Of a stretch of DNA of 48,862 nt, positions 1 to 48,862 are shown piece by piece. The DNA is from Aromatoleum toluolicum. GTDB lineage: Bacteria > Pseudomonadota > Gammaproteobacteria > Burkholderiales > Rhodocyclaceae. The translations under genes were made by a program, and so were the position numbers. The notes beneath the pieces were generated by a model. The model made no database searches. It had not been told where the DNA came from and worked only from the letters and a program-made list of their open reading frames with translations. How positions within the stretch are numbered: the stretch's first letter is position 1; each line of letters begins with the position of its first letter. The stretch is taken from contig NZ_WTVS01000044.1 in the NCBI RefSeq assembly GCF_012911005.2, positions 1 to 48,862 on the forward strand, in the 5' to 3' direction.

Positions 1-6
1 CCCCAG

Positions 7-45
7 CCCTCCCCTTGAAGGGGAGGGAGTGACTGCGCGTCACTC
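7..45. terminator. Tandem hairpins downstream of the Ipd operon
   Basis: Two adjacent perfect hairpins lie 50 to 90 bases past the stop codon of the minus-strand FadA6 gene. The first pairs CCCTCCCCT (7-15) with its complement (19-27) around a 3-nt loop. The second pairs GAGTGAC (27-33) with GTCACTC (39-45) around a 5-nt loop. Neither has a clear T-tract, so an RNA-stabilising or factor-dependent terminator role is an inference. The first hairpin also looks like the short GC-rich interspersed hairpins common in such genomes. Confidence 0.4.
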
Positions 46-95
46 AACCTGTCATCACGTAATTGCTTGCAGACTTGATCGCTGGATCGGACGCG

Positions 96-1247
96 TCAAA
101 GACGCTCGATAATGGTGACGTTGGCCTGCCCGCCGCCCTCGCACATCGTCTGCAGGCCGAAGCGGCCGCCGGTGCGTTCGAGTTCGTGCAGCAGGGTCGT
201 CATCAGGCGTGCGCCGGTCGCGCCGAGCGGGTGGCCGAGGGCGATGGCGCCGCCGTTGGCGTTGGTGCGGGCGGGGTCGCAGCCGGTCTCCTTCGCCCAG
301 GCCATGACAACCGACGCGAAGGCTTCGTTGATCTCGACGCGGTCGATGTCGCCGATGGTCATGCCGACCTTCCGGAGCGCGGCCTTGGTCGCAGGGATCG
401 GCGCGGTGAGGTGCCAGATCGGGTCGTCGGCGAGGACGCTGAGGTGGTGGATGCGTGCGCGCGGGGTGAGGCCGTAGCGCTTCAGCGCGGCTTCCGACAC
501 GACCAGCAGGGCGGCGGAGGCGTCGCAGGTCTGGCTCGACACCGCGGCGGTGATGGCGGGGAATTCCGGTGCAACCGGCTCCAGCTCGGCCATCTTTTCG
601 AGCGTCGTCGCGCGCGGCGTCTCATCGTGCTGGACGCCCTCCAGCGGCACGATTTCCTTTGCGAAGTGGCCGGCCTCGATCGCGGCGCGGGCGCGGCGGT
701 GGCTTTCCAGCGCGAAGACTTCCATGTCCTCGCGGCTGATGTGCCAGTGGTCGGCGATGCGCTGCGCGGCGTAGAACTGGTTCACCGGCTGGTCGCCGAA
801 GCGCGCCTTCCAGCCGCGACTGCCGGAGAAGGGGTCGGGAAAGCCGAGCGGCTGCCCGGCGAGCATCGCGGACGAGATCGGGATCTGCGTCATCGTCTGC
901 ACGCCACCGACGGCGACGACGTCCTGCGTGCCGCTCATGACCGCCTGCGCGGCAAAATGCAGCGCCTGCTGCGACGAGCCGCACTGGCGGTCGACGGTAG
1001 TGCCGGGCACGTTGAGCGGCAGGCCCGCGGCGAGCCAGCTCGTGCGGGCGATGTCGCCGGCCTGCGAGCCGATGGTGTCGACGCAGCCGAAGATCACGTC
1101 GTCGTATTCGTCGGCCGGAATCGCGTTGCGTTCGACCAGCGCCTTCAGCACATGCGCGCCGAGGTCGATGGCATGGACGTGGGAGAGGCCGCCCTTGCGC
1201 TTGCCGGTCGGGCTGCGCAGGGCGTCGACGATAAAGGCTTCAGCCAT
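96..1247 (-). CDS. fadA6: FadA6-like thiolase of steroid C/D-ring degradation
   Basis: A 383-residue thiolase, last gene of the ipd operon. The acyl-accepting Cys is C89 in VDRQCGSSQQ, and the C-terminal NEAF, GGAIALGHPLGATG and MCEGGG motifs carry the other active-site residues. From memory of the family, the sequence, including the GGRFGLQTMCEGGG tail, closely follows mycobacterial FadA6 (ScdF in Comamonas). That enzyme performs thiolytic cleavage of the beta-ketoacyl-CoA formed late in HIP degradation. The gene sits 3 nt after the preceding acyl-CoA dehydrogenase, so translation is probably coupled. An ordinary acetyl-CoA acetyltransferase is the alternative, but the operon context favours FadA6. 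Confidence 0.88.
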   Translation of the reverse strand: MAEAFIVDALRSPTGKRKGGLSHVHAIDLGAHVLKALVERNAIPADEYDDVIFGCVDTIGSQAGDIARTSWLAAGLPLNVPGTTVDRQCGSSQQALHFAAQAVMSGTQDVVAVGGVQTMTQIPISSAMLAGQPLGFPDPFSGSRGWKARFGDQPVNQFYAAQRIADHWHISREDMEVFALESHRRARAAIEAGHFAKEIVPLEGVQHDETPRATTLEKMAELEPVAPEFPAITAAVSSQTCDASAALLVVSEAALKRYGLTPRARIHHLSVLADDPIWHLTAPIPATKAALRKVGMTIGDIDRVEINEAFASVVMAWAKETGCDPARTNANGGAIALGHPLGATGARLMTTLLHELERTGGRFGLQTMCEGGGQANVTIIERL

Positions 1248-1250
1248 TCT

Positions 1251-2309
1251 TCATTCCCCGAAAGTTCGGCCCGGGCCGAGCGCGGCGGCATCGCCGAGCA
1301 CAAAGCCGGCCACGCGGGCCTTGTGGAAACCGCGGTCGCCCCAGGACGCATCGAGTGCCCAGGCGCGCTTCATGAACATCTGCAGATCGACTTCCCAGGT
1401 GTAGCCCATCGCGCCATGCACCTGGATGCCGTGCCGCCCGGCAAGCCACGCGGCTTCGCCGCAGGCGAGCTTGGCGTGCGACACGCGCACCGAGGCGTCG
1501 GCGTCGCCGCGGGCGACCGCATGCGCGGCGCGGTACAGCACCGGTTTGGCGAACTCGATGCGCGTCGCCACGTCGGCAAGGTGGTGCTTCACGGCCTGGA
1601 AGCTCCCGATCGGCTTGCCGAACTGCTTGCGCTGGGCGGTGTAGTCCACCGAGAGATCCAGCATGCGCTGTGCGAGGCCCAGCAGCTGGCCGGACACGGA
1701 CAGCACGCCACGCTCGAGCGTCGCCGCCCACAGCGCGCGGCCGGCCTCGCCGGCAGCAACGAGGGTCGCCGTATTCGGTTCCCATACGACGCGGCCGAGC
1801 CGGCGCGAGCAGTCGATGCTGGGATTGGCGATCACGTCGGCCAGTGCGCGGGGCACGGCATGCACCTCGTCGCCATGCGCGAGCAGCAGCAGGTCGGCGG
1901 GATGCGCGTCGGCGACGAGCGGATTGACCGGGTGGCCGACGGCGATGCGGATGCTGCCGTCCGTGATGCGGCGCAGCCATTCCTCGCGGCTCGGCAGGCG
2001 TTCGGGCAGCGCGGCGATGAGGCCGGCGGCGACATAGGCCGTGTCGGCGAGAGAGTCCGGGATCGCGTAGTAGCCGAGTTCCTGCGTCATCAGCGACCAC
2101 GCAACATCGTCCATCCCGAGTCCGCCGCAGGATTCCGGCACCGACAGCGCCGTGAGCCCCTGCTCGGCGATCTTGTGGCGCAGGTCGGGTGAGCGGCCGA
2201 CGTCGGTTTCCCAGATCTCGCGCAGCATTTCGGGCGCCGCCTCGGTCATCAGGAAACGGCTCACCGCCTCCCGGAAGGCGAGCTGGTCATCGGAAAAGGT
2301 GAAGTCCAT
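1251..2309 (-). CDS. Acyl-CoA dehydrogenase, small-subunit type
   Basis: A 352-residue acyl-CoA dehydrogenase fold starting MDFTFSDDQLAFREAV and ending soon after a GAMGYTWEVDLQMF segment. It is shorter than typical homotetrameric enzymes and lacks the usual GTxxIQR C-terminal FAD/CoA motif. It lies 11 nt downstream of a longer acyl-CoA dehydrogenase gene (2321-3487). Steroid acyl-CoA dehydrogenases of the FadE/ChsE/Scd type are commonly alpha2beta2 heterotetramers encoded by such adjacent pairs, and this would be the non-catalytic partner. Substrate is inferred to be a HIP-derived CoA thioester; I cannot assign which FadE/ScdC it equals. Confidence 0.8.
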   Translation of the reverse strand: MDFTFSDDQLAFREAVSRFLMTEAAPEMLREIWETDVGRSPDLRHKIAEQGLTALSVPESCGGLGMDDVAWSLMTQELGYYAIPDSLADTAYVAAGLIAALPERLPSREEWLRRITDGSIRIAVGHPVNPLVADAHPADLLLLAHGDEVHAVPRALADVIANPSIDCSRRLGRVVWEPNTATLVAAGEAGRALWAATLERGVLSVSGQLLGLAQRMLDLSVDYTAQRKQFGKPIGSFQAVKHHLADVATRIEFAKPVLYRAAHAVARGDADASVRVSHAKLACGEAAWLAGRHGIQVHGAMGYTWEVDLQMFMKRAWALDASWGDRGFHKARVAGFVLGDAAALGPGRTFGE

Positions 2310-2320
2310 GAGCGGCCCCT

Positions 2321-3487
2321 TCAGGATTTCGGCAGGCCGAGCATGCGCTCGGCGATGATGTTGCGCTGGATCTCGTTGGTGCCCGCGTAGATCGGCCCGG
2401 CCTGCGCGAACAGGAAGCCTTCGAGCCAGCTCGCGCCGTCCTCGGCCTCGGGGGCCTCGGCGACGAGCTCAGCCCGCGCGCCCAGGATCCGCATCGCAGT
2501 CTCGTGCATCTTCAGGTCGAGTTCCGACCACACGATCTTGTTGGTGCTGGCCTCGTCGCCGATGCGCGCGCCTTTCGCCAGGCGGCCGACCGTGTGGTAG
2601 GCGGACAGCGCATAGGCCTCCGCCCCCATCCAGGATTCGCACACGGCATCCCGGATCGTCGGATCGCGGTCGGCGCTCTCGCGGTGCGCCTGGTACAGCG
2701 CCACGAGCCGGCGCGCGGTGTGCTGGAAGCGGCCCGGGGAACGCAGCAAGAGGCCGCGCTCGAAGCCGGCCGTCGCCATCGCCACGTGCCAGCCCTTGCC
2801 CTCGTCGCCGATGCGGTTCTCCACCGGCACGCGCACATCGTCGAAGAATATTTCGGCGAAGGCTTCCTTGCCGTTGAGTGCGCGGATGGGGCGAATGGTT
2901 ACGCCCGGGGTATCGAGCGGCACGAGCAGAAAGCTGAGGCCGTGATGGCGGCTCGACGCAGGATCGCTGCGGAACAGGCCGAACAGCCAGTCGGCGTAGA
3001 TTGCGCGCGTCGACCACGTCTTCTGGCCGTTGAGGACGTAGTGGTCGCCCTCCCGGATGGCCTTGCTGGTGATCGCCGCCATGTCGGAGCCCGCGTTCGG
3101 CTCCGACCAGCCCTGCGCCCACATGTCCTCGCTGGCCGCCATGCGCGGCAGGAAACGCTGTTTCTGCGCCTCGGTGCCGAACTCCATCAGCGTCGGTCCG
3201 AGCAGCAATTGGCCGTTCTGGTTGACGCGCAGCGGCGCGCCCGAGGCGTAATACTCCTCCTCGAAGATCAGCCATTCGATGAGATCGCAGCCGCGTCCGC
3301 CGAGCGCCTCGGGCCACATCACCATCGACAGGCGGGCGTCGAACAGGCGCCGCTCCCATTCCCGATGCTGCTCGAAGCCCTCGCGCGTGTCGTAGCTCAC
3401 GAGCGGCGTGCGCGGGACGTTGTCGGCGAGCCAGGCGCGCACCTCGGCGCGGAAGGCGCGCTGCTTGGGCGTGTACGCAAGATCCAT
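2321..3487 (-). CDS. Acyl-CoA dehydrogenase, large catalytic-type subunit
   Basis: A 388-residue FAD-dependent acyl-CoA dehydrogenase with the WSEPNAGSD flavin-binding region (about 127-135) and LNGQKTWST (about 152-160). The medium-chain-type catalytic Glu is absent: the C-terminal motif reads IYAGTNEIQR, with Ala where Glu normally sits. A Glu is present at the alternative isovaleryl/long-chain position (E243 in GFERGLL), a layout known for steroid heteromeric enzymes. Probably pairs with the product of 1251-2309 to desaturate a HIP-pathway acyl-CoA. The gene is 10 nt downstream of echA20. Confidence 0.83.
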   Translation of the reverse strand: MDLAYTPKQRAFRAEVRAWLADNVPRTPLVSYDTREGFEQHREWERRLFDARLSMVMWPEALGGRGCDLIEWLIFEEEYYASGAPLRVNQNGQLLLGPTLMEFGTEAQKQRFLPRMAASEDMWAQGWSEPNAGSDMAAITSKAIREGDHYVLNGQKTWSTRAIYADWLFGLFRSDPASSRHHGLSFLLVPLDTPGVTIRPIRALNGKEAFAEIFFDDVRVPVENRIGDEGKGWHVAMATAGFERGLLLRSPGRFQHTARRLVALYQAHRESADRDPTIRDAVCESWMGAEAYALSAYHTVGRLAKGARIGDEASTNKIVWSELDLKMHETAMRILGARAELVAEAPEAEDGASWLEGFLFAQAGPIYAGTNEIQRNIIAERMLGLPKS

Positions 3488-3497
3488 GATCTTCCCC

Positions 3498-4250
3498 TCA
3501 GAATTGCGCGTCGCGTTTTTCGACGAAGGCCCGGCGCGTTTCGGCCGAATCCGGGTTGGTGTAGGCCTGCAGCGTGAAGCCTTGCTCCCAGCGGTATTTG
3601 TCCTCGAGGTTGCCGTCCTCGATGCCGTTGAGCGCTTCCTTGGCGATGCGGATCATCGCGGGGCTCTTCGCGGCGATCTTCGCGGCGATGCCCAGCGCCG
3701 TCTCGCGCAGCTCGCTGCGCGGCACGACGCGCTCGATGAAGCCGTAGCGTTCCGCGTCGCGCGCACCGATCTTCTCGCCGGTGAAGAACAGGTGGCGCAC
3801 CTTCTGCACCGGGAAAAGGCGCTGCAGGTGCGCGCCGCCGCCCATCGCGCCGCGGTCGACCTCGGGCAAGGCAAAGGTCGCGCACTCGGCGGCGACCACG
3901 ATGTCGGCAGCGCCCGTGATGCCGATGCCGCCGCCCAGCACGAAGCCATGGACCGCTGCAATGACCGGCACCGGACAGCGGTGCACCGCCTTGAAGGTCG
4001 CATAGTTGCCGGCGTTCACCGCGACGATCCGCTCCGGGTGGGCGTCGAGTTCCTTGATGTCTACGCCGGCGCAGAAGCCGCGGCCTTCGGCGCGGATCAC
4101 GATGACGCGCACGTCGGGGTTGGCACCGAGTTCGTCGATGGTGCGCGCGAGCGCGAACCATTCGCTGCTGTCCAGCGCATTGACCGGCGGCTTGTCGATC
4201 ACCAGTTCGGCGATGCCGGCGTCGAGCCGGGTGTGAATTGCATTCGTCAC
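3498..4250 (-). CDS. echA20: EchA20-like ring-D hydrolase (crotonase family)
   Basis: A 250-residue crotonase-fold protein. A GTG start at 4250 is chosen because GGAGG lies 7 nt upstream. A longer reading in the same frame has no such site and encodes low-complexity residues. The segments PPVNAL, RAEGRGFCAGVDIKE and GGGIGITG and the FALPEVDRGAMGGG block follow mycobacterial EchA20 (ScdY in Comamonas) almost motif by motif, as I recall them. That enzyme hydrolytically opens steroid ring D of a bicyclic CoA ester rather than hydrating an enoyl-CoA. Consistent with this, the canonical hydratase Glu after GGG is Gly here, while the PE Glu is kept. Confidence 0.85.
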   Translation of the reverse strand: MTNAIHTRLDAGIAELVIDKPPVNALDSSEWFALARTIDELGANPDVRVIVIRAEGRGFCAGVDIKELDAHPERIVAVNAGNYATFKAVHRCPVPVIAAVHGFVLGGGIGITGAADIVVAAECATFALPEVDRGAMGGGAHLQRLFPVQKVRHLFFTGEKIGARDAERYGFIERVVPRSELRETALGIAAKIAAKSPAMIRIAKEALNGIEDGNLEDKYRWEQGFTLQAYTNPDSAETRRAFVEKRDAQF

Positions 4251-4302
4251 GTGATTGCCTCCAGGCTCTTCTGTATGTGCGGGGTGTTGTTTTCTTGCGG
4301 GA

Positions 4303-5421
4303 TCAGGCCGGAGCGCGCTCGCGCGGCGTTTCGAGCCGGGCGTACAGGCGGGCGAGGCAGGCCTCCGCCTCGCTGGCAATGCCGTGGATGACCTCCTCGC
4401 AGCTCTGCAGCTCGCCGATCGCCGCGGCGACCTGGCCGCTGGGCAGGATCCCCTCGTCGGGCAGCCCCTGGACCATCGAACGCTGCAGCAGTACCGGCTG
4501 GTTTGCCGACATCACGGTCTGCGACACGGCGCCGGCGTCTTCCTTGATCGCCTGGCGCAGCACGCCGAACATGTGCCCGAGGCTCATACCGGTCTGGGCC
4601 TTCCACGCCCATGCGCTCTTCAGCGCGATGGCAAGGCGGCCGACCGGTCCGGCCGCTTCGAGGCGACGGATGAAGGGGTTGTCGATCATGCGGTGGCGCA
4701 TGCCGTCGACCGCGAGCGTGACGCGGATCTTCTGCGGGTCGTCCACGGCGACGTAGCGTTCCAGCGTCGGGCGCGGTGTGGGGGCATCGGTGGTCATCAG
4801 GAAGCGCGTGCCCATCGCGATGCCGGCCGCTCCGGCTGCGAGCGCGGCGGCAAGGCCACGCCCCGTGGAGTAGCCGCCCGCGGCGATGACGGGCACCTTT
4901 ACCGCATCCAGCACTTGCGGCAGCAGGATCGTCGTCGGCACACCACCGGTATGGCCGCCGCCCTCGCCACCCTGGATCGTGACCATGTCGGCGCCGAGCT
5001 CGACGGCCTTCACCGCGTGCTTGAGCGCGCCGACCGTCGGAATGCACAACACGCCGGCCTGCTTGAAGCGCGCGATGGTCTTCTTGTCCGGCCCGCGCCC
5101 GTAGCTCACCGCGCGCAGCTTGTACTTGATCGCTAGATCGACGCACTGCGCGGCGTTTTCCTGAAACATGTGGAAGTTGAGGCCGAAGTTCGCGCCGCCG
5201 GTCGCTGCGATCACCTTGCGGATCTCGTCTTCGAGCTTGTGCGGCTCGATCGTCGCGCCGGCGAGGAAGCCGAAGCCGCCGGCACGCGTCGTCGCGGTCA
5301 CCAGGTTGGCATCGGCGACCCAGCCCATCGCGGTCTGCACGATGGGGTAGCGGCAGCCGAGTGCCTGCGTGAGCGGCGTGCTCAGCAGCGCGGAGCAGTC
5401 GGGTATTCCGTCGCGGTTCAT
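4303..5421 (-). CDS. ipdC: IpdC-like flavin-dependent oxidoreductase (NMO family)
   Basis: A 372-residue TIM-barrel protein of the nitronate monooxygenase/2-nitropropane dioxygenase family. FMN phosphate-binding segments are visible at IQGGEGGGHTGG and VIAAGGYSTGRGLAAAL, with AGIAMGTRFLMT beyond. The run QTAMGWVADANLVTAT and the VDGMRHRM segment match IpdC of the mycobacterial KstR2 regulon (ScdK in Comamonas), an oxidoreductase acting on hydroxylated HIP-CoA. The start codon overlaps the stop of the upstream crotonase gene by 4 nt (ATGA), so translation is coupled. Generic annotation would call it nitronate monooxygenase; operon context argues against that function. Confidence 0.86.
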   Translation of the reverse strand: MNRDGIPDCSALLSTPLTQALGCRYPIVQTAMGWVADANLVTATTRAGGFGFLAGATIEPHKLEDEIRKVIAATGGANFGLNFHMFQENAAQCVDLAIKYKLRAVSYGRGPDKKTIARFKQAGVLCIPTVGALKHAVKAVELGADMVTIQGGEGGGHTGGVPTTILLPQVLDAVKVPVIAAGGYSTGRGLAAALAAGAAGIAMGTRFLMTTDAPTPRPTLERYVAVDDPQKIRVTLAVDGMRHRMIDNPFIRRLEAAGPVGRLAIALKSAWAWKAQTGMSLGHMFGVLRQAIKEDAGAVSQTVMSANQPVLLQRSMVQGLPDEGILPSGQVAAAIGELQSCEEVIHGIASEAEACLARLYARLETPRERAPA

Positions 5422-6347
5422 GCGCCCTCCCCGGCCTGCGCGGCCGCCTGCTTGTTGGCCTGCACCATGGCCTTCGCGTCGTAGCCGCCGAGCTTGTCGC
5501 CGGACAGCAGTTCGTTGTGGGCATGGGCGAAGTGGTGCCAGCCGAAGGCGGCGTCCATCGCGGTGCGCTTGCCCTGCAGATCCTCGACGTGGTTGATTGC
5601 CTGCTTGGTCAGCGCCAGCCCCATGCGCGGCTGCTGCGCGATGCGCGCGGCCAGCGCGTAAGTTGCCGCCTCAAGCTCGGCGCGCGGGACGACGCGGTTC
5701 ACCATCCCCATCTGCCACGCACGCTCGGCCCCCATGCGGTCGCCGACAAAGAGGAATTCCTTCGCGATGCGCGGATGCAGCTCGAAGGGATGAGCAAAAT
5801 ACTCGACCCCGGGAATGCCCATGCGTACGACCGGATCCTGGAAGAAGGCGTCGTCGGAGGCGACGATCAGGTCGCACACCCACGCGAGCATCAGTCCGCC
5901 CGCGACGCAGGCGCCCTGCACCATCGCGATCGTCGGCTTGGGCAGTTCGCGCCAGCGCCGGCACATGCCGAGGTACACCTCCTGCTCGCGCGCATACAGG
6001 TATTCGCCGCCGGGTTTGTTGGTGTGGTCCCACCACAGGTGCGCGCGGTCGAAGGGCTTGTTGATGTCGCGCCCCGGGGTGCCGATGTCGTGCCCGGCGG
6101 AGAAGTGCTTGCCCTCACCGCGCAGCACGATCACCTTCACCGCGTCGTCATCCACGGCGCGGCGGAAGGCCGCATCGAGGGCGTAGGTCATCTGCGAGTT
6201 CTGCGCGTTGTTGAAGTCCGGCCGGCACATCGTCACGGTCGCGATGCCGTCCTGCACGGAATACTTCACCGGCGTGTCGGTCTCGTAGGACGAGGTGTCG
6301 GCGCGGCTCACGAAGGCGCCAGCGTCGGGGGGCGTCGGGGCTGTCAT
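5418..6347 (-). CDS. Atypical crotonase-family protein of the Ipd operon
   Basis: A 309-residue enoyl-CoA hydratase/isomerase-fold protein, longer than usual because of an N-terminal extension of about 25 residues and an inserted segment rich in aromatic residues (about 90-115). The oxyanion-hole motif HFSAGHDIG is present. Aligned to classical hydratase, both catalytic Glu positions are lost: the GGG-x-E position reads GGLML (Met), and the PE position reads DPVV (Val). It lies between ipdB and ipdC. AAGGAA sits before the ATG. It probably acts on a HIP-pathway CoA ester, but the chemistry cannot be read from sequence. Confidence 0.78.
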   Translation of the reverse strand: MTAPTPPDAGAFVSRADTSSYETDTPVKYSVQDGIATVTMCRPDFNNAQNSQMTYALDAAFRRAVDDDAVKVIVLRGEGKHFSAGHDIGTPGRDINKPFDRAHLWWDHTNKPGGEYLYAREQEVYLGMCRRWRELPKPTIAMVQGACVAGGLMLAWVCDLIVASDDAFFQDPVVRMGIPGVEYFAHPFELHPRIAKEFLFVGDRMGAERAWQMGMVNRVVPRAELEAATYALAARIAQQPRMGLALTKQAINHVEDLQGKRTAMDAAFGWHHFAHAHNELLSGDKLGGYDAKAMVQANKQAAAQAGEGA

Positions 6348-6366
6348 TGTCGTTTTCCTTGCCGTA

Positions 6367-7167
6367 TCAGGCCGCCGGACGGATGCCGGGAGGATTGCCC
6401 TTGATGGCCGTGGCGCGCAGTTCGTGCGGATCGAGACGGCGGATCAGCGCGAGCTGTGCGGCGGTCGGGTGCGGCGTCTCGCACATGTCCGGCGCCGCGA
6501 TGAGCGGGAAGCCGGTCTTCTCCTGCACCTCGCCGAAGCTCACGCCCGGGTGCAGCGAACGCACGCGCGCGGCACGAGAGGGACCGTCGAAGTCCATCAC
6601 ACACAGATCGGTGACGACGATGCGGATCTCCATCAGGTCGTTGCGCTCGCCTTCGTTCCAGCGCTCGGGCTTGAAACCGACGCCGGACACCATGTCGACC
6701 TCGCCTTCGACGAACACGCGCTTGCTGTGCGCCGGCACGAAAAACGAGTTGATGTGGTTGATGCTGTTGCCCGGCAGGCCGCGCACGCCCAGCATTGCAG
6801 ACTTCGGCTTCGCGTAGTCGCCGACGCACGAGAGGTTGGTCTGGCCCCAGCGGTCGACCTGGGTCGGGCCGACCATCGCATGACGGCGCCCGCCCCACAC
6901 GCATTCGAAGACGCGCTCGAAGGGCATGTAGCCGGCGTATTTCGGCTGGTAGTCGCCGCGCGGGCCGAGCGGAATCGGCTCCTCGACGAGGAAGGCCTCG
7001 CTGTCGGTCATCAGCAGGCCCTCGCTGTGCGTGAGCTTGGCGAGGCTGGCGCCGAGGCGCGGAATCACGCCGAGGCCGGAGGCGAGGACTTCGCCGTCGC
7101 CGCGCCAGGCTTCCGAGGCGGCGACGATCATCAGTTCGGCGAGGGTAAAATCAGTCTTGTCGGTCAT
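6367..7167 (-). CDS. ipdB: IpdB, beta subunit of CoA-transferase-like COCHEA-CoA hydrolase
   Basis: A 266-residue CoA-transferase family I beta-type subunit. Segments such as LMTDSEAFLVEE, GRRHAMVGPTQVDRWG and VRGLPGNSINH follow mycobacterial IpdB (ScdL2). With IpdA it forms a heteromeric enzyme that hydrolytically opens the last carbocycle (ring C) of COCHEA-CoA. GAGGAG lies 8 nt before the ATG, and the gene follows ipdA by 12 nt. A generic 3-oxoacid CoA-transferase beta subunit is the alternative call, but the neighbouring ipdC, echA20 and fadA6 make IpdB much more likely. Confidence 0.88.
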   Translation of the reverse strand: MTDKTDFTLAELMIVAASEAWRGDGEVLASGLGVIPRLGASLAKLTHSEGLLMTDSEAFLVEEPIPLGPRGDYQPKYAGYMPFERVFECVWGGRRHAMVGPTQVDRWGQTNLSCVGDYAKPKSAMLGVRGLPGNSINHINSFFVPAHSKRVFVEGEVDMVSGVGFKPERWNEGERNDLMEIRIVVTDLCVMDFDGPSRAARVRSLHPGVSFGEVQEKTGFPLIAAPDMCETPHPTAAQLALIRRLDPHELRATAIKGNPPGIRPAA

Positions 7168-7179
7168 CGCGCAATCTCC

Positions 7180-8058
7180 TCAGAACACCGGCAGCGGCAG
7201 CTTCGCGAGCCGCTCCGCACCGCCGTTCTTTTCCTGGTAAGCGGCTTCGCCGCCGGCGACGAATTCGTCGACATAGGCTTGCCAGCCGCCCTCCTCGCCC
7301 GCACTCGCGGCGTAGCGCTTGAAGTGGCTCATGTCCCAGCCGTAGTCCGACGGGCACGAGGTCGGATGCGCCCCGAAGGGCGCTTCGACGACGCCGGTCA
7401 CGAGATAGCGCTCGAAGGTGTTGCTGCGCGCGGTGGCGGCATCGAGCAGGAGTCGCTCCTCGACGCGCTCGGCGGACACGTAGCACTTGTCGGCGGCGCG
7501 CGCGAAAAGGTGGTCGAAGTAGGGATCGGGTCCGGTGACCAGCGTATTGCCCAAGCGATCGGCGACATTCACGTGCAACAGCGCGACGTCGAGCTTCAAG
7601 GCCGGCATCGCAATCAGCACTTCGCCGTCCTCATAGGGCGAGCGGATCGTGCGCAGCTCCGGGTTGAGCTTCACGACGTCGGTCGCGAGGCCGCAGCGGG
7701 TCGGCAGGAAGGGCAGGCGCATGCCCGCCGCGCGCAGCCCCCACTGGAACATGCCTTCGTCGAGCTCCATCAGTTCCTTCAGCTCGCCCGCCTCGCGCGC
7801 CTTGCGGTAATAGGGCTCGAGAGGGATCGCGTCGAGCGTCGCGAAACCGAACACAAGCTTTCGCACCTTGCCGGCCGCGCACAGCATCCCGACCTCCGGG
7901 CCGCCGTAGGCGACGACCGTTAGGTCCTTCACCGGCGAGCGCAGGATCTCGCGTACGATCGCCATCGGCTTGCGCCGCGGCCCCCATCCTCCGAAGCCGA
8001 TCGTCATGCCGTCGCGCAGTGCGCCGACGACATCGGCCGTAGTCATCCGCTTGTCCAT
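7180..8058 (-). CDS. ipdA: IpdA, alpha subunit of CoA-transferase-like COCHEA-CoA hydrolase
   Basis: A 292-residue CoA-transferase family I alpha-type subunit. The ATG at 8058 is preceded by AAGGA at 8-nt spacing. The open frame continues upstream but overlaps the dioxygenase gene and has no family similarity there. DGMTIGFGGWGPRRKPMA and TVVAYGGPEVGMLCAAGKV match IpdA (ScdL1) closely, as does the C-terminal SDYGWD region. The subunit pairs with IpdB (next gene) to cleave the ring-C carbon-carbon bond. It starts 11 nt after the end of the extradiol dioxygenase gene, so the A/B-ring and C/D-ring functions share one transcript. Confidence 0.88.
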   Translation of the reverse strand: MDKRMTTADVVGALRDGMTIGFGGWGPRRKPMAIVREILRSPVKDLTVVAYGGPEVGMLCAAGKVRKLVFGFATLDAIPLEPYYRKAREAGELKELMELDEGMFQWGLRAAGMRLPFLPTRCGLATDVVKLNPELRTIRSPYEDGEVLIAMPALKLDVALLHVNVADRLGNTLVTGPDPYFDHLFARAADKCYVSAERVEERLLLDAATARSNTFERYLVTGVVEAPFGAHPTSCPSDYGWDMSHFKRYAASAGEEGGWQAYVDEFVAGGEAAYQEKNGGAERLAKLPLPVF

Positions 8059-8069
8059 GTATCGCGTCC

Positions 8070-8960
8070 TTATTTCTGTCCGGCGGAGAAGTCGTGGCCC
8101 CACAGGCTCACGCGCGTGAATTCGAAGGCCGTGTGGCGCGACCAGTCGACCTGCAATCCGCCGAAGCCGTATTCGAGGTCGAAGTCGGACGGCGTCTTCA
8201 TGTAGAACGAGATCATCCGGTCGTTGAGGTGCTGGCCGAGCGTCGCCGACAATGGCACCTGGTGCGCGATGCGGCGATCGTGTGCGCGACCGACCTCGGT
8301 CATTGAATCGACCTCGACCATCACATGCACGCAGCCGCTGGGCACCGGGTATTCGGCGAGTGCGAGGCTGTGGTGGCGCGCGTTGGCGCAATGCAGGAAG
8401 TGGATGCGCACCGCGGGGGCGGCCGGGTCGGGGCGGAAGTTGAAGATGTCGGAGACGCCGAAGCCGAGCACGTCGCGGTGGAAGGCCACCGTTTCGTCGA
8501 AGTTCGGAGCCGGCAGCACCGTGTGGCCGAGCCCCATGTCACCGGTGACAAAACGCGGCACGCCCAGCGGCGAGACAAAGGGCTGGCAATCCGAGCGATG
8601 ACCCCAGCCGAGTTCGTGGCGGTTGCCCGCGGGGTCGGTGACGATCGCGATCGCCTGCATGCCGCGCTGCTCGCACAGCCCGGCCGACGCCGGCTCCCAC
8701 TTCGCGCGCTTCTGTTCGAGAACGGTGATCGCGGCATCGAAGGCGCGCTCGTCGGCCAGCTCCCAGCCCGAGGCGAGGTAACGGCGCTCCGGCCCTTCGA
8801 CCACCAGCATGCGGAACGGACGCTCGTCCATCTTCACGTACAGGCCGCCGCCGGGTGCTGGCGTCGTCATCATGCCCAGCACATCCTGCGCGTAGTGCTG
8901 CCATTGGGCAGGCTGATCGGTTTGGGCGACGATATAGCCCAGACCGCGAATATCGATCAT
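8070..8960 (-). CDS. HsaC/TesB-like extradiol dioxygenase for steroid ring A
   Basis: A 296-residue two-domain VOC-fold type I extradiol dioxygenase. The Fe(II) ligands are present: H146 (GHTVLP), H197 (RHHSLAL) and E263 (FDLEYG). The SATLGQHLND, SFYMKTP and VSLWGHDF blocks match HsaC/TesB, which performs meta-cleavage of the catechol formed from ring A of 9,10-seco steroids. Start 8960 is chosen because the protein then begins like the family (MIDIRGLGYI) with GGGAG upstream. An earlier in-frame ATG at 9032 lies inside the conserved palindrome and just upstream of the putative -10, so it is unlikely. First gene of the ipd operon. Confidence 0.88.
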   Translation of the reverse strand: MIDIRGLGYIVAQTDQPAQWQHYAQDVLGMMTTPAPGGGLYVKMDERPFRMLVVEGPERRYLASGWELADERAFDAAITVLEQKRAKWEPASAGLCEQRGMQAIAIVTDPAGNRHELGWGHRSDCQPFVSPLGVPRFVTGDMGLGHTVLPAPNFDETVAFHRDVLGFGVSDIFNFRPDPAAPAVRIHFLHCANARHHSLALAEYPVPSGCVHVMVEVDSMTEVGRAHDRRIAHQVPLSATLGQHLNDRMISFYMKTPSDFDLEYGFGGLQVDWSRHTAFEFTRVSLWGHDFSAGQK

Positions 8961-9029
8961 GTCTCTGGCTCCCATGAGCCCGGCACTTGCCGGTATGGAA
9001 AGCATTGTCGCGACGACATGCGGCGTGCT

Positions 9030-9047
9030 CATCGTCCGTTGAGACTA
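9030..9047 (-). promoter_or_regulatory. Shared palindrome, site A (HsaC-Ipd operon promoter)
   Basis: Read toward the dioxygenase gene the site is TAGTCTCAACGGACGATG, 70 nt before its start codon. The last 8 bases recur at four other sites (24831, 26846, 26908, 29298), and the whole 18-mer is identical at 26846-26863. Exactly 20 nt after the site comes GACAAT (9009-9004), a plausible -10 with no good -35. A centre near -43 would suit an activator that contacts RNA polymerase (class II). The binding protein is unknown; a LuxR-type regulator like TeiR or one of the local TetR proteins are guesses. Confidence 0.6.
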
Positions 9048-9116
9048 CGGGTTGCCGCAGAGGACCAGGCTCGAACGATCGCTGCCGGCTGCCGGATTCG
9101 TGGGGAGGCTGATCGA

Positions 9117-9185
9117 TATCGGCTTTCGCGATACTTGCATTTTATCGTCAAAGCCGATACATTACATTTATCTGAATTCCCGATA
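9117..9185 (+). promoter_or_regulatory. hipBA promoter with three phased operators
   Basis: Three 17-bp palindromes of form TATCK-N7-CGATA lie at 9117-9133, 9143-9159 and 9169-9185. Their starts are exactly 26 bp apart. The first two also carry nearly the same core in opposite orientation. HipB proteins are known to bind TATC...GATA palindromes, so these are read as autoregulatory operators. A candidate promoter, TTGCAT (9135-9140) and TACATT (9158-9163) with 17-bp spacing, straddles the middle operator. The hipB ATG is at 9194. Confidence 0.75.
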
Positions 9186-9193
9186 TTCGTGCC

Positions 9194-9433
9194 ATGTATC
9201 GTCTCGCGACACCTCAACAGGCCGGGCAGATTCTGACCAGCCGTCGCAAGTCGCTCGGTCTGTCGCAGGCAGCGACCGCCACCGGGCTGGGCATCAGCCA
9301 GAACCGGCTTTCCGAACTCGAAGCCCACCCCGAGCGCCTCACGCTGGATCGGCTGATCTCGCTCGCCAGCCTGCTGGGTCTCGAACTCGTCTTGCAGGAG
9401 AAGCCGCCCTCCACCGACACGAGCGAGTGGTAG
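9194..9433 (+). CDS. hipB: HipB-like antitoxin, HTH_XRE DNA-binding protein
   Basis: A 79-residue helix-turn-helix protein with the XRE pattern SRRKSLGLSQAATATGLGISQNRLSELE (about 16-43), the HipB architecture without the long C-terminal tail. It would neutralise the HipA kinase and repress its own operon through the three TATC/GATA palindromes just upstream. The stop codon is followed by the hipA start after 2 nt, a typical coupled antitoxin-toxin order. There is no strong Shine-Dalgarno before the ATG at 9194, so a slightly different start cannot be excluded. Confidence 0.85.
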   Translation: MYRLATPQQAGQILTSRRKSLGLSQAATATGLGISQNRLSELEAHPERLTLDRLISLASLLGLELVLQEKPPSTDTSEW

Positions 9434-9435
9434 CC

Positions 9436-10758
9436 ATGGGGCGCCGCTCGCACGCTCGCGCGCTCAATGCCTGGGCCAACGGCACGCTGGTCGGTCAATG
9501 GCGCCTCCCGGCCCGCGGGCCGGCCGAGTTCCAGTACGAGCCGTCGTGGACCGCCGCGCCGGAAGGGCGCCCGCTGTCCCTGTCGCTGCCGATGACGCCC
9601 GACAACGTCCCGTTGCGCGGCGAGAGCGTCCTCAACTATTTCGACAACCTGCTGCCGGACAGCGACCGCATCCGCGCCCGCCTGCAGACCCGCTTCCACA
9701 CCCGCAGCCGGGAGGCCTTCGACTTGCTGGAGGCGATTGGCCGGGATTGCGTCGGCGCGCTGCAAGTACTTTCGCCAGATGCGCCCCCCGCCAACGTGTT
9801 CACGATCGAGGTCGAACCGCTCGACGACGCCGGCGTCGAGCGGATGCTCACCGCCGCAGTGGCCTCGACCAACCGCCTCACGGCCGAAGACGACGAGGAT
9901 TTCCGGATCTCGATCGCCGGGGCCCAGGAAAAGACGGCGCTCACCTGGCATGCGGGCCAATGGTGCCGGCCCCTCGGCGCCACGCCGACCACCCACATTT
10001 TCAAGCTGCCATTGGGCCTGGTCGGCAACCGACAAGCGGACATGCGCACCTCGGTCGAGAACGAATGGCTGTGCGCGCAACTGCTCGCCGAGTTCGGCGT
10101 GCCCGTCGCGCCCAGCGAAATTCGGCACTTCGGCGCGCAGAAGGTGCTCGTGGTCGAGCGCTTCGACCGCAAGCTGGCCAGTTCGGGCGAATACTGGCTG
10201 CGACTGCCGCAGGAAGACTTCTGCCAGGCCACCGCGACGCCGCCCCACCTCAAGTACGAGGCCGACGGCGGCCCCGGCATCATCGACATCGCCCGCATCC
10301 TGCACAGCGCGCAATCCCGCGACAACGATCTCGCGATCCTGCTGCGCGCGCAGCTCCTCTTCTTCCTGCTCGCAGGCACCGACGGCCACGCCAAGAATTT
10401 CTCGATCTTCCTGCTCCCCGGCGGCCGCTACCACCTCACGCCACTCTATGACGTGCTGTCCGCCTGGCCCGTGACCGGCGACGAGCCGAACCACCTCGAT
10501 TACCAGAAGCTGCGCCTCGCGATGGCGCTACCGGGAAAGAACAAGCACTACCGCCTGCGCGACATGCTGCGCCGGCACTTCAACGAGACGGCGCACCGGT
10601 GCGGTTACGGCCCCGACATGGAGGCCATCATCGAGGACATCCTCGCCCGCCTCCCTGCGGTCATCGACACCGTTGGCTCGCGCCTGCCGGCGGACTTTCC
10701 CGCCGATGTCTTCGACACGATCGCCGACGGGATGCGGCGGTCGGCCAAACGCCTGTGA
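9436..10758 (+). CDS. hipA: HipA-like serine/threonine kinase toxin
   Basis: A 440-residue protein of normal HipA length. An N-terminal subdomain with ESVLNYFDNLLP (about 63-74) is followed by the Ser-loop region SIAGAQEKTAL (159-169), the lysine-containing IFKLPLG strand, and the catalytic DGHAKN motif (D316-N321). A metal-binding D339 lies in LYDVL. HipA toxins phosphorylate aminoacyl-tRNA synthetases (GltX in E. coli), causing growth arrest and persistence. The target here is unknown. The same frame stays open far upstream, but the ATG at 9436 right after hipB is the natural start. All kinase residues look intact. Confidence 0.88.
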   Translation: MGRRSHARALNAWANGTLVGQWRLPARGPAEFQYEPSWTAAPEGRPLSLSLPMTPDNVPLRGESVLNYFDNLLPDSDRIRARLQTRFHTRSREAFDLLEAIGRDCVGALQVLSPDAPPANVFTIEVEPLDDAGVERMLTAAVASTNRLTAEDDEDFRISIAGAQEKTALTWHAGQWCRPLGATPTTHIFKLPLGLVGNRQADMRTSVENEWLCAQLLAEFGVPVAPSEIRHFGAQKVLVVERFDRKLASSGEYWLRLPQEDFCQATATPPHLKYEADGGPGIIDIARILHSAQSRDNDLAILLRAQLLFFLLAGTDGHAKNFSIFLLPGGRYHLTPLYDVLSAWPVTGDEPNHLDYQKLRLAMALPGKNKHYRLRDMLRRHFNETAHRCGYGPDMEAIIEDILARLPAVIDTVGSRLPADFPADVFDTIADGMRRSAKRL

Positions 10759-10810
10759 GCGGGGCGCAACGGCTGCCCGGTCCCGTCTGGCCGCAGCCTG
10801 CCGGGCGCAC

Positions 10811-10847
10811 AAAAAAAAAGGCCGCTCACCCGGAAGGCAGAGCGGCC
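10811..10847 (-). terminator. Intrinsic terminator of the DUF35-MaoC operon
   Basis: Read on the minus strand, GGCCGCTC pairs perfectly with GAGCGGCC (8 bp, 12-nt loop) and is followed immediately by nine T residues, a textbook rho-independent terminator. It begins about 25 nt past the stop of the DUF35-MaoC gene (10873). It also separates this operon from convergent hipA, which ends at 10758. Confidence 0.88.
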
Positions 10848-10872
10848 AACAAGGAGAGGACCACGAGAGCAA

Positions 10873-11835
10873 CTACATATAAAGAATCACAAGATCGTTG
10901 ATGACCGAGGGGCGATCGTTGCCGACGACGTGCGTAGTCACTTCCAGCGTCAGCTGCATGCCTTTCGCGAGCTTCTCGACCGACTTCACTCGCGCCCTTG
11001 CGTGAATGCGGGACCCCGCGGGCACCGGCGCGGGGAAGCGCAGGCGGTCGGAGCCGTAGTTAACCATGTTGTTGAAGCCGGTCACTTCGAAGCCGAGCGG
11101 CATCTTCAGGCGCGATTGCAGGATCTGCACCAGCGCGCCATGCGCGATCGTGCCGCCGAAGGGGCTCTGTTTGGCGGCGCGCTCCGGGTCCGTGTGGATC
11201 CAGTAGTCGTCTCCGGAGAGTCTTGCGAATTCGTCGATCAGCGCCTGGTCGACGACGACCTTGCTGCTCCACGGCGTGAAGACGTCGCTCACCAGCGACT
11301 TCATCGCCGCCTCGTCGTCGAAGCGCACCTGCCGCACGCTCGTCGCGGCGATCTCCGCAGTCACCTTCGCGTCCGTTGCCGCCGCGAGTGCCTCGGGCGT
11401 GCTGTCGAGGCGCGCCGGAAAATCCTTCTCGGCCCCAGTGAAGCGCAACAGCGTGGCGCCGTCCGCCCGCACCTTGTCGAACACCGCTTTCACGCGCATG
11501 CCGACGCGGATTTCGGCTTCGTCCACCCCGACCAGCGTCGTATTGATGCGCACGCCCTCGTCGAGTTCGACCACCGCAAGCTTCTGCGGCATCTCGTCGG
11601 CGAAGTCGGGCAGCGTCGGGATGCGCGCCACGGTGTAGGAGTAAAGCTGCCCCTCCCCCGACACTTCCCGCCATTCGACTGCATGCGAAAAGCAGCGGTC
11701 GCAGTGGCGGCGGGGGTAGAAGATCCAGTGCCCGCATGCGGTGCAGTGCGGTATGCGCAGCACGCCCTCTTTCAGGGCGTTCCAGAAGGGTGCCGAGATC
11801 TCGGTCGGCGCCGGCATCGGTTTGTTCATCGACAT
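10873..11835 (-). CDS. DUF35 (OB-fold) to MaoC-like hydratase fusion
   Basis: A 320-residue two-domain protein. Residues about 15-130 form a DUF35 module with a rubredoxin-like zinc ribbon (HCTACGHWIF...HCDRC) and an OB-fold. The C-terminal half is a MaoC/hot-dog hydratase with the signature GDDYWIHTDPERA and FGGTIAHGALV, catalytic Asp and His kept. The start is taken at ATG 11835 (GGGAG about 10 nt upstream); a GTG at 11844 overlaps the thiolase stop as GTGA. In mycobacteria ChsH2 joins the same two domains in the opposite order and docks the Ltp2 aldolase. Here the preceding gene is the matching thiolase-like protein. Likely role: hydrate a side-chain enoyl-CoA and scaffold its retro-aldol cleavage. 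Confidence 0.82.
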   Translation of the reverse strand: MSMNKPMPAPTEISAPFWNALKEGVLRIPHCTACGHWIFYPRRHCDRCFSHAVEWREVSGEGQLYSYTVARIPTLPDFADEMPQKLAVVELDEGVRINTTLVGVDEAEIRVGMRVKAVFDKVRADGATLLRFTGAEKDFPARLDSTPEALAAATDAKVTAEIAATSVRQVRFDDEAAMKSLVSDVFTPWSSKVVVDQALIDEFARLSGDDYWIHTDPERAAKQSPFGGTIAHGALVQILQSRLKMPLGFEVTGFNNMVNYGSDRLRFPAPVPAGSRIHARARVKSVEKLAKGMQLTLEVTTHVVGNDRPSVINDLVILYM

Positions 11836-11840
11836 GTTCG

Positions 11841-13052
11841 TCACGCTCCCTGCAGGATCAAGGCGCCCTGCTCGCTCATCACGCCGCCGGTGCCGGACAC
11901 ATAGACCCGGTCGCAACGCTTCAACTGACGATCGCCTGCGCGGCCGGCGAGCTGGGTGAAGGCCTCGATCACCTGCGACATGCCGCCGGCCGAACCGGCC
12001 TGGCCGAAGCTCAGCTGCCCGCCGTGCGTGTTCATCGGGAAATTCCCGCGCCACGTGAGGTCGTGCTCGCGCACGAAGCGCATGCCTTCGCCCTTCTCGC
12101 AGAAGCCCGCGTCCTCGAGCGTCAGCAGCACCGTGATCGTGTAGCAGTCGTAGATCTGCGCGGCGTCGACGTCGCCCGGCTTGAGCCCGGCCATCTCGAA
12201 CGCACGGCGCGACGCAGGGCCGATGGGCGTCTCGGTCATCTCTGCCGCATAGGAGGGCGACTTGAACGCGAGATGTTCGCCGAAGCCCGTGACGAAGGCC
12301 GGCCGGTTGCGCGCGCGCGCCGCGACCTCCTTGGACGCGACGATCACTGCCGCCCCGCCCGCCACCGGCATCACGATCTCCAGGACATGCAGCGGGTCGG
12401 CGACCATCTTGCTCGCGAGGACCTCTTCGGCGCTCAGCGGCTTGCCGAAGAACATCGCCTCGGGGTTCGTCAGCGCGTTGGTGCGCTGGTCGACCGCGAT
12501 CTTCGCCATCGCTGCCGGGTCGTAGCCGTAACGCGCCGCATAGCGTTGCGCGATCATCGCGTAGCCGGTGTTCTGCCCCATGTGCCCATACGGCAGGTCG
12601 AACTCCGCCTCGGGCGCGCCGAACGCCGTGCTGTGCCCGCCGAAGCGCATCGCCCGCGCCATCCAGGCAGGATCTTCGTCGGGGCCCAGAGGCGCCATGC
12701 GCGCCGGCAGCACGCACAACACCGCCTGGCACAGCCCGAGTTCGATCGCCGCCGCCGCACGCCACACCATGCCGACGGAAGTCGTGCCGCCGAGATCGAC
12801 AACCTCGGCGAAGTTCAGCCGCATCCCCAGGTACTCCGCGGCCATCGCCGGCACGAAGACGGACGCCTCGTGGAACTGCGGCCCGTTGATGACCAGGCCG
12901 TCGAGATCCGACGCCTGCAACCCGGCGTCCTGCAGTGCGCGTGCCGCGAGATCCGCCACCTGTTCGAGGTGGAACATGCGCGGCGCGGTCGCGTATTTTT
13001 CCGGCCTGTACTGCGCCGCCCCGACGATCGCGGCCTGTCCTTTCAGTCCCAT
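11841..13052 (-). CDS. Thiolase-like protein, probable steroid side-chain aldolase (Ltp2/Sal1-like)
   Basis: A 403-residue SCP2-thiolase/Ltp family protein. At the position of the nucleophilic Cys of true thiolases it reads VDLGGTTSVG, so it cannot form the usual acyl-enzyme. C-terminal landmarks YDCYTITVLL and NTHGGQLSFG are those of the Ltp2-type aldolases, which use Tyr residues for retro-aldol chemistry. It is co-transcribed with a DUF35-containing partner, as Ltp2 and Sal1 are. It should release a short acyl-CoA from a beta-hydroxy steroid CoA, leaving a ketone or aldehyde. AAGGGG precedes the ATG. Annotation pipelines would probably call it acetyl-CoA acetyltransferase. Confidence 0.8.
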   Translation of the reverse strand: MGLKGQAAIVGAAQYRPEKYATAPRMFHLEQVADLAARALQDAGLQASDLDGLVINGPQFHEASVFVPAMAAEYLGMRLNFAEVVDLGGTTSVGMVWRAAAAIELGLCQAVLCVLPARMAPLGPDEDPAWMARAMRFGGHSTAFGAPEAEFDLPYGHMGQNTGYAMIAQRYAARYGYDPAAMAKIAVDQRTNALTNPEAMFFGKPLSAEEVLASKMVADPLHVLEIVMPVAGGAAVIVASKEVAARARNRPAFVTGFGEHLAFKSPSYAAEMTETPIGPASRRAFEMAGLKPGDVDAAQIYDCYTITVLLTLEDAGFCEKGEGMRFVREHDLTWRGNFPMNTHGGQLSFGQAGSAGGMSQVIEAFTQLAGRAGDRQLKRCDRVYVSGTGGVMSEQGALILQGA

Positions 13053-13296
13053 GTCAGCCCCTTCGCGATTCTTGCCATTGCCGTTACCGGCGATGGAGGA
13101 ACGATGCCATAGGCCAGGACGGGAGGTAATCGTTCAAATCGACTAGGCCCGGTCGGGCGATCCTTCCAGCCAATTGCGGAATGTAGTCCGCCTGGATGAT
13201 GCGCATGCGGCCGCACACTGGAAAGGTCGACAAAGCTGCCACGCCGACAGTCAGGAAATCCCGGCGCGGACCCATGCATACCAAGGAGAACGCAGG

Positions 13297-13584
13297 ATGG
13301 AACAACTCACCCCCTGGATCGGCCTCGTCGGCCTGATCGGTCTCGCCGGCCTCGCCGGCCTGAAGTCGCCGGTAACGCGTTCGCGTCCGGGCGCCGTCGT
13401 CCGCGTGCTGGGTGTGCTCGGCCTGGCCGGCCTGAGTGGCATCTGGGTTCCGGGGGCGGGCGCGATGGGCGCCTTCGGCGCACTCGGACTATGGAACCAC
13501 CAGTCCGACCGCCTCGCCTTGTGGGGACGCCTGGGCTGGACCGGGCTGCTCGGCGTACCTTTCGCGCTGGCCGCCCTCCTCTGA
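13297..13584 (+). CDS. Small Gly/Leu-rich membrane protein, unknown function
   Basis: A 95-residue protein dominated by Gly, Leu, Ala and Val, with three or four short hydrophobic stretches (for example WIGLVGLIGLAGLAGL) and a few charged residues between them. The ATG at 13297 has AAGGAG at 8-nt spacing, good support for translation. It converges with the aldehyde dehydrogenase gene, with one base between the two stop codons. I do not recognise the family; it is probably an inner-membrane protein. The 244 bases upstream (13053-13296) hold no other gene and must contain its promoter and that of the divergent aldolase operon. Confidence 0.6.
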   Translation: MEQLTPWIGLVGLIGLAGLAGLKSPVTRSRPGAVVRVLGVLGLAGLSGIWVPGAGAMGAFGALGLWNHQSDRLALWGRLGWTGLLGVPFALAALL

Positions 13585-13585
13585 G

Positions 13586-15013
13586 TCAAACACGCAGGGT
13601 CTTGAGCAGGCGCTCGTAAAGCTGCCGGCGGTACGGTGGCGTCAGTCCGAGCGCCTTGCGCGGGTCGCACCACCCGCTGCGGTACACGGTGCGCGGATGG
13701 CTGAATTGCTCGAAGCCTTCGCGCCCGTGATACACGCCCATCCCGGAACTGCCGACGCCGCCGAAAGGCGCGTCGTGGGCGGCGACCTGGATCAACACAT
13801 CGTTGATGGCGACGCCGCCGGAAAGCGTGTGCTCCAGCACCCGACGCTCCTCGCGCTTGTCTGCGCCGAAGTAGTAAAGCGCGAGCGGCCGCGGGCCATC
13901 GTTGATCCGACCGATCACCTCGTCGATGTCCGTGTAGGACTCTACCTGCAATAGCGGGCCGAAGATCTCCTCGCGCGCCATCAGGCAATCGCGCGGGGGA
14001 TCGATCACCAGGTGCAAGGGCCGGCGCCGACCCGACGGCGCCAAGCCGCCGCCACAGTCGACGATGCGTGCGCCGCGCGCCGTGAGTTCGTCGAGGTACG
14101 CATCCAGCCGCGCCCGATGCCGCTCATCGACGATCGCCGTGAGGGCCTCTGCCCCCGCGTCCGGCGGAAAGAGCCAGGAATGCACCTCGACGCAGGCGGA
14201 TACGAAACGCTCCAGCGCCTCACGCGGAACGTACACGGTGTCCGGGCTGACGCATATCTGGCCGGCATTCATCGTCTTGCCGAGCAGGATGCGCTCCGCA
14301 GTCACACCGATATCCGCACTGCGCCCGACGATCACAGGCGACTTGCCGCCGAGCTCCAGCGTCACCGGCACGAGCTGCTCCGCAGCCGCGCGCATCACGC
14401 GCACGCCCGTGGCCGAACTGCCGGTCAGCACCAGATGGTCGAAGGGCAGCGCGCTGAAAGCGGCGGCCACCGATGCATCGCCGTTGAACACCGCGACCTC
14501 GTCTTCCGAAAAGGCATCGCGCACGGCATCGCACAGCAGCTGCGCGGTGCGCGGAACGAGTTCGGACGGCTTGAGCATGGCGCGGTTGCCCGCGGCAAGG
14601 ACGAAGGCCAGCGGAGCGAGCGTCGTAAACAAGGGCACGTTCCATGTCCCGAGGATGCCGATCACGCCCTTCGGCATGCGGTGCACATCGACGCGTGCGC
14701 CGAACAGGCTGAACGGAAACACCCCGCCGCGACGTTCGGGCTTCATCCAGTGCCGGACATGCTTGCGCGCGTACTTGACCGAGTTGAAGGTCGCCATCAC
14801 GTCGTTCATGAGCGAGATTTCGCGCGGGCGGCCGCCGAAGTCTGCGTCCAGCGCAGCGCAGAAGTCGTCTGCGTGCGAACGCAGGAGCTCGAGAAGCCGG
14901 GTCAGGCGATCGATGCGCAGCTCCGCGCTGACTTCCCCCGCCCGGCGTTGCGCGTCCTTCATCACGCGCAGCGCCTCAAGGAGTGGATAGGGTGCCTCGT
15001 TCGGCATGCTCAT
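13586..15013 (-). CDS. Coniferyl-aldehyde-dehydrogenase-type NAD(P)-dependent aldehyde dehydrogenase
   Basis: A 475-residue aldehyde dehydrogenase. LELGGKSP carries the general-base Glu, and NAGQICVSPD carries the nucleophilic Cys. The membrane-free short form with NVPLFTTLAPL resembles coniferyl aldehyde dehydrogenases (CalB) and fatty aldehyde dehydrogenases. The start at 15013 is preceded by GGGAAG at 6-nt spacing. It is last in an operon behind a GMC alcohol oxidoreductase, 41 nt apart, so the two may act in sequence: alcohol to aldehyde to acid. In cholate degraders an aldehyde dehydrogenase (Sad) oxidises the steroid aldehyde left by the aldolase, a possible alternative role. Confidence 0.83.
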   Translation of the reverse strand: MSMPNEAPYPLLEALRVMKDAQRRAGEVSAELRIDRLTRLLELLRSHADDFCAALDADFGGRPREISLMNDVMATFNSVKYARKHVRHWMKPERRGGVFPFSLFGARVDVHRMPKGVIGILGTWNVPLFTTLAPLAFVLAAGNRAMLKPSELVPRTAQLLCDAVRDAFSEDEVAVFNGDASVAAAFSALPFDHLVLTGSSATGVRVMRAAAEQLVPVTLELGGKSPVIVGRSADIGVTAERILLGKTMNAGQICVSPDTVYVPREALERFVSACVEVHSWLFPPDAGAEALTAIVDERHRARLDAYLDELTARGARIVDCGGGLAPSGRRRPLHLVIDPPRDCLMAREEIFGPLLQVESYTDIDEVIGRINDGPRPLALYYFGADKREERRVLEHTLSGGVAINDVLIQVAAHDAPFGGVGSSGMGVYHGREGFEQFSHPRTVYRSGWCDPRKALGLTPPYRRQLYERLLKTLRV

Positions 15014-15054
15014 TTCGTTCTTCCCAAAGGATGTCGTCAGGGGCCGCGGCCAGG

Positions 15055-16659
15055 TCAACGCTGCCCGGCACGGACGAATCCTGCCGCGCGCTCGCCGATC
15101 ATGATGGCCGCCGCATTCGTATTGCCGGAGATCAGGCGAGGCATCACCGATGCATCCGCGACGCGCAAACCGGCCACGCCGCGCACCGTGAGCTGCGAGT
15201 CCACCACGGCCGCCTCGTCCTCACCCATGCGGCAGGTGCCGACCGGATGATGCCCGGTGGTTCCGGCACGCCGGGCATAGTCGGCAAGCTGCGCAGGCGT
15301 CGCGGCCCCCACGCCGGGATAGACCTCGCTCGCGGTGATCGCGGCCAGGTCAGGCGCCGCCGCGATGCGCCGCGCCCACGCCATGCCGGCAAGGGTAAGG
15401 TCCAGGTCGTGCTCCGTGTTGAGGTAGTTCATGCGCACGAGCGGCTTGTGGGCCGGATCGGCGGACGCCAGCGCGATCGACCCGCGCGAAGTCGGACGGC
15501 AGACATTCGGCGCGAGCGTGTAGCCGGGGAACGCGTGCAGCGACTTCTTCTCGCCATCCAGATCGCCCGACAGCGGCAGCACGTGGAACTGGATATCCGG
15601 GCGCGGGACCTCCGGCCGGCTGCGCAGGAAGATCCCGACCTCGGCGGCGGGCATCGTCATTGCCCCGCGCTTGCGCAGCAGGTACTGCAGCACCTCGAGC
15701 AGCACCCTGGCGCCGCCGAGCCGGCCATTCATCGACGGCTGCCCGTCCTTGAGGCGCCACATCAGCGGCACGACGAGATGGTCCTGCAGATTGCGGCCGA
15801 CGCCAGGGGCATCGACGCGAACCTCGATGCCGTGGCGGGAGAGCTCGCTGCCCGGCCCGATCCCGGAGAGCATCAGGATCTGCGGCGTGACGATCGCGCC
15901 GGCGCACAGGATCACCTCGGCCCGCGCGCGGGCTTCGCGCACCTCGCTCCCGACGCGGTAAGAAACACCGACCGCCCGCTGCGCTTCGATGAGCACGCGG
16001 TTCACCGCCGCACCGGTGCGAATTTCCAGGTTCGCCCGATCGCGCGCGGGCCGCAGGTAGCCGTGCGCGGCCGAGCAGCGACGCGCGCCCGACAGGGTCG
16101 CCTGGTACAGCCCCACGCCTTCCTGGCTTGCGCCGTTGAAGTCGCGCGTGCGCGGAATTCCGGCCTGTTCCGCGCCCCGCATCAGGACTGCGGCGAGCGG
16201 CGACGGATCGACCAGGTCGGATACGACGATAGGGCCGTCATTGCCATGGTGGGCGTCGGCGATGGCGACATTGCGCTCCATCCGCAGGAAATGCGGCGCC
16301 ACGTCCTCCCAGCCCCAGCCCCGCGCGCCGTCCGCCACCCAGGCGTCGTAGTCCTCGCGCTGGCCGCGGATGTACAGCAGCCCGTTGATCGCGGAGCTGC
16401 CGCCGAGCACCTTGCCGCGCGGCAGCGGAATCCTGCGCCCCCCGAGGCCTGGCTCGGCCGCCGTCTCGTAGGCCCAGTTGAAGGCGCTGTCCGGCTCCTG
16501 CGTCTTGCCCCAGCCGGCCGGCATGTCGATCATCAGGTTCGCGTCGCGCCCGCCCGCTTCCAGCAGCAGCACGCGACAGGCCGCATCCTCGGACAGGCGG
16601 GCGGCCACCGCGCACCCGGCACTCCCCGCTCCGACGACGATGTAGTCGAAAAGCTCCAC
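15055..16659 (-). CDS. GMC-family FAD-dependent alcohol oxidoreductase
   Basis: A 534-residue glucose-methanol-choline oxidoreductase. The N-terminal dinucleotide-binding motif is DYIVVGAGSAGC. The GMC signature GRGKVLGGSSAING-like block appears as LPRGKVLGGSSAING (about 77-91). The C-terminal catalytic region has HHPVGTCRMG with the His, then NTNAAAIMIGERAA. The GTG start at 16659 has GGAGGA 5 nt upstream and follows the nitroreductase stop by 1 nt. It oxidises a primary or secondary alcohol to the carbonyl. The substrate is unknown; operon partners suggest a hydrophobic alcohol later oxidised to an acid. Confidence 0.84.
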   Translation of the reverse strand: MELFDYIVVGAGSAGCAVAARLSEDAACRVLLLEAGGRDANLMIDMPAGWGKTQEPDSAFNWAYETAAEPGLGGRRIPLPRGKVLGGSSAINGLLYIRGQREDYDAWVADGARGWGWEDVAPHFLRMERNVAIADAHHGNDGPIVVSDLVDPSPLAAVLMRGAEQAGIPRTRDFNGASQEGVGLYQATLSGARRCSAAHGYLRPARDRANLEIRTGAAVNRVLIEAQRAVGVSYRVGSEVREARARAEVILCAGAIVTPQILMLSGIGPGSELSRHGIEVRVDAPGVGRNLQDHLVVPLMWRLKDGQPSMNGRLGGARVLLEVLQYLLRKRGAMTMPAAEVGIFLRSRPEVPRPDIQFHVLPLSGDLDGEKKSLHAFPGYTLAPNVCRPTSRGSIALASADPAHKPLVRMNYLNTEHDLDLTLAGMAWARRIAAAPDLAAITASEVYPGVGAATPAQLADYARRAGTTGHHPVGTCRMGEDEAAVVDSQLTVRGVAGLRVADASVMPRLISGNTNAAAIMIGERAAGFVRAGQR

Positions 16660-16660
16660 C

Positions 16661-17353
16661 TCAGTCCTCCCGGATCACGGTGCAGGCCTCCACATCCCGT
16701 GGCAGGCGCAGCGCATTGACCGGCGCGGCAGGATCGGGGCGGCCGAAGGACATGCCGAACAGCAGCTGCCAGCCGGGCTCGATCCCGAACTCGGCGCGAA
16801 CCAGATCGGGATGAAAGCTCAACGCCGTCTGCGGGCAGCTGGCGTAGCCCATGCTCGTCAGCGCGAGCATGAGCGTCTGCGCGCACATGCCCAGATCGGC
16901 CGCCTCGCGCGTGCCGGCGCCGGGCGAGAGGAAGAAGAAGGCCGCGTGTGGCGCGTCGAAGAAGCGGTAGTTGCGCATGAACTGCGCGAGTCGCGCCGCC
17001 TTGTCCGCGCGCGCGATGCCCGCGGCGCCGTAAAGCGCCTCGGCGGCCGCGAACTGGCGCGCCTGCTGGACGCCCTCGTAACGTCCGTCGTAGGGGAAGT
17101 CGGGATTCATGCGCCCGGCGGCCATGGCCTCGCTGATCGCCGCGGCCAGCCGATCGCGCAGCGCCCCGCCGGCGACCGCGATCTTCCACGGCTGGGTATT
17201 GCAGTTCGACGGTGCGCGGCAGGCCAGGCTCAGCGCGCGCTCGATGTCGCCGCGCGGCAGCGGCTCGGGCAGGAAGGCGCGGGTCGAGACGCGACGCTCG
17301 ACGAGCTCGGCAAAGCTCGCGGCGAGCGACTCTTTCGATTCAGAATGCAGCAT
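16661..17353 (-). CDS. Nitroreductase-family FMN oxidoreductase
   Basis: A 230-residue nitroreductase-fold protein with RRVSTRAFLPEPL at the N-terminus (flavin phosphate-binding Arg residues), CRAPSNCNTQPWK, and a C-terminal LLFGMSFGRPD. The start is set at ATG 17353, which has GAGGAA at 7 nt; an in-frame ATG at 17371 has none. Family members use NAD(P)H and FMN to reduce nitro groups, quinones or conjugated enones. Within this operon of CoA and alcohol-oxidising enzymes an ene-type or quinone reduction is plausible but unproven. It is 24 nt downstream of the hydratase gene and almost abuts the GMC gene. Confidence 0.8.
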   Translation of the reverse strand: MLHSESKESLAASFAELVERRVSTRAFLPEPLPRGDIERALSLACRAPSNCNTQPWKIAVAGGALRDRLAAAISEAMAAGRMNPDFPYDGRYEGVQQARQFAAAEALYGAAGIARADKAARLAQFMRNYRFFDAPHAAFFFLSPGAGTREAADLGMCAQTLMLALTSMGYASCPQTALSFHPDLVRAEFGIEPGWQLLFGMSFGRPDPAAPVNALRLPRDVEACTVIRED

Positions 17354-17377
17354 CGGAGAATTCCTCGTCATCGGCTG

Positions 17378-18169
17378 TCAGCGGCCTTCCCAGACCGGCG
17401 CGCGCTTCTCGTTGAAGGCCATGATGCCTTCGACGACGTCGCGGCTCGCGCGCATCGCCTCGATCGCCGCGTAGCCGCCCGCGTCCTGACGCCGGATCGC
17501 CTCGTCCAGCGGCAGCGCGAGGCCTTCTCCCACGGCCGCCTTGGTCGCGCGCAAAGCGAGCGGCGCGTTCGCGCACAGCAGATCGCACCAGCGTGCCAGC
17601 GCCGCGTCCATGCCGCCCTCCTCGACCACCTCGTTGATCAGCCCCCACGCCTCCGCCTGGCTCGCACCGATGGTGCGCCCCGTGAGCAGGAGATCCATTG
17701 CGCGCTTCATGCCGATCTGCCTAGGCAGCCGGTGCATGCCGCCGGCGTAGGCGACGGCGCCGATGCGCGGCTCGGGCAGGGCGAAGCTGGAATTGCGCGT
17801 GGCCAGGACGATGTCGCACGCGAGCGCGACCTCGAACCCCCCACCCATCGCGATGCCTTCGACGGCCGCGATGACGGGCTTGTCGAGCTTGAAACGACTG
17901 GTCAGTCCGCCATAACCGGTCTCGGGTATCCGGTAGGGTTCCCCACCCTCCAGTGCCGTGCGCATCGCGCGGATGTCCCCACCTGCCGAGAACGCGCGAC
18001 CGCCCGCCCCGCGGACCACGGCGATCCAGAGTTCGTTGTCGGACGCGAAAGCGTCAAAGGCACTCGACATGAGGGCCTGGGTTTCGGGGTCGAGGGCATT
18101 CATCGCCTCGGGGCGATTGATGGTGACGGTCATCACGCGACCGTCGATGCGGGTCAGTACCTTGCTCAT
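17378..18169 (-). CDS. Enoyl-CoA hydratase/isomerase with intact catalytic glutamates
   Basis: A 263-residue crotonase. The oxyanion-hole segment is AFSAGGDIRAM, and both classical catalytic Glu residues are kept (GGGFEVALACD and FALPEPRIG), so normal syn-hydration of a trans-2-enoyl-CoA is expected. The start ATG at 18169 overlaps the stop of the upstream APH-type gene as ATGA, and GGAG lies about 10 nt before it. This contrasts with the two ipd-operon crotonases, which have lost one or both glutamates. Confidence 0.82.
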   Translation of the reverse strand: MSKVLTRIDGRVMTVTINRPEAMNALDPETQALMSSAFDAFASDNELWIAVVRGAGGRAFSAGGDIRAMRTALEGGEPYRIPETGYGGLTSRFKLDKPVIAAVEGIAMGGGFEVALACDIVLATRNSSFALPEPRIGAVAYAGGMHRLPRQIGMKRAMDLLLTGRTIGASQAEAWGLINEVVEEGGMDAALARWCDLLCANAPLALRATKAAVGEGLALPLDEAIRRQDAGGYAAIEAMRASRDVVEGIMAFNEKRAPVWEGR

Positions 18170-19290
18170 GCTGTCATTGCTCCTGCAGTTATTGGGAAAG
18201 GCGAGGCGAACGGAAGACCCTGCTCGGCGGCGAGGAGGCGCAGTAACGCGCTGCCACCGTTCTCGAGATCCATCCGTTGCCCGGCGGGGACGAGGCCCCG
18301 TGCCATGAACATGCAGCCGATGCGCGCCATGATCAGCGCGAATCTGAAGGCGCAGAACACTTCGTAATACGGGAGATCGCGCGCCGACAGACCGCTGCAC
18401 CGCTCCCAGTGGGCGATGGTTTCCGCGCGCGACGGGAGACCCTCGAGTCGCCTAAACCCGTATCCGTCGCACAGGGAGCGGTCGAGCATGATCCACCAGG
18501 CCAGATCGTCGACAGGATTGCCCAGATGCGCGGACTCCCAGTCGAGCAGTCCGGTGCAGCGGTCGTCGTCGGAATCGAACAGGCAATTGCCGAGCTTGGG
18601 GTCGCCCCAGCACAGGCCTATCGGTCCGCCCTGCGGGCGGTTCACCTCCAGCCAATCCAGTGCGGCGCGCAGCAGCGGATAGGGTTCGGCGAGCGATTCC
18701 GCCCAGACAAGGAAGGCGCGCGACTCGCGCAATTGATGGTCAAGCGGGGTTTCGCCCGAGGTCCGATGGTCGAGAAAGCTGAAATCGTAGGCGGCGCAGT
18801 CCAACCGATTCACGCGGGCCATCATCTCGACCCCGTTCAGCCAAACCGCACGCCGCCGTGCGGCCGACAGATCGTGCAACCAGCCGGCAAGATGGTAGGG
18901 CGGGTTCTCCCCCGGCGTCCGCCCCGACAGGTGCTCCATCACATAGAACGGACGCCCGAAGGGATTGCCGGCCGCGTCATCCGTGAGCGCGCAACCGAAC
19001 AGTCGCGGCACGGGAATATCGCTTCCAGCGAGGCGCTCCATGCAGCGGTACTGAAGCGAGAGGTCGTAGGACGGGAACAGCGCGAGTTCCGAGGGCTGCA
19101 GGCGTAGTACCGCCGGCATGCGCTTGAACTCACCGTCCCGCTCCCATTCCAGATCGAGCAGCCAGGTCTCGTTTGAAAACCCCTGGCTCGGCAGACGCAC
19201 GTCCTTCACTTCCAGGCCGCGCCTGTCGGGCCATCGCGACGTCAGCCAGTCGCGCAAGGCTGTGCCGACGGCTTCGGGGCTTGCTTGCAT
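18166..19290 (-). CDS. APH-type phosphotransferase, ACAD11 kinase-domain-like
   Basis: A 374-residue aminoglycoside-phosphotransferase-fold protein. The catalytic loop reads LCWGDPKLGNCLF (Asp and Asn kept, the usual His replaced by Trp), followed by the metal-binding LLDWESAHLGNPVDDLAW. GAGGAG precedes the ATG at 19290. Proteins of this group are the bacterial counterparts of the kinase domain of ACAD10/ACAD11, which phosphorylates hydroxyacyl-CoAs so that they can be eliminated and enter beta-oxidation. Here it is first in an operon with a hydratase, not fused to an acyl-CoA dehydrogenase. An antibiotic-resistance function is unlikely. Confidence 0.78.
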   Translation of the reverse strand: MQASPEAVGTALRDWLTSRWPDRRGLEVKDVRLPSQGFSNETWLLDLEWERDGEFKRMPAVLRLQPSELALFPSYDLSLQYRCMERLAGSDIPVPRLFGCALTDDAAGNPFGRPFYVMEHLSGRTPGENPPYHLAGWLHDLSAARRRAVWLNGVEMMARVNRLDCAAYDFSFLDHRTSGETPLDHQLRESRAFLVWAESLAEPYPLLRAALDWLEVNRPQGGPIGLCWGDPKLGNCLFDSDDDRCTGLLDWESAHLGNPVDDLAWWIMLDRSLCDGYGFRRLEGLPSRAETIAHWERCSGLSARDLPYYEVFCAFRFALIMARIGCMFMARGLVPAGQRMDLENGGSALLRLLAAEQGLPFASPFPITAGAMTA

Positions 19291-19345
19291 GCGGGAGTCT
19301 CCTCGTACTTGTCGCCCGCCACCGGCACGGATCCGGGGCGGATGC

Positions 19346-19404
19346 GAAAAGTATAGGGAGCGCAGGACGAGACCGTGATTCGCATTCCCGCAGGCGCGAA
19401 TCAC
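19346..19404 (-). promoter_or_regulatory. Promoter and inverted repeat of the kinase-GMC-ALDH operon
   Basis: On the minus strand GCTCCCTATACTTTTC (19361-19346) contains a TATACT -10 element. The same 16 bases occur on the plus strand at 20283-20298, before the sulfatase operon. Just upstream is a perfect 9-bp inverted repeat GTGATTCGC/GCGAATCAC (19375-19383 and 19396-19404, spacer 12), overlapping the -35 position, as expected for a repressor operator. The TetR gene beginning its 3' end at 19491 is the obvious candidate regulator. The rest of 19291-19490 shows no gene. Confidence 0.6.
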
Positions 19405-19490
19405 AACTCAACTACTTGAATCGTTTATGTATTTGCGACCAAACCGGGCGGCTGCACAGGTCCCATCGCATTTCCAGCCCCGGCGCGTGT

Positions 19491-20168
19491 TCAGGCGGAG
19501 GCGTTGACGCCGAGCGCGCCCAGCGCCATCGCCACCAGGCAGTCGAGAAACTCCGGTCGGCTCACGCGTTCGGGCGCATCTTCCAGTGCGACGCGGATGG
19601 TCGCGCGCGAGGCCATGCCGAGCATGTAGGCGGCCATGTCGCGGCGAGCGGGATCGAGATCGGGCACATACAGATTCACGAACGCACCCCACGCCTCATC
19701 GACATACTGGCTGGTGCTCTCGTAAGGTCCCAGCCGCAGGCCGACTTGCAGTTCCGGATGATATTTCAGATGGAATTCCGCGTTGAGTCGGTGCAGGCGC
19801 AATTCCTGTCGAATCATGTTGCCCAGGATCTCGCGCAATGCAGCGTCGAGCGGCAGGCCCACCACGCGTTGCCGCAGCGCCGGAACATGGACTGTCGCCT
19901 CCTCGTGGAGGATGTGATCGAAGGCGAGGCTGACCACCGCATCCTTGTTCGGAAAATACTGGTAGATCGAGCCCACGGCCACCCCCGACACTTCGGAGAG
20001 ACGATTGACGGTCAGCGCCTCCGCCCCCTCCTTGTCCAGGATCTGCAGGCAGGCCTCGACCAGCGCCGCCACGAGCGAGCGCGAACGCGACTGCGACGGC
20101 ACCTTGCGCGGAGCGGGCAGGCGACCGCTGCCCTTCTCCCCTTCGCGAACGGTCTTCTTGCTGGTCAT
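19491..20168 (-). CDS. TetR-family transcriptional regulator
   Basis: A 225-residue TetR protein. The N-terminal HTH spans about residues 35-80, with LTVNRLSEVSGVAVGSIYQYFPNKDAV characteristic of the recognition helix. The C-terminal ligand domain is not assignable. The ATG at 20168 has only a distant GGGAGG (12 nt), so the start is moderately sure. It lies between two operons whose promoters share a 16-nt core, one downstream on the same strand (kinase to aldehyde dehydrogenase) and one divergent (sulfatase). It is probably their local repressor, responding to a hydrophobic substrate or CoA ester. Confidence 0.83.
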   Translation of the reverse strand: MTSKKTVREGEKGSGRLPAPRKVPSQSRSRSLVAALVEACLQILDKEGAEALTVNRLSEVSGVAVGSIYQYFPNKDAVVSLAFDHILHEEATVHVPALRQRVVGLPLDAALREILGNMIRQELRLHRLNAEFHLKYHPELQVGLRLGPYESTSQYVDEAWGAFVNLYVPDLDPARRDMAAYMLGMASRATIRVALEDAPERVSRPEFLDCLVAMALGALGVNASA

Positions 20169-20248
20169 AAGAATGCGAGACCTCCCGGGGCTTCTCCCGA
20201 AATCGGAGTAATTATTCCAAATAAACAGACGCTTGCAGGCGGAAATCG

Positions 20249-20298
20249 GCTCGACCAATACGAATTCCGGTGCGATGGGACTGCTCCCTATACTTTTC
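20249..20298 (+). promoter_or_regulatory. Promoter of the sulfatase operon, twin of the kinase-operon promoter
   Basis: GCTCCCTATACTTTTC (20283-20298) is identical to the promoter core before the kinase operon. Both are preceded, 10-11 nt upstream, by a similar 15-mer: AATACGAATTCCGGT here and AATGCGAATCACGGT there, 12 of 15 identical. The -10 would be TATACT. A 13-bp palindrome TTATTCCAAATAA (20212-20224) lies closer to the tetR start. The remainder of 20169-20457 shows no gene. Confidence 0.55.
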
Positions 20299-20457
20299 CC
20301 ACCCCCGCGGTCGGGCACATCGACCGCTGCAAGCATGCCGCAGCACTCTAACAAACGGGCGCGGGAATCGAGCAGATTCGAAAGCCCGCGCGCGATCCGG
20401 ACGAATGCGGGGCGGCAACGGCCTCGCACGAGGCCGCTCATCGACAAGGAGACCGGG

Positions 20458-21612
20458 ATGAACGGAGGCAGCGTGGGCCCCCTGCTCGCGGCAGACGAGG
20501 GATTCAACCACCAGATTGTCGAGACCTTCGCGAGCGTCAGCCACACCGACCTCGCGTGGACCGAGAAGGTGTGCGGCATGGCTGCGGCCCGGGACGGTTC
20601 GCTGCAGATCGGGTTCGGCTTCGGCAAGTACGTGAACCGCAACGTCGTCGACGGGTACGGCGGGGTTTCCCGCGGCGTGGAGCAATGGGTAGTGCAGGCC
20701 AGCCGGGAACTCTCCCGTTCGCCGGACGATGTCGATGTCGGGCCCCTGCACTACGAAGTCATCGAAGCGCTCAGGCGCATCCGCGTCCGGCTCGAGCCGA
20801 ACGACGCGCAGCCGATCGGCTTCGATGTCGAGCTCGAAGGCATCGTGCCGTGCTTCGCCGAAGAGCGCGAGGATCGGCGCGGCTTGACGGGCTACCGTCG
20901 CACCGCCGACCAGATCCGCTATCACCAGACCGGCCACGCCCGCGGCTGGGTGGAGGTCGACGGGCGGCGCACCGAAATCACGCCCGAGTCCTGGATCATG
21001 ACGCGCGACCATTCATGGGGCATCCGTCCCGGCGTCGGCCGCCCGGTGACGGATGTCGCCCCCGAGCTGGTCGACTCGGAACACATCCGCGTACTCGCCG
21101 TCTGGAATCCTCTCTACTTCCAGGACCGGGACAGCGCCACCTACGCCTTCCACCAGTACTACCTGCACTACTCGGCACCGGGTTTCGACCAGAAACGGGT
21201 GCAGGGGCATTTCGAATATGCGGACGGCCGTCGCATTGCCGTCGCGATGATCGAACCCGCGCTTCGCTTCGCGCCCGAGAACCGTCGCCTGCTGGGCGGG
21301 GTGTTCCGCCTGCGCATGCAGGACGGTAGCACCCGCGAACTTGCGGCGCGCCCGCTCGGCGATACGGGCTTCCATCTCGGCGGCGGGCTCTATCACCGCC
21401 TGGACGGCCGGAACCACGGCACCTACTGCGGCCCGCTGCACGTCGAAGGCGAGTACTTCGCCGACTGCTCACACCCCGAGGCCGTCGCGATCCTCAACCA
21501 GTTCCGCGACTGCATGATCGAGGTCACGGACAGCGCCACCGGCGCGACCGGGTGGGGGAACTGCCAGACCTACGTCTCCGGGGCATGGCCCGAACTCGGG
21601 CTGCCGTCATGA
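20458..21612 (+). CDS. Conserved protein of unknown function (RDHSWGxRP motif)
   Basis: A 384-residue, mostly beta-strand-like protein without signal peptide. The ATG at 20458 has AAGGAG at 6 nt. Notable is TRDHSWGIRPGVG (about 181-193), followed by stretches rich in Tyr and aromatic residues and a second repeat-like half ending YCGPLHVEGEYFADC. This reminds me of the lipocalin-like hydroxyneurosporene-synthase/AttH group and DUF7064/7065 proteins, but I cannot confirm it. Its stop overlaps the start of the sulfatase-maturase gene (ATGA), so it belongs to the sulfatase operon and may handle the same hydrophobic substrate. Confidence 0.6.
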   Translation: MNGGSVGPLLAADEGFNHQIVETFASVSHTDLAWTEKVCGMAAARDGSLQIGFGFGKYVNRNVVDGYGGVSRGVEQWVVQASRELSRSPDDVDVGPLHYEVIEALRRIRVRLEPNDAQPIGFDVELEGIVPCFAEEREDRRGLTGYRRTADQIRYHQTGHARGWVEVDGRRTEITPESWIMTRDHSWGIRPGVGRPVTDVAPELVDSEHIRVLAVWNPLYFQDRDSATYAFHQYYLHYSAPGFDQKRVQGHFEYADGRRIAVAMIEPALRFAPENRRLLGGVFRLRMQDGSTRELAARPLGDTGFHLGGGLYHRLDGRNHGTYCGPLHVEGEYFADCSHPEAVAILNQFRDCMIEVTDSATGATGWGNCQTYVSGAWPELGLPS

Positions 21613-22898
21613 ACGCCCAGCCCCGCTGCAACCTGCCTCCCCTGCCCCCGGGCCGGCAGTACCGCTTCCACGTCATGGTGAAACCGGCCGGCGCGCTGTG
21701 CAATCTCGACTGCCCGTACTGCTTCTACCTGCACAAATCCGAACTGCTCGGGCACCCGCGCAACGCGCGCCTCAGCGACGCGCTGCTCGAAACCCATATC
21801 CGGCAGTACATCGAGGCGCAGACCGGCGACGAGGTGGTCTTCTCGTGGCAGGGCGGCGAGCCCACCGTGATGGGCCTGGACTTCTTCCGCCGTGTGGTCG
21901 AACTGCAGGCCCGCCACCGCAAGCCCGGCCAGCGCATCGAGAATGACCTGCAGACCAACGGCCTGCTCCTCGACGACGAGTGGGTGGCCTTCCTCAAGGC
22001 ACACGGCTTCGTCGTGGGCCTGAGCCTCGACGGCACGCGTGAACTGCATGACCGCTACCGCCCGACGAAGGGTGGCGAACCGACCTTCGATCGCGTAATC
22101 GCGGCCGCAGGGCGACTGGCCGCCGCCGAGGTGCCCTTCGCGCTGCTGTGCGTCGTCAATCGCGACGTCGCCCGCGCGCCGCTGGACGTCTATCGCGCCC
22201 TGCGCGCCGTTCCCGGCACCTTCCGCATCCAGTTCACGCCCTGCGTCGAGACGCGCGACTTCAAGCTCCGCGCCCCCGGCCTGCAACGCGACGCCGCGAT
22301 GCCGCCCCTGGGCACCCCGCGCACGCGGCCGGAACACCCGCTGTCCATCGTCACCGAGTGGTCGGTCGATGCGCGCGACTACGGCGATTTCCTCACGACC
22401 GTCTGGCGCGAGTGGCTCGCGCACGACTTCGGGCGCCTGCACATCAACGTGTTCGAGACGGCGGTCGCGCAGTCGCTGGGCCTGCCCGCGCAGATGTGCA
22501 CGAGCGGACCGGTCTGCGGCAAGGCGATGGCTCTCGAGCAGGACGGCGAGCTCTACGCTTGCGATCATTTCGTCTATCCGGAATTTCGCCTCGGCAATAT
22601 CCGCGAGCTCCACGAAGGCGACCTCGCCTTCTCGCAGCGGCAAACCGACTTCGGCCTCGCCAAGCACGACAGCCTGCCCGGTTTCTGCCGCCGCTGCCCA
22701 CACCTGAACCTGTGCTGGGGCGAGTGCCCGAAGAACCGCCTGCTGCGCACACCCGACGGCGAGGCGGGCCTCAACTACCTGTGCGAGGGGCTGCAGGCCT
22801 TCTATGCGCAGGTCGCCCAGGACATGCCGGAGATTCGGCGCCGGCTCGGCGTCCCGACACCTGGCACCCCAACCCCAACCAATGGAGACACCCGATGA
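21609..22898 (+). CDS. Anaerobic sulfatase-maturating enzyme, radical SAM/SPASM
   Basis: A 429-residue radical SAM protein. The CxxxCxxC cluster is C31, C35, C38 in CNLDCPYCFY, followed by FSWQGGEPT for SAM binding. A SPASM domain with many cysteines ends in CRRCPHLNLCWGECPKNR. This is the anSME/AtsB type that converts the active-site Ser or Cys of sulfatases into formylglycine in the cytoplasm. It is translationally coupled on both sides: its ATG overlaps the upstream stop, and its stop overlaps the sulfatase ATG. Its presence matches the Ser-type active site of the adjacent sulfatase. Confidence 0.9.
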   Translation: MNAQPRCNLPPLPPGRQYRFHVMVKPAGALCNLDCPYCFYLHKSELLGHPRNARLSDALLETHIRQYIEAQTGDEVVFSWQGGEPTVMGLDFFRRVVELQARHRKPGQRIENDLQTNGLLLDDEWVAFLKAHGFVVGLSLDGTRELHDRYRPTKGGEPTFDRVIAAAGRLAAAEVPFALLCVVNRDVARAPLDVYRALRAVPGTFRIQFTPCVETRDFKLRAPGLQRDAAMPPLGTPRTRPEHPLSIVTEWSVDARDYGDFLTTVWREWLAHDFGRLHINVFETAVAQSLGLPAQMCTSGPVCGKAMALEQDGELYACDHFVYPEFRLGNIRELHEGDLAFSQRQTDFGLAKHDSLPGFCRRCPHLNLCWGECPKNRLLRTPDGEAGLNYLCEGLQAFYAQVAQDMPEIRRRLGVPTPGTPTPTNGDTR

Positions 22899-24457
22899 TG
22901 AACTTGCGCCCCAAGCGAGCAGAAGGACGTCTGAAATCCCCGCACCGCCACCTGCTCGCGACGCTGATCGCCGCGGCCCTCGCGGGCACCGTGCCCGTGC
23001 AAGCCCAGGCGCAGAACAAGCCGCCCAACATTCTCGTGATCATGAGCGACGACGTCGGCTACGCCAACATCGGCCTCTACACGCACGGCATGATGGTGCC
23101 CACGCCCAACATCGACCGCATCGGGCGCGAAGGCGTCCTGTTTACAGATCACTATGCTCATCCGAGCTCGACCGCCGGCCGTTCCGCCTTCATCACCGGC
23201 CAGCTGCCGATCCGCACCGGCCTCACCACGGTCGGCCTGCCTGGGTCTCCGATCGGGCTGGACAGCCGCGACCCCACGCTGGCCGAAGTCCTCAAGACGG
23301 CCGGGTACCGCACCGGTCAGTTCGGCAAGAACCACCTCGGCGACCGCAACGAACACCTGCCTACGGTGCACGGCTTCGACGAGTTCTTTGGCAACCTCTA
23401 CCACCTCAACACCGAGGAAGAGCCTGAATTGGCGATGTGGTCGAAAGACCCGGGCTTCAACCGCCGCTACCGCCCACGCGGTGTACTGGACTGCGTGGTC
23501 ACCGAAGCCGACGAGGGCGGCGAGGACGCGCGCTTCGGGCGCTGGGGCAAGCAGCGCTGCAAGGATACCGGGCCGCTGACGGTCAAGCGCATGGAAACGG
23601 TGGATGAGGAATACCTCGCCCACACGGAAACCTTCATTCGCAAGTCGGTCGATGCCGGCAAGCCGTTTTTTGCCTGGTTCAACCCGAGCCGGATGCACGT
23701 CTACACCCATCTCAAGGAAGCGTCACGCGGCCTCGCCAATGATATCTCCTCGGAATTCGACGTATTCGGCAGCGGGCTGATGGAACATGACGGCCACGTC
23801 GGCGAACTGCTCGCGCTCCTCGACAAACTCAAGATCGCGGACAACACGATCGTGGTGTATACGGCCGACAACGGCGCAATGGCCTCCTGGTGGCCGGATG
23901 GAGGCGCCACCCCGTTTCGGGGGGAAAAAGCGACGACCTGGGAAGGGGGAGTGCGCGTACCCATGCTCGTGCGCTGGCCGGCGGCGATCCGCGCCGGCTC
24001 CGTCTCCAACGGCATCCAGACGCACGAGGACCTGTTCACGACCCTCGCCGCTGCAGCCGGGCGTCGAGGTGTGCCCGAGCAGCTCCGCGAGAGCCATCAG
24101 GTCTGCATCGACGGCGTCGACAACCTCGAACATTGGCTGGGCAAGCGCCTTTCGGCGCGGAACTCGGTGATCTACTACAACGAGAGCGAACTGACCGCCG
24201 TGCGGATCGGTCCGTGGAAGTCCCATTTAAAGACGCGCGAGGGCTTTTTCGACCATCTGAAACCCAGCACGCTGACCTTCAACCTGCGCATGGACCCCTA
24301 CGAGCGGCAGGACGGCCACAAGGCCAACGAGCTCTCGATGCGCATGGGCGTGGCGTGGGGCGGACAGGTCTACGATCTGATCGGCGCCCACATGCGCTCG
24401 CTCAAGGAATGCCCGCCGCGGCAGAAGGGCGGAACGCTGGGCGTCAGAACTCAATGA
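22895..24457 (+). CDS. Exported Ser-type sulfatase
   Basis: A 520-residue alkaline-phosphatase-fold sulfatase. A signal peptide with an Arg/Lys-rich n-region and the hydrophobic core LLATLIAAALAG ends near AQAQ (about residue 40), so it is periplasmic. Metal ligands D52 and D53 (MSDDVG), the formylglycine site S92 in SSTAGR (Ser-x-Ala-x-Arg variant of C/S-x-P-x-R), and KNHLGD and YTADNGA motifs are present. Substrate cannot be read; the steroid-catabolic setting and the alcohol-oxidising twin operon suggest a sterol or other lipophilic sulfate ester. GGAG lies about 7 nt before the ATG. Confidence 0.88.
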   Translation: MMNLRPKRAEGRLKSPHRHLLATLIAAALAGTVPVQAQAQNKPPNILVIMSDDVGYANIGLYTHGMMVPTPNIDRIGREGVLFTDHYAHPSSTAGRSAFITGQLPIRTGLTTVGLPGSPIGLDSRDPTLAEVLKTAGYRTGQFGKNHLGDRNEHLPTVHGFDEFFGNLYHLNTEEEPELAMWSKDPGFNRRYRPRGVLDCVVTEADEGGEDARFGRWGKQRCKDTGPLTVKRMETVDEEYLAHTETFIRKSVDAGKPFFAWFNPSRMHVYTHLKEASRGLANDISSEFDVFGSGLMEHDGHVGELLALLDKLKIADNTIVVYTADNGAMASWWPDGGATPFRGEKATTWEGGVRVPMLVRWPAAIRAGSVSNGIQTHEDLFTTLAAAAGRRGVPEQLRESHQVCIDGVDNLEHWLGKRLSARNSVIYYNESELTAVRIGPWKSHLKTREGFFDHLKPSTLTFNLRMDPYERQDGHKANELSMRMGVAWGGQVYDLIGAHMRSLKECPPRQKGGTLGVRTQ

Positions 24458-24482
24458 AGGCCTGAGGATCCTCGCCACCACT

Positions 24483-24504
24483 ACGGCCGCCTTGAGGCGG
24501 CCGT
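24483..24504. terminator. Hairpin between convergent sulfatase and small-protein genes
   Basis: ACGGCCGCC and GGCGGCCGT form a perfect 9-bp stem with a TTGA loop, 26 nt past the sulfatase stop and 24 nt past the stop of the minus-strand small gene. No T-tract follows on either strand. It may be a bidirectional terminator or 3'-end stabiliser. Confidence 0.55.
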
Positions 24505-24527
24505 TCGCAGCGCACCCCGGGTGGGGT

Positions 24528-24707
24528 TCAGCGCATCGCCAGTGCGGCGAACATCTTGTCTGCAGACACCTGCCCCACGACAATACCGGGGCAGTGATGG
24601 ATTCCGGCCTCGCAGCTGGCCACCGTCTCTTGCGCGGTGCCGACCTTGAACCATTGCGAACCCAGGAAAGCGCACAGGGCGCCGAACACGAGCAGCTTGA
24701 TCGTCAT
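24528..24707 (-). CDS. Small exported or membrane-anchored protein, unknown
   Basis: A 59-residue product. The ATG at 24707 is preceded by GGAGAG at 7-8 nt. It opens with a hydrophobic signal-like segment (IKLLVFGALCAFLGS). A short soluble tail follows, with two Cys residues in ASCEAGIHHCPG that could bind metal or form a disulfide. No family recognised. A copy of the shared palindrome (24831-24848) lies 124 nt upstream, in the same orientation as at the steroid genes. This suggests a co-regulated small periplasmic protein. Confidence 0.5.
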   Translation of the reverse strand: MTIKLLVFGALCAFLGSQWFKVGTAQETVASCEAGIHHCPGIVVGQVSADKMFAALAMR

Positions 24708-24830
24708 TGTCTCTCTCCAGTCGGGCCTCTGACGGGCCTCTCTACTGACCGATCCCGATTCGCCAATCCCCTGTGGGGTTAATGCGACCGGCTCTGTATG
24801 ACGCAACTTGCGCCGCCCCACGGCAGCGCA

Positions 24831-24848
24831 CATCGTCCAAATGGACTA
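24831..24848 (-). promoter_or_regulatory. Shared palindrome, site F (overlaps fadD stop)
   Basis: On the minus strand TAGTCCATTTGGACGATG. Half-sites GTCC and GGAC are perfect inverted copies around 4 nt. It overlaps the stop codon of the FATP-type ligase and faces the small exported-protein gene. The hexamer 20 nt downstream (CAAGTT) is a poor -10, so promoter activity here is less certain than at the other four sites. Confidence 0.5.
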
Positions 24849-26714
24849 TATCGCCGCAGCAGTCGTGGCCCGGAACTCTGGCAGGCCGGCTTTCGCCAAC
24901 TCCGCGGCAGAATACGGCAGATAAGTGCGCTCGGCCTCGCTGCGAACGTACAGCGGATCGTCGAACGCCGTCGGGTCATACCCCTGGCGCTGCAGGTCGA
25001 CCTTGCGCAGTTTGAATGTGGTGGTGAGGTCTGCCGCACGGGACACGCGCACGAACAGGGGCGCCGCATAGCGGGGCAGCCGCTCCTCGGTCAGCGCGTA
25101 GAAACCGGCCGGATCGAAGCTTCGCCCTTCCTGCATCACGATCGCCGCCATCCCCGCGCGGCCCTCATGTTCGGGCACCCTCACGCCATAGATGTTGATC
25201 AGCTCGGCGCCGGGATAATCGGAGAGCGCATCGGCAACCTCCATCGTAGAGACGTTCTCGCTCTTCCAGCGGAAGGTGTCGCCGATACGGTCGACGAAGT
25301 AGAAATAGCCATCCTCGTCGTAGCGCAGAAGGTCGCCCGAACTCCAGTACGCGTCGCCCTCGACGAAGACGTTGCGCAGGATCTTGCGCTCCGTGGCGTC
25401 CGCCGACGTATAGCCCTCGAAGCGCCCGCCCCCGATATCGGGATGATCGACGATGTAGCCGATGCCCTCCCCCACCTCGCCGGGTTGGCACAGCAGGTAG
25501 AAACCGCGCGCGTCGCGCACGTGCTCGCCGCTTTCGAGGTCGTAGCGCACGAGACGGAAGTTGGTCTTCTCCCAATACGGCACACGGCCGCAGGAACCGA
25601 GGCGGTTGTCGACGTTGATCAGGTTGGTGTTCGCCTCCGTGGAGCCCCAGCCTTCGAAGATCTGGATCGGACCGAAGCGCTCGATCCAGCGCAACCAGGA
25701 TTCGGGAGTGAGTCCCGCCCCCATCATGCAGCGCAGGCCATGGTCGCGATCGCGCTCCGAAGCGGGCTGATTGAGCAGATAACGGCAGATCTCGCCGATG
25801 TACTGGCATACGGTGACGCCATAACGGCGCACGTCGTTCCAGAACTCGCGCGTGCTGAATTTCCGGCGTACGACGATCGTGGCGCCCGCCTTCAGCGCCG
25901 TGGAGGTGACCGAGGTTGCCGCCGCCCCGTGATAGAGCGGCAGGAAACAGTAGAAGGCGTCGTTCGGGCCCGCGCCGATGGTGTCGACCATGACGTCGCC
26001 CGACGACATCCAGCGCATGTGGCTGTAGCGCGCGGCCTTCGGCAGCCCCGTGGTGCCGGACGTGAAGATCAGCAGGGCCGGCGTCTCCGCAGTGAGCGAC
26101 GCACGCGGTTCGCGCGGAAAGGGGTCCCGCGGGGCGCGCTCGACTTCGTCCGCGAAATCGGTGTCCCCCGCGCGCCGCAGGCCTGCCCCGGCCGGTCTCT
26201 CGGCATCGGGCAGCAGCCACTGCATGACGTTCGGAAGACCTTCCGTTACGCCGAAATTCGCGAGGCACTCCTCACCGACGAGCACCGCCTTCGCGCCGGT
26301 TGTCTCGATGGCGTGCGCCAGCGGGCGGCCGCTCACCTGCGTGTTGATGAAGGCTGCGACGGCACCGAGCTTCGCCAAGCCGAACCACGCGAAGAAGAAC
26401 TCGGGGCGGTTCTCGATCGCCATCGCGCAGACGTCCCCCGCCCCAAGTCCGCGTGCACGCATCGCATGCGCATACTGATTGGCGCGTCCATCGACCTCGG
26501 CATAGCTGTAGCGGGTATCGCCGTAGACGAGGAAGGTCCTGCGCCCCTGAACTGCAGCCTGCGCCTCGAGGCGGTCGGCGATCGTATATAGGTCACGCGG
26601 CTTGATCAGCGCGCTGCTCTGCGCACGCCGATCAAGCTTGGCCTGGGTCTCATCCCGCGACACGATGTCCACCGAAGGCTGCGATGCGTTGCGGGCCGCG
26701 ATGCCGTTATCCAT
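24846..26714 (-). CDS. FATP/very-long-chain-type acyl-CoA synthetase
   Basis: A 622-residue AMP-forming ligase. The P-loop-like motif is IFTSGTTGLPKAARYSH, the adenine-binding region FEGWGSTEANTN, and the FATP-type signature DRIGDTFRWKSENVST. This subfamily includes eukaryotic bile-acid and very-long-chain CoA ligases and bacterial FadD6/FadD17-like enzymes. A bulky substrate such as a steroid carboxylate is plausible. The ATG at 26714 is chosen because GGAG lies about 8 nt upstream; the open frame extends further but through the regulatory region. Monocistronic, with a copy of the shared palindrome 132 nt upstream. Confidence 0.82.
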   Translation of the reverse strand: MDNGIAARNASQPSVDIVSRDETQAKLDRRAQSSALIKPRDLYTIADRLEAQAAVQGRRTFLVYGDTRYSYAEVDGRANQYAHAMRARGLGAGDVCAMAIENRPEFFFAWFGLAKLGAVAAFINTQVSGRPLAHAIETTGAKAVLVGEECLANFGVTEGLPNVMQWLLPDAERPAGAGLRRAGDTDFADEVERAPRDPFPREPRASLTAETPALLIFTSGTTGLPKAARYSHMRWMSSGDVMVDTIGAGPNDAFYCFLPLYHGAAATSVTSTALKAGATIVVRRKFSTREFWNDVRRYGVTVCQYIGEICRYLLNQPASERDRDHGLRCMMGAGLTPESWLRWIERFGPIQIFEGWGSTEANTNLINVDNRLGSCGRVPYWEKTNFRLVRYDLESGEHVRDARGFYLLCQPGEVGEGIGYIVDHPDIGGGRFEGYTSADATERKILRNVFVEGDAYWSSGDLLRYDEDGYFYFVDRIGDTFRWKSENVSTMEVADALSDYPGAELINIYGVRVPEHEGRAGMAAIVMQEGRSFDPAGFYALTEERLPRYAAPLFVRVSRAADLTTTFKLRKVDLQRQGYDPTAFDDPLYVRSEAERTYLPYSAAELAKAGLPEFRATTAAAI

Positions 26715-26845
26715 GCATTTGTCTCCGTTATATCTGTTCTCGTGCCCCCTCGTTCGCAGCATTGCCGCAGGGGACTGGAGGGCCGGCGGCTTGAAACGCC
26801 GGGCCTCTTGACGGAGCCAATCATTCACCTGGAGTGGAAGCGGAA

Positions 26846-26863
26846 CATCGTCCGTTGAGACTA
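26846..26863 (-). promoter_or_regulatory. Shared palindrome, site B (FATP-type ligase promoter)
   Basis: The 18-mer is identical to site A at 9030-9047 (minus strand TAGTCTCAACGGACGATG). Exactly 20 nt further on, toward the ligase gene, lies AATGAT (26825-26820), a 4/6 match to a -10. Same orientation relative to its gene as all other copies. Confidence 0.6.
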
Positions 26864-26907
26864 ATGGCAGTCGCCGCGGCGCAAACCCGTGCTGGCAACG
26901 GGTGCCA

Positions 26908-26925
26908 CCGTCTGAACGGACGATG
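26908..26925 (+). promoter_or_regulatory. Shared palindrome, site C (folE2 promoter)
   Basis: Plus strand CCGTCTGAACGGACGATG, an inverted copy of site B placed 44 nt away, pointing toward folE2. It keeps GTCT-N4-GGACGATG. Twenty nt downstream is GACGAT (26946-26951), a weak -10. A transcript from there would start near 26958, which fits the folE2 start at 26980 and excludes earlier in-frame ATGs. Confidence 0.5.
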
Positions 26926-26979
26926 ATGCAGTTGCCGCGGCGGCGGACGATGGACCCGAACCCTCACCGGAACGACGCG

Positions 26980-27768
26980 ATGAAACTCAACGACATCCCG
27001 GACGTGCAGTCCGCACACGACGCGCGCGCGATGCCGATCGACAAGGTCGGCATCCGCTCGATCCGCCACCCGGTGCGGGTGCGCGACCGCAGCGGCCACA
27101 CGCAGGGTTCTGTCGCGGTCTTCGACATGTACGTGGGCCTCCCGCAGCACTTCAAGGGCACGCACATGTCGCGCTTTGTCGAGATCCTTAACGGGCGCGA
27201 GCACGAGATCTCGGTCGAGGCGCTGGAACCGATGGTGCGCGACATGATTGCCCGGCTCGAGGCCCGCACCGGGCATCTCGAGATGCGCTTTCCCTTCTTC
27301 GTGAACAAGGCCGCGCCGGTGTCCGGCGTCAGCAGCCTGATGGATTACGAGGTAACGCTCACCGGCACGGTCGGCGACGATGACCGCTTCCGGCTGATCC
27401 TGAGGGTGCTGGTGCCGGTGACCAGCCTGTGCCCGTGTTCGAAGAAGATCTCCGCCTACGGGGCGCACAACCAGCGCTCCCACGTGACGGTCACGGCGAC
27501 CCTGCGCGAACACGTGTGGATCGAGGACATCATCGCCCTGGTCGAAGGCCTCGCCTCGTGCGAGCTGTACGGCCTCCTAAAGCGCGCAGACGAGAAGCTC
27601 GTCACCGAGCGCGCCTACGACAACCCGAAATTCGTCGAGGATACCGTCCGCGACATCGCGGGCGCGCTGGGAGCGGACCCGCGCATCGGCCACTTCGTTG
27701 TCGAGGCCGAGAACTTCGAATCCATCCACAACCATTCCGCCTACGCCCTGATCGAACGCACGGCCTGA
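26980..27768 (+). CDS. folE2: GTP cyclohydrolase I type 2 (FolE2)
   Basis: A 262-residue protein with the FolE2 hallmark [21 protein letters not shown] (active-site Cys and His), the N-terminal IPDVQSAHD and PIDKVGI segment, and normal length. It converts GTP to 7,8-dihydroneopterin triphosphate for folate (and 7-deazaguanine) synthesis without needing zinc, and is often zinc-starvation controlled. The start at 26980 matches family N-termini; no strong Shine-Dalgarno is visible, and in-frame ATGs at 26950 and upstream are less likely. Its link to a steroid-gene promoter motif is unexpected. Confidence 0.9.
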
Positions 27769-27770
27769 CG

Positions 27771-28445
27771 TCAGTTGCGCTCGAGCACGTGACGGACCGT
27801 GTCCATCACTTCCCGCCTCAGGAGGGCGTGGTCCACCTCGATGCCGCGCACGGCGCGGACGGTGATTCCGAAAAGGATCGCGCTGATCAGTTCGTACTGC
27901 GCTGCAATCCGCGCCTCCAGGGCCTCGCCCGCCAGCCCGGCGTTGACCAGGCGCAGACTCCGGTAAGCGCTTTCGCGCGCGCGCCGGTCGAGCGCATGCA
28001 CACGCGCGGAAATGCACGGATTGCGTGCGCTCTCCGCGAGAATCTCCAGACGCAGCCGCGAGTTCTCCGGATCCGCGTAATGGAGGGCGATGTCGCCCGA
28101 GCGCGCGACGATCGCATCCACAACATTGTGTTCGAGGCGCACCGCGTCGTGTATTTCGAGCAGGGCGTCGAGCTCCGCCTCCGCGATCGCGGTGATGATC
28201 TCTTCTTTGTTCTTGAAGTAGTAGTAGATGTGGCCGGCGCTGACGCCCGCCACCGCAGAAATTTCCGCGATGCTCGCGCCGTGGAACCCCTTGTCGCGGA
28301 AGCACTCCTCCGCCGCCTCGAGGATCTGCCGGCGGCGAGCCCCCGGCCCGCTCCCCGGAGCATCGCCCGCTTCCGCCTGGACCAGTCCGGTGCGCGCGTC
28401 GAGCTTCACGTTTGTGGCAGCATCAAATGAACCTTCATCGCCCAA
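27771..28445 (-). CDS. TetR-family transcriptional regulator next to hsdA
   Basis: A 224-residue TetR protein with HTH ARRRQILEAAEECFRDKG then IAEISAVAGVSAGHIYYYFKNKEEI (about 37-84). The only start giving the full frame near the SDR gene is TTG at 28445, without a clear Shine-Dalgarno. A GTG about 12 codons later is an alternative, so the N-terminus is uncertain. It follows hsdA by 10 nt in the same direction, suggesting co-transcription. It converges with folE2, with 2 nt between the stops. A role in controlling steroid genes is likely from context but unproven. Confidence 0.8.
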   Translation of the reverse strand: MGDEGSFDAATNVKLDARTGLVQAEAGDAPGSGPGARRRQILEAAEECFRDKGFHGASIAEISAVAGVSAGHIYYYFKNKEEIITAIAEAELDALLEIHDAVRLEHNVVDAIVARSGDIALHYADPENSRLRLEILAESARNPCISARVHALDRRARESAYRSLRLVNAGLAGEALEARIAAQYELISAILFGITVRAVRGIEVDHALLRREVMDTVRHVLERN

Positions 28446-28455
28446 CGCGACGCAC

Positions 28456-29223
28456 TCAGAAGCGCTCCAGGCGGGTCAGCGCATCCATGCCGCCGTCGAC
28501 GAACACCACCGTGCCGTGCATGAAACCCGCCTGCTCCGACTGCATGAATCCAACCACCTTGGCGATCTCGTCGGGGCTGCCGTTGCGGCCCAGCGGAGAG
28601 ACAAAATTGCGGATGGCCTCGCCATAACGCGGATCCGACAGCGAGGCCTGCAGCAGCGGCGTCTCGACCGCGCCGGGCGCAACCACATTCAGCCTTATGC
28701 CGCGGCTGCCCCACTCCACTGCCTTGCGACGCGCGAACACGGTAATCGCGTACTTCGAGCCAGCATATGCGGCCTGCGGATTGGCCATGGCGTCGGCCTG
28801 CGCCTTGGCCGCCGCTTCGTCACGCCCAAGCATCAATTCGACCATCGGCAACTTGTCGATGCCGGGGTGGGCCGAAGCCACCGAGCCGATCAGAAGCGCC
28901 GCAGGCTTGCCGCCCCGCGCGAGGGCGTCGCCGAGGCCGTCGACGAGCTCGCTCATGCCGAAATAATTAACGGCGACAATCAACCCGCAGGAACTCGCGG
29001 TCGGCCCCAGGCCGGCGCAGCAAACCAATCCGTCGAGGACGCCGTTGCAGGCCTTGAGCGCGGCGGCGACCGCCGCGTCCCGCCCCTCGGCGGTGGAGAG
29101 ATCGGCCACGATGTCGGCGTCGCGCCGGTCGATGCCGATCACGCGATGCCCGGCCTGCTGCAGTTGCTTGGCTACAGCGGCTCCGATACCCGATGCCGAG
29201 CCGGTGACGACGGTTACAGTCAT
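28456..29223 (-). CDS. hsdA: 3-alpha-hydroxysteroid dehydrogenase/carbonyl reductase (SDR)
   Basis: A 255-residue classical short-chain dehydrogenase. The Rossmann motif is TGSASGIG (7-14). ADLSTAEGR, DGLVCCAGLGP and VNYFG follow, then catalytic S114 (GSVASAH), Y153 and K157 (YAGSK). The Ser number and the DLSTAEGR and PLLQAxLxDPRYGE blocks match HsdA of Comamonas testosteroni closely as I remember it. That enzyme interconverts 3-alpha-hydroxy and 3-keto steroids with NAD(H), an entry step of steroid catabolism. The shared palindrome lies 75 nt upstream. Confidence 0.87.
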   Translation of the reverse strand: MTVTVVTGSASGIGAAVAKQLQQAGHRVIGIDRRDADIVADLSTAEGRDAAVAAALKACNGVLDGLVCCAGLGPTASSCGLIVAVNYFGMSELVDGLGDALARGGKPAALLIGSVASAHPGIDKLPMVELMLGRDEAAAKAQADAMANPQAAYAGSKYAITVFARRKAVEWGSRGIRLNVVAPGAVETPLLQASLSDPRYGEAIRNFVSPLGRNGSPDEIAKVVGFMQSEQAGFMHGTVVFVDGGMDALTRLERF

Positions 29224-29297
29224 GCAAATCTCCTGAAGTGGCGGCGATGCCCAAGTTCGCCCTTTGGCCGAGTATCGGGCTCCGGTCCACTGACTGG

Positions 29298-29315
29298 CAT
29301 CGTCCGGCCGGACTA
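29298..29315 (-). promoter_or_regulatory. Shared palindrome, site D (hsdA promoter)
   Basis: Minus strand TAGTCCGGCCGGACGATG, the most symmetric copy (GTCCGGCCGGAC is a perfect 12-bp palindrome). Twenty-one nt toward hsdA is GATACT (29276-29271), a good -10. It also lies between divergent hsdA and the Cache-domain gene, which has its own TACAAT at 29338-29343. Confidence 0.6.
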
Positions 29316-29381
29316 AGAAAGCTCTCGCGGACCGCCCTACAATGAGCCTCGCCGCAATCTTCTTTGGGAGGACGTCGCGAC

Positions 29382-30260
29382 ATGGCTCCGCTGAGAACCC
29401 TCATCCTCGCCGCTGTGCTGGGCATTGCATTGAACACCATGTCGCTCCATGCGGAAGATGCCGCCCCAGGCGGCGAGCAGGAACGAACGGACGTGGCGCG
29501 CACACAGGCGCTGCTCGATCGCGCCGAGCACCACCTGCGCGACAAGGGCGAGCAGGCGCTGGCGACCTTCAGCCAGTCCGGCGCGTTCAAGGACGGCGAC
29601 CTGTACGTCTATGTCCTCCATAGAGACGGCAAGCTGATCGCCAGCGGCGGCTCGTCGGCCGCGCTGATCGGGCGCAACGTGCGCGACCTGACCGACTCCG
29701 ACGGTCGCCACTTCTTCCGAGAGATACTCGACGGCGCCAAGTCCGCCGGAACCGGGACTGTCGAATACCGCTGGTACAACCCCGCGCGCAACCGTGCCGA
29801 ACTGAAGGTCGCGACCTATCGCTCCGTCGGCGACCGCATCCTGGTTGTCGGCTACTACGCGCCGAACGCGTCGGTGGAGCTCGCCAAGTCGCTGCTATGG
29901 CGTGCGGTGCATGAAATCAAGGTGCACGGCGACCGCGCCTTCGAGCGCTTCAACAGCCTGAACGGTGGCTTCGTCCAGGACGACCTGTACGTGTTCGTGG
30001 TGGGGCTGGATGACGAACTGGTCTATGCGCACGGCGGCAGCCCGCGTCAGGTGGGCCGCAAGGCGGGTGAGTTCGTCGATGCCAAGGGCAAGTACTTCAT
30101 ACGCGAGATGATCGCGCTGGCCAAGAGCAAGGGCGAGGGCGACGTGCACTATGCGTGGCGCAACCCGGCCAACCTGAAAGTGGAGAACAAGCACAGCTAC
30201 ATCGTGCGCGTCGGCAAGTACCTCGTCGGCGCGGGCGCCTATACCGGACCCGTCCGGTGA
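29382..30260 (+). CDS. Exported double Cache-domain protein
   Basis: A 292-residue protein. The start at ATG 29382 has GGGAGGA about 9 nt upstream. The signal peptide is LRTLILAAVLGIALNTMSLHA. Two similar halves follow (about 30-150 and 170-290). Each has the pattern of a long helix, DGDLYVYVLHRDGKLIASGG or QDDLYVFVVGLDDELVYAHGG, then GRNVRDLTDSDGRHFFREI or VDAKGKYFIREM, typical of sCache_2 sensor domains. There is no kinase, chemotaxis or cyclase output domain, so it is a stand-alone periplasmic ligand-binding protein. It precedes an MMPL transporter by 76 nt. Confidence 0.75.
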   Translation: MAPLRTLILAAVLGIALNTMSLHAEDAAPGGEQERTDVARTQALLDRAEHHLRDKGEQALATFSQSGAFKDGDLYVYVLHRDGKLIASGGSSAALIGRNVRDLTDSDGRHFFREILDGAKSAGTGTVEYRWYNPARNRAELKVATYRSVGDRILVVGYYAPNASVELAKSLLWRAVHEIKVHGDRAFERFNSLNGGFVQDDLYVFVVGLDDELVYAHGGSPRQVGRKAGEFVDAKGKYFIREMIALAKSKGEGDVHYAWRNPANLKVENKHSYIVRVGKYLVGAGAYTGPVR

Positions 30261-30336
30261 GACCGTCGGAAGCCTGCGAGCATCAGAAAACTTGAGATCG
30301 CTACCCAGCCACACGCCAGAATCACGGAGTCGCCTC

Positions 30337-32796
30337 ATGAACACCCCCCACGCCCTGTCCAGAACCGACGCACTGGTCGCAGTGCTCGCCCGCATGCTCA
30401 TTCGCTGGCGCAAGCCGCTGGGGGCCTTCTTCCTGCTCGTTACGCTCGGTCTGGGCTATTCGGCTCTGAGCACCCGGCTGGATCCCGGCTTCAACAAACT
30501 GATCCCTCTCAAGCACGAGTACATGGCGGCCTTCCTCCAGCACTCGACCACTTTTTCCGGGGCCAACCGCATCCTGGTTAACGTGCAGTGGAAAGGCGAA
30601 GGGGACATCTACAACGCCGAGTTCCTGCCGATCCTGCGCAAGGTGAACGACGAAGTCTTCTTCACGCCGGGCGTGAACCGCGCGAGCGTCCGGTCGATCT
30701 TCACGCCCAACGTGCGCTATGTCGAGGTCACGGAAGAAGGCTTCACCGGCGACGTCGTCATTCCGGCTCGCTTCGAGACGAACGAGCAGGGCCTCAGCCA
30801 GGTCCGGGCGAATGTCGCCAAGTCCGGGCAGATCGGCCGCCTCGTCGCCAATGACCTCAAGTCCGCCCTCGTACAGGCCGACCTGCTCGAGGTCAATCCC
30901 GACACCGGCGCGAAGCTCGACTACGCCGAGGTCGCCCGCAAGCTCGAGACCATCCGCGCCCAGTTCGACAGCGACAAGGTCGACATCGAGATCGTCGGCT
31001 TCGCCAAGATCATGGGCGACGTCATGGACGGCCTTTCCACCGTCGTGAGCTTCTTCGCCATCGCCTTCGTGATCACCTCGCTGATGCTGTGGATGTACTC
31101 GCGCTCGCTCAAGCTGACCGTCCTGGCCATCGCGGTCGCGCTGCTGCCCGTGATCTGGCTGCTGGGCCTGCTGCCGCTGATCGGTTACGGCATCGACCCG
31201 ATGTCGGTGCTGGTCCCCTTCCTGATCTTCTCGATCGGCGTCTCCCACGCCGTGCAGATGACCAACGCGTGGAAGCAGGACGTGCTCGCGGGCGTGACGG
31301 CGATGGAGGCGGCCGAGGGCGCGTTCCGCAAGCTCGCGATCCCCGGCATCATGGCCCTGCTCGCCAACGCCCTGGGCTTCCTCGTGATCATGGTGATCGA
31401 CATCCCCATCGTGCATGAACTCGGCCTCACCGCATGCCTGGGCGTCGCGCTGATGATCATGACCAACAAGATGTTCATGCCCATCATCCTGTCGCACCTG
31501 CACCTCGAACGCATGGCGCTGAACCAGCCGGTGGACAACAAGGAGAAGCACCAGATCTGGTGGAAGCTGTCGGCCTTGTCCGAACCGCGCCCGGCGCTCG
31601 CGACCTTCGGCGTGATGCTCGCCCTGCTGGCCGCCGCCACCTATTACTCGCGCCAGCTTCAGACCGGCGACATCGGCAGCGGCGTGCCGGAACTGCGTGC
31701 CGACTCTCGCTACAACCGGGACAACGAGACGATCATCAGCAACTACTCCATCGGCATGGATGTGCTGTCCGTCTATGTCGAAACCGAGAACCTGACCGAG
31801 GCCTGCCTCAACTGGGAGGTCATGAACGCCGTCGAGCGCTTCGATTTCCGCATGCGGGGCGTCGATGGCGTCCAGTCGGTCAGTACGGTGGCAGGGCTGG
31901 CGAAGCTCTTCGCCGCCGGCAACAACGAGGCCAACCCGCGCTGGGCTGCCCTGCAGCGCACCGAAGCCGCGCTGCGCACCGGCAGCCGCGCCGCAAACCC
32001 GGAGCTGGGCTTCAATTCGGCCGGCTGCAAGACCATCCATCTGGCCGTCTATCTCAATGACCACCAGGGCCCAACGCTGAAGCACGTGGTCGATGAGGTG
32101 CGCAAGTTCATCGCCGAGGACAAGACCCCCAACATCACCTTCCGCCTCGCGGGCGGCAACGCTGGCGTGGCGGTGGCGACGAACGAGGCCGTCGAGCGGG
32201 CCGAGGTGCAGATGCTGGCCTCGATCTTCGCATCGATCTCCATCCTGTGCTGGCTCACGTTCCGTTCGTGGCGCGCAGTGCTGTGCGTGGTCGTGCCGCT
32301 TACGCTCGTGACGATCATGTGCAACGCGCTGATGGCGCTGCTGGGCATCGGCCTCAAGGTCGCGACCCTGCCGGTAATCGCACTGGGCGTGGGCGTGGGC
32401 GTCGACTACGGCATCTATATCTACGAGCGCATGCAACACGAACTCGCCGATCGCGGCTACAGCCTGCGCGAGGCGTTCTACGAGTCGATGCGCCAGCGCG
32501 GCACGGCAGCGGTGTTCACAGCGGTGACGATGTCGATCGGCGTCGGCACCTGGGCCTTCTCCGCGCTGAAGTTCCAGGCCGACATGGGCGTGCTCCTCGC
32601 CTTCATGTTCCTGGTAAATGTGCTCGGCGCCATCTTCCTGCTCCCCGCACTGGCCTGCTGGCTCGGCGTGGGCCGCCGCGAGGCGACCGGCGCCGCACAG
32701 CCCTCGCCTGTGCCGTCCGCCCGTCCGGACTCGTCCGACGCGCGGATACCCCGCACCGCGGACAAGGCCGTGGCGGCGCAGCCCGTGCGCTCCTGA
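30337..32796 (+). CDS. MMPL/RND-family transporter
   Basis: An 819-residue inner-membrane protein with two repeats of one plus five transmembrane segments around large periplasmic loops. The first TM lies at about 28-47, clusters of five fall near 225-370 and 625-790, and periplasmic domains lie between. GVGVGVDYGIYIYERM in TM helix 10 is a characteristic RND feature. Such proton-driven exporters of the HAE3/MMPL group handle lipids, hopanoids or steroid-like compounds. It lacks the DUF1302/DUF1329 partner genes often seen with steroid-cluster copies. CGGAG precedes the ATG at 30337. Confidence 0.83.
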   Translation: MNTPHALSRTDALVAVLARMLIRWRKPLGAFFLLVTLGLGYSALSTRLDPGFNKLIPLKHEYMAAFLQHSTTFSGANRILVNVQWKGEGDIYNAEFLPILRKVNDEVFFTPGVNRASVRSIFTPNVRYVEVTEEGFTGDVVIPARFETNEQGLSQVRANVAKSGQIGRLVANDLKSALVQADLLEVNPDTGAKLDYAEVARKLETIRAQFDSDKVDIEIVGFAKIMGDVMDGLSTVVSFFAIAFVITSLMLWMYSRSLKLTVLAIAVALLPVIWLLGLLPLIGYGIDPMSVLVPFLIFSIGVSHAVQMTNAWKQDVLAGVTAMEAAEGAFRKLAIPGIMALLANALGFLVIMVIDIPIVHELGLTACLGVALMIMTNKMFMPIILSHLHLERMALNQPVDNKEKHQIWWKLSALSEPRPALATFGVMLALLAAATYYSRQLQTGDIGSGVPELRADSRYNRDNETIISNYSIGMDVLSVYVETENLTEACLNWEVMNAVERFDFRMRGVDGVQSVSTVAGLAKLFAAGNNEANPRWAALQRTEAALRTGSRAANPELGFNSAGCKTIHLAVYLNDHQGPTLKHVVDEVRKFIAEDKTPNITFRLAGGNAGVAVATNEAVERAEVQMLASIFASISILCWLTFRSWRAVLCVVVPLTLVTIMCNALMALLGIGLKVATLPVIALGVGVGVDYGIYIYERMQHELADRGYSLREAFYESMRQRGTAAVFTAVTMSIGVGTWAFSALKFQADMGVLLAFMFLVNVLGAIFLLPALACWLGVGRREATGAAQPSPVPSARPDSSDARIPRTADKAVAAQPVRS

Positions 32797-32878
32797 GCGA
32801 ATTTGCACCGGCATGAATCGAGGTCGAGCAGGGTGAACTAATCTACGGGATGTACTTCGACGAACGGAGACATCCCGG

Positions 32879-34162
32879 ATGGTCGCCCCCGACGCCTCAT
32901 CGACCGCAGGGCCGCAGGCCCTGGCGGCGGTGCGGTCGAAGCTCGAGGAGCTCTACCGCAGCGAGTCGCGCCGCGTCTTTGCGACGCTGGTCCGCCTGCT
33001 CGGCGACTTCGACCTCGCCGAGGAGGGGTTGCACGACGCCTTCCGCGCTGCGCTCGAGCAGTGGCCCGAGCAGGGCATGCCGACGAATCCACGTGCCTGG
33101 CTGGTGTCGACCGGACGCTACAAGGCGGTCGACGCCCTGCGCCGACGCGCGCGCTTCGATTTCGTGGAGGATCTCGACGACCGGCCCGACCCCGCGAGCG
33201 AAGGTGGCGGCGACAAGGACAGCCTCGCCGACAGCGTCGAGGACGACCGCCTGCGGCTGATCTTCACCTGCTGCCACCCGATCCTCAGCGCCGAGGCCCA
33301 GATCGCGCTGACGCTGCGCGAAGTGTGCGGCCTCACCACCGAAGAGATCGCGCGCGCCTTCCTCACCGCGCCGCCCACCGTCGCGCAGCGCATCGTGCGC
33401 GCCAAGGCACGGATCCGCGACGCGCGCATCCCCTATGCCGTGCCCGCCCGCGCGGAACTGCCCGATCGCCTCGACAGCGTGCTGCGGGTGATCTACCTCG
33501 TGTTCAACGAAGGCTACTCGGCATCGGCCGGCGACTCGCTGACGCGCGCCGAGCTGTCGGCCGAAGCGATCCGGCTCGGTCGCCTGCTCACCGAGCTGCT
33601 CCCCGAGCCGGAGTCGATCGGGCTGCTGGCGCTGATGCTGATCCAGGAGTCACGCCGCGCGGCGCGCACCACGCCGGCCGGCGATCTCGTGCTGCTCGAC
33701 GAGCAGGACCGTTCGCTGTGGCGGCACGATCTGATCGCGGAAGGCACGGCGCTGGTCGAGCACTCGCTCGCGTCCGGCCCCGCGGGCCCCTACGCGCTGC
33801 AGGCCGCGATCGCCGCAGTGCATGCCGAGGCGCCGACCGCTGCCGCCACCGACTGGGCCCAGATCGTCGGCCTCTACGACCTGCTGCTGCAGCGCTACCC
33901 CTCGCCGGTGGTCGAGCTCAACCGCGCCGTGGCGCTGGCGATGCGCGACGGGATGGCGGCCGGCCTGGCCGCGATCGACGCGATCCTGATGCGCGGCGAG
34001 CTGGCCGACTACCACCTCGCCCATGCGGCGCGCGCTGACCTGTGCCGCCGTCTGGGGCGCAACGAAGAAGCACGGGCAGCTTACGAGCGGGCCCTGGCAC
34101 TCACGCGGCAGGGGCCGGAACAACGTTTCCTCGAACGGCGGCTCGCTGCGCTCGGGCCGTGA
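32879..34162 (+). CDS. ECF42-type sigma factor with C-terminal DUF6596/TPR-like extension
   Basis: A 427-residue protein. Residues about 20-190 hold sigma region 2 (VRLLGDFDLAEEGLHDAF, NPRAWLVSTGRYKAVDALRR) and region 4 (LTLREVCGLTTEEIARAFLTAPPTVAQRIVRAKARIR). The long C-terminal part, with VIYLVFNEGYSAS and VELNRAVALAM, is the regulatory extension typical of group ECF42. These factors usually sit beside DGPF/YCII genes and have no anti-sigma factor, exactly as here. A fitting target promoter lies directly downstream. GGAG precedes the ATG. Confidence 0.87.
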   Translation: MVAPDASSTAGPQALAAVRSKLEELYRSESRRVFATLVRLLGDFDLAEEGLHDAFRAALEQWPEQGMPTNPRAWLVSTGRYKAVDALRRRARFDFVEDLDDRPDPASEGGGDKDSLADSVEDDRLRLIFTCCHPILSAEAQIALTLREVCGLTTEEIARAFLTAPPTVAQRIVRAKARIRDARIPYAVPARAELPDRLDSVLRVIYLVFNEGYSASAGDSLTRAELSAEAIRLGRLLTELLPEPESIGLLALMLIQESRRAARTTPAGDLVLLDEQDRSLWRHDLIAEGTALVEHSLASGPAGPYALQAAIAAVHAEAPTAAATDWAQIVGLYDLLLQRYPSPVVELNRAVALAMRDGMAAGLAAIDAILMRGELADYHLAHAARADLCRRLGRNEEARAAYERALALTRQGPEQRFLERRLAALGP

Positions 34163-34185
34163 CGTCGAAATTTTTTTCGTCGGGA

Positions 34186-34212
34186 TGTCGATATCGCGTT
34201 GCGCCGTTCGAC
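34186..34212 (+). promoter_or_regulatory. Candidate ECF42 promoter
   Basis: TGTCGA (34186-34191), then 17 nt, then CGAC (34209-34212). This matches the TGTCGA -35 / CGA(C/T) -10 pattern described for ECF42 promoters. It lies 46 nt before the first DGPF gene and would drive the four satellite genes. Confidence 0.6.
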
Positions 34213-34257
34213 CAGAAGCACGGAAGCCCGTCTTCCGCCCTCACCCGGAGACCCCAA

Positions 34258-34650
34258 ATGAAATACCTGTGCCTGATTTGTGCAGAAAAAGTCATGGAGC
34301 AGATGCCCCACGCCGATGCGGACAAGCACTTCGAGGAGTACCGCGAGTTCACCAACGCCATCCGGCGCAGCGGCCACTACGTCGGCTGCAACCGGCTCTT
34401 GCCGCCCGATGCCGCCAGCACGGTGCGCGTGCGCGACGGCCGGATCTCGGTCACCGACGGCCCCTGGGTCGAGACCAAGGAGCAGCTCGGCGGCTACTAC
34501 CTGATCGAGGCGCGCGACCTGAACGAAGCCATCCAGGTGGCGGCGCGCATCCCGGGCGCGCGCTTCGGCTGCGTCGAGGTGCGGCCCGTTGCGGAGGACC
34601 TGCAGACCGTGCGCGCGCTCGGCTTCGACACGCAGGCGTCCACCTGCTGA
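34258..34650 (+). CDS. YCII/DGPF-domain protein
   Basis: A 130-residue YCII-related (DGPF) protein with MKYLCLICAEK at the start and the diagnostic VTDGPWVETKEQLGGYYLIEA. These small dimeric ferredoxin-fold proteins accompany ECF42 sigma factors and are their usual targets; biochemical function is unknown. ATG at 34258 follows CCGGAG. First gene behind the candidate ECF42 promoter. Confidence 0.85.
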   Translation: MKYLCLICAEKVMEQMPHADADKHFEEYREFTNAIRRSGHYVGCNRLLPPDAASTVRVRDGRISVTDGPWVETKEQLGGYYLIEARDLNEAIQVAARIPGARFGCVEVRPVAEDLQTVRALGFDTQASTC

Positions 34651-34736
34651 CACGATAAACGATCGCAATCCGGCCAAGCGCCGGCAGACCGCAAGGGCGC
34701 ACCCCGACGCCGCATCCAACCCCAAGGAGACCCACC

Positions 34737-35180
34737 ATGGACACGAGATCCACCGTCGCACTCAACGAGACGGAAATCCGCAACACACTGGAAGATTGGG
34801 CGGCGGCCGTGCGCGCCCGCGACGTCGCGCGCATCTTCGCCCATTACGCACCAGATATCGTCGCCTTCGACGCCATTGCGCAGCTGCAATTCAAGGGCGG
34901 CGACGCCTACCGCAAGCACTGGGAAACCTGCATGTCGATGTGCACCGGCGCGATGATTTTCGAGATCCACGACCTGCAGATCACCGCCGACGCGGATCTG
35001 GCATTCGCCCACGCCCTCAACCGCTGCGGCGGCACCGGCCCGGATGGCAAGGAAATGTCGGGCTGGATGCGCATGACCTCCTGCCTGCGCAAGCAGGATG
35101 GCCGGTGGCGGATCGTTCACGAACACTTCTCCGCTCCGTTCGACCCGCAAAGCAACGCCGCGCTGTGGCTGGAGCCCTGA
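34737..35180 (+). CDS. SnoaL-like (NTF2-fold) protein
   Basis: A 147-residue NTF2/SnoaL-type cone protein: N-terminal helix pair ETEIRNTLEDWAAAVRARD, then YAPDIVAFDAI and a C-terminal sheet with DGRWRIVHEHFSAPF. Such proteins are regular members of ECF42/DGPF clusters. Although the fold is shared with ketosteroid isomerase, nothing shows that catalytic pattern, so steroid isomerisation is not claimed. AAGGAG precedes the ATG. Confidence 0.78.
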   Translation: MDTRSTVALNETEIRNTLEDWAAAVRARDVARIFAHYAPDIVAFDAIAQLQFKGGDAYRKHWETCMSMCTGAMIFEIHDLQITADADLAFAHALNRCGGTGPDGKEMSGWMRMTSCLRKQDGRWRIVHEHFSAPFDPQSNAALWLEP

Positions 35181-35199
35181 CCCCTCAACGGAGAACACC

Positions 35200-35643
35200 A
35201 TGCGAATCAATGCCTATCTGATTTTCAACGGCCAGTGCGAGGCTGCCTTCAACTTCTATCAGCAATGTCTCGGCGGCACCCTCCAGGCCATGATGCGCTT
35301 CGCCGACGCCCCCGCGGGGGAAGACGGTCAGCCGGGTTGCGGACCGATTCCCGCCGAATACCGGAACCGCATCATGCATGCCTGTCTCGCTGTCGGCGAC
35401 CAGACGCTGATGGCTTCCGATACCGCCCCTCAGTTTCCGTACGAGGGCATCAAGGGCTGCTCGGTTTCGCTGAATGTCGACTCGATTGCCGAGGCCGAGC
35501 GCATCTTCGCCGCGCTTTCCGACAACGGCACGATCCAGATGCCACTCGGCGCCACCTTCTGGGCGGCCCGCTTCGGCATGTGCACCGACCGCTTCGGCGT
35601 GCCCTGGATGATCAACTGCGAGGCCGACAAGGAGGGCCATTGA
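35200..35643 (+). CDS. VOC-superfamily protein, PhnB-like
   Basis: A 147-residue glyoxalase/VOC fold of the PhnB-like 3-demethylubiquinone-methyltransferase group. It starts MRINAYLIFNGQCEAAFNFY, contains IMHACLAVGDQTLMASD and ends WAARFGMCTDRFGVPWMINC. It lacks evident metal-ligand patterns of true glyoxalases. Common companion of ECF42 genes. CGGAG precedes the ATG by about 8 nt. Confidence 0.8.
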   Translation: MRINAYLIFNGQCEAAFNFYQQCLGGTLQAMMRFADAPAGEDGQPGCGPIPAEYRNRIMHACLAVGDQTLMASDTAPQFPYEGIKGCSVSLNVDSIAEAERIFAALSDNGTIQMPLGATFWAARFGMCTDRFGVPWMINCEADKEGH

Positions 35644-35644
35644 G

Positions 35645-36055
35645 ATGCGCTTCATGATGCTGGTGATCCCGAAGGGCTACGAGAAGGCGCCCCCCGGAAC
35701 AGTGCCCGACGCGAAGGCGGTCGAGGCGATGATGAAGTACAACGAGGCATTGCAGAACGCCGGCGTGCTCCTCACGCTCGACGGCTTGCACCCGCCGTCG
35801 ATGGGCGCGCGCGTGTCATTTACCGGCGGGAAGCCGACCGTCACCGACGGACCCTTCATCGAAACCACGGAGGTGCTCGGGGGCTACTGGATGATCGACG
35901 TGAAGTCCAAAGAGGAGGCCGTCGCCTGGGCGTCGCGCGCCCCGATGTCGGACAACGAGATCATCGAGATCCGGCAGGTCCAGGAGATGTCCGATTTTCC
36001 GCCCGATGTGCAAAAGGCGGCCGAAGGCTTCGAAGCCATGCACGCGCAGCGTTGA
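35645..36055 (+). CDS. YCII/DGPF-domain protein, second copy
   Basis: A 136-residue DGPF protein (MRFMMLVIPKGYEKAPPG; VTDGPFIETTEVLGGYWMIDVKS) only one base after the VOC gene stop, so translationally coupled. Paralog of the 34258-34650 product but with a different C-terminus (EIIEIRQVQEM). Last gene of the sigma-factor cluster. Confidence 0.84.
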   Translation: MRFMMLVIPKGYEKAPPGTVPDAKAVEAMMKYNEALQNAGVLLTLDGLHPPSMGARVSFTGGKPTVTDGPFIETTEVLGGYWMIDVKSKEEAVAWASRAPMSDNEIIEIRQVQEMSDFPPDVQKAAEGFEAMHAQR

Positions 36056-36814
36056 AGCCGTTGCTGATCCGGCTTCGCCCGGTTGCCGGCGCGCTCGTGG
36101 TGGGCGCGTCGGACATTTATCAGAATCGCGGATCACCATCGCACTGGCAACAGCGACCCCTCGAGAGGCACTTGTCGTTTCGGTGACCCGCCGGCCGGTT
36201 TCTGAGCAAAGCAGTCGCCCGGAGCGGGGGCAGACTGAGAGCTCCTCGGCTGGAGCGGTCATCCGGGGAGCCTCGATCTTATTCAGCCGGGATGACCGCT
36301 CGCACGGTTCTCCGACTCACGCAATCGACCCCAAGCGGTCATCCGGACTTCTCGGAAGCAGCCCTTTAAGGAGGCCGCACTTTAGTGAGTTTCACTGCCG
36401 CGAAGTCGACATTCGTGAGCTCACGCAGCCGGCCACAGCCGACCGATGGCACTCCGAGGCAGACGCCTGACTGCCTCGGTGAATAAATCGCTCGCCTCGT
36501 ATGTCGGCATTGAACGATCTATGCATTAAGTGAACGGGGCAACCCGCGCCGCTCAGAAACCTGCCACCGGATCAGCGAAAGGCGGAATGTTTTTCATGGG
36601 TCGGGTTACGACCTGAAACTCTTCGGATTCATCGCCGGAAAGCCGCTATTGAAGATCAGATGCACCTATGCTGCGGCTCGCAAATGAGTCATTTCGACCC
36701 TGAGCAAACGGTCGGGCACAAGGAAAGTCTACCGTTCAAAGCTCGCATGCAGCCTCGTGCTTACCGTTTCGAAGCGGTGGCAAATACGTAGGCTGCAATG
36801 CGTAGTTTATGCGT
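36056..36814. other. Gene-free stretch with short inverted and direct repeats
   Basis: About 760 bases with no convincing gene: open frames are short, lack Shine-Dalgarno sites and resemble no family. It holds the AGCGGTCATCC repeat set (36253-36346) and a 9-bp hairpin CCGAGGCAG/CTGCCTCGG (36454-36462 and 36471-36479, 8-nt loop, no T-tract). Base composition falls toward its right end. Confidence 0.6.
36253..36346. repeat. AGCGGTCATCC repeat triplet
   Basis: GAGCGGTCATCC at 36253-36264 has a perfect inverted copy at 36290-36301 (12 bp arms, 25-nt spacer). A further direct copy, AGCGGTCATCCGG, starts at 36334, 80 nt after the first. The last copy is flanked by GCAATCGACCCCA, giving a block that I recall as a recurrent intergenic element in related genomes. 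Function unknown. Confidence 0.65.
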
Positions 36815-37810
36815 TCACTGCGCCAATTTTCCGATCGTCTCTCGTTCTTGTGACTTGAGATCGGCCAGTGCAACATCCAGTTCCGCTACGATTTTTTCTC
36901 GCTGTTTCAGCATGTCATCCAATCGCACCTTTTGCTCTGCGGCCGCCTCTAGCAGTCCCTGAGAGGTCATCGAATCCAATGTCATTCTTGCAACCGTTAT
37001 ATACTTGTCGAATTCTCCGAGCGCGTTCGCTTTCTGCCATTCGAGAGCGTTGCCCTGGCATTGAAACATGTCTGCAGCCTTGACGATGAGTTGCTCTTTG
37101 GCAGGTCGAATCGCCGCAGTTCTGCTAGATTCCAGCTTTTCAATTTGATCTTCTGACTCCCTCTTGCAAAGCTCTGCGCAGTCCGGCCCGATGCAACCGG
37201 AGTCCACAGAGAATTGCGGTAAATGCAAACTGAGTTCGCGAGTCCTCATGGTCACTTCTGGAACGTCCATGCTCATCTCTTGCGTGACCATTTTGAATTC
37301 AGGAACGCCGACGACAACCCGCTTATCTCTTGTTTCTGGCCAGCAAATCTTTGTAATGATATCTGACCATTTTACGGTGCATTTTGGAACTCCTTTCGTC
37401 TTAACTGGGCCGACTCTTATCCAGGTATCCTCGCAAAATGTTTCTGGATACTGTCCCGTTTTTTTGTTCTCGCACCTAATGAAAGGCTCTTTTATCCACC
37501 ACTCTTGGTTGACCATCTTTGTTTCTGGAACATCCATCTTCCACGACTTGCGCCCCATTTTGAATTCTGGGATATCCATCTTGAAAGAGGTTTTTTCCCA
37601 TCGCACTACACCGCCGACGCATGCATCAGGCTTTAGCTCATCAGGCGGATTTTCTTCATTGAAATTATCAATTGCTTGGCCATAAGCTCTTGATGCATTT
37701 TCCATGTTCCTACTTGAAGCATTGCAATCAGGGGGGGCTGACTGCGCCTCTGCATTACTGCACAATGCGGAAAACCCTAACGCAATCAGAGGAAGCGTCG
37801 ATTTTAGCAT
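36815..37810 (-). CDS. Exported repeat protein with 14-residue proline-centred motif
   Basis: A 331-residue protein with a signal peptide (LPLIALGFSALCSNAEA). Two blocks of three 14-residue repeats follow: prolines at 81, 95 and 109, and again at 170, 184 and 198. Typical units are MDIPEFKM, MDVPETKM, GVPEFKM and MDVPEVTM. The linker between them is Cys-rich. From about 215 onward it is charged and helical, probably a coiled coil (KLESSRTAAIRPAKEQL, LDDMLKQREKIVAELDVAL). AAGGAG lies 6 nt before the ATG. No family recognised. The gene is clearly more AT-rich than its neighbours, suggesting acquisition by transfer. Confidence 0.72.
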   Translation of the reverse strand: MLKSTLPLIALGFSALCSNAEAQSAPPDCNASSRNMENASRAYGQAIDNFNEENPPDELKPDACVGGVVRWEKTSFKMDIPEFKMGRKSWKMDVPETKMVNQEWWIKEPFIRCENKKTGQYPETFCEDTWIRVGPVKTKGVPKCTVKWSDIITKICWPETRDKRVVVGVPEFKMVTQEMSMDVPEVTMRTRELSLHLPQFSVDSGCIGPDCAELCKRESEDQIEKLESSRTAAIRPAKEQLIVKAADMFQCQGNALEWQKANALGEFDKYITVARMTLDSMTSQGLLEAAAEQKVRLDDMLKQREKIVAELDVALADLKSQERETIGKLAQ

Positions 37811-38338
37811 TTCAAACTCCTTACTGGCGGCAGATAAGGAAGAGCTTCAGTGAAATCGTGATTCGCGAGCATCGGATTTACTCGGGCCATTGAATTGCTG
37901 CGAAATATCGTCTTCGGGTCACAATGGCAGCGATCAGGCTCCTAATGAATTCCGCATTGAACTGCGAATAGAACTCACTCAGTCCGGACGTCTTCATCCA
38001 CGATTCGAGCCAGAAGGCGGCCTATCGGAGCCGAAGCAAATGGCAGGCCAATGACATGACGATTATCTAAGCCCTAGATTTCGCATAACAAAATAGGTCC
38101 CAAGGGCTGCAGGCAACGACTGCCTCAAGATACTTGTAAAGTTTCTCGACACATATACGAAATGTAACAACAACTGACTGCTTCTGGCCGGCTGCCGCTA
38201 TTGGGAGTCGTTTCCGCATAGCTGCTGTTGATCGCGGATTGAGGTGAACCGTGAGTGTCAGGTACGGCCGAGGTGCTTCCGTTTGTCGTGCGTCAGGTGA
38301 GGCGCTGGCTCTTGAATGGGGGCCTCCAGTCAGTTCGT
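37811..38338. other. Gene-free, AT-richer stretch
   Basis: About 530 bases between two minus-strand genes. It has no supported reading frame, hairpin terminator or repeat that I can see. Short open frames on both strands lack ribosome sites and family features. It shares the lower GC of the neighbouring repeat-protein gene. Confidence 0.5.
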
Positions 38339-38803
38339 CTAACACCCAAGTTCGCGATAGCGAAGCCTCAGCTTTAGCAATGCGCCTTGGATAGATGAGA
38401 GCTGCGGTCCGGAGGCGAGCCTTTCGCGCTGCTCCATAGTCGCGAGGTTGCCATCCAAGTCGTGGCATTCCTGCCGATCGGTGGGTTCAAGTTTCATCCG
38501 TCGCCGATAGACATCCATCTGCTTCGCGTCCATGCCAGTGAGCGGCTTTAGTGCGTCGGCCATGATTTCGCGGTGCCGTTCGAGGCGAACGTCATTGCCA
38601 ACGCGTTCACTGCCCGATAACTTGCTTACCCCCCGTGTGGGTTCGACCTCTATCTTGCGCGCGCCCAGGCACGGGGAGTCCGAGTAGGTCACCTTGCCAT
38701 CCACTTCACACCTGAAAACCGTTCGTGAAGGCGGTGGAAGATTCTGCGCCCATGCGCCCATGCCCGGCGCGGCGATCACGAACAGCACGATCGCCTTTAG
38801 CAC
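38339..38803 (-). CDS. DUF4124-domain exported protein
   Basis: A 154-residue protein when started at GTG 38803, which gives a clean signal peptide (LKAIVLFVIAAPGMGAWAQ) with AAGGG 4 nt upstream. TTG 38872 (with GGAGGT close by) or ATG 38917 in the same frame would add a long N-terminus. The mature start TVFRCEVDGKVTYSDSPCLGARKIEVEPT is the DUF4124 pattern: a Cys pair and a single K-V-x-Y-S-D sheet. A basic helical region follows. Function unknown; periplasmic or outer-membrane-associated. Confidence 0.65.
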   Translation of the reverse strand: MLKAIVLFVIAAPGMGAWAQNLPPPSRTVFRCEVDGKVTYSDSPCLGARKIEVEPTRGVSKLSGSERVGNDVRLERHREIMADALKPLTGMDAKQMDVYRRRMKLEPTDRQECHDLDGNLATMEQRERLASGPQLSSIQGALLKLRLRYRELGC

Positions 38804-39096
38804 AGCGCCCTTCGTCGTGCGGAGGTTTGTCGTACGCTCGACACTCTTCGACAATTCCCAGTCGTTTACCAAGTGACCTCCGGGTACATGAAGATTCGCG
38901 CTGCATCTTAAGTGCATGGCATCCTAGCTGCCAAGCACTGTGACTGCGAGGGATACGACATCCCGTCGTTTGACTCATTGACCGGCACAAGGAGGAGAAC
39001 GGCACGTGATCGTCGCATTGCCGCCCGACACGGGCCAGCGACCCAAGGTCGGCCTTGGCCGGGCCATCCGGTAGGTTCCCGATCGAAGCAGCCGGT

Positions 39097-39792
39097 TCAT
39101 CGCCCGCCCTGCCCCGCTGGATCCTCGCGCGAATCGTTGATCGCGCGCGCGATGCGCACCAGCATCGGCACGAGCGCTGGCGACTGCAGCAATTCCGGGC
39201 GCTCCTCGACAAGGGTTGCGAGGATGCTGCGCATGCCACGCACGAGCATGAAGGACGCCAGTTGCGTGTCCGCTTCGCCAACATCGTCGGCGTGCTGCTT
39301 GAGCAGAAGCTCCATGCTTCCGACGAGTTCGGCCGAGGTTCGCGAACCACGGCCCAGACCTTGTGCGCGGCCGAACTGCATGTGGCGGGCATAGCGCTGG
39401 TAGAAGTCCCGCCCCAACGAATACAGGCGTGTTTCGGTGCGCACCGTGTTGCGGAACAGCGCCTGCAGCATCTCGTCGAGCGACTTGCGGTGCAGGCGGA
39501 AGAGCTCCGGTGATGCCGCTTCGGACTCCTCATCCATGATGCGCTTGCTGATCTCGATCAGGATCGCTTCCTTGTTCGGGAAGTATTGATACACGGCGCC
39601 GACGGATACGCCGGCGCGCGCCGCGATCTTGCGCGTGGTGACCGCGTCGACGCCCTCGACCCGCAGGATCTCGCTCGCCGCTTCGAGGATGGTTTCGACC
39701 GTGAAACGCGCGCGCGCCTGGGACGGCGTCGCGCGCTCATGAGTGGCCTCGGTGCCCGCACGCTTTGCAGCCTGCCCCGTCCCCTTCCTCAT
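39097..39792 (-). CDS. TetR-family regulator divergent from the beta-oxidation operon
   Basis: A 231-residue TetR protein with HTH VETILEAASEILRVEGVDAVTTRKIAARAGVSVGAVYQYFPNKEAIL (about 31-76). The start ATG 39792 has GGGAG at 8 nt, better than the ATG five codons earlier. It is transcribed away from fadA (start 40073). The 280-nt gap holds a perfect 13-bp palindrome TGCACAAAGTGCA (39869-39881) and TTGTTCGG half-sites at 39851, 39917 and (inverted) 40056. It probably represses the downstream operon until an acyl-CoA binds. Confidence 0.84.
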   Translation of the reverse strand: MRKGTGQAAKRAGTEATHERATPSQARARFTVETILEAASEILRVEGVDAVTTRKIAARAGVSVGAVYQYFPNKEAILIEISKRIMDEESEAASPELFRLHRKSLDEMLQALFRNTVRTETRLYSLGRDFYQRYARHMQFGRAQGLGRGSRTSAELVGSMELLLKQHADDVGEADTQLASFMLVRGMRSILATLVEERPELLQSPALVPMLVRIARAINDSREDPAGQGGR

Positions 39793-39868
39793 TGCGCTCG
39801 CTCCCATGCGTAAGCCCGTTGCCGGCGCCCCATCAGATTATTTGCCCAAATTGTTCGGTTTTCTGCAT

Positions 39869-39881
39869 TGCACAAAGTGCA
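39869..39881. promoter_or_regulatory. Palindrome in tetR-fadA divergent region
   Basis: TGCAC-AAA-GTGCA is a perfect inverted repeat in the gap between divergent tetR and fadA genes, 77 nt from the tetR start. It is a candidate operator. A TATAGC -10 candidate for fadA lies at 39905-39910. No second copy was seen in the window. Confidence 0.4.
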
Positions 39882-40072
39882 TTTCAATACAGTGACTTGC
39901 GAAGTATAGCGAAGCATTGTTCGGGTTAGCGCTCAGATTTTGTTGCTCATCCCGTCCGTGGCCTAGGATTCCCCCGAACCTCCTGCCGTGACCACGCTCG
40001 TGTGTAACACGTGGCGATCGAAGCTGACGGCAGGCCGGCGTTTTCGACTCACGACCCGAACAAAGGATTGTC

Positions 40073-41281
40073 ATGACGGACGTCTTCATCTACGACCATG
40101 TGCGCACCCCCCGCGGCAAAGGCAAGGCCGACGGTGCGCTCGCCGAGATCACCCCCGTGCAGCTCGCAGCACAAATGCTGCAGGCAGTGCGCGACCGCAA
40201 TCAGCTGGACTCCACTCTGGTCGAGGACGTGTTCCTCGGTTGCGTGTGCCCGGTCGGCGAACAGGGCGGCAACATCGCTCGCGTTGCTGCCCTGGTCGCC
40301 GGCTTCGATCACGGCGTGCCCGGTGTACAGGTGAATCGCTACTGCGGTTCCGGCCTGGAGGCGGTGAACTTCGCAGCCGCCAAGGTTGCCAGCGGGCAGA
40401 TCGACATGGCGATCGGCGGAGGCGTCGAGAGCATGTCGCGCGTGCCGATGGGCAGCGATGGCGGTGCGATGGCGCTCGATCCGCAGGTGGCCTTCAAGAT
40501 GTATTTCACGATGCAGGGGGTGAGCGCCGACCTGCTGTCGACGCTGCACGGCTTCACCCGTGAGCAGTGCGATGCTTACGCGGTGGAGAGCCAGCGACGC
40601 GCCGCGCAGGCGTGGGCGAACGGCTGGTTTGCCCGCTCCGTGGTGCCGGTAAAGGATGTGCTCGGCCTGCCGGTGCTGGCGCAGGACGAAGCGATCCGCC
40701 CGGATACGACCGTCGAATCGCTCGCGGCGCTGAAGCCCTCCTTCCTGGAGATGGGCACGCAATACGGCTTCGATGGCGTCGCGCTGCTGAAGTACCCGCA
40801 GCTCGAAGCGATCAATCACATGCACCACGCTGGCAACAGCTCGGGCATCGTCGATGGCGCCGCGGCGGTGCTCGTCGGCAACCGGGACATCGGTGCGCGC
40901 ACGGGCCTCAAGCCGCGCGCGCGCATCCGGTCGGTGGCGACCGTCGGATCGGAGCCGACGCTGATGCTCGACGCGCCGAGCTTCGCCGCGCAGAAGGCGC
41001 TGAAGAAGGCCGGCATGAACGCCTCCGACATCGGCTTGTGGGAGCTGAACGAGGCCTTCTCGTCGGTCGTCCTGTGTCTGATGGAGCGCCTCGACGTGCC
41101 GCACGACCGCATCAACGTCAATGGCGGGGCGATCGCGATGGGACATCCGCTCGGCGCGACGGGCGCGATGATCCTCGGCACCCTCCTCGACGAGATGGAA
41201 CGCCGCCAGGTCGGCACCGGCCTCGTCACGCTGTGCGAAGCAGCCGGCATGGGCACGGCGACCGTCATCGAGCTCGTCTGA
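40073..41281 (+). CDS. fadA: Acetyl-CoA C-acyltransferase (FadA-type thiolase)
   Basis: A 402-residue thiolase with nucleophile C91 (VNRYCGSGLE), NEAFSSV, GGAIAMGHPLGATGA and the C-terminal CEAAGMG Cys. All catalytic residues are intact, unlike the aldolase-like protein at 11841. It releases acetyl- or propionyl-CoA from 3-ketoacyl-CoA. First gene of the operon, followed by fadB after 35 nt. Its distance from the FadA6 gene in motif detail (GYFTMQGVSADLL-type insert absent there) marks a separate paralog. Confidence 0.86.
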   Translation: MTDVFIYDHVRTPRGKGKADGALAEITPVQLAAQMLQAVRDRNQLDSTLVEDVFLGCVCPVGEQGGNIARVAALVAGFDHGVPGVQVNRYCGSGLEAVNFAAAKVASGQIDMAIGGGVESMSRVPMGSDGGAMALDPQVAFKMYFTMQGVSADLLSTLHGFTREQCDAYAVESQRRAAQAWANGWFARSVVPVKDVLGLPVLAQDEAIRPDTTVESLAALKPSFLEMGTQYGFDGVALLKYPQLEAINHMHHAGNSSGIVDGAAAVLVGNRDIGARTGLKPRARIRSVATVGSEPTLMLDAPSFAAQKALKKAGMNASDIGLWELNEAFSSVVLCLMERLDVPHDRINVNGGAIAMGHPLGATGAMILGTLLDEMERRQVGTGLVTLCEAAGMGTATVIELV

Positions 41282-41316
41282 GCGCCACCGGAACTATTCA
41301 AGGAATCGACCTGATC

Positions 41317-43497
41317 ATGACTGAAGTCATCCATATCGCGGTGGACGCCGACGGCATCGCCACCCTCCTCTTCGACCGCACGGACAGTGCCATGAACACG
41401 ATGGACATGAAGTTCATGGACGAGATGGAGGCGGCGGTCGAACGCCTCGTCAAGGACGACGCCATCAAGGGCGCGATCTTCACTTCCGGCAAACCCGTAT
41501 TCGCCGCGGGTGCCGATCTGAAGGGAATCGAGGCCTCGCTCGAAGCCCAGGACACGCCGGTAGCCGAGCGCCTGGCACGCAATGCCTCGTTGTCGAAGCT
41601 GCTGCGTCGCATGGAAACCTGCGGCAAGCCCGTCGCCTGCGCGATCAACGGCACCGCGCTGGGCGGCGGCACCGAGATCGCACTCGCCTGCCATTACCGC
41701 GTCGTCGCCGACAGCAAAGGCATCCAGCTTGGCCTGCCCGAGGTCCAGGTGGGGCTGCTGCCCGGCGGCGGGGGCACCCAGCGCGTGTCGCGCCTCGTCG
41801 GCATCCAGGCCGCCGTGCCGGTGCTCATGGAAGGCCAGGCCTTGAGCGCGGAGAAGGCGCTCAAGATGGGGCTGGTGCACAAGGTGGTGCCGGCCGACCA
41901 ACTGCAGGCCGAAGCCCGTCGCTGGCTGGTCGAGGAAGGCGACCCCGTGCAGCCGTGGGACAAGAAGGGCTTCAAGGTGCCGGGCGGCGCCGGCCCGATG
42001 ACGCCGGCGATCGCACAGATGCTCGTCGTCAGCAATGCGATGCTGCAGGCCAAGACTTATCACAATCTGCCCGCGCCGAAGGCCATCCTGTCGTGCCTGT
42101 ACGAGGGCCCGCAGCTGCCCATGGACAAGGCGCTTGAGGTCGAGGCCAAGTACTTCACGCTGCTGCAGCTCGACCCCGTGTCGCGCAACATGATCCGCAC
42201 CCTGTTCATCAACAAGGGCAAGGCGGACAAGCTGATGCACCGCCCGGAAGGCGTCCCGAAGACCACCTTCCGCAAGATCGGCGTGGTCGGTGCGGGGCTC
42301 ATGGGGGCGGGCATCGCCTACCATTGCGCCAAGCTCGGCATCGAGACGGTGCTCGTCGACCGCGACCAGGCCGGCGCCGACAAGGGCAAGGCTTATTCCG
42401 TGAAGCGCCTCGAAAAGGATATCGCCAAGGGGCGCATGACGCAGGAGAAGGCCGACGCGATCCTCGCGCGCATCCATCCAACCACCGATTACACCGGCCT
42501 TGCCGACGTCGATCTGGTCGTCGAGGCGGTGTTCGAGGATCGCGCGATCAAGGCCGATGTGACGCACAAACTGGAAGCGGTGCTGCCCAAGGATGCAGTG
42601 ATCGCGTCGAACACCTCGGGCCTGCCGATCACCGAACTTGCTGAGGCCGGCGAGCGGCCGCAGGACTTCATCGGCATGCACTTCTTCTCGCCGGTCGAAC
42701 GCATGCCCCTCGTCGAGATCATCCGCGGCCGCAAGACTTCGCCAGAAACGCTCGCGCGCGCCCTGGATCTGGTGCAGGCGATGAAGAAGACCCCCATCGT
42801 CGTGAACGACGGGCCGGGCTTCTTCACCAGCCGCTTCATCGGCGCCTACGTCAATGAGAGCCTCGCGATGGTCACCGAGGGGGTAAATCCTGCGCTGATC
42901 GAGAACGCCGCGAAGATGGCCGGCATCCCGGTCGGGCCGCTCACGGTGTCCGACGAGATCGGGCTCGACACTGCCTACCATGCGAGCCAGCAGCGCAAGA
43001 AGGACGAAGGCGCAGCGTTCAAGGAGACGCCGACGTTCCGCCTCGTCGAGAAGCTGGTCGGCGAACTGGGGCGCCACGGGCGCAAGAACGGCAAGGGCTT
43101 CTTCGACTATGCCGCCGACGGCAGCAAGCGCCTGTGGAAGGGGCTGGCCGAGCTATTCCCGCTGCTCGCCGAGCAGCCGACGGTCGAGGAGGTCAAGGCG
43201 CGCATGCTCTACGCACAACTCGTCGATGCCGCCAAGGCGATGGCCGACGGCATCGTGATCGACCCGGCCGACGGTGATGTCGGGGCAATCCTCGGCGTCG
43301 GCTTCCCGGCCTACCTCGGTGGCCCGTTCTCGATGATGGACACCATCGGCATCGAACGTGTGGTCAGCGAATGCGACCGCCTCGCGGCGTGCTACGGCAA
43401 TCAGTACGCCGCCCCGCAACTGCTGCGCGACATGGCCGCGGAAGGTCAGACCTTCTACGGCGCGCGGCGGGTCACCCCGCCCGCGGCGGCGCGCTGA
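41317..43497 (+). CDS. fadB: FadB-type bifunctional enoyl-CoA hydratase/3-hydroxyacyl-CoA dehydrogenase
   Basis: A 726-residue fusion. The N-terminal crotonase domain (about 1-190) has VFAAGADLKG and both catalytic Glu (GGGTEIALAC, LGLPEVQVG). The dehydrogenase part begins near 310 with the NAD motif GVVGAGLMGAGIA. It contains IASNTSGLPITEL, HFFSPVERMPLVEI with the catalytic His, and a repeated C-terminal domain ending ILGVGFPAYLGGPF. It performs hydration and NAD-dependent oxidation in one polypeptide. Normal length for FadB/FadJ. Confidence 0.9.
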   Translation: MTEVIHIAVDADGIATLLFDRTDSAMNTMDMKFMDEMEAAVERLVKDDAIKGAIFTSGKPVFAAGADLKGIEASLEAQDTPVAERLARNASLSKLLRRMETCGKPVACAINGTALGGGTEIALACHYRVVADSKGIQLGLPEVQVGLLPGGGGTQRVSRLVGIQAAVPVLMEGQALSAEKALKMGLVHKVVPADQLQAEARRWLVEEGDPVQPWDKKGFKVPGGAGPMTPAIAQMLVVSNAMLQAKTYHNLPAPKAILSCLYEGPQLPMDKALEVEAKYFTLLQLDPVSRNMIRTLFINKGKADKLMHRPEGVPKTTFRKIGVVGAGLMGAGIAYHCAKLGIETVLVDRDQAGADKGKAYSVKRLEKDIAKGRMTQEKADAILARIHPTTDYTGLADVDLVVEAVFEDRAIKADVTHKLEAVLPKDAVIASNTSGLPITELAEAGERPQDFIGMHFFSPVERMPLVEIIRGRKTSPETLARALDLVQAMKKTPIVVNDGPGFFTSRFIGAYVNESLAMVTEGVNPALIENAAKMAGIPVGPLTVSDEIGLDTAYHASQQRKKDEGAAFKETPTFRLVEKLVGELGRHGRKNGKGFFDYAADGSKRLWKGLAELFPLLAEQPTVEEVKARMLYAQLVDAAKAMADGIVIDPADGDVGAILGVGFPAYLGGPFSMMDTIGIERVVSECDRLAACYGNQYAAPQLLRDMAAEGQTFYGARRVTPPAAAR

Positions 43498-43537
43498 CGG
43501 ACGCCCACCTGCACGCCCCCATAGTGAGGAGCACAAC

Positions 43538-44626
43538 GTGAATTTCGATTTTTCCGACGACCAGCGCCTCCTGCAGGAAGCGGTACGCACCATGCTCGCC
43601 GAGAACAGCACCTCGCAAGCGGTACGCGAAGTCCTCGAAGGGCGGGCGACCCACTCGACCAAGGTCTGGCAGAACCTCATCCACATGGGCGCCGCCGCCG
43701 CGGCGATTCCCGAGGTCTACGGCGGCGCCGGCCTCGGCTATCTGGAACTGTGCCTGGTGGCGGAGGAAGCCGGACGCCACCTCGCCGCCGTGCCGCTGTC
43801 GTCCAGCATCTACCGGGCCGCCGAGGCCTTATTGCGTGCGGGCAGCGAAGCGCAGAAGCGGCGCTGGCTGCCAGGAATCACACAGGGCGAAGTCATCGCG
43901 ACTGCGGCCTTCACGAGCACCGAGCGCTACCGCGCACCGAGCCCGCTCAATTTCGACGGCCAGCGTCTCCACGGCACCAGCCCGATCCTGGCGGACGGTG
44001 CCATTGCTCAGATCGCAGTGCTGCAGGTCGGCAACGATCTCGTCGTGGTCGACCTCAACGGCCAGGGCGTGCGCCGCACGGCGCTGCCGACCATTGACCC
44101 GACGCGCCCGCTGGCGCAGATCGAGTTTTCCGGAACGCCGGCCGAAAGGCTGGAGACTGCCGAGGGCGCGGCCGTCGCTGCGCGCGTGCTCGACGCGGCG
44201 GCCGTTCTGCTCGCCTTCGAGCAGGTCGGCGGCGCCGCGCGGATTCTGGAACTCGCGCGCGACTACTCGCTCGAGCGCAAGGCCTTCGGCCGCCAGATCG
44301 GGAGCTTCCAGGCCCTCAAGCACAAGATGGCGGATATCTTCACACGCATCGAGCTAGCCCGGGTGCATGCCTACTACGGCGCGTGGGCCCTCTCGTCAGA
44401 CGCGCCGGAGCTGCCCAGGGCGGCGGCCGCAGCCCGCGTCGCGGCCACCCGCGCTTTCCTTCTGGCGGCGGAGGAAGGCATCGAACTGCACGGCGGAATC
44501 GGCTTCACCTGGGAAATGGACTGCCACCTCTACTACCGCCGCGCGCGCCACCTCGCGCAACTGATCGGCAGCGAACACGCTTGGCGCGCCCGCCTCGCCG
44601 ACGAACTGATCAAGGAGGCCGCGTAA
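43538..44626 (+). CDS. Acyl-CoA dehydrogenase, small-subunit type
   Basis: A 362-residue acyl-CoA dehydrogenase. The start is GTG at 43538 with AGGAG about 7 nt upstream. It resembles the product of 1251-2309: MNFDFSDDQRLLQEAV, RKAFGRQIGSFQALKHKMADIF, GGIGFTWEMDCHLYYRRA, and no canonical GTxxIQR tail. The next gene (44642) is a larger dehydrogenase, so the two probably form an alpha2beta2 enzyme like FadE26-FadE27 or FadE28-FadE29, which desaturate steroid side-chain CoA esters. Confidence 0.82.
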   Translation: MNFDFSDDQRLLQEAVRTMLAENSTSQAVREVLEGRATHSTKVWQNLIHMGAAAAAIPEVYGGAGLGYLELCLVAEEAGRHLAAVPLSSSIYRAAEALLRAGSEAQKRRWLPGITQGEVIATAAFTSTERYRAPSPLNFDGQRLHGTSPILADGAIAQIAVLQVGNDLVVVDLNGQGVRRTALPTIDPTRPLAQIEFSGTPAERLETAEGAAVAARVLDAAAVLLAFEQVGGAARILELARDYSLERKAFGRQIGSFQALKHKMADIFTRIELARVHAYYGAWALSSDAPELPRAAAAARVAATRAFLLAAEEGIELHGGIGFTWEMDCHLYYRRARHLAQLIGSEHAWRARLADELIKEAA

Positions 44627-44641
44627 GCGGAGGACCGACAC

Positions 44642-45871
44642 ATGGACTTCAACGATTCCCCCGACGAAGCCGCTTTCCGCGCGGAAGTGCGCAACTGGCT
44701 GTCTGCGAACGGGCAACGCCGCACGCGCCCCGATGAAGCGTTTGGCGAAGGTCTCGACGAGGCCGCGAAGCTCGCCCTCGCCAAGGCCTGGCAGGCGAAG
44801 AAGGCTGCGGCCGGCTATGCCGCGATCACCTGGCCGCGCGAAGCCGGTGGCATGGGCGGCACGGCGATGCAGCAGGTGATCTACCAGCAGGAGGAAGCCG
44901 CCTACCTCGTGCCACAGATGATCTTCGAGGTCAGCATCGGCATGGGCCTGCCTACCGTCATGCGCTGGGCCGCCCCCGAACTGAAGGCGCGCTTCTTGCG
45001 CCCGGGCCTCGCGGGCGAGGAGATCTGGTGCCAGCTCTTCTCCGAGCCCGGCGCGGGATCGGACACCGGCGCGGTGCGCACGCGCGCGATGCGCGACGGC
45101 GACGAATGGGTCATCAATGGCCAGAAGGTGTGGACCTCGTCGGCGCATTTCGGCGACTTCGGCATCCTCCTCGCGCGCACCGACCGGGACAAGCCCAAGC
45201 AGGACGGGCTCACGATGTTCATCGTCGACCTCAAGGCCCCGGGCGTCGAGATCCGCCCGATCCACCAGATGTCCGGCGACTCGGAATTCAACGAGGTGTT
45301 CTTCACCGACGTGCGGATCCCCGATCAATACCGCCTCGGCCCGGAGGGCGGCGGCTGGAAGGTGATGCTGAGCACGCTGATGCAGGAACGCCTGTCGGTC
45401 GGCGGCAACCTTCCGACCGACCTGCACCGGCAGCTTATCGAGCTCGCCCGGATCTGCGTCTGGGACGAGCGTCCGGCGATCGAGGACGCGCGGGTACGCG
45501 CGCGCATTGCCGACGCCTACCTCGACCAGCAGGGCGTGTCGCTGATCATCTCACGCGGCCTTACCGCCTTGTCGAAGGGCAAGACGCCCGGCCCCGAGAT
45601 GTCCATCACCAAGCTTGTCGCCGCCAAGGCGATGCAGGAGATCTCGTCCTTCGCAATGGAACTTGCCGGTCCGGAAGGGCTGCTCGCTTCGGAAGTGCTC
45701 GGTGGCAATTGGCGCTACCTGCAGCGCCTGTGGCTGGGCTCGCCGGGCGCGCGCATCGCGGGCGGCACCGACGAGGTCCTGCGCAACGTCATCGCCGAAC
45801 GCGTGTTAGGCCTGCCGGGCGAGATTCGCACGGACCGCAACGTGCCGTTCCGCGAACTCGATCGCACCTGA
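44642..45871 (+). CDS. Acyl-CoA dehydrogenase, large catalytic-type subunit
   Basis: A 409-residue acyl-CoA dehydrogenase with LFSEPGAGSDTG and INGQKVWTSSAH flavin motifs. The medium-chain-type Glu is missing (IAGGTDEVLRN), but E249 (LMQERLSVGG) sits at the isovaleryl/long-chain catalytic position, as in the large subunit of the ipd operon. GGAGG is 8 nt before the ATG. Expected partner is the 43538 product; the substrate is probably a branched or steroid side-chain acyl-CoA. Confidence 0.84.
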   Translation: MDFNDSPDEAAFRAEVRNWLSANGQRRTRPDEAFGEGLDEAAKLALAKAWQAKKAAAGYAAITWPREAGGMGGTAMQQVIYQQEEAAYLVPQMIFEVSIGMGLPTVMRWAAPELKARFLRPGLAGEEIWCQLFSEPGAGSDTGAVRTRAMRDGDEWVINGQKVWTSSAHFGDFGILLARTDRDKPKQDGLTMFIVDLKAPGVEIRPIHQMSGDSEFNEVFFTDVRIPDQYRLGPEGGGWKVMLSTLMQERLSVGGNLPTDLHRQLIELARICVWDERPAIEDARVRARIADAYLDQQGVSLIISRGLTALSKGKTPGPEMSITKLVAAKAMQEISSFAMELAGPEGLLASEVLGGNWRYLQRLWLGSPGARIAGGTDEVLRNVIAERVLGLPGEIRTDRNVPFRELDRT

Positions 45872-45890
45872 GACGGAAGAGGACGCCCCC

Positions 45891-47069
45891 ATGACGACGA
45901 AACCCCTCAGCGGCATCAAGGTACTCGATTTCACCCAGCTCCTGCCCGGCCCGATGTGCACGCTGCATCTGGCGGACATGGGCGCCGAAGTGATCAAGGT
46001 CGAACCGCCCGGCGCGGGCGAAGCGGCGCGCGGCCCGCAGGGCACGCCCATTTCGCACTTCTTCCTCGCGGTGAATCGCAACAAGCGCTCGCTCGCCATC
46101 GACCTGAGGGCGCCGGGCGGGCGCGAAGTGATCCTGGCGCTGGTGCGTGACGCGGACATCCTCGTCGAAGGCTTCCGCCCCGGCGTGATGGCACGGCTCG
46201 GCCTCGGCTACGACGCCCTTCATGCCATCAACCCGCGGCTCGTTTACTGCGCGATCAGCGGCTACGGACAGGACGGCCCGCTCGCCGCCCTGGGTGGCCA
46301 CGACATCAACTACCAGAGCTACGCGGGCATCCTTGAACAAAGCGCTCCCGCAACTGCCAGCCCCCATCCGGGCAACTTCCCCATCGCGGATCTCGCCGGC
46401 GGCGCGCTGTCCGCCGCGATGGCGATTCTCGCCGCGCTGTTCGATGCGCAGCGCAACGGTGAAGGGCGCTTCATCGACGTATCGATGACCGATTGCGCGA
46501 TGGCGCTCAACGTTCAGCCCCTCGCCGGCCTCCACACGTACCAGCGTGCGATCCCGGCCGGACACGACACGCTGAGCGGCGCCCTGCCCTGCTATGGGAC
46601 GTACGAAACGGCGGATGGCCGGCATCTCGCGGTTGGCGCCCTGGAGCCGAAGTTCTGGCAAAACTTCTGCCAGGCCGCGGGCTGCCCGGAGCTCATCAAG
46701 AGCGGCTGGGCTTCCGGCAAGGCCGGCCCCGCCGTCAAGGCTCAGGTCGCGGCAATCATCAAGCGCCGCACGCTCGCCGAGTGGATGGCCGCCTTCAACG
46801 GGGTTGATGCCTGTGTCAGCCCCGTGCTACGCATTGACGAGGTGCTGGCCCACCCGCATACGCAGGCACGCGGGATGACCGTGGACACCCCGCTGCCCGA
46901 CGGCGGCAGCGCGCCCTACTTCGCCTTCCCCGTGAAGATGAGCAATTACCGCTTCAGCCTCGACCGCCAACCGCCTGCGGTGGGTGAGCACAACGAAGAA
47001 ATCCTGCGCGAGCTCTGCTGGGCCAACGAGGCCATCGAGCGACTCAAGGCCGACGGCGCGATCTCCTGA
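45891..47069 (+). CDS. Alpha-methylacyl-CoA racemase (CaiB/BaiF family)
   Basis: A 392-residue family III CoA-transferase-fold protein. Its residues fit the racemase rather than the transferase subgroup: H137 in GGHDINY, D167 in IADLAGG, and E252 in GALEPKF, the acid/base set known from AMACR/MCR. It interconverts 2R and 2S methylacyl-CoA so that the acyl-CoA dehydrogenase can act. This is needed for C27 sterol, pristanic or other methyl-branched chains. Between the dehydrogenase pair and a CoA ligase in the operon. Confidence 0.84.
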   Translation: MTTKPLSGIKVLDFTQLLPGPMCTLHLADMGAEVIKVEPPGAGEAARGPQGTPISHFFLAVNRNKRSLAIDLRAPGGREVILALVRDADILVEGFRPGVMARLGLGYDALHAINPRLVYCAISGYGQDGPLAALGGHDINYQSYAGILEQSAPATASPHPGNFPIADLAGGALSAAMAILAALFDAQRNGEGRFIDVSMTDCAMALNVQPLAGLHTYQRAIPAGHDTLSGALPCYGTYETADGRHLAVGALEPKFWQNFCQAAGCPELIKSGWASGKAGPAVKAQVAAIIKRRTLAEWMAAFNGVDACVSPVLRIDEVLAHPHTQARGMTVDTPLPDGGSAPYFAFPVKMSNYRFSLDRQPPAVGEHNEEILRELCWANEAIERLKADGAIS

Positions 47070-47101
47070 TCGGCCGCAACAACGATTACATCGGAGACAT
47101 C

Positions 47102-48709
47102 ATGACCCCTCGCAGCTTCAGCCTGGCCGATCTCTTTGCAATCACGGCTGAAACCGTCCCCGAGCGCGATGCGCTCGTGATCGGCGACAGGCGCCACTCC
47201 TACGGCCAGATGGCCCAGCGCGTCGAGCGGCTCGCCGCCTGGCTGCACGGACAGGGGATCGGCCCGGGCGACGTGGTGGGCCTGCAGATGTACAACTCGG
47301 CCGAGTACCTCGAGGCCTTCCTCGCCGCCTGCCGAGTACGCGCCATCCCTGCCAACATCAATTACCGCTATGTCGCAGACGAGCTGCGCTACCTTTACGA
47401 CAACGCCGGTCTGAAGGCGCTGTTCTACAGCGCCGACCTCGAAGCGGCCGTTACCGAAGCCCTCGATGCCGCACCCGAGCTGCGCGTGAAGGTACGCACC
47501 GGAGGCGGCACGCCCGCCCTTGCCGGCGCGACCTCCTACGACGTGGCCCTGACTGGCGACCCTGCAGTGCTGCATGCGGTGCACTGCCGTGACGACGACA
47601 TTTCCCTCCTCTACACCGGCGGCACCACCGGCAAGCCGAAGGGCGTGATGTGGCCGCACAAGGACCTCTTCTTCGGGAGCCTCGGCGGCGGTGCCTCATA
47701 CGTCCCGGCCGAGGGGCCGATCGCCACACCGGAGCAGCTCCCCGACCGCATCCGCAAGGCCGCACCGATGCGCTTCATGCCCGTGGCCCCCCTCATGCAC
47801 GGCGCGGCGCATTGGGCAACGATGGTGTCGCTGTTTGCTGGTCACACGGTGGTACTCAACGATCAGCATCATTTCAACGCCGAGCACATCCTCGATCTCA
47901 TCATCCGCGAACGGGTCAATGGCCTCACCATCGTTGGCGACGCCATGGCGCTGCCGCTGCTCGACGCGCTCAACGCCCACCCGAACCGTTGGGATCTGTC
48001 TGCCCTCTTCGTGTTCGGTAACGGTGGCGCCGTACTTTCCGATCACATCAAGGAAGGCCTGAAGGCCTACCTGCCCCCCAACGTCTACTTCAGCAACGGG
48101 ATGGGCTCGTCGGAAAGCGGGCAGCTCGGACTGGGCAGCAAACCCGCTGACGGCGGCATGATCCGGATCGCCGCGCGCCCCGATCTGGCCGTCGTGGTCG
48201 ACGGCAACCGCCTTGCCGCCCCCGGCGAGCCGGGCATCCTCGCGCGTAGCGGCTACCTGCCGCTCGGCTATTACCGCGATCCGCAGAAGACTGCGCAGAC
48301 CTTCGTCACCCTGGATGGCAAGCGCTATGTTCTCACCGGCGATGCCGCGAAGCTCGCCGATGACGGCGCAATCATCATCTACGGGCGTGGCTCCAACTGC
48401 ATCAATACCGGCGGCGAAAAGGTCTTCCCGGAAGAGGTCGAGGAAGTGCTGCGCATGAGCCCGGATGTGCTCGATGCCCTCGTCGTCGGCCTTCCCGACC
48501 CGCGCTGGGGCCAGAAGGTCGTCGCGGTCGTCGCACCCCGTCCCGGCCTGTGTCTGGATCCGCAGCAGTTGCGGGCGCTGTGCCAGCAGCACATCGCCAA
48601 TTACAAGATCCCGAAGGACATCGTCCTCGTGCCGGAGGTGAAACGCTCTGCCGCCGGCAAGGCGAACTATCCCTGGGCACGCGAAGTCGCGATCGGCGCC
48701 TTGCAATGA
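47102..48709 (+). CDS. FadD19-like acyl-CoA synthetase
   Basis: A 535-residue AMP-forming ligase with LLYTGGTTGKPKGVMWPHKDL, SNGMGSSESGQLG, TGDAAKLADDGAIIIYGRGSNCINTGGEKVFPEEVEE and the C-terminal lysine in AAGKANYPWAR. The TGGTTGxPKGVMW form and the N-terminal LADLFAITAETVPERDAL are typical of the FadD19/FadD17 steroid-side-chain ligases, though FadD3-like or fatty-acid roles remain possible. GGAG precedes the ATG. It would feed CoA esters to the racemase and dehydrogenases encoded upstream. Confidence 0.82.
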   Translation: MTPRSFSLADLFAITAETVPERDALVIGDRRHSYGQMAQRVERLAAWLHGQGIGPGDVVGLQMYNSAEYLEAFLAACRVRAIPANINYRYVADELRYLYDNAGLKALFYSADLEAAVTEALDAAPELRVKVRTGGGTPALAGATSYDVALTGDPAVLHAVHCRDDDISLLYTGGTTGKPKGVMWPHKDLFFGSLGGGASYVPAEGPIATPEQLPDRIRKAAPMRFMPVAPLMHGAAHWATMVSLFAGHTVVLNDQHHFNAEHILDLIIRERVNGLTIVGDAMALPLLDALNAHPNRWDLSALFVFGNGGAVLSDHIKEGLKAYLPPNVYFSNGMGSSESGQLGLGSKPADGGMIRIAARPDLAVVVDGNRLAAPGEPGILARSGYLPLGYYRDPQKTAQTFVTLDGKRYVLTGDAAKLADDGAIIIYGRGSNCINTGGEKVFPEEVEEVLRMSPDVLDALVVGLPDPRWGQKVVAVVAPRPGLCLDPQQLRALCQQHIANYKIPKDIVLVPEVKRSAAGKANYPWAREVAIGALQ

Positions 48710-48724
48710 GCCCGGAGAGCGCCC

Positions 48725-48862
48725 ATGCCCATTCCTGAACTTCTCGCCGGGCGCCTGTCGCTGCCCCTCATCTGCTCCCCGATGTTCCTCGCCAGCGGCC
48801 CGGAACTCGTGATCGCGCAGTGCAAGGCCGGCGTCGTTGGCACCTTCCCCACCCTCAACGCC
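48725..48862 (+). CDS. Nitronate monooxygenase-family protein, 5' part only
   Basis: The first 46 codons of a gene cut by the window edge. MPIPELLAGRLSLPLICSPMFLASGPELV, followed by CKAGVVGTFP, is the characteristic N-terminal beta-strand of NMO/2-nitropropane dioxygenase-type TIM barrels. It begins 15 nt after the ligase stop, so it is part of the same operon. Whether it is a detoxifying nitronate monooxygenase or an IpdC-type CoA-ester oxidoreductase cannot be told from this fragment. Confidence 0.75.
   Translation, partial: MPIPELLAGRLSLPLICSPMFLASGPELVIAQCKAGVVGTFPTLNA

Follow-up and report, generated by a model that had tools for sequence, protein, structure and literature searches.

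A conserved palindrome at steroid-degradation genes of Aromatoleum toluolicum as a predicted operator of TesR/TeiR-family LuxR-type activators

Genes and palindromic sites in the steroid cluster

The window, namely the whole stretch of 48,862 nucleotides of A. toluolicum DNA that was analysed, carries steroid-cluster genes preceded by a palindrome with the consensus GTCY-N4-GGACGATG (in its fuller form, TAGTCY-N4-GGACGATG). The sequence-only reading had placed this palindrome at five positions and oriented it toward the genes behind it; all five were found there as exact matches, and each points toward the nearest downstream gene. One predicted operator, TAGTCTCAACGGACGATG (9030..9047, minus strand), has as its predicted target an hsaC/tesB-like extradiol dioxygenase gene (8070..8963, minus strand; gene start ~8963) and the operon below it. 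The product of this first gene scored 265 bits with the HsaC model and 266 bits with the biphenyl-2,3-diol dioxygenase model, which are below the curated cut-offs of 450 and 366, respectively; the operon continues down to ~96 with genes for a CoA-transferase, an enoyl-CoA hydratase, acyl-CoA dehydrogenases and a thiolase. The −10-like hexamer GACAAT follows the site after 20 nt (predicted TSS ~8997). The predicted operator at 26846..26863 (minus strand), 17.8 kb away, shares 18 of 18 bases with it, as had been noticed before; AATGAT follows after 20 nt (predicted TSS ~26813), and the predicted target is an acyl-CoA ligase gene (ORF 24846-26828, minus strand; likely start ~26714). Its divergent partner, CCGTCTGAACGGACGATG (26908..26925, plus strand), stands before folE2 (likely start 26980, plus strand), with the −10-like GACGAT at 20 nt and a predicted TSS at ~26958. 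The site TAGTCCGGCCGGACGATG (29298..29315, minus strand), followed by GATACT after 21 nt (predicted TSS ~29264), is directed toward an SDR gene of putative hsdA type (28456-29223, minus strand). These four hexamers and their distances agree with the earlier description. The fifth site, TAGTCCATTTGGACGATG (24831..24848, minus strand), overlaps the stop codon of the ligase ORF and lies upstream of a gene for a 59-aa small protein (24528..24707, minus strand); at 20 nt it has a weak CAAGTT that retains the family-conserved A and T (predicted TSS ~24798). Four of the five sites begin with TAGTC, and the folE2 site begins with CCGTC.

Two further candidates were found. One is a sixth, variant site, TAGTCCGCCTGGATGATG (13184..13201, plus strand), with AAAGGT at the place of the −10 element and a predicted TSS at ~13234, upstream of a small ORF (13297-13584, plus strand). 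Another is the 29298 palindrome read on the opposite strand (29300..29317, plus strand), where TACAAT at 20 nt would form a divergent promoter (predicted TSS ~29350) for a Cache-domain gene (ORF 29364-30260, plus strand; likely start 29382). With a matrix trained on 75 sites from other genomes, close relatives included, the five sites scored 26.1-36.9 bits, the variant site 21.3 bits and the opposite-strand palindrome 17.3 bits, while the top score among 20 shuffled windows was 12.3 bits. When up to two mismatches to the 16-base pattern were allowed, 31 matches were counted in the window; 100 dinucleotide shuffles gave 11.83 ± 3.31 and never more than 20.

Promoter geometry and conservation of the targets

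For counts by column, 137 distinct sites were reduced to 115 by thinning at 70% flank identity, and 34 coding-like sites were set aside, leaving 57 TA-starting and 24 TC-starting sites; the 34 include true sites, because 18 of them show the fixed −10. Among the 57 distinct TAGTC-type sites, 50 have A at position 39 together with T at position 43, four bases apart, while the same pair at other offsets occurs in 2.05 sites on average and in 9 at most. The TC-starting sites keep the fixed −10 in only 10 of 24 cases. The conserved A and T correspond well to −11A and −7T in a −10 element; on this reading, the palindrome would be centred at −42.5, as is usual for a lux box and for the binding of LuxR homologues (PMC4471428). 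The near-invariant geometry is thus in keeping with the earlier proposal of an activator centred near −43. Sites that lie almost always at −42.5, with no good −35, are more readily explained by an activator than by a repressor.

The earlier suggestion of a steroid regulon is supported by the positions of the sites, which lie at steroid-cluster genes here and at their homologues elsewhere in Aromatoleum and in Thauera and Comamonas. The site of the hsaC-type operon also occurs in G012 (Aromatoleum group), Thauera sp. 28 and Comamonas G183; that of the acyl-CoA ligase gene (26846) is kept in G012, and that of the hsdA-type gene (29298) in G012 and Thauera sp. 28, both of which also preserve the SDR/Cache-domain gene pair. 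No site matching the pattern was found at the hsdA-type gene of Comamonas G183. Behind the corresponding site of G012 lies a gene whose product is 62% identical to the 59-aa protein; the clusters of Thauera G122 and Comamonas G183 yielded no convincing match to this protein. G012 also has a one-mismatch-type site, located before an HsaA-type gene. In Comamonas, the sites stand before tesB-, tesA2- and SDR-type genes; the tesB- and tesA2-like gene clusters are described as requiring TesR (PMC6895838).

Occurrence in A. toluolicum and in other genomes

Pattern searches of the A. toluolicum genome gave 17 exact matches to GTCY-N4-GGACGATG and none to the reversed control. By our classification, 13 of the 17 count as promoter-type and the other 4 fall within genes, so the sites are not spread regardless of promoters. 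The eight exact TAGTC-type matches all precede steroid-cluster genes or, in one case, a small ORF. A one-mismatch match was also found at C249:18414.

The distribution of the sites was then compared with that of TesR/TeiR-like LuxR genes. At 43 such loci of other genomes, 44 motif matches were found, distributed over 33 loci, while two control patterns gave 0 and 0; the exact site was absent from the fetched DNA in the other 10 loci. The spacing is specific as well: GTC-N6-GACGATG occurs 72 times in the LuxR loci, versus 6 times each for N5 and N7. Of 17 genomes in the Aromatoleum group, 8 have both of the LuxR paralogues described below (LuxR-A and LuxR-B) and contain 9-17 matches; the remaining 9 contain 2-5. 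Among 53 Comamonas genomes, 18 have at least three sites (3-6 each), and the same 18 encode a LuxR relative at E ≤ 1e-30; the 35 without LuxR have 2 matches in total. Since the sites and the regulator lie in one gene cluster, joint inheritance could explain this co-occurrence.

It is extremely improbable that the palindrome is a chance or compositional repeat arising from the frequency of GGACGATG as a codon string (GAC GAT) in GC-rich genes. In support of this explanation, 4 of the 17 matches in the A. toluolicum genome are inside genes, and six other genomes (G019, G026, G077, G082, G100 and G119; 6-10 matches each, 46 in total), which had been suspected of carrying the regulon, are taken as background because all 26 matches examined of the 46 overlap ORFs of at least 150 codons. 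G019, for example, has 10 matches, yet no LuxR match at E ≤ 1e-15, and the 4 examined of its 10 are all in open reading frames; the LuxR matches in G026 and G077 are distant (29% and 25% identity). In G043, which has a 45% identical LuxR homologue, two of the four matches examined are promoter-type and two are in coding-like frames. For promoter-type sites, however, the explanation is contradicted by the control counts, that is, by the empty reversed control and the pattern and spacing controls, as well as by the fixed −10 and the two-peaked genome counts.

It is also unlikely, although somewhat less so, that the sites serve some other activator (e.g., of the AraC type) or a regulator outside the cluster, with the LuxR genes merely travelling along. 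An AraC-type gene does lie just upstream of the C19 site, and linked genes are inseparable by co-occurrence tests. Against this, neither the Thauera G122 nor the Comamonas G183 cluster contains a match at E ≤ 1e-15 to the G012 ORF at the same place (2145950-2146954), and among ten G012 ORFs scanned with Pfam, the seven common to both clusters (a minority of the shared ORFs) include no regulator. A search of the whole class for HsaC, which detected it in 5 of 369 genomes including A. toluolicum, bears on the same point: three genomes with an HsaC homologue (40-46%) and no LuxR relative at E ≤ 1e-10 hold no exact TMGTCY-type site, a small sample in which the homologues may be other dioxygenases. 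Near the HsaC genes of these three, one two-mismatch match occurs, in one locus. G410 is the only other genome from this search with LuxR genes and sites; its site coordinates are identical to those of Comamonas G182, and the two are not independent.

Candidate regulators and predicted mode of activation

Two TesR/TeiR-like LuxR paralogues were found in the A. toluolicum genome, both outside the window. LuxR-A is encoded on C21 (1533-2696) near a flavin-reductase gene, and LuxR-B, which is nearer to TesR, on C249 (12043-13182) near kshA. A 650-aa ORF (C21:226-2178) was considered as the LuxR candidate and discarded, as its sequence gave no sign of a LuxR protein; the LuxR gene is in another frame. 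In the tree, Comamonas TesR-type proteins cluster with LuxR-B (support 100/99); the protein encoded at the end of the tesB-like operon of Comamonas G183 shows 48-49% identity to LuxR-B and its G012 copy. The number of LuxR paralogues per genome is two or three. Relatives at ~30% identity occur frequently on plasmids of other bacteria; therefore, the edge of the family is not sharp. As read from models, the proteins would consist of GAF-like and PAS-like parts with a C-terminal GerE helix-turn-helix.

Of the two regulators guessed at in the sequence-only reading, a TeiR/TesR-type LuxR is favoured, since this family co-occurs with the sites, and a local TetR is not. It is quite improbable that the palindrome is the operator of one of the TetR proteins encoded inside the window (19491-20642 or 39097-39807), whether as a repressor or as an unusual activator, although the Thauera sp. 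28 cluster contains homologues of both and G012 a homologue of one. The Comamonas cluster has the same sites before homologous genes, yet neither TetR has a match at E ≤ 1e-20 in the 134 kb fetched of it, and the near-fixed −42.5 placement without a good −35 suits an activator more than a repressor. The operator consensus of KstR differs from the present motif; compared by eye, the 18-mers do not fit its letters. The M. tuberculosis cholesterol-gene regulators KstR and KstR2, described as TetR-like (PMC6678751), lend the TetR explanation some plausibility; their operators resemble the present sites in the cluster-wide control of steroid catabolism, but KstR and KstR2 are repressors, whereas the present sites are placed as for an activator.

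We thus consider it probable that a TesR/TeiR-family LuxR-type activator of steroid-degradation genes uses the palindrome as its operator, both here and in many other beta- and gammaproteobacteria. The motif, its enrichment, the conserved targets, the promoter geometry and the LuxR co-occurrence were shown here by computation. A regulator dimer would bind the dyad centred at −42.5, overlapping the position at which a −35 element is lacking, and would recruit sigma-70 RNA polymerase to the weak −10 (nAnnAT) 20 nt further on, a mode corresponding to class II activation as at the lux box. The regulator presumably senses a steroid or a metabolite, and LuxR-A, LuxR-B or both may act at a given site. 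The quorum-sensing lux box is alike in its −42.5 centre, as predicted here, and in its LuxR-type helix-turn-helix protein. It differs in letters (here GTCY-N4-GGAC), in length (a dyad of 12 bp here, compared with ~20 bp for a LuxR-type class II box) and in the conserved one-sided GATG; the sensor half of the proteins, predicted to be GAF-like and PAS-like, also differs.

Among the closest known systems is the TesR/TeiR regulon of Comamonas testosteroni. As in that regulon, a LuxR-family protein is encoded in the cluster, and homologues of TesR-dependent genes carry the site (the hsaC/tesB-type operon and others, in three genera); unlike it, two paralogues are present, and the predicted targets include folE2, the Cache-domain gene and small ORFs. 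The accessible portions of published accounts of the C. testosteroni regulon give no operator, no description of this operator was found in the accessible literature, and a search for the motif letters in literature text returned, among the matches listed, no title on bacterial steroid degradation. TesR-like genes outside C. testosteroni are not new: while one paper cites a report restricting them to that species (PMC6895838), a review mentions two in Pseudomonas stutzeri Chol1 and describes the regulatory mechanisms of bile-acid degradation in Proteobacteria as largely unknown (PMC8399759). Two published statements count against the reading of the palindrome as a TesR/TeiR-type operator: TeiR has been called a polar membrane kinase (PMC6678751), and for another LuxR, repression of a steroid dehydrogenase gene has been described (PMC8700777).

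With a defined operator and a family-wide regulator, one oligonucleotide and two deletions would be enough to put the regulon to the test. The operator also offers a sequence handle for unknown steroid genes (here folE2, the Cache-domain gene and two small ORFs), and its promoters are natural promoters for steroid biosensors. More tentatively, a single near-invariant operator may move with the cluster across beta- and gammaproteobacteria, with two or three TesR paralogues answering different intermediates and N4 setting the choice of paralogue or the strength of promoter use; we regard this as possible rather than probable. The N4 spacer was found to be constant at several orthologous promoters across genera, e.g., CAAC, replaced by CAAT in Comamonas, at hsaC.

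The palindrome in the window and in the genome

The sequence-only reading had described five copies of one palindrome, and all of them were found at the stated places as exact matches to the pattern. They are located ahead of an hsaC-like operon (9030), the gene of a 59-aa protein (24831), an acyl-CoA ligase gene (26846), folE2 (26908) and an hsdA-type SDR gene (29298). When up to two mismatches were allowed, the pattern occurred 31 times in the window, as compared with a mean of 11.83 and a maximum of 20 in 100 shuffles. A pattern search of the genome (6.16 Mb, 289 contigs) gave 17 exact matches and none for the reversed pattern; five of the 17 are those inside the window. By our own classification, eight further matches, of which contig C260 carries four and contigs C19, C21, C249 and C261 one each, are of the promoter type. 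The genes adjoining them encode SDR enzymes, a flavin reductase, a KshA-type Rieske oxygenase, DUF1329 and DUF1302 proteins, an amidase-SDR-thiolase group, an MFS-hydrolase-OYE group, an F420-type oxidoreductase and an enoyl-CoA hydratase. Three of the eight overlap called ORFs near the ORF start (the KshA, C261 SDR and F420-type ORFs), and these calls are probably too long. Four of the 17 matches lie inside called ORFs (on C30, C134, C177 and C223). The longer form TMGTCY, with one mismatch allowed, gave 43 genomic matches versus 9 for the reversed control, and eight of the 43 are exact sites beginning with TA (the TAGTC type).

With a matrix trained on 75 sites from other genomes, close relatives included and this genome left out, the five sites scored 26.1–36.9 bits, while the top score in 20 shuffled windows was 12.3. 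An extra site was found at 13184 (+; 21.3 bits), ahead of a small ORF at 13297. Read on the opposite strand, the palindrome at 29298 reached 17.3 bits, and TACAAT occupies the −10 position facing a Cache-domain gene; thus, the hsdA-type site is predicted to be a bidirectional promoter. The opposite strand at 24831 scored 14.3 bits and has no good −10.

Promoter geometry of the sites

For this analysis, 137 distinct TMGTCY-N4-GGACGATG sites with their flanks were thinned to 115, and 34 were set aside as coding-like. Among the 57 TAGTC-type sites (first T = 0), A occupies position 39 in 53 and T occupies position 43 in 51, both being present in 50. By comparison, A-N3-T occurred on average 2.05 times, and nine times at most, at the 59 remaining offsets tested. 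After harsher thinning, A39 and T43 were still found together in 34 of 41 sites. The −10 element of sigma-70 promoters carries −11A and −7T, four positions apart. Because the A39/T43 spacing fits these two bases, the dyad would be centered at −42.5, which agrees with the earlier proposal of an activator centered near −43; the transcription starts placed by this geometry are predictions. The usual binding position of LuxR homologues is likewise −42.5, according to PMC4471428. For sites beginning with TC, only 10 of 24 have both A39 and T43, and therefore some TC-type sites may be auxiliary or chance occurrences. In our reading, the kshA-type site of G012 (Aromatoleum group) lacks a correctly placed −10, but such an element accompanies a second, degenerate site 50 bp beyond it.

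TesR-family regulators and their co-occurrence with the sites

The genome carries two TesR/TeiR-like LuxR paralogues, LuxR-A (387 aa, C21) and LuxR-B (379 aa, C249), which are 40% identical; LuxR-A scores below the cut-off of the Pfam GerE model, and LuxR-B above it. At E ≤ 1e-15, a LuxR match was obtained in 11 of the 27 genomes searched. Eight of these belong to the window's genus, which is represented by 17 genomes, and have one A and one B copy each; the others are G026 (29% identity), G043 (45%) and G077 (25%). Motif matches in the eight number 17, 9, 13, 17, 15, 16, 14 and 12; each of the nine remaining genomes of the genus has 2 to 5, and the reversed control gave 0–3 per genome. In G001, three of the nine matches are identical in their letters to steroid sites of this genome.

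A contig search found relatives at 96% identity in Azoarcus sp. Aa7 and Aromatoleum evansii, which give the Aromatoleum group its name here, and 43 loci in Aromatoleum, Thauera, Cupriavidus, Burkholderia, Comamonas, Pandoraea, Pseudomonas, Sterolibacterium and others, several being close relatives within Cupriavidus or Burkholderia. These loci (854,664 bases) contain 44 exact motifs, of which 39 remain when the first four Aromatoleum-group loci are left out, and none of two control patterns; 33 of the 43 have at least one motif. In the whole genomes of 15 of them, the TMGTCY form gave 1 to 15 matches each, with one reversed-control match in total. The matches are concentrated on one contig in a Thauera MAG (11 of 11), Thauera sp. 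28 (14 of 15) and Pandoraea captiosa (10 of 11), and are scattered in Paraburkholderia oxyphila. Plasmid records with a relative numbered 162, every one below 60% identity. A report cited in PMC6895838 restricts tesR-like genes to C. testosteroni, whereas PMC8399759 mentions two such genes from Pseudomonas stutzeri Chol1; the genome and contig searches found relatives of at least 40% identity in many genera besides that of C. testosteroni.

Co-occurrence was also examined in the genus of a Comamonas MAG. At least three sites were found in 18 of 53 genomes (one site in two more), and exactly these 18 genomes encode the LuxR family at E ≤ 1e-30. The chance of this is about 1.5e-14 for independent genomes, a figure that is only a guide as the genomes are not independent. 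In Comamonas G183, LuxR lies directly behind a thiolase gene, at the end of a gene run opened by an HsaC/TesB-like gene; the same placement is described for tesR in the tesB cluster of strain TA441 (PMC13101464). In G183, sites are found ahead of genes for an SDR, an enoyl-CoA hydratase and a BNR-repeat protein, of the tesB-like gene and one HsaA/TesA2-like gene, and of a gene that, in our reading, resembles an MFS transporter. According to PMC6895838, TesR is required to induce the tesB, tesA1 and tesA2 clusters. In the midpoint-rooted tree, the Comamonas cluster proteins form a group (100/99) with the LuxR-B proteins from Thauera and the Aromatoleum group, and LuxR-A is placed separately.

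An HsaC homologue (E ≤ 1e-60) was found in five of the 369 genomes of the class, including this one. One is the Comamonas genome already counted as G182, which has an exact site ahead of the HsaC gene, LuxR genes and six sites. In the remaining three (40–46% identity), neither a LuxR relative (E ≤ 1e-10) nor an exact TMGTCY-type site was found, and their enzymes may be other dioxygenases; this small sample of three genomes points to site presence following the regulator rather than the enzyme.

The analysis establishes the motif and its enrichment, the geometry of the promoters, the conservation of target genes and the co-occurrence of the sites with the TesR family. We infer that this family binds the palindrome, and a steroid or a metabolite would be the signal of the regulator. 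The parts consulted of PMC6678751, PMC6895838, PMC8399759, PMC8700777, PMC12239570 and PMC13101464 give no operator, nor is one described in the titles and abstract openings of the literature matches listed; an earlier description in the original TeiR papers is possible. In our reading, GAF-like, PAS-like and helix-turn-helix parts can be distinguished in the structure predicted by AlphaFold2 for the homologue from Azoarcus sp. Aa7 (mean pLDDT 76, pTM 0.61). Among the 50 Foldseek matches listed from the PDB are phytochromes, quorum-sensing regulators including SdiA, and the ligand domain of VqsR; the lowest E-value is 1e-7, and TM to the query is 0.36 at most. Kinase activity has been reported for TeiR (PMC6678751).

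The Thauera sp. 28 cluster (G122:C3) carries three TesR-family paralogues, at 38451, 115215 and 153371. A site lies about 110 bp upstream of the last gene, and therefore its autoregulation is suggested.

Neighboring genes and the spacer

The 59-aa protein (24528–24707, −), encoded behind a strong site, contains three cysteines and is hydrophobic over a stretch near its N-terminus; a 62% identical copy occurs in G012, and no convincing copy was found in the Thauera or Comamonas clusters. The folE2 gene (26902–27768, +), also behind a site, encodes a GTP cyclohydrolase (PF02649), a folate/pterin enzyme. The divergent neighbor of the hsaC operon (9052–10758, +) encodes a protein with the N-terminal domain of HipA (model couple_hipA); in our reading, the first part of this frame may belong to a small helix-turn-helix gene of its own, with a start near 9194. 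Within the steroid region, 32879–34162 (+) encodes a protein of the sigma-70 family that has regions 2 and 4 together with a DUF6596 domain.

The spacer of the hsaC site is CAAC at 9030, in G012 (2104089) and in Thauera sp. 28 (G122:114317), and CAAT in Comamonas G183 (1569482). In both the Aromatoleum group and Thauera, the spacer is AAAA at kshA, and the flavin reductase gene has GTTG. The four spacer bases are thus constant at several orthologous promoters across genera, yet variable across the regulon, and CAAC is present at other promoters too.
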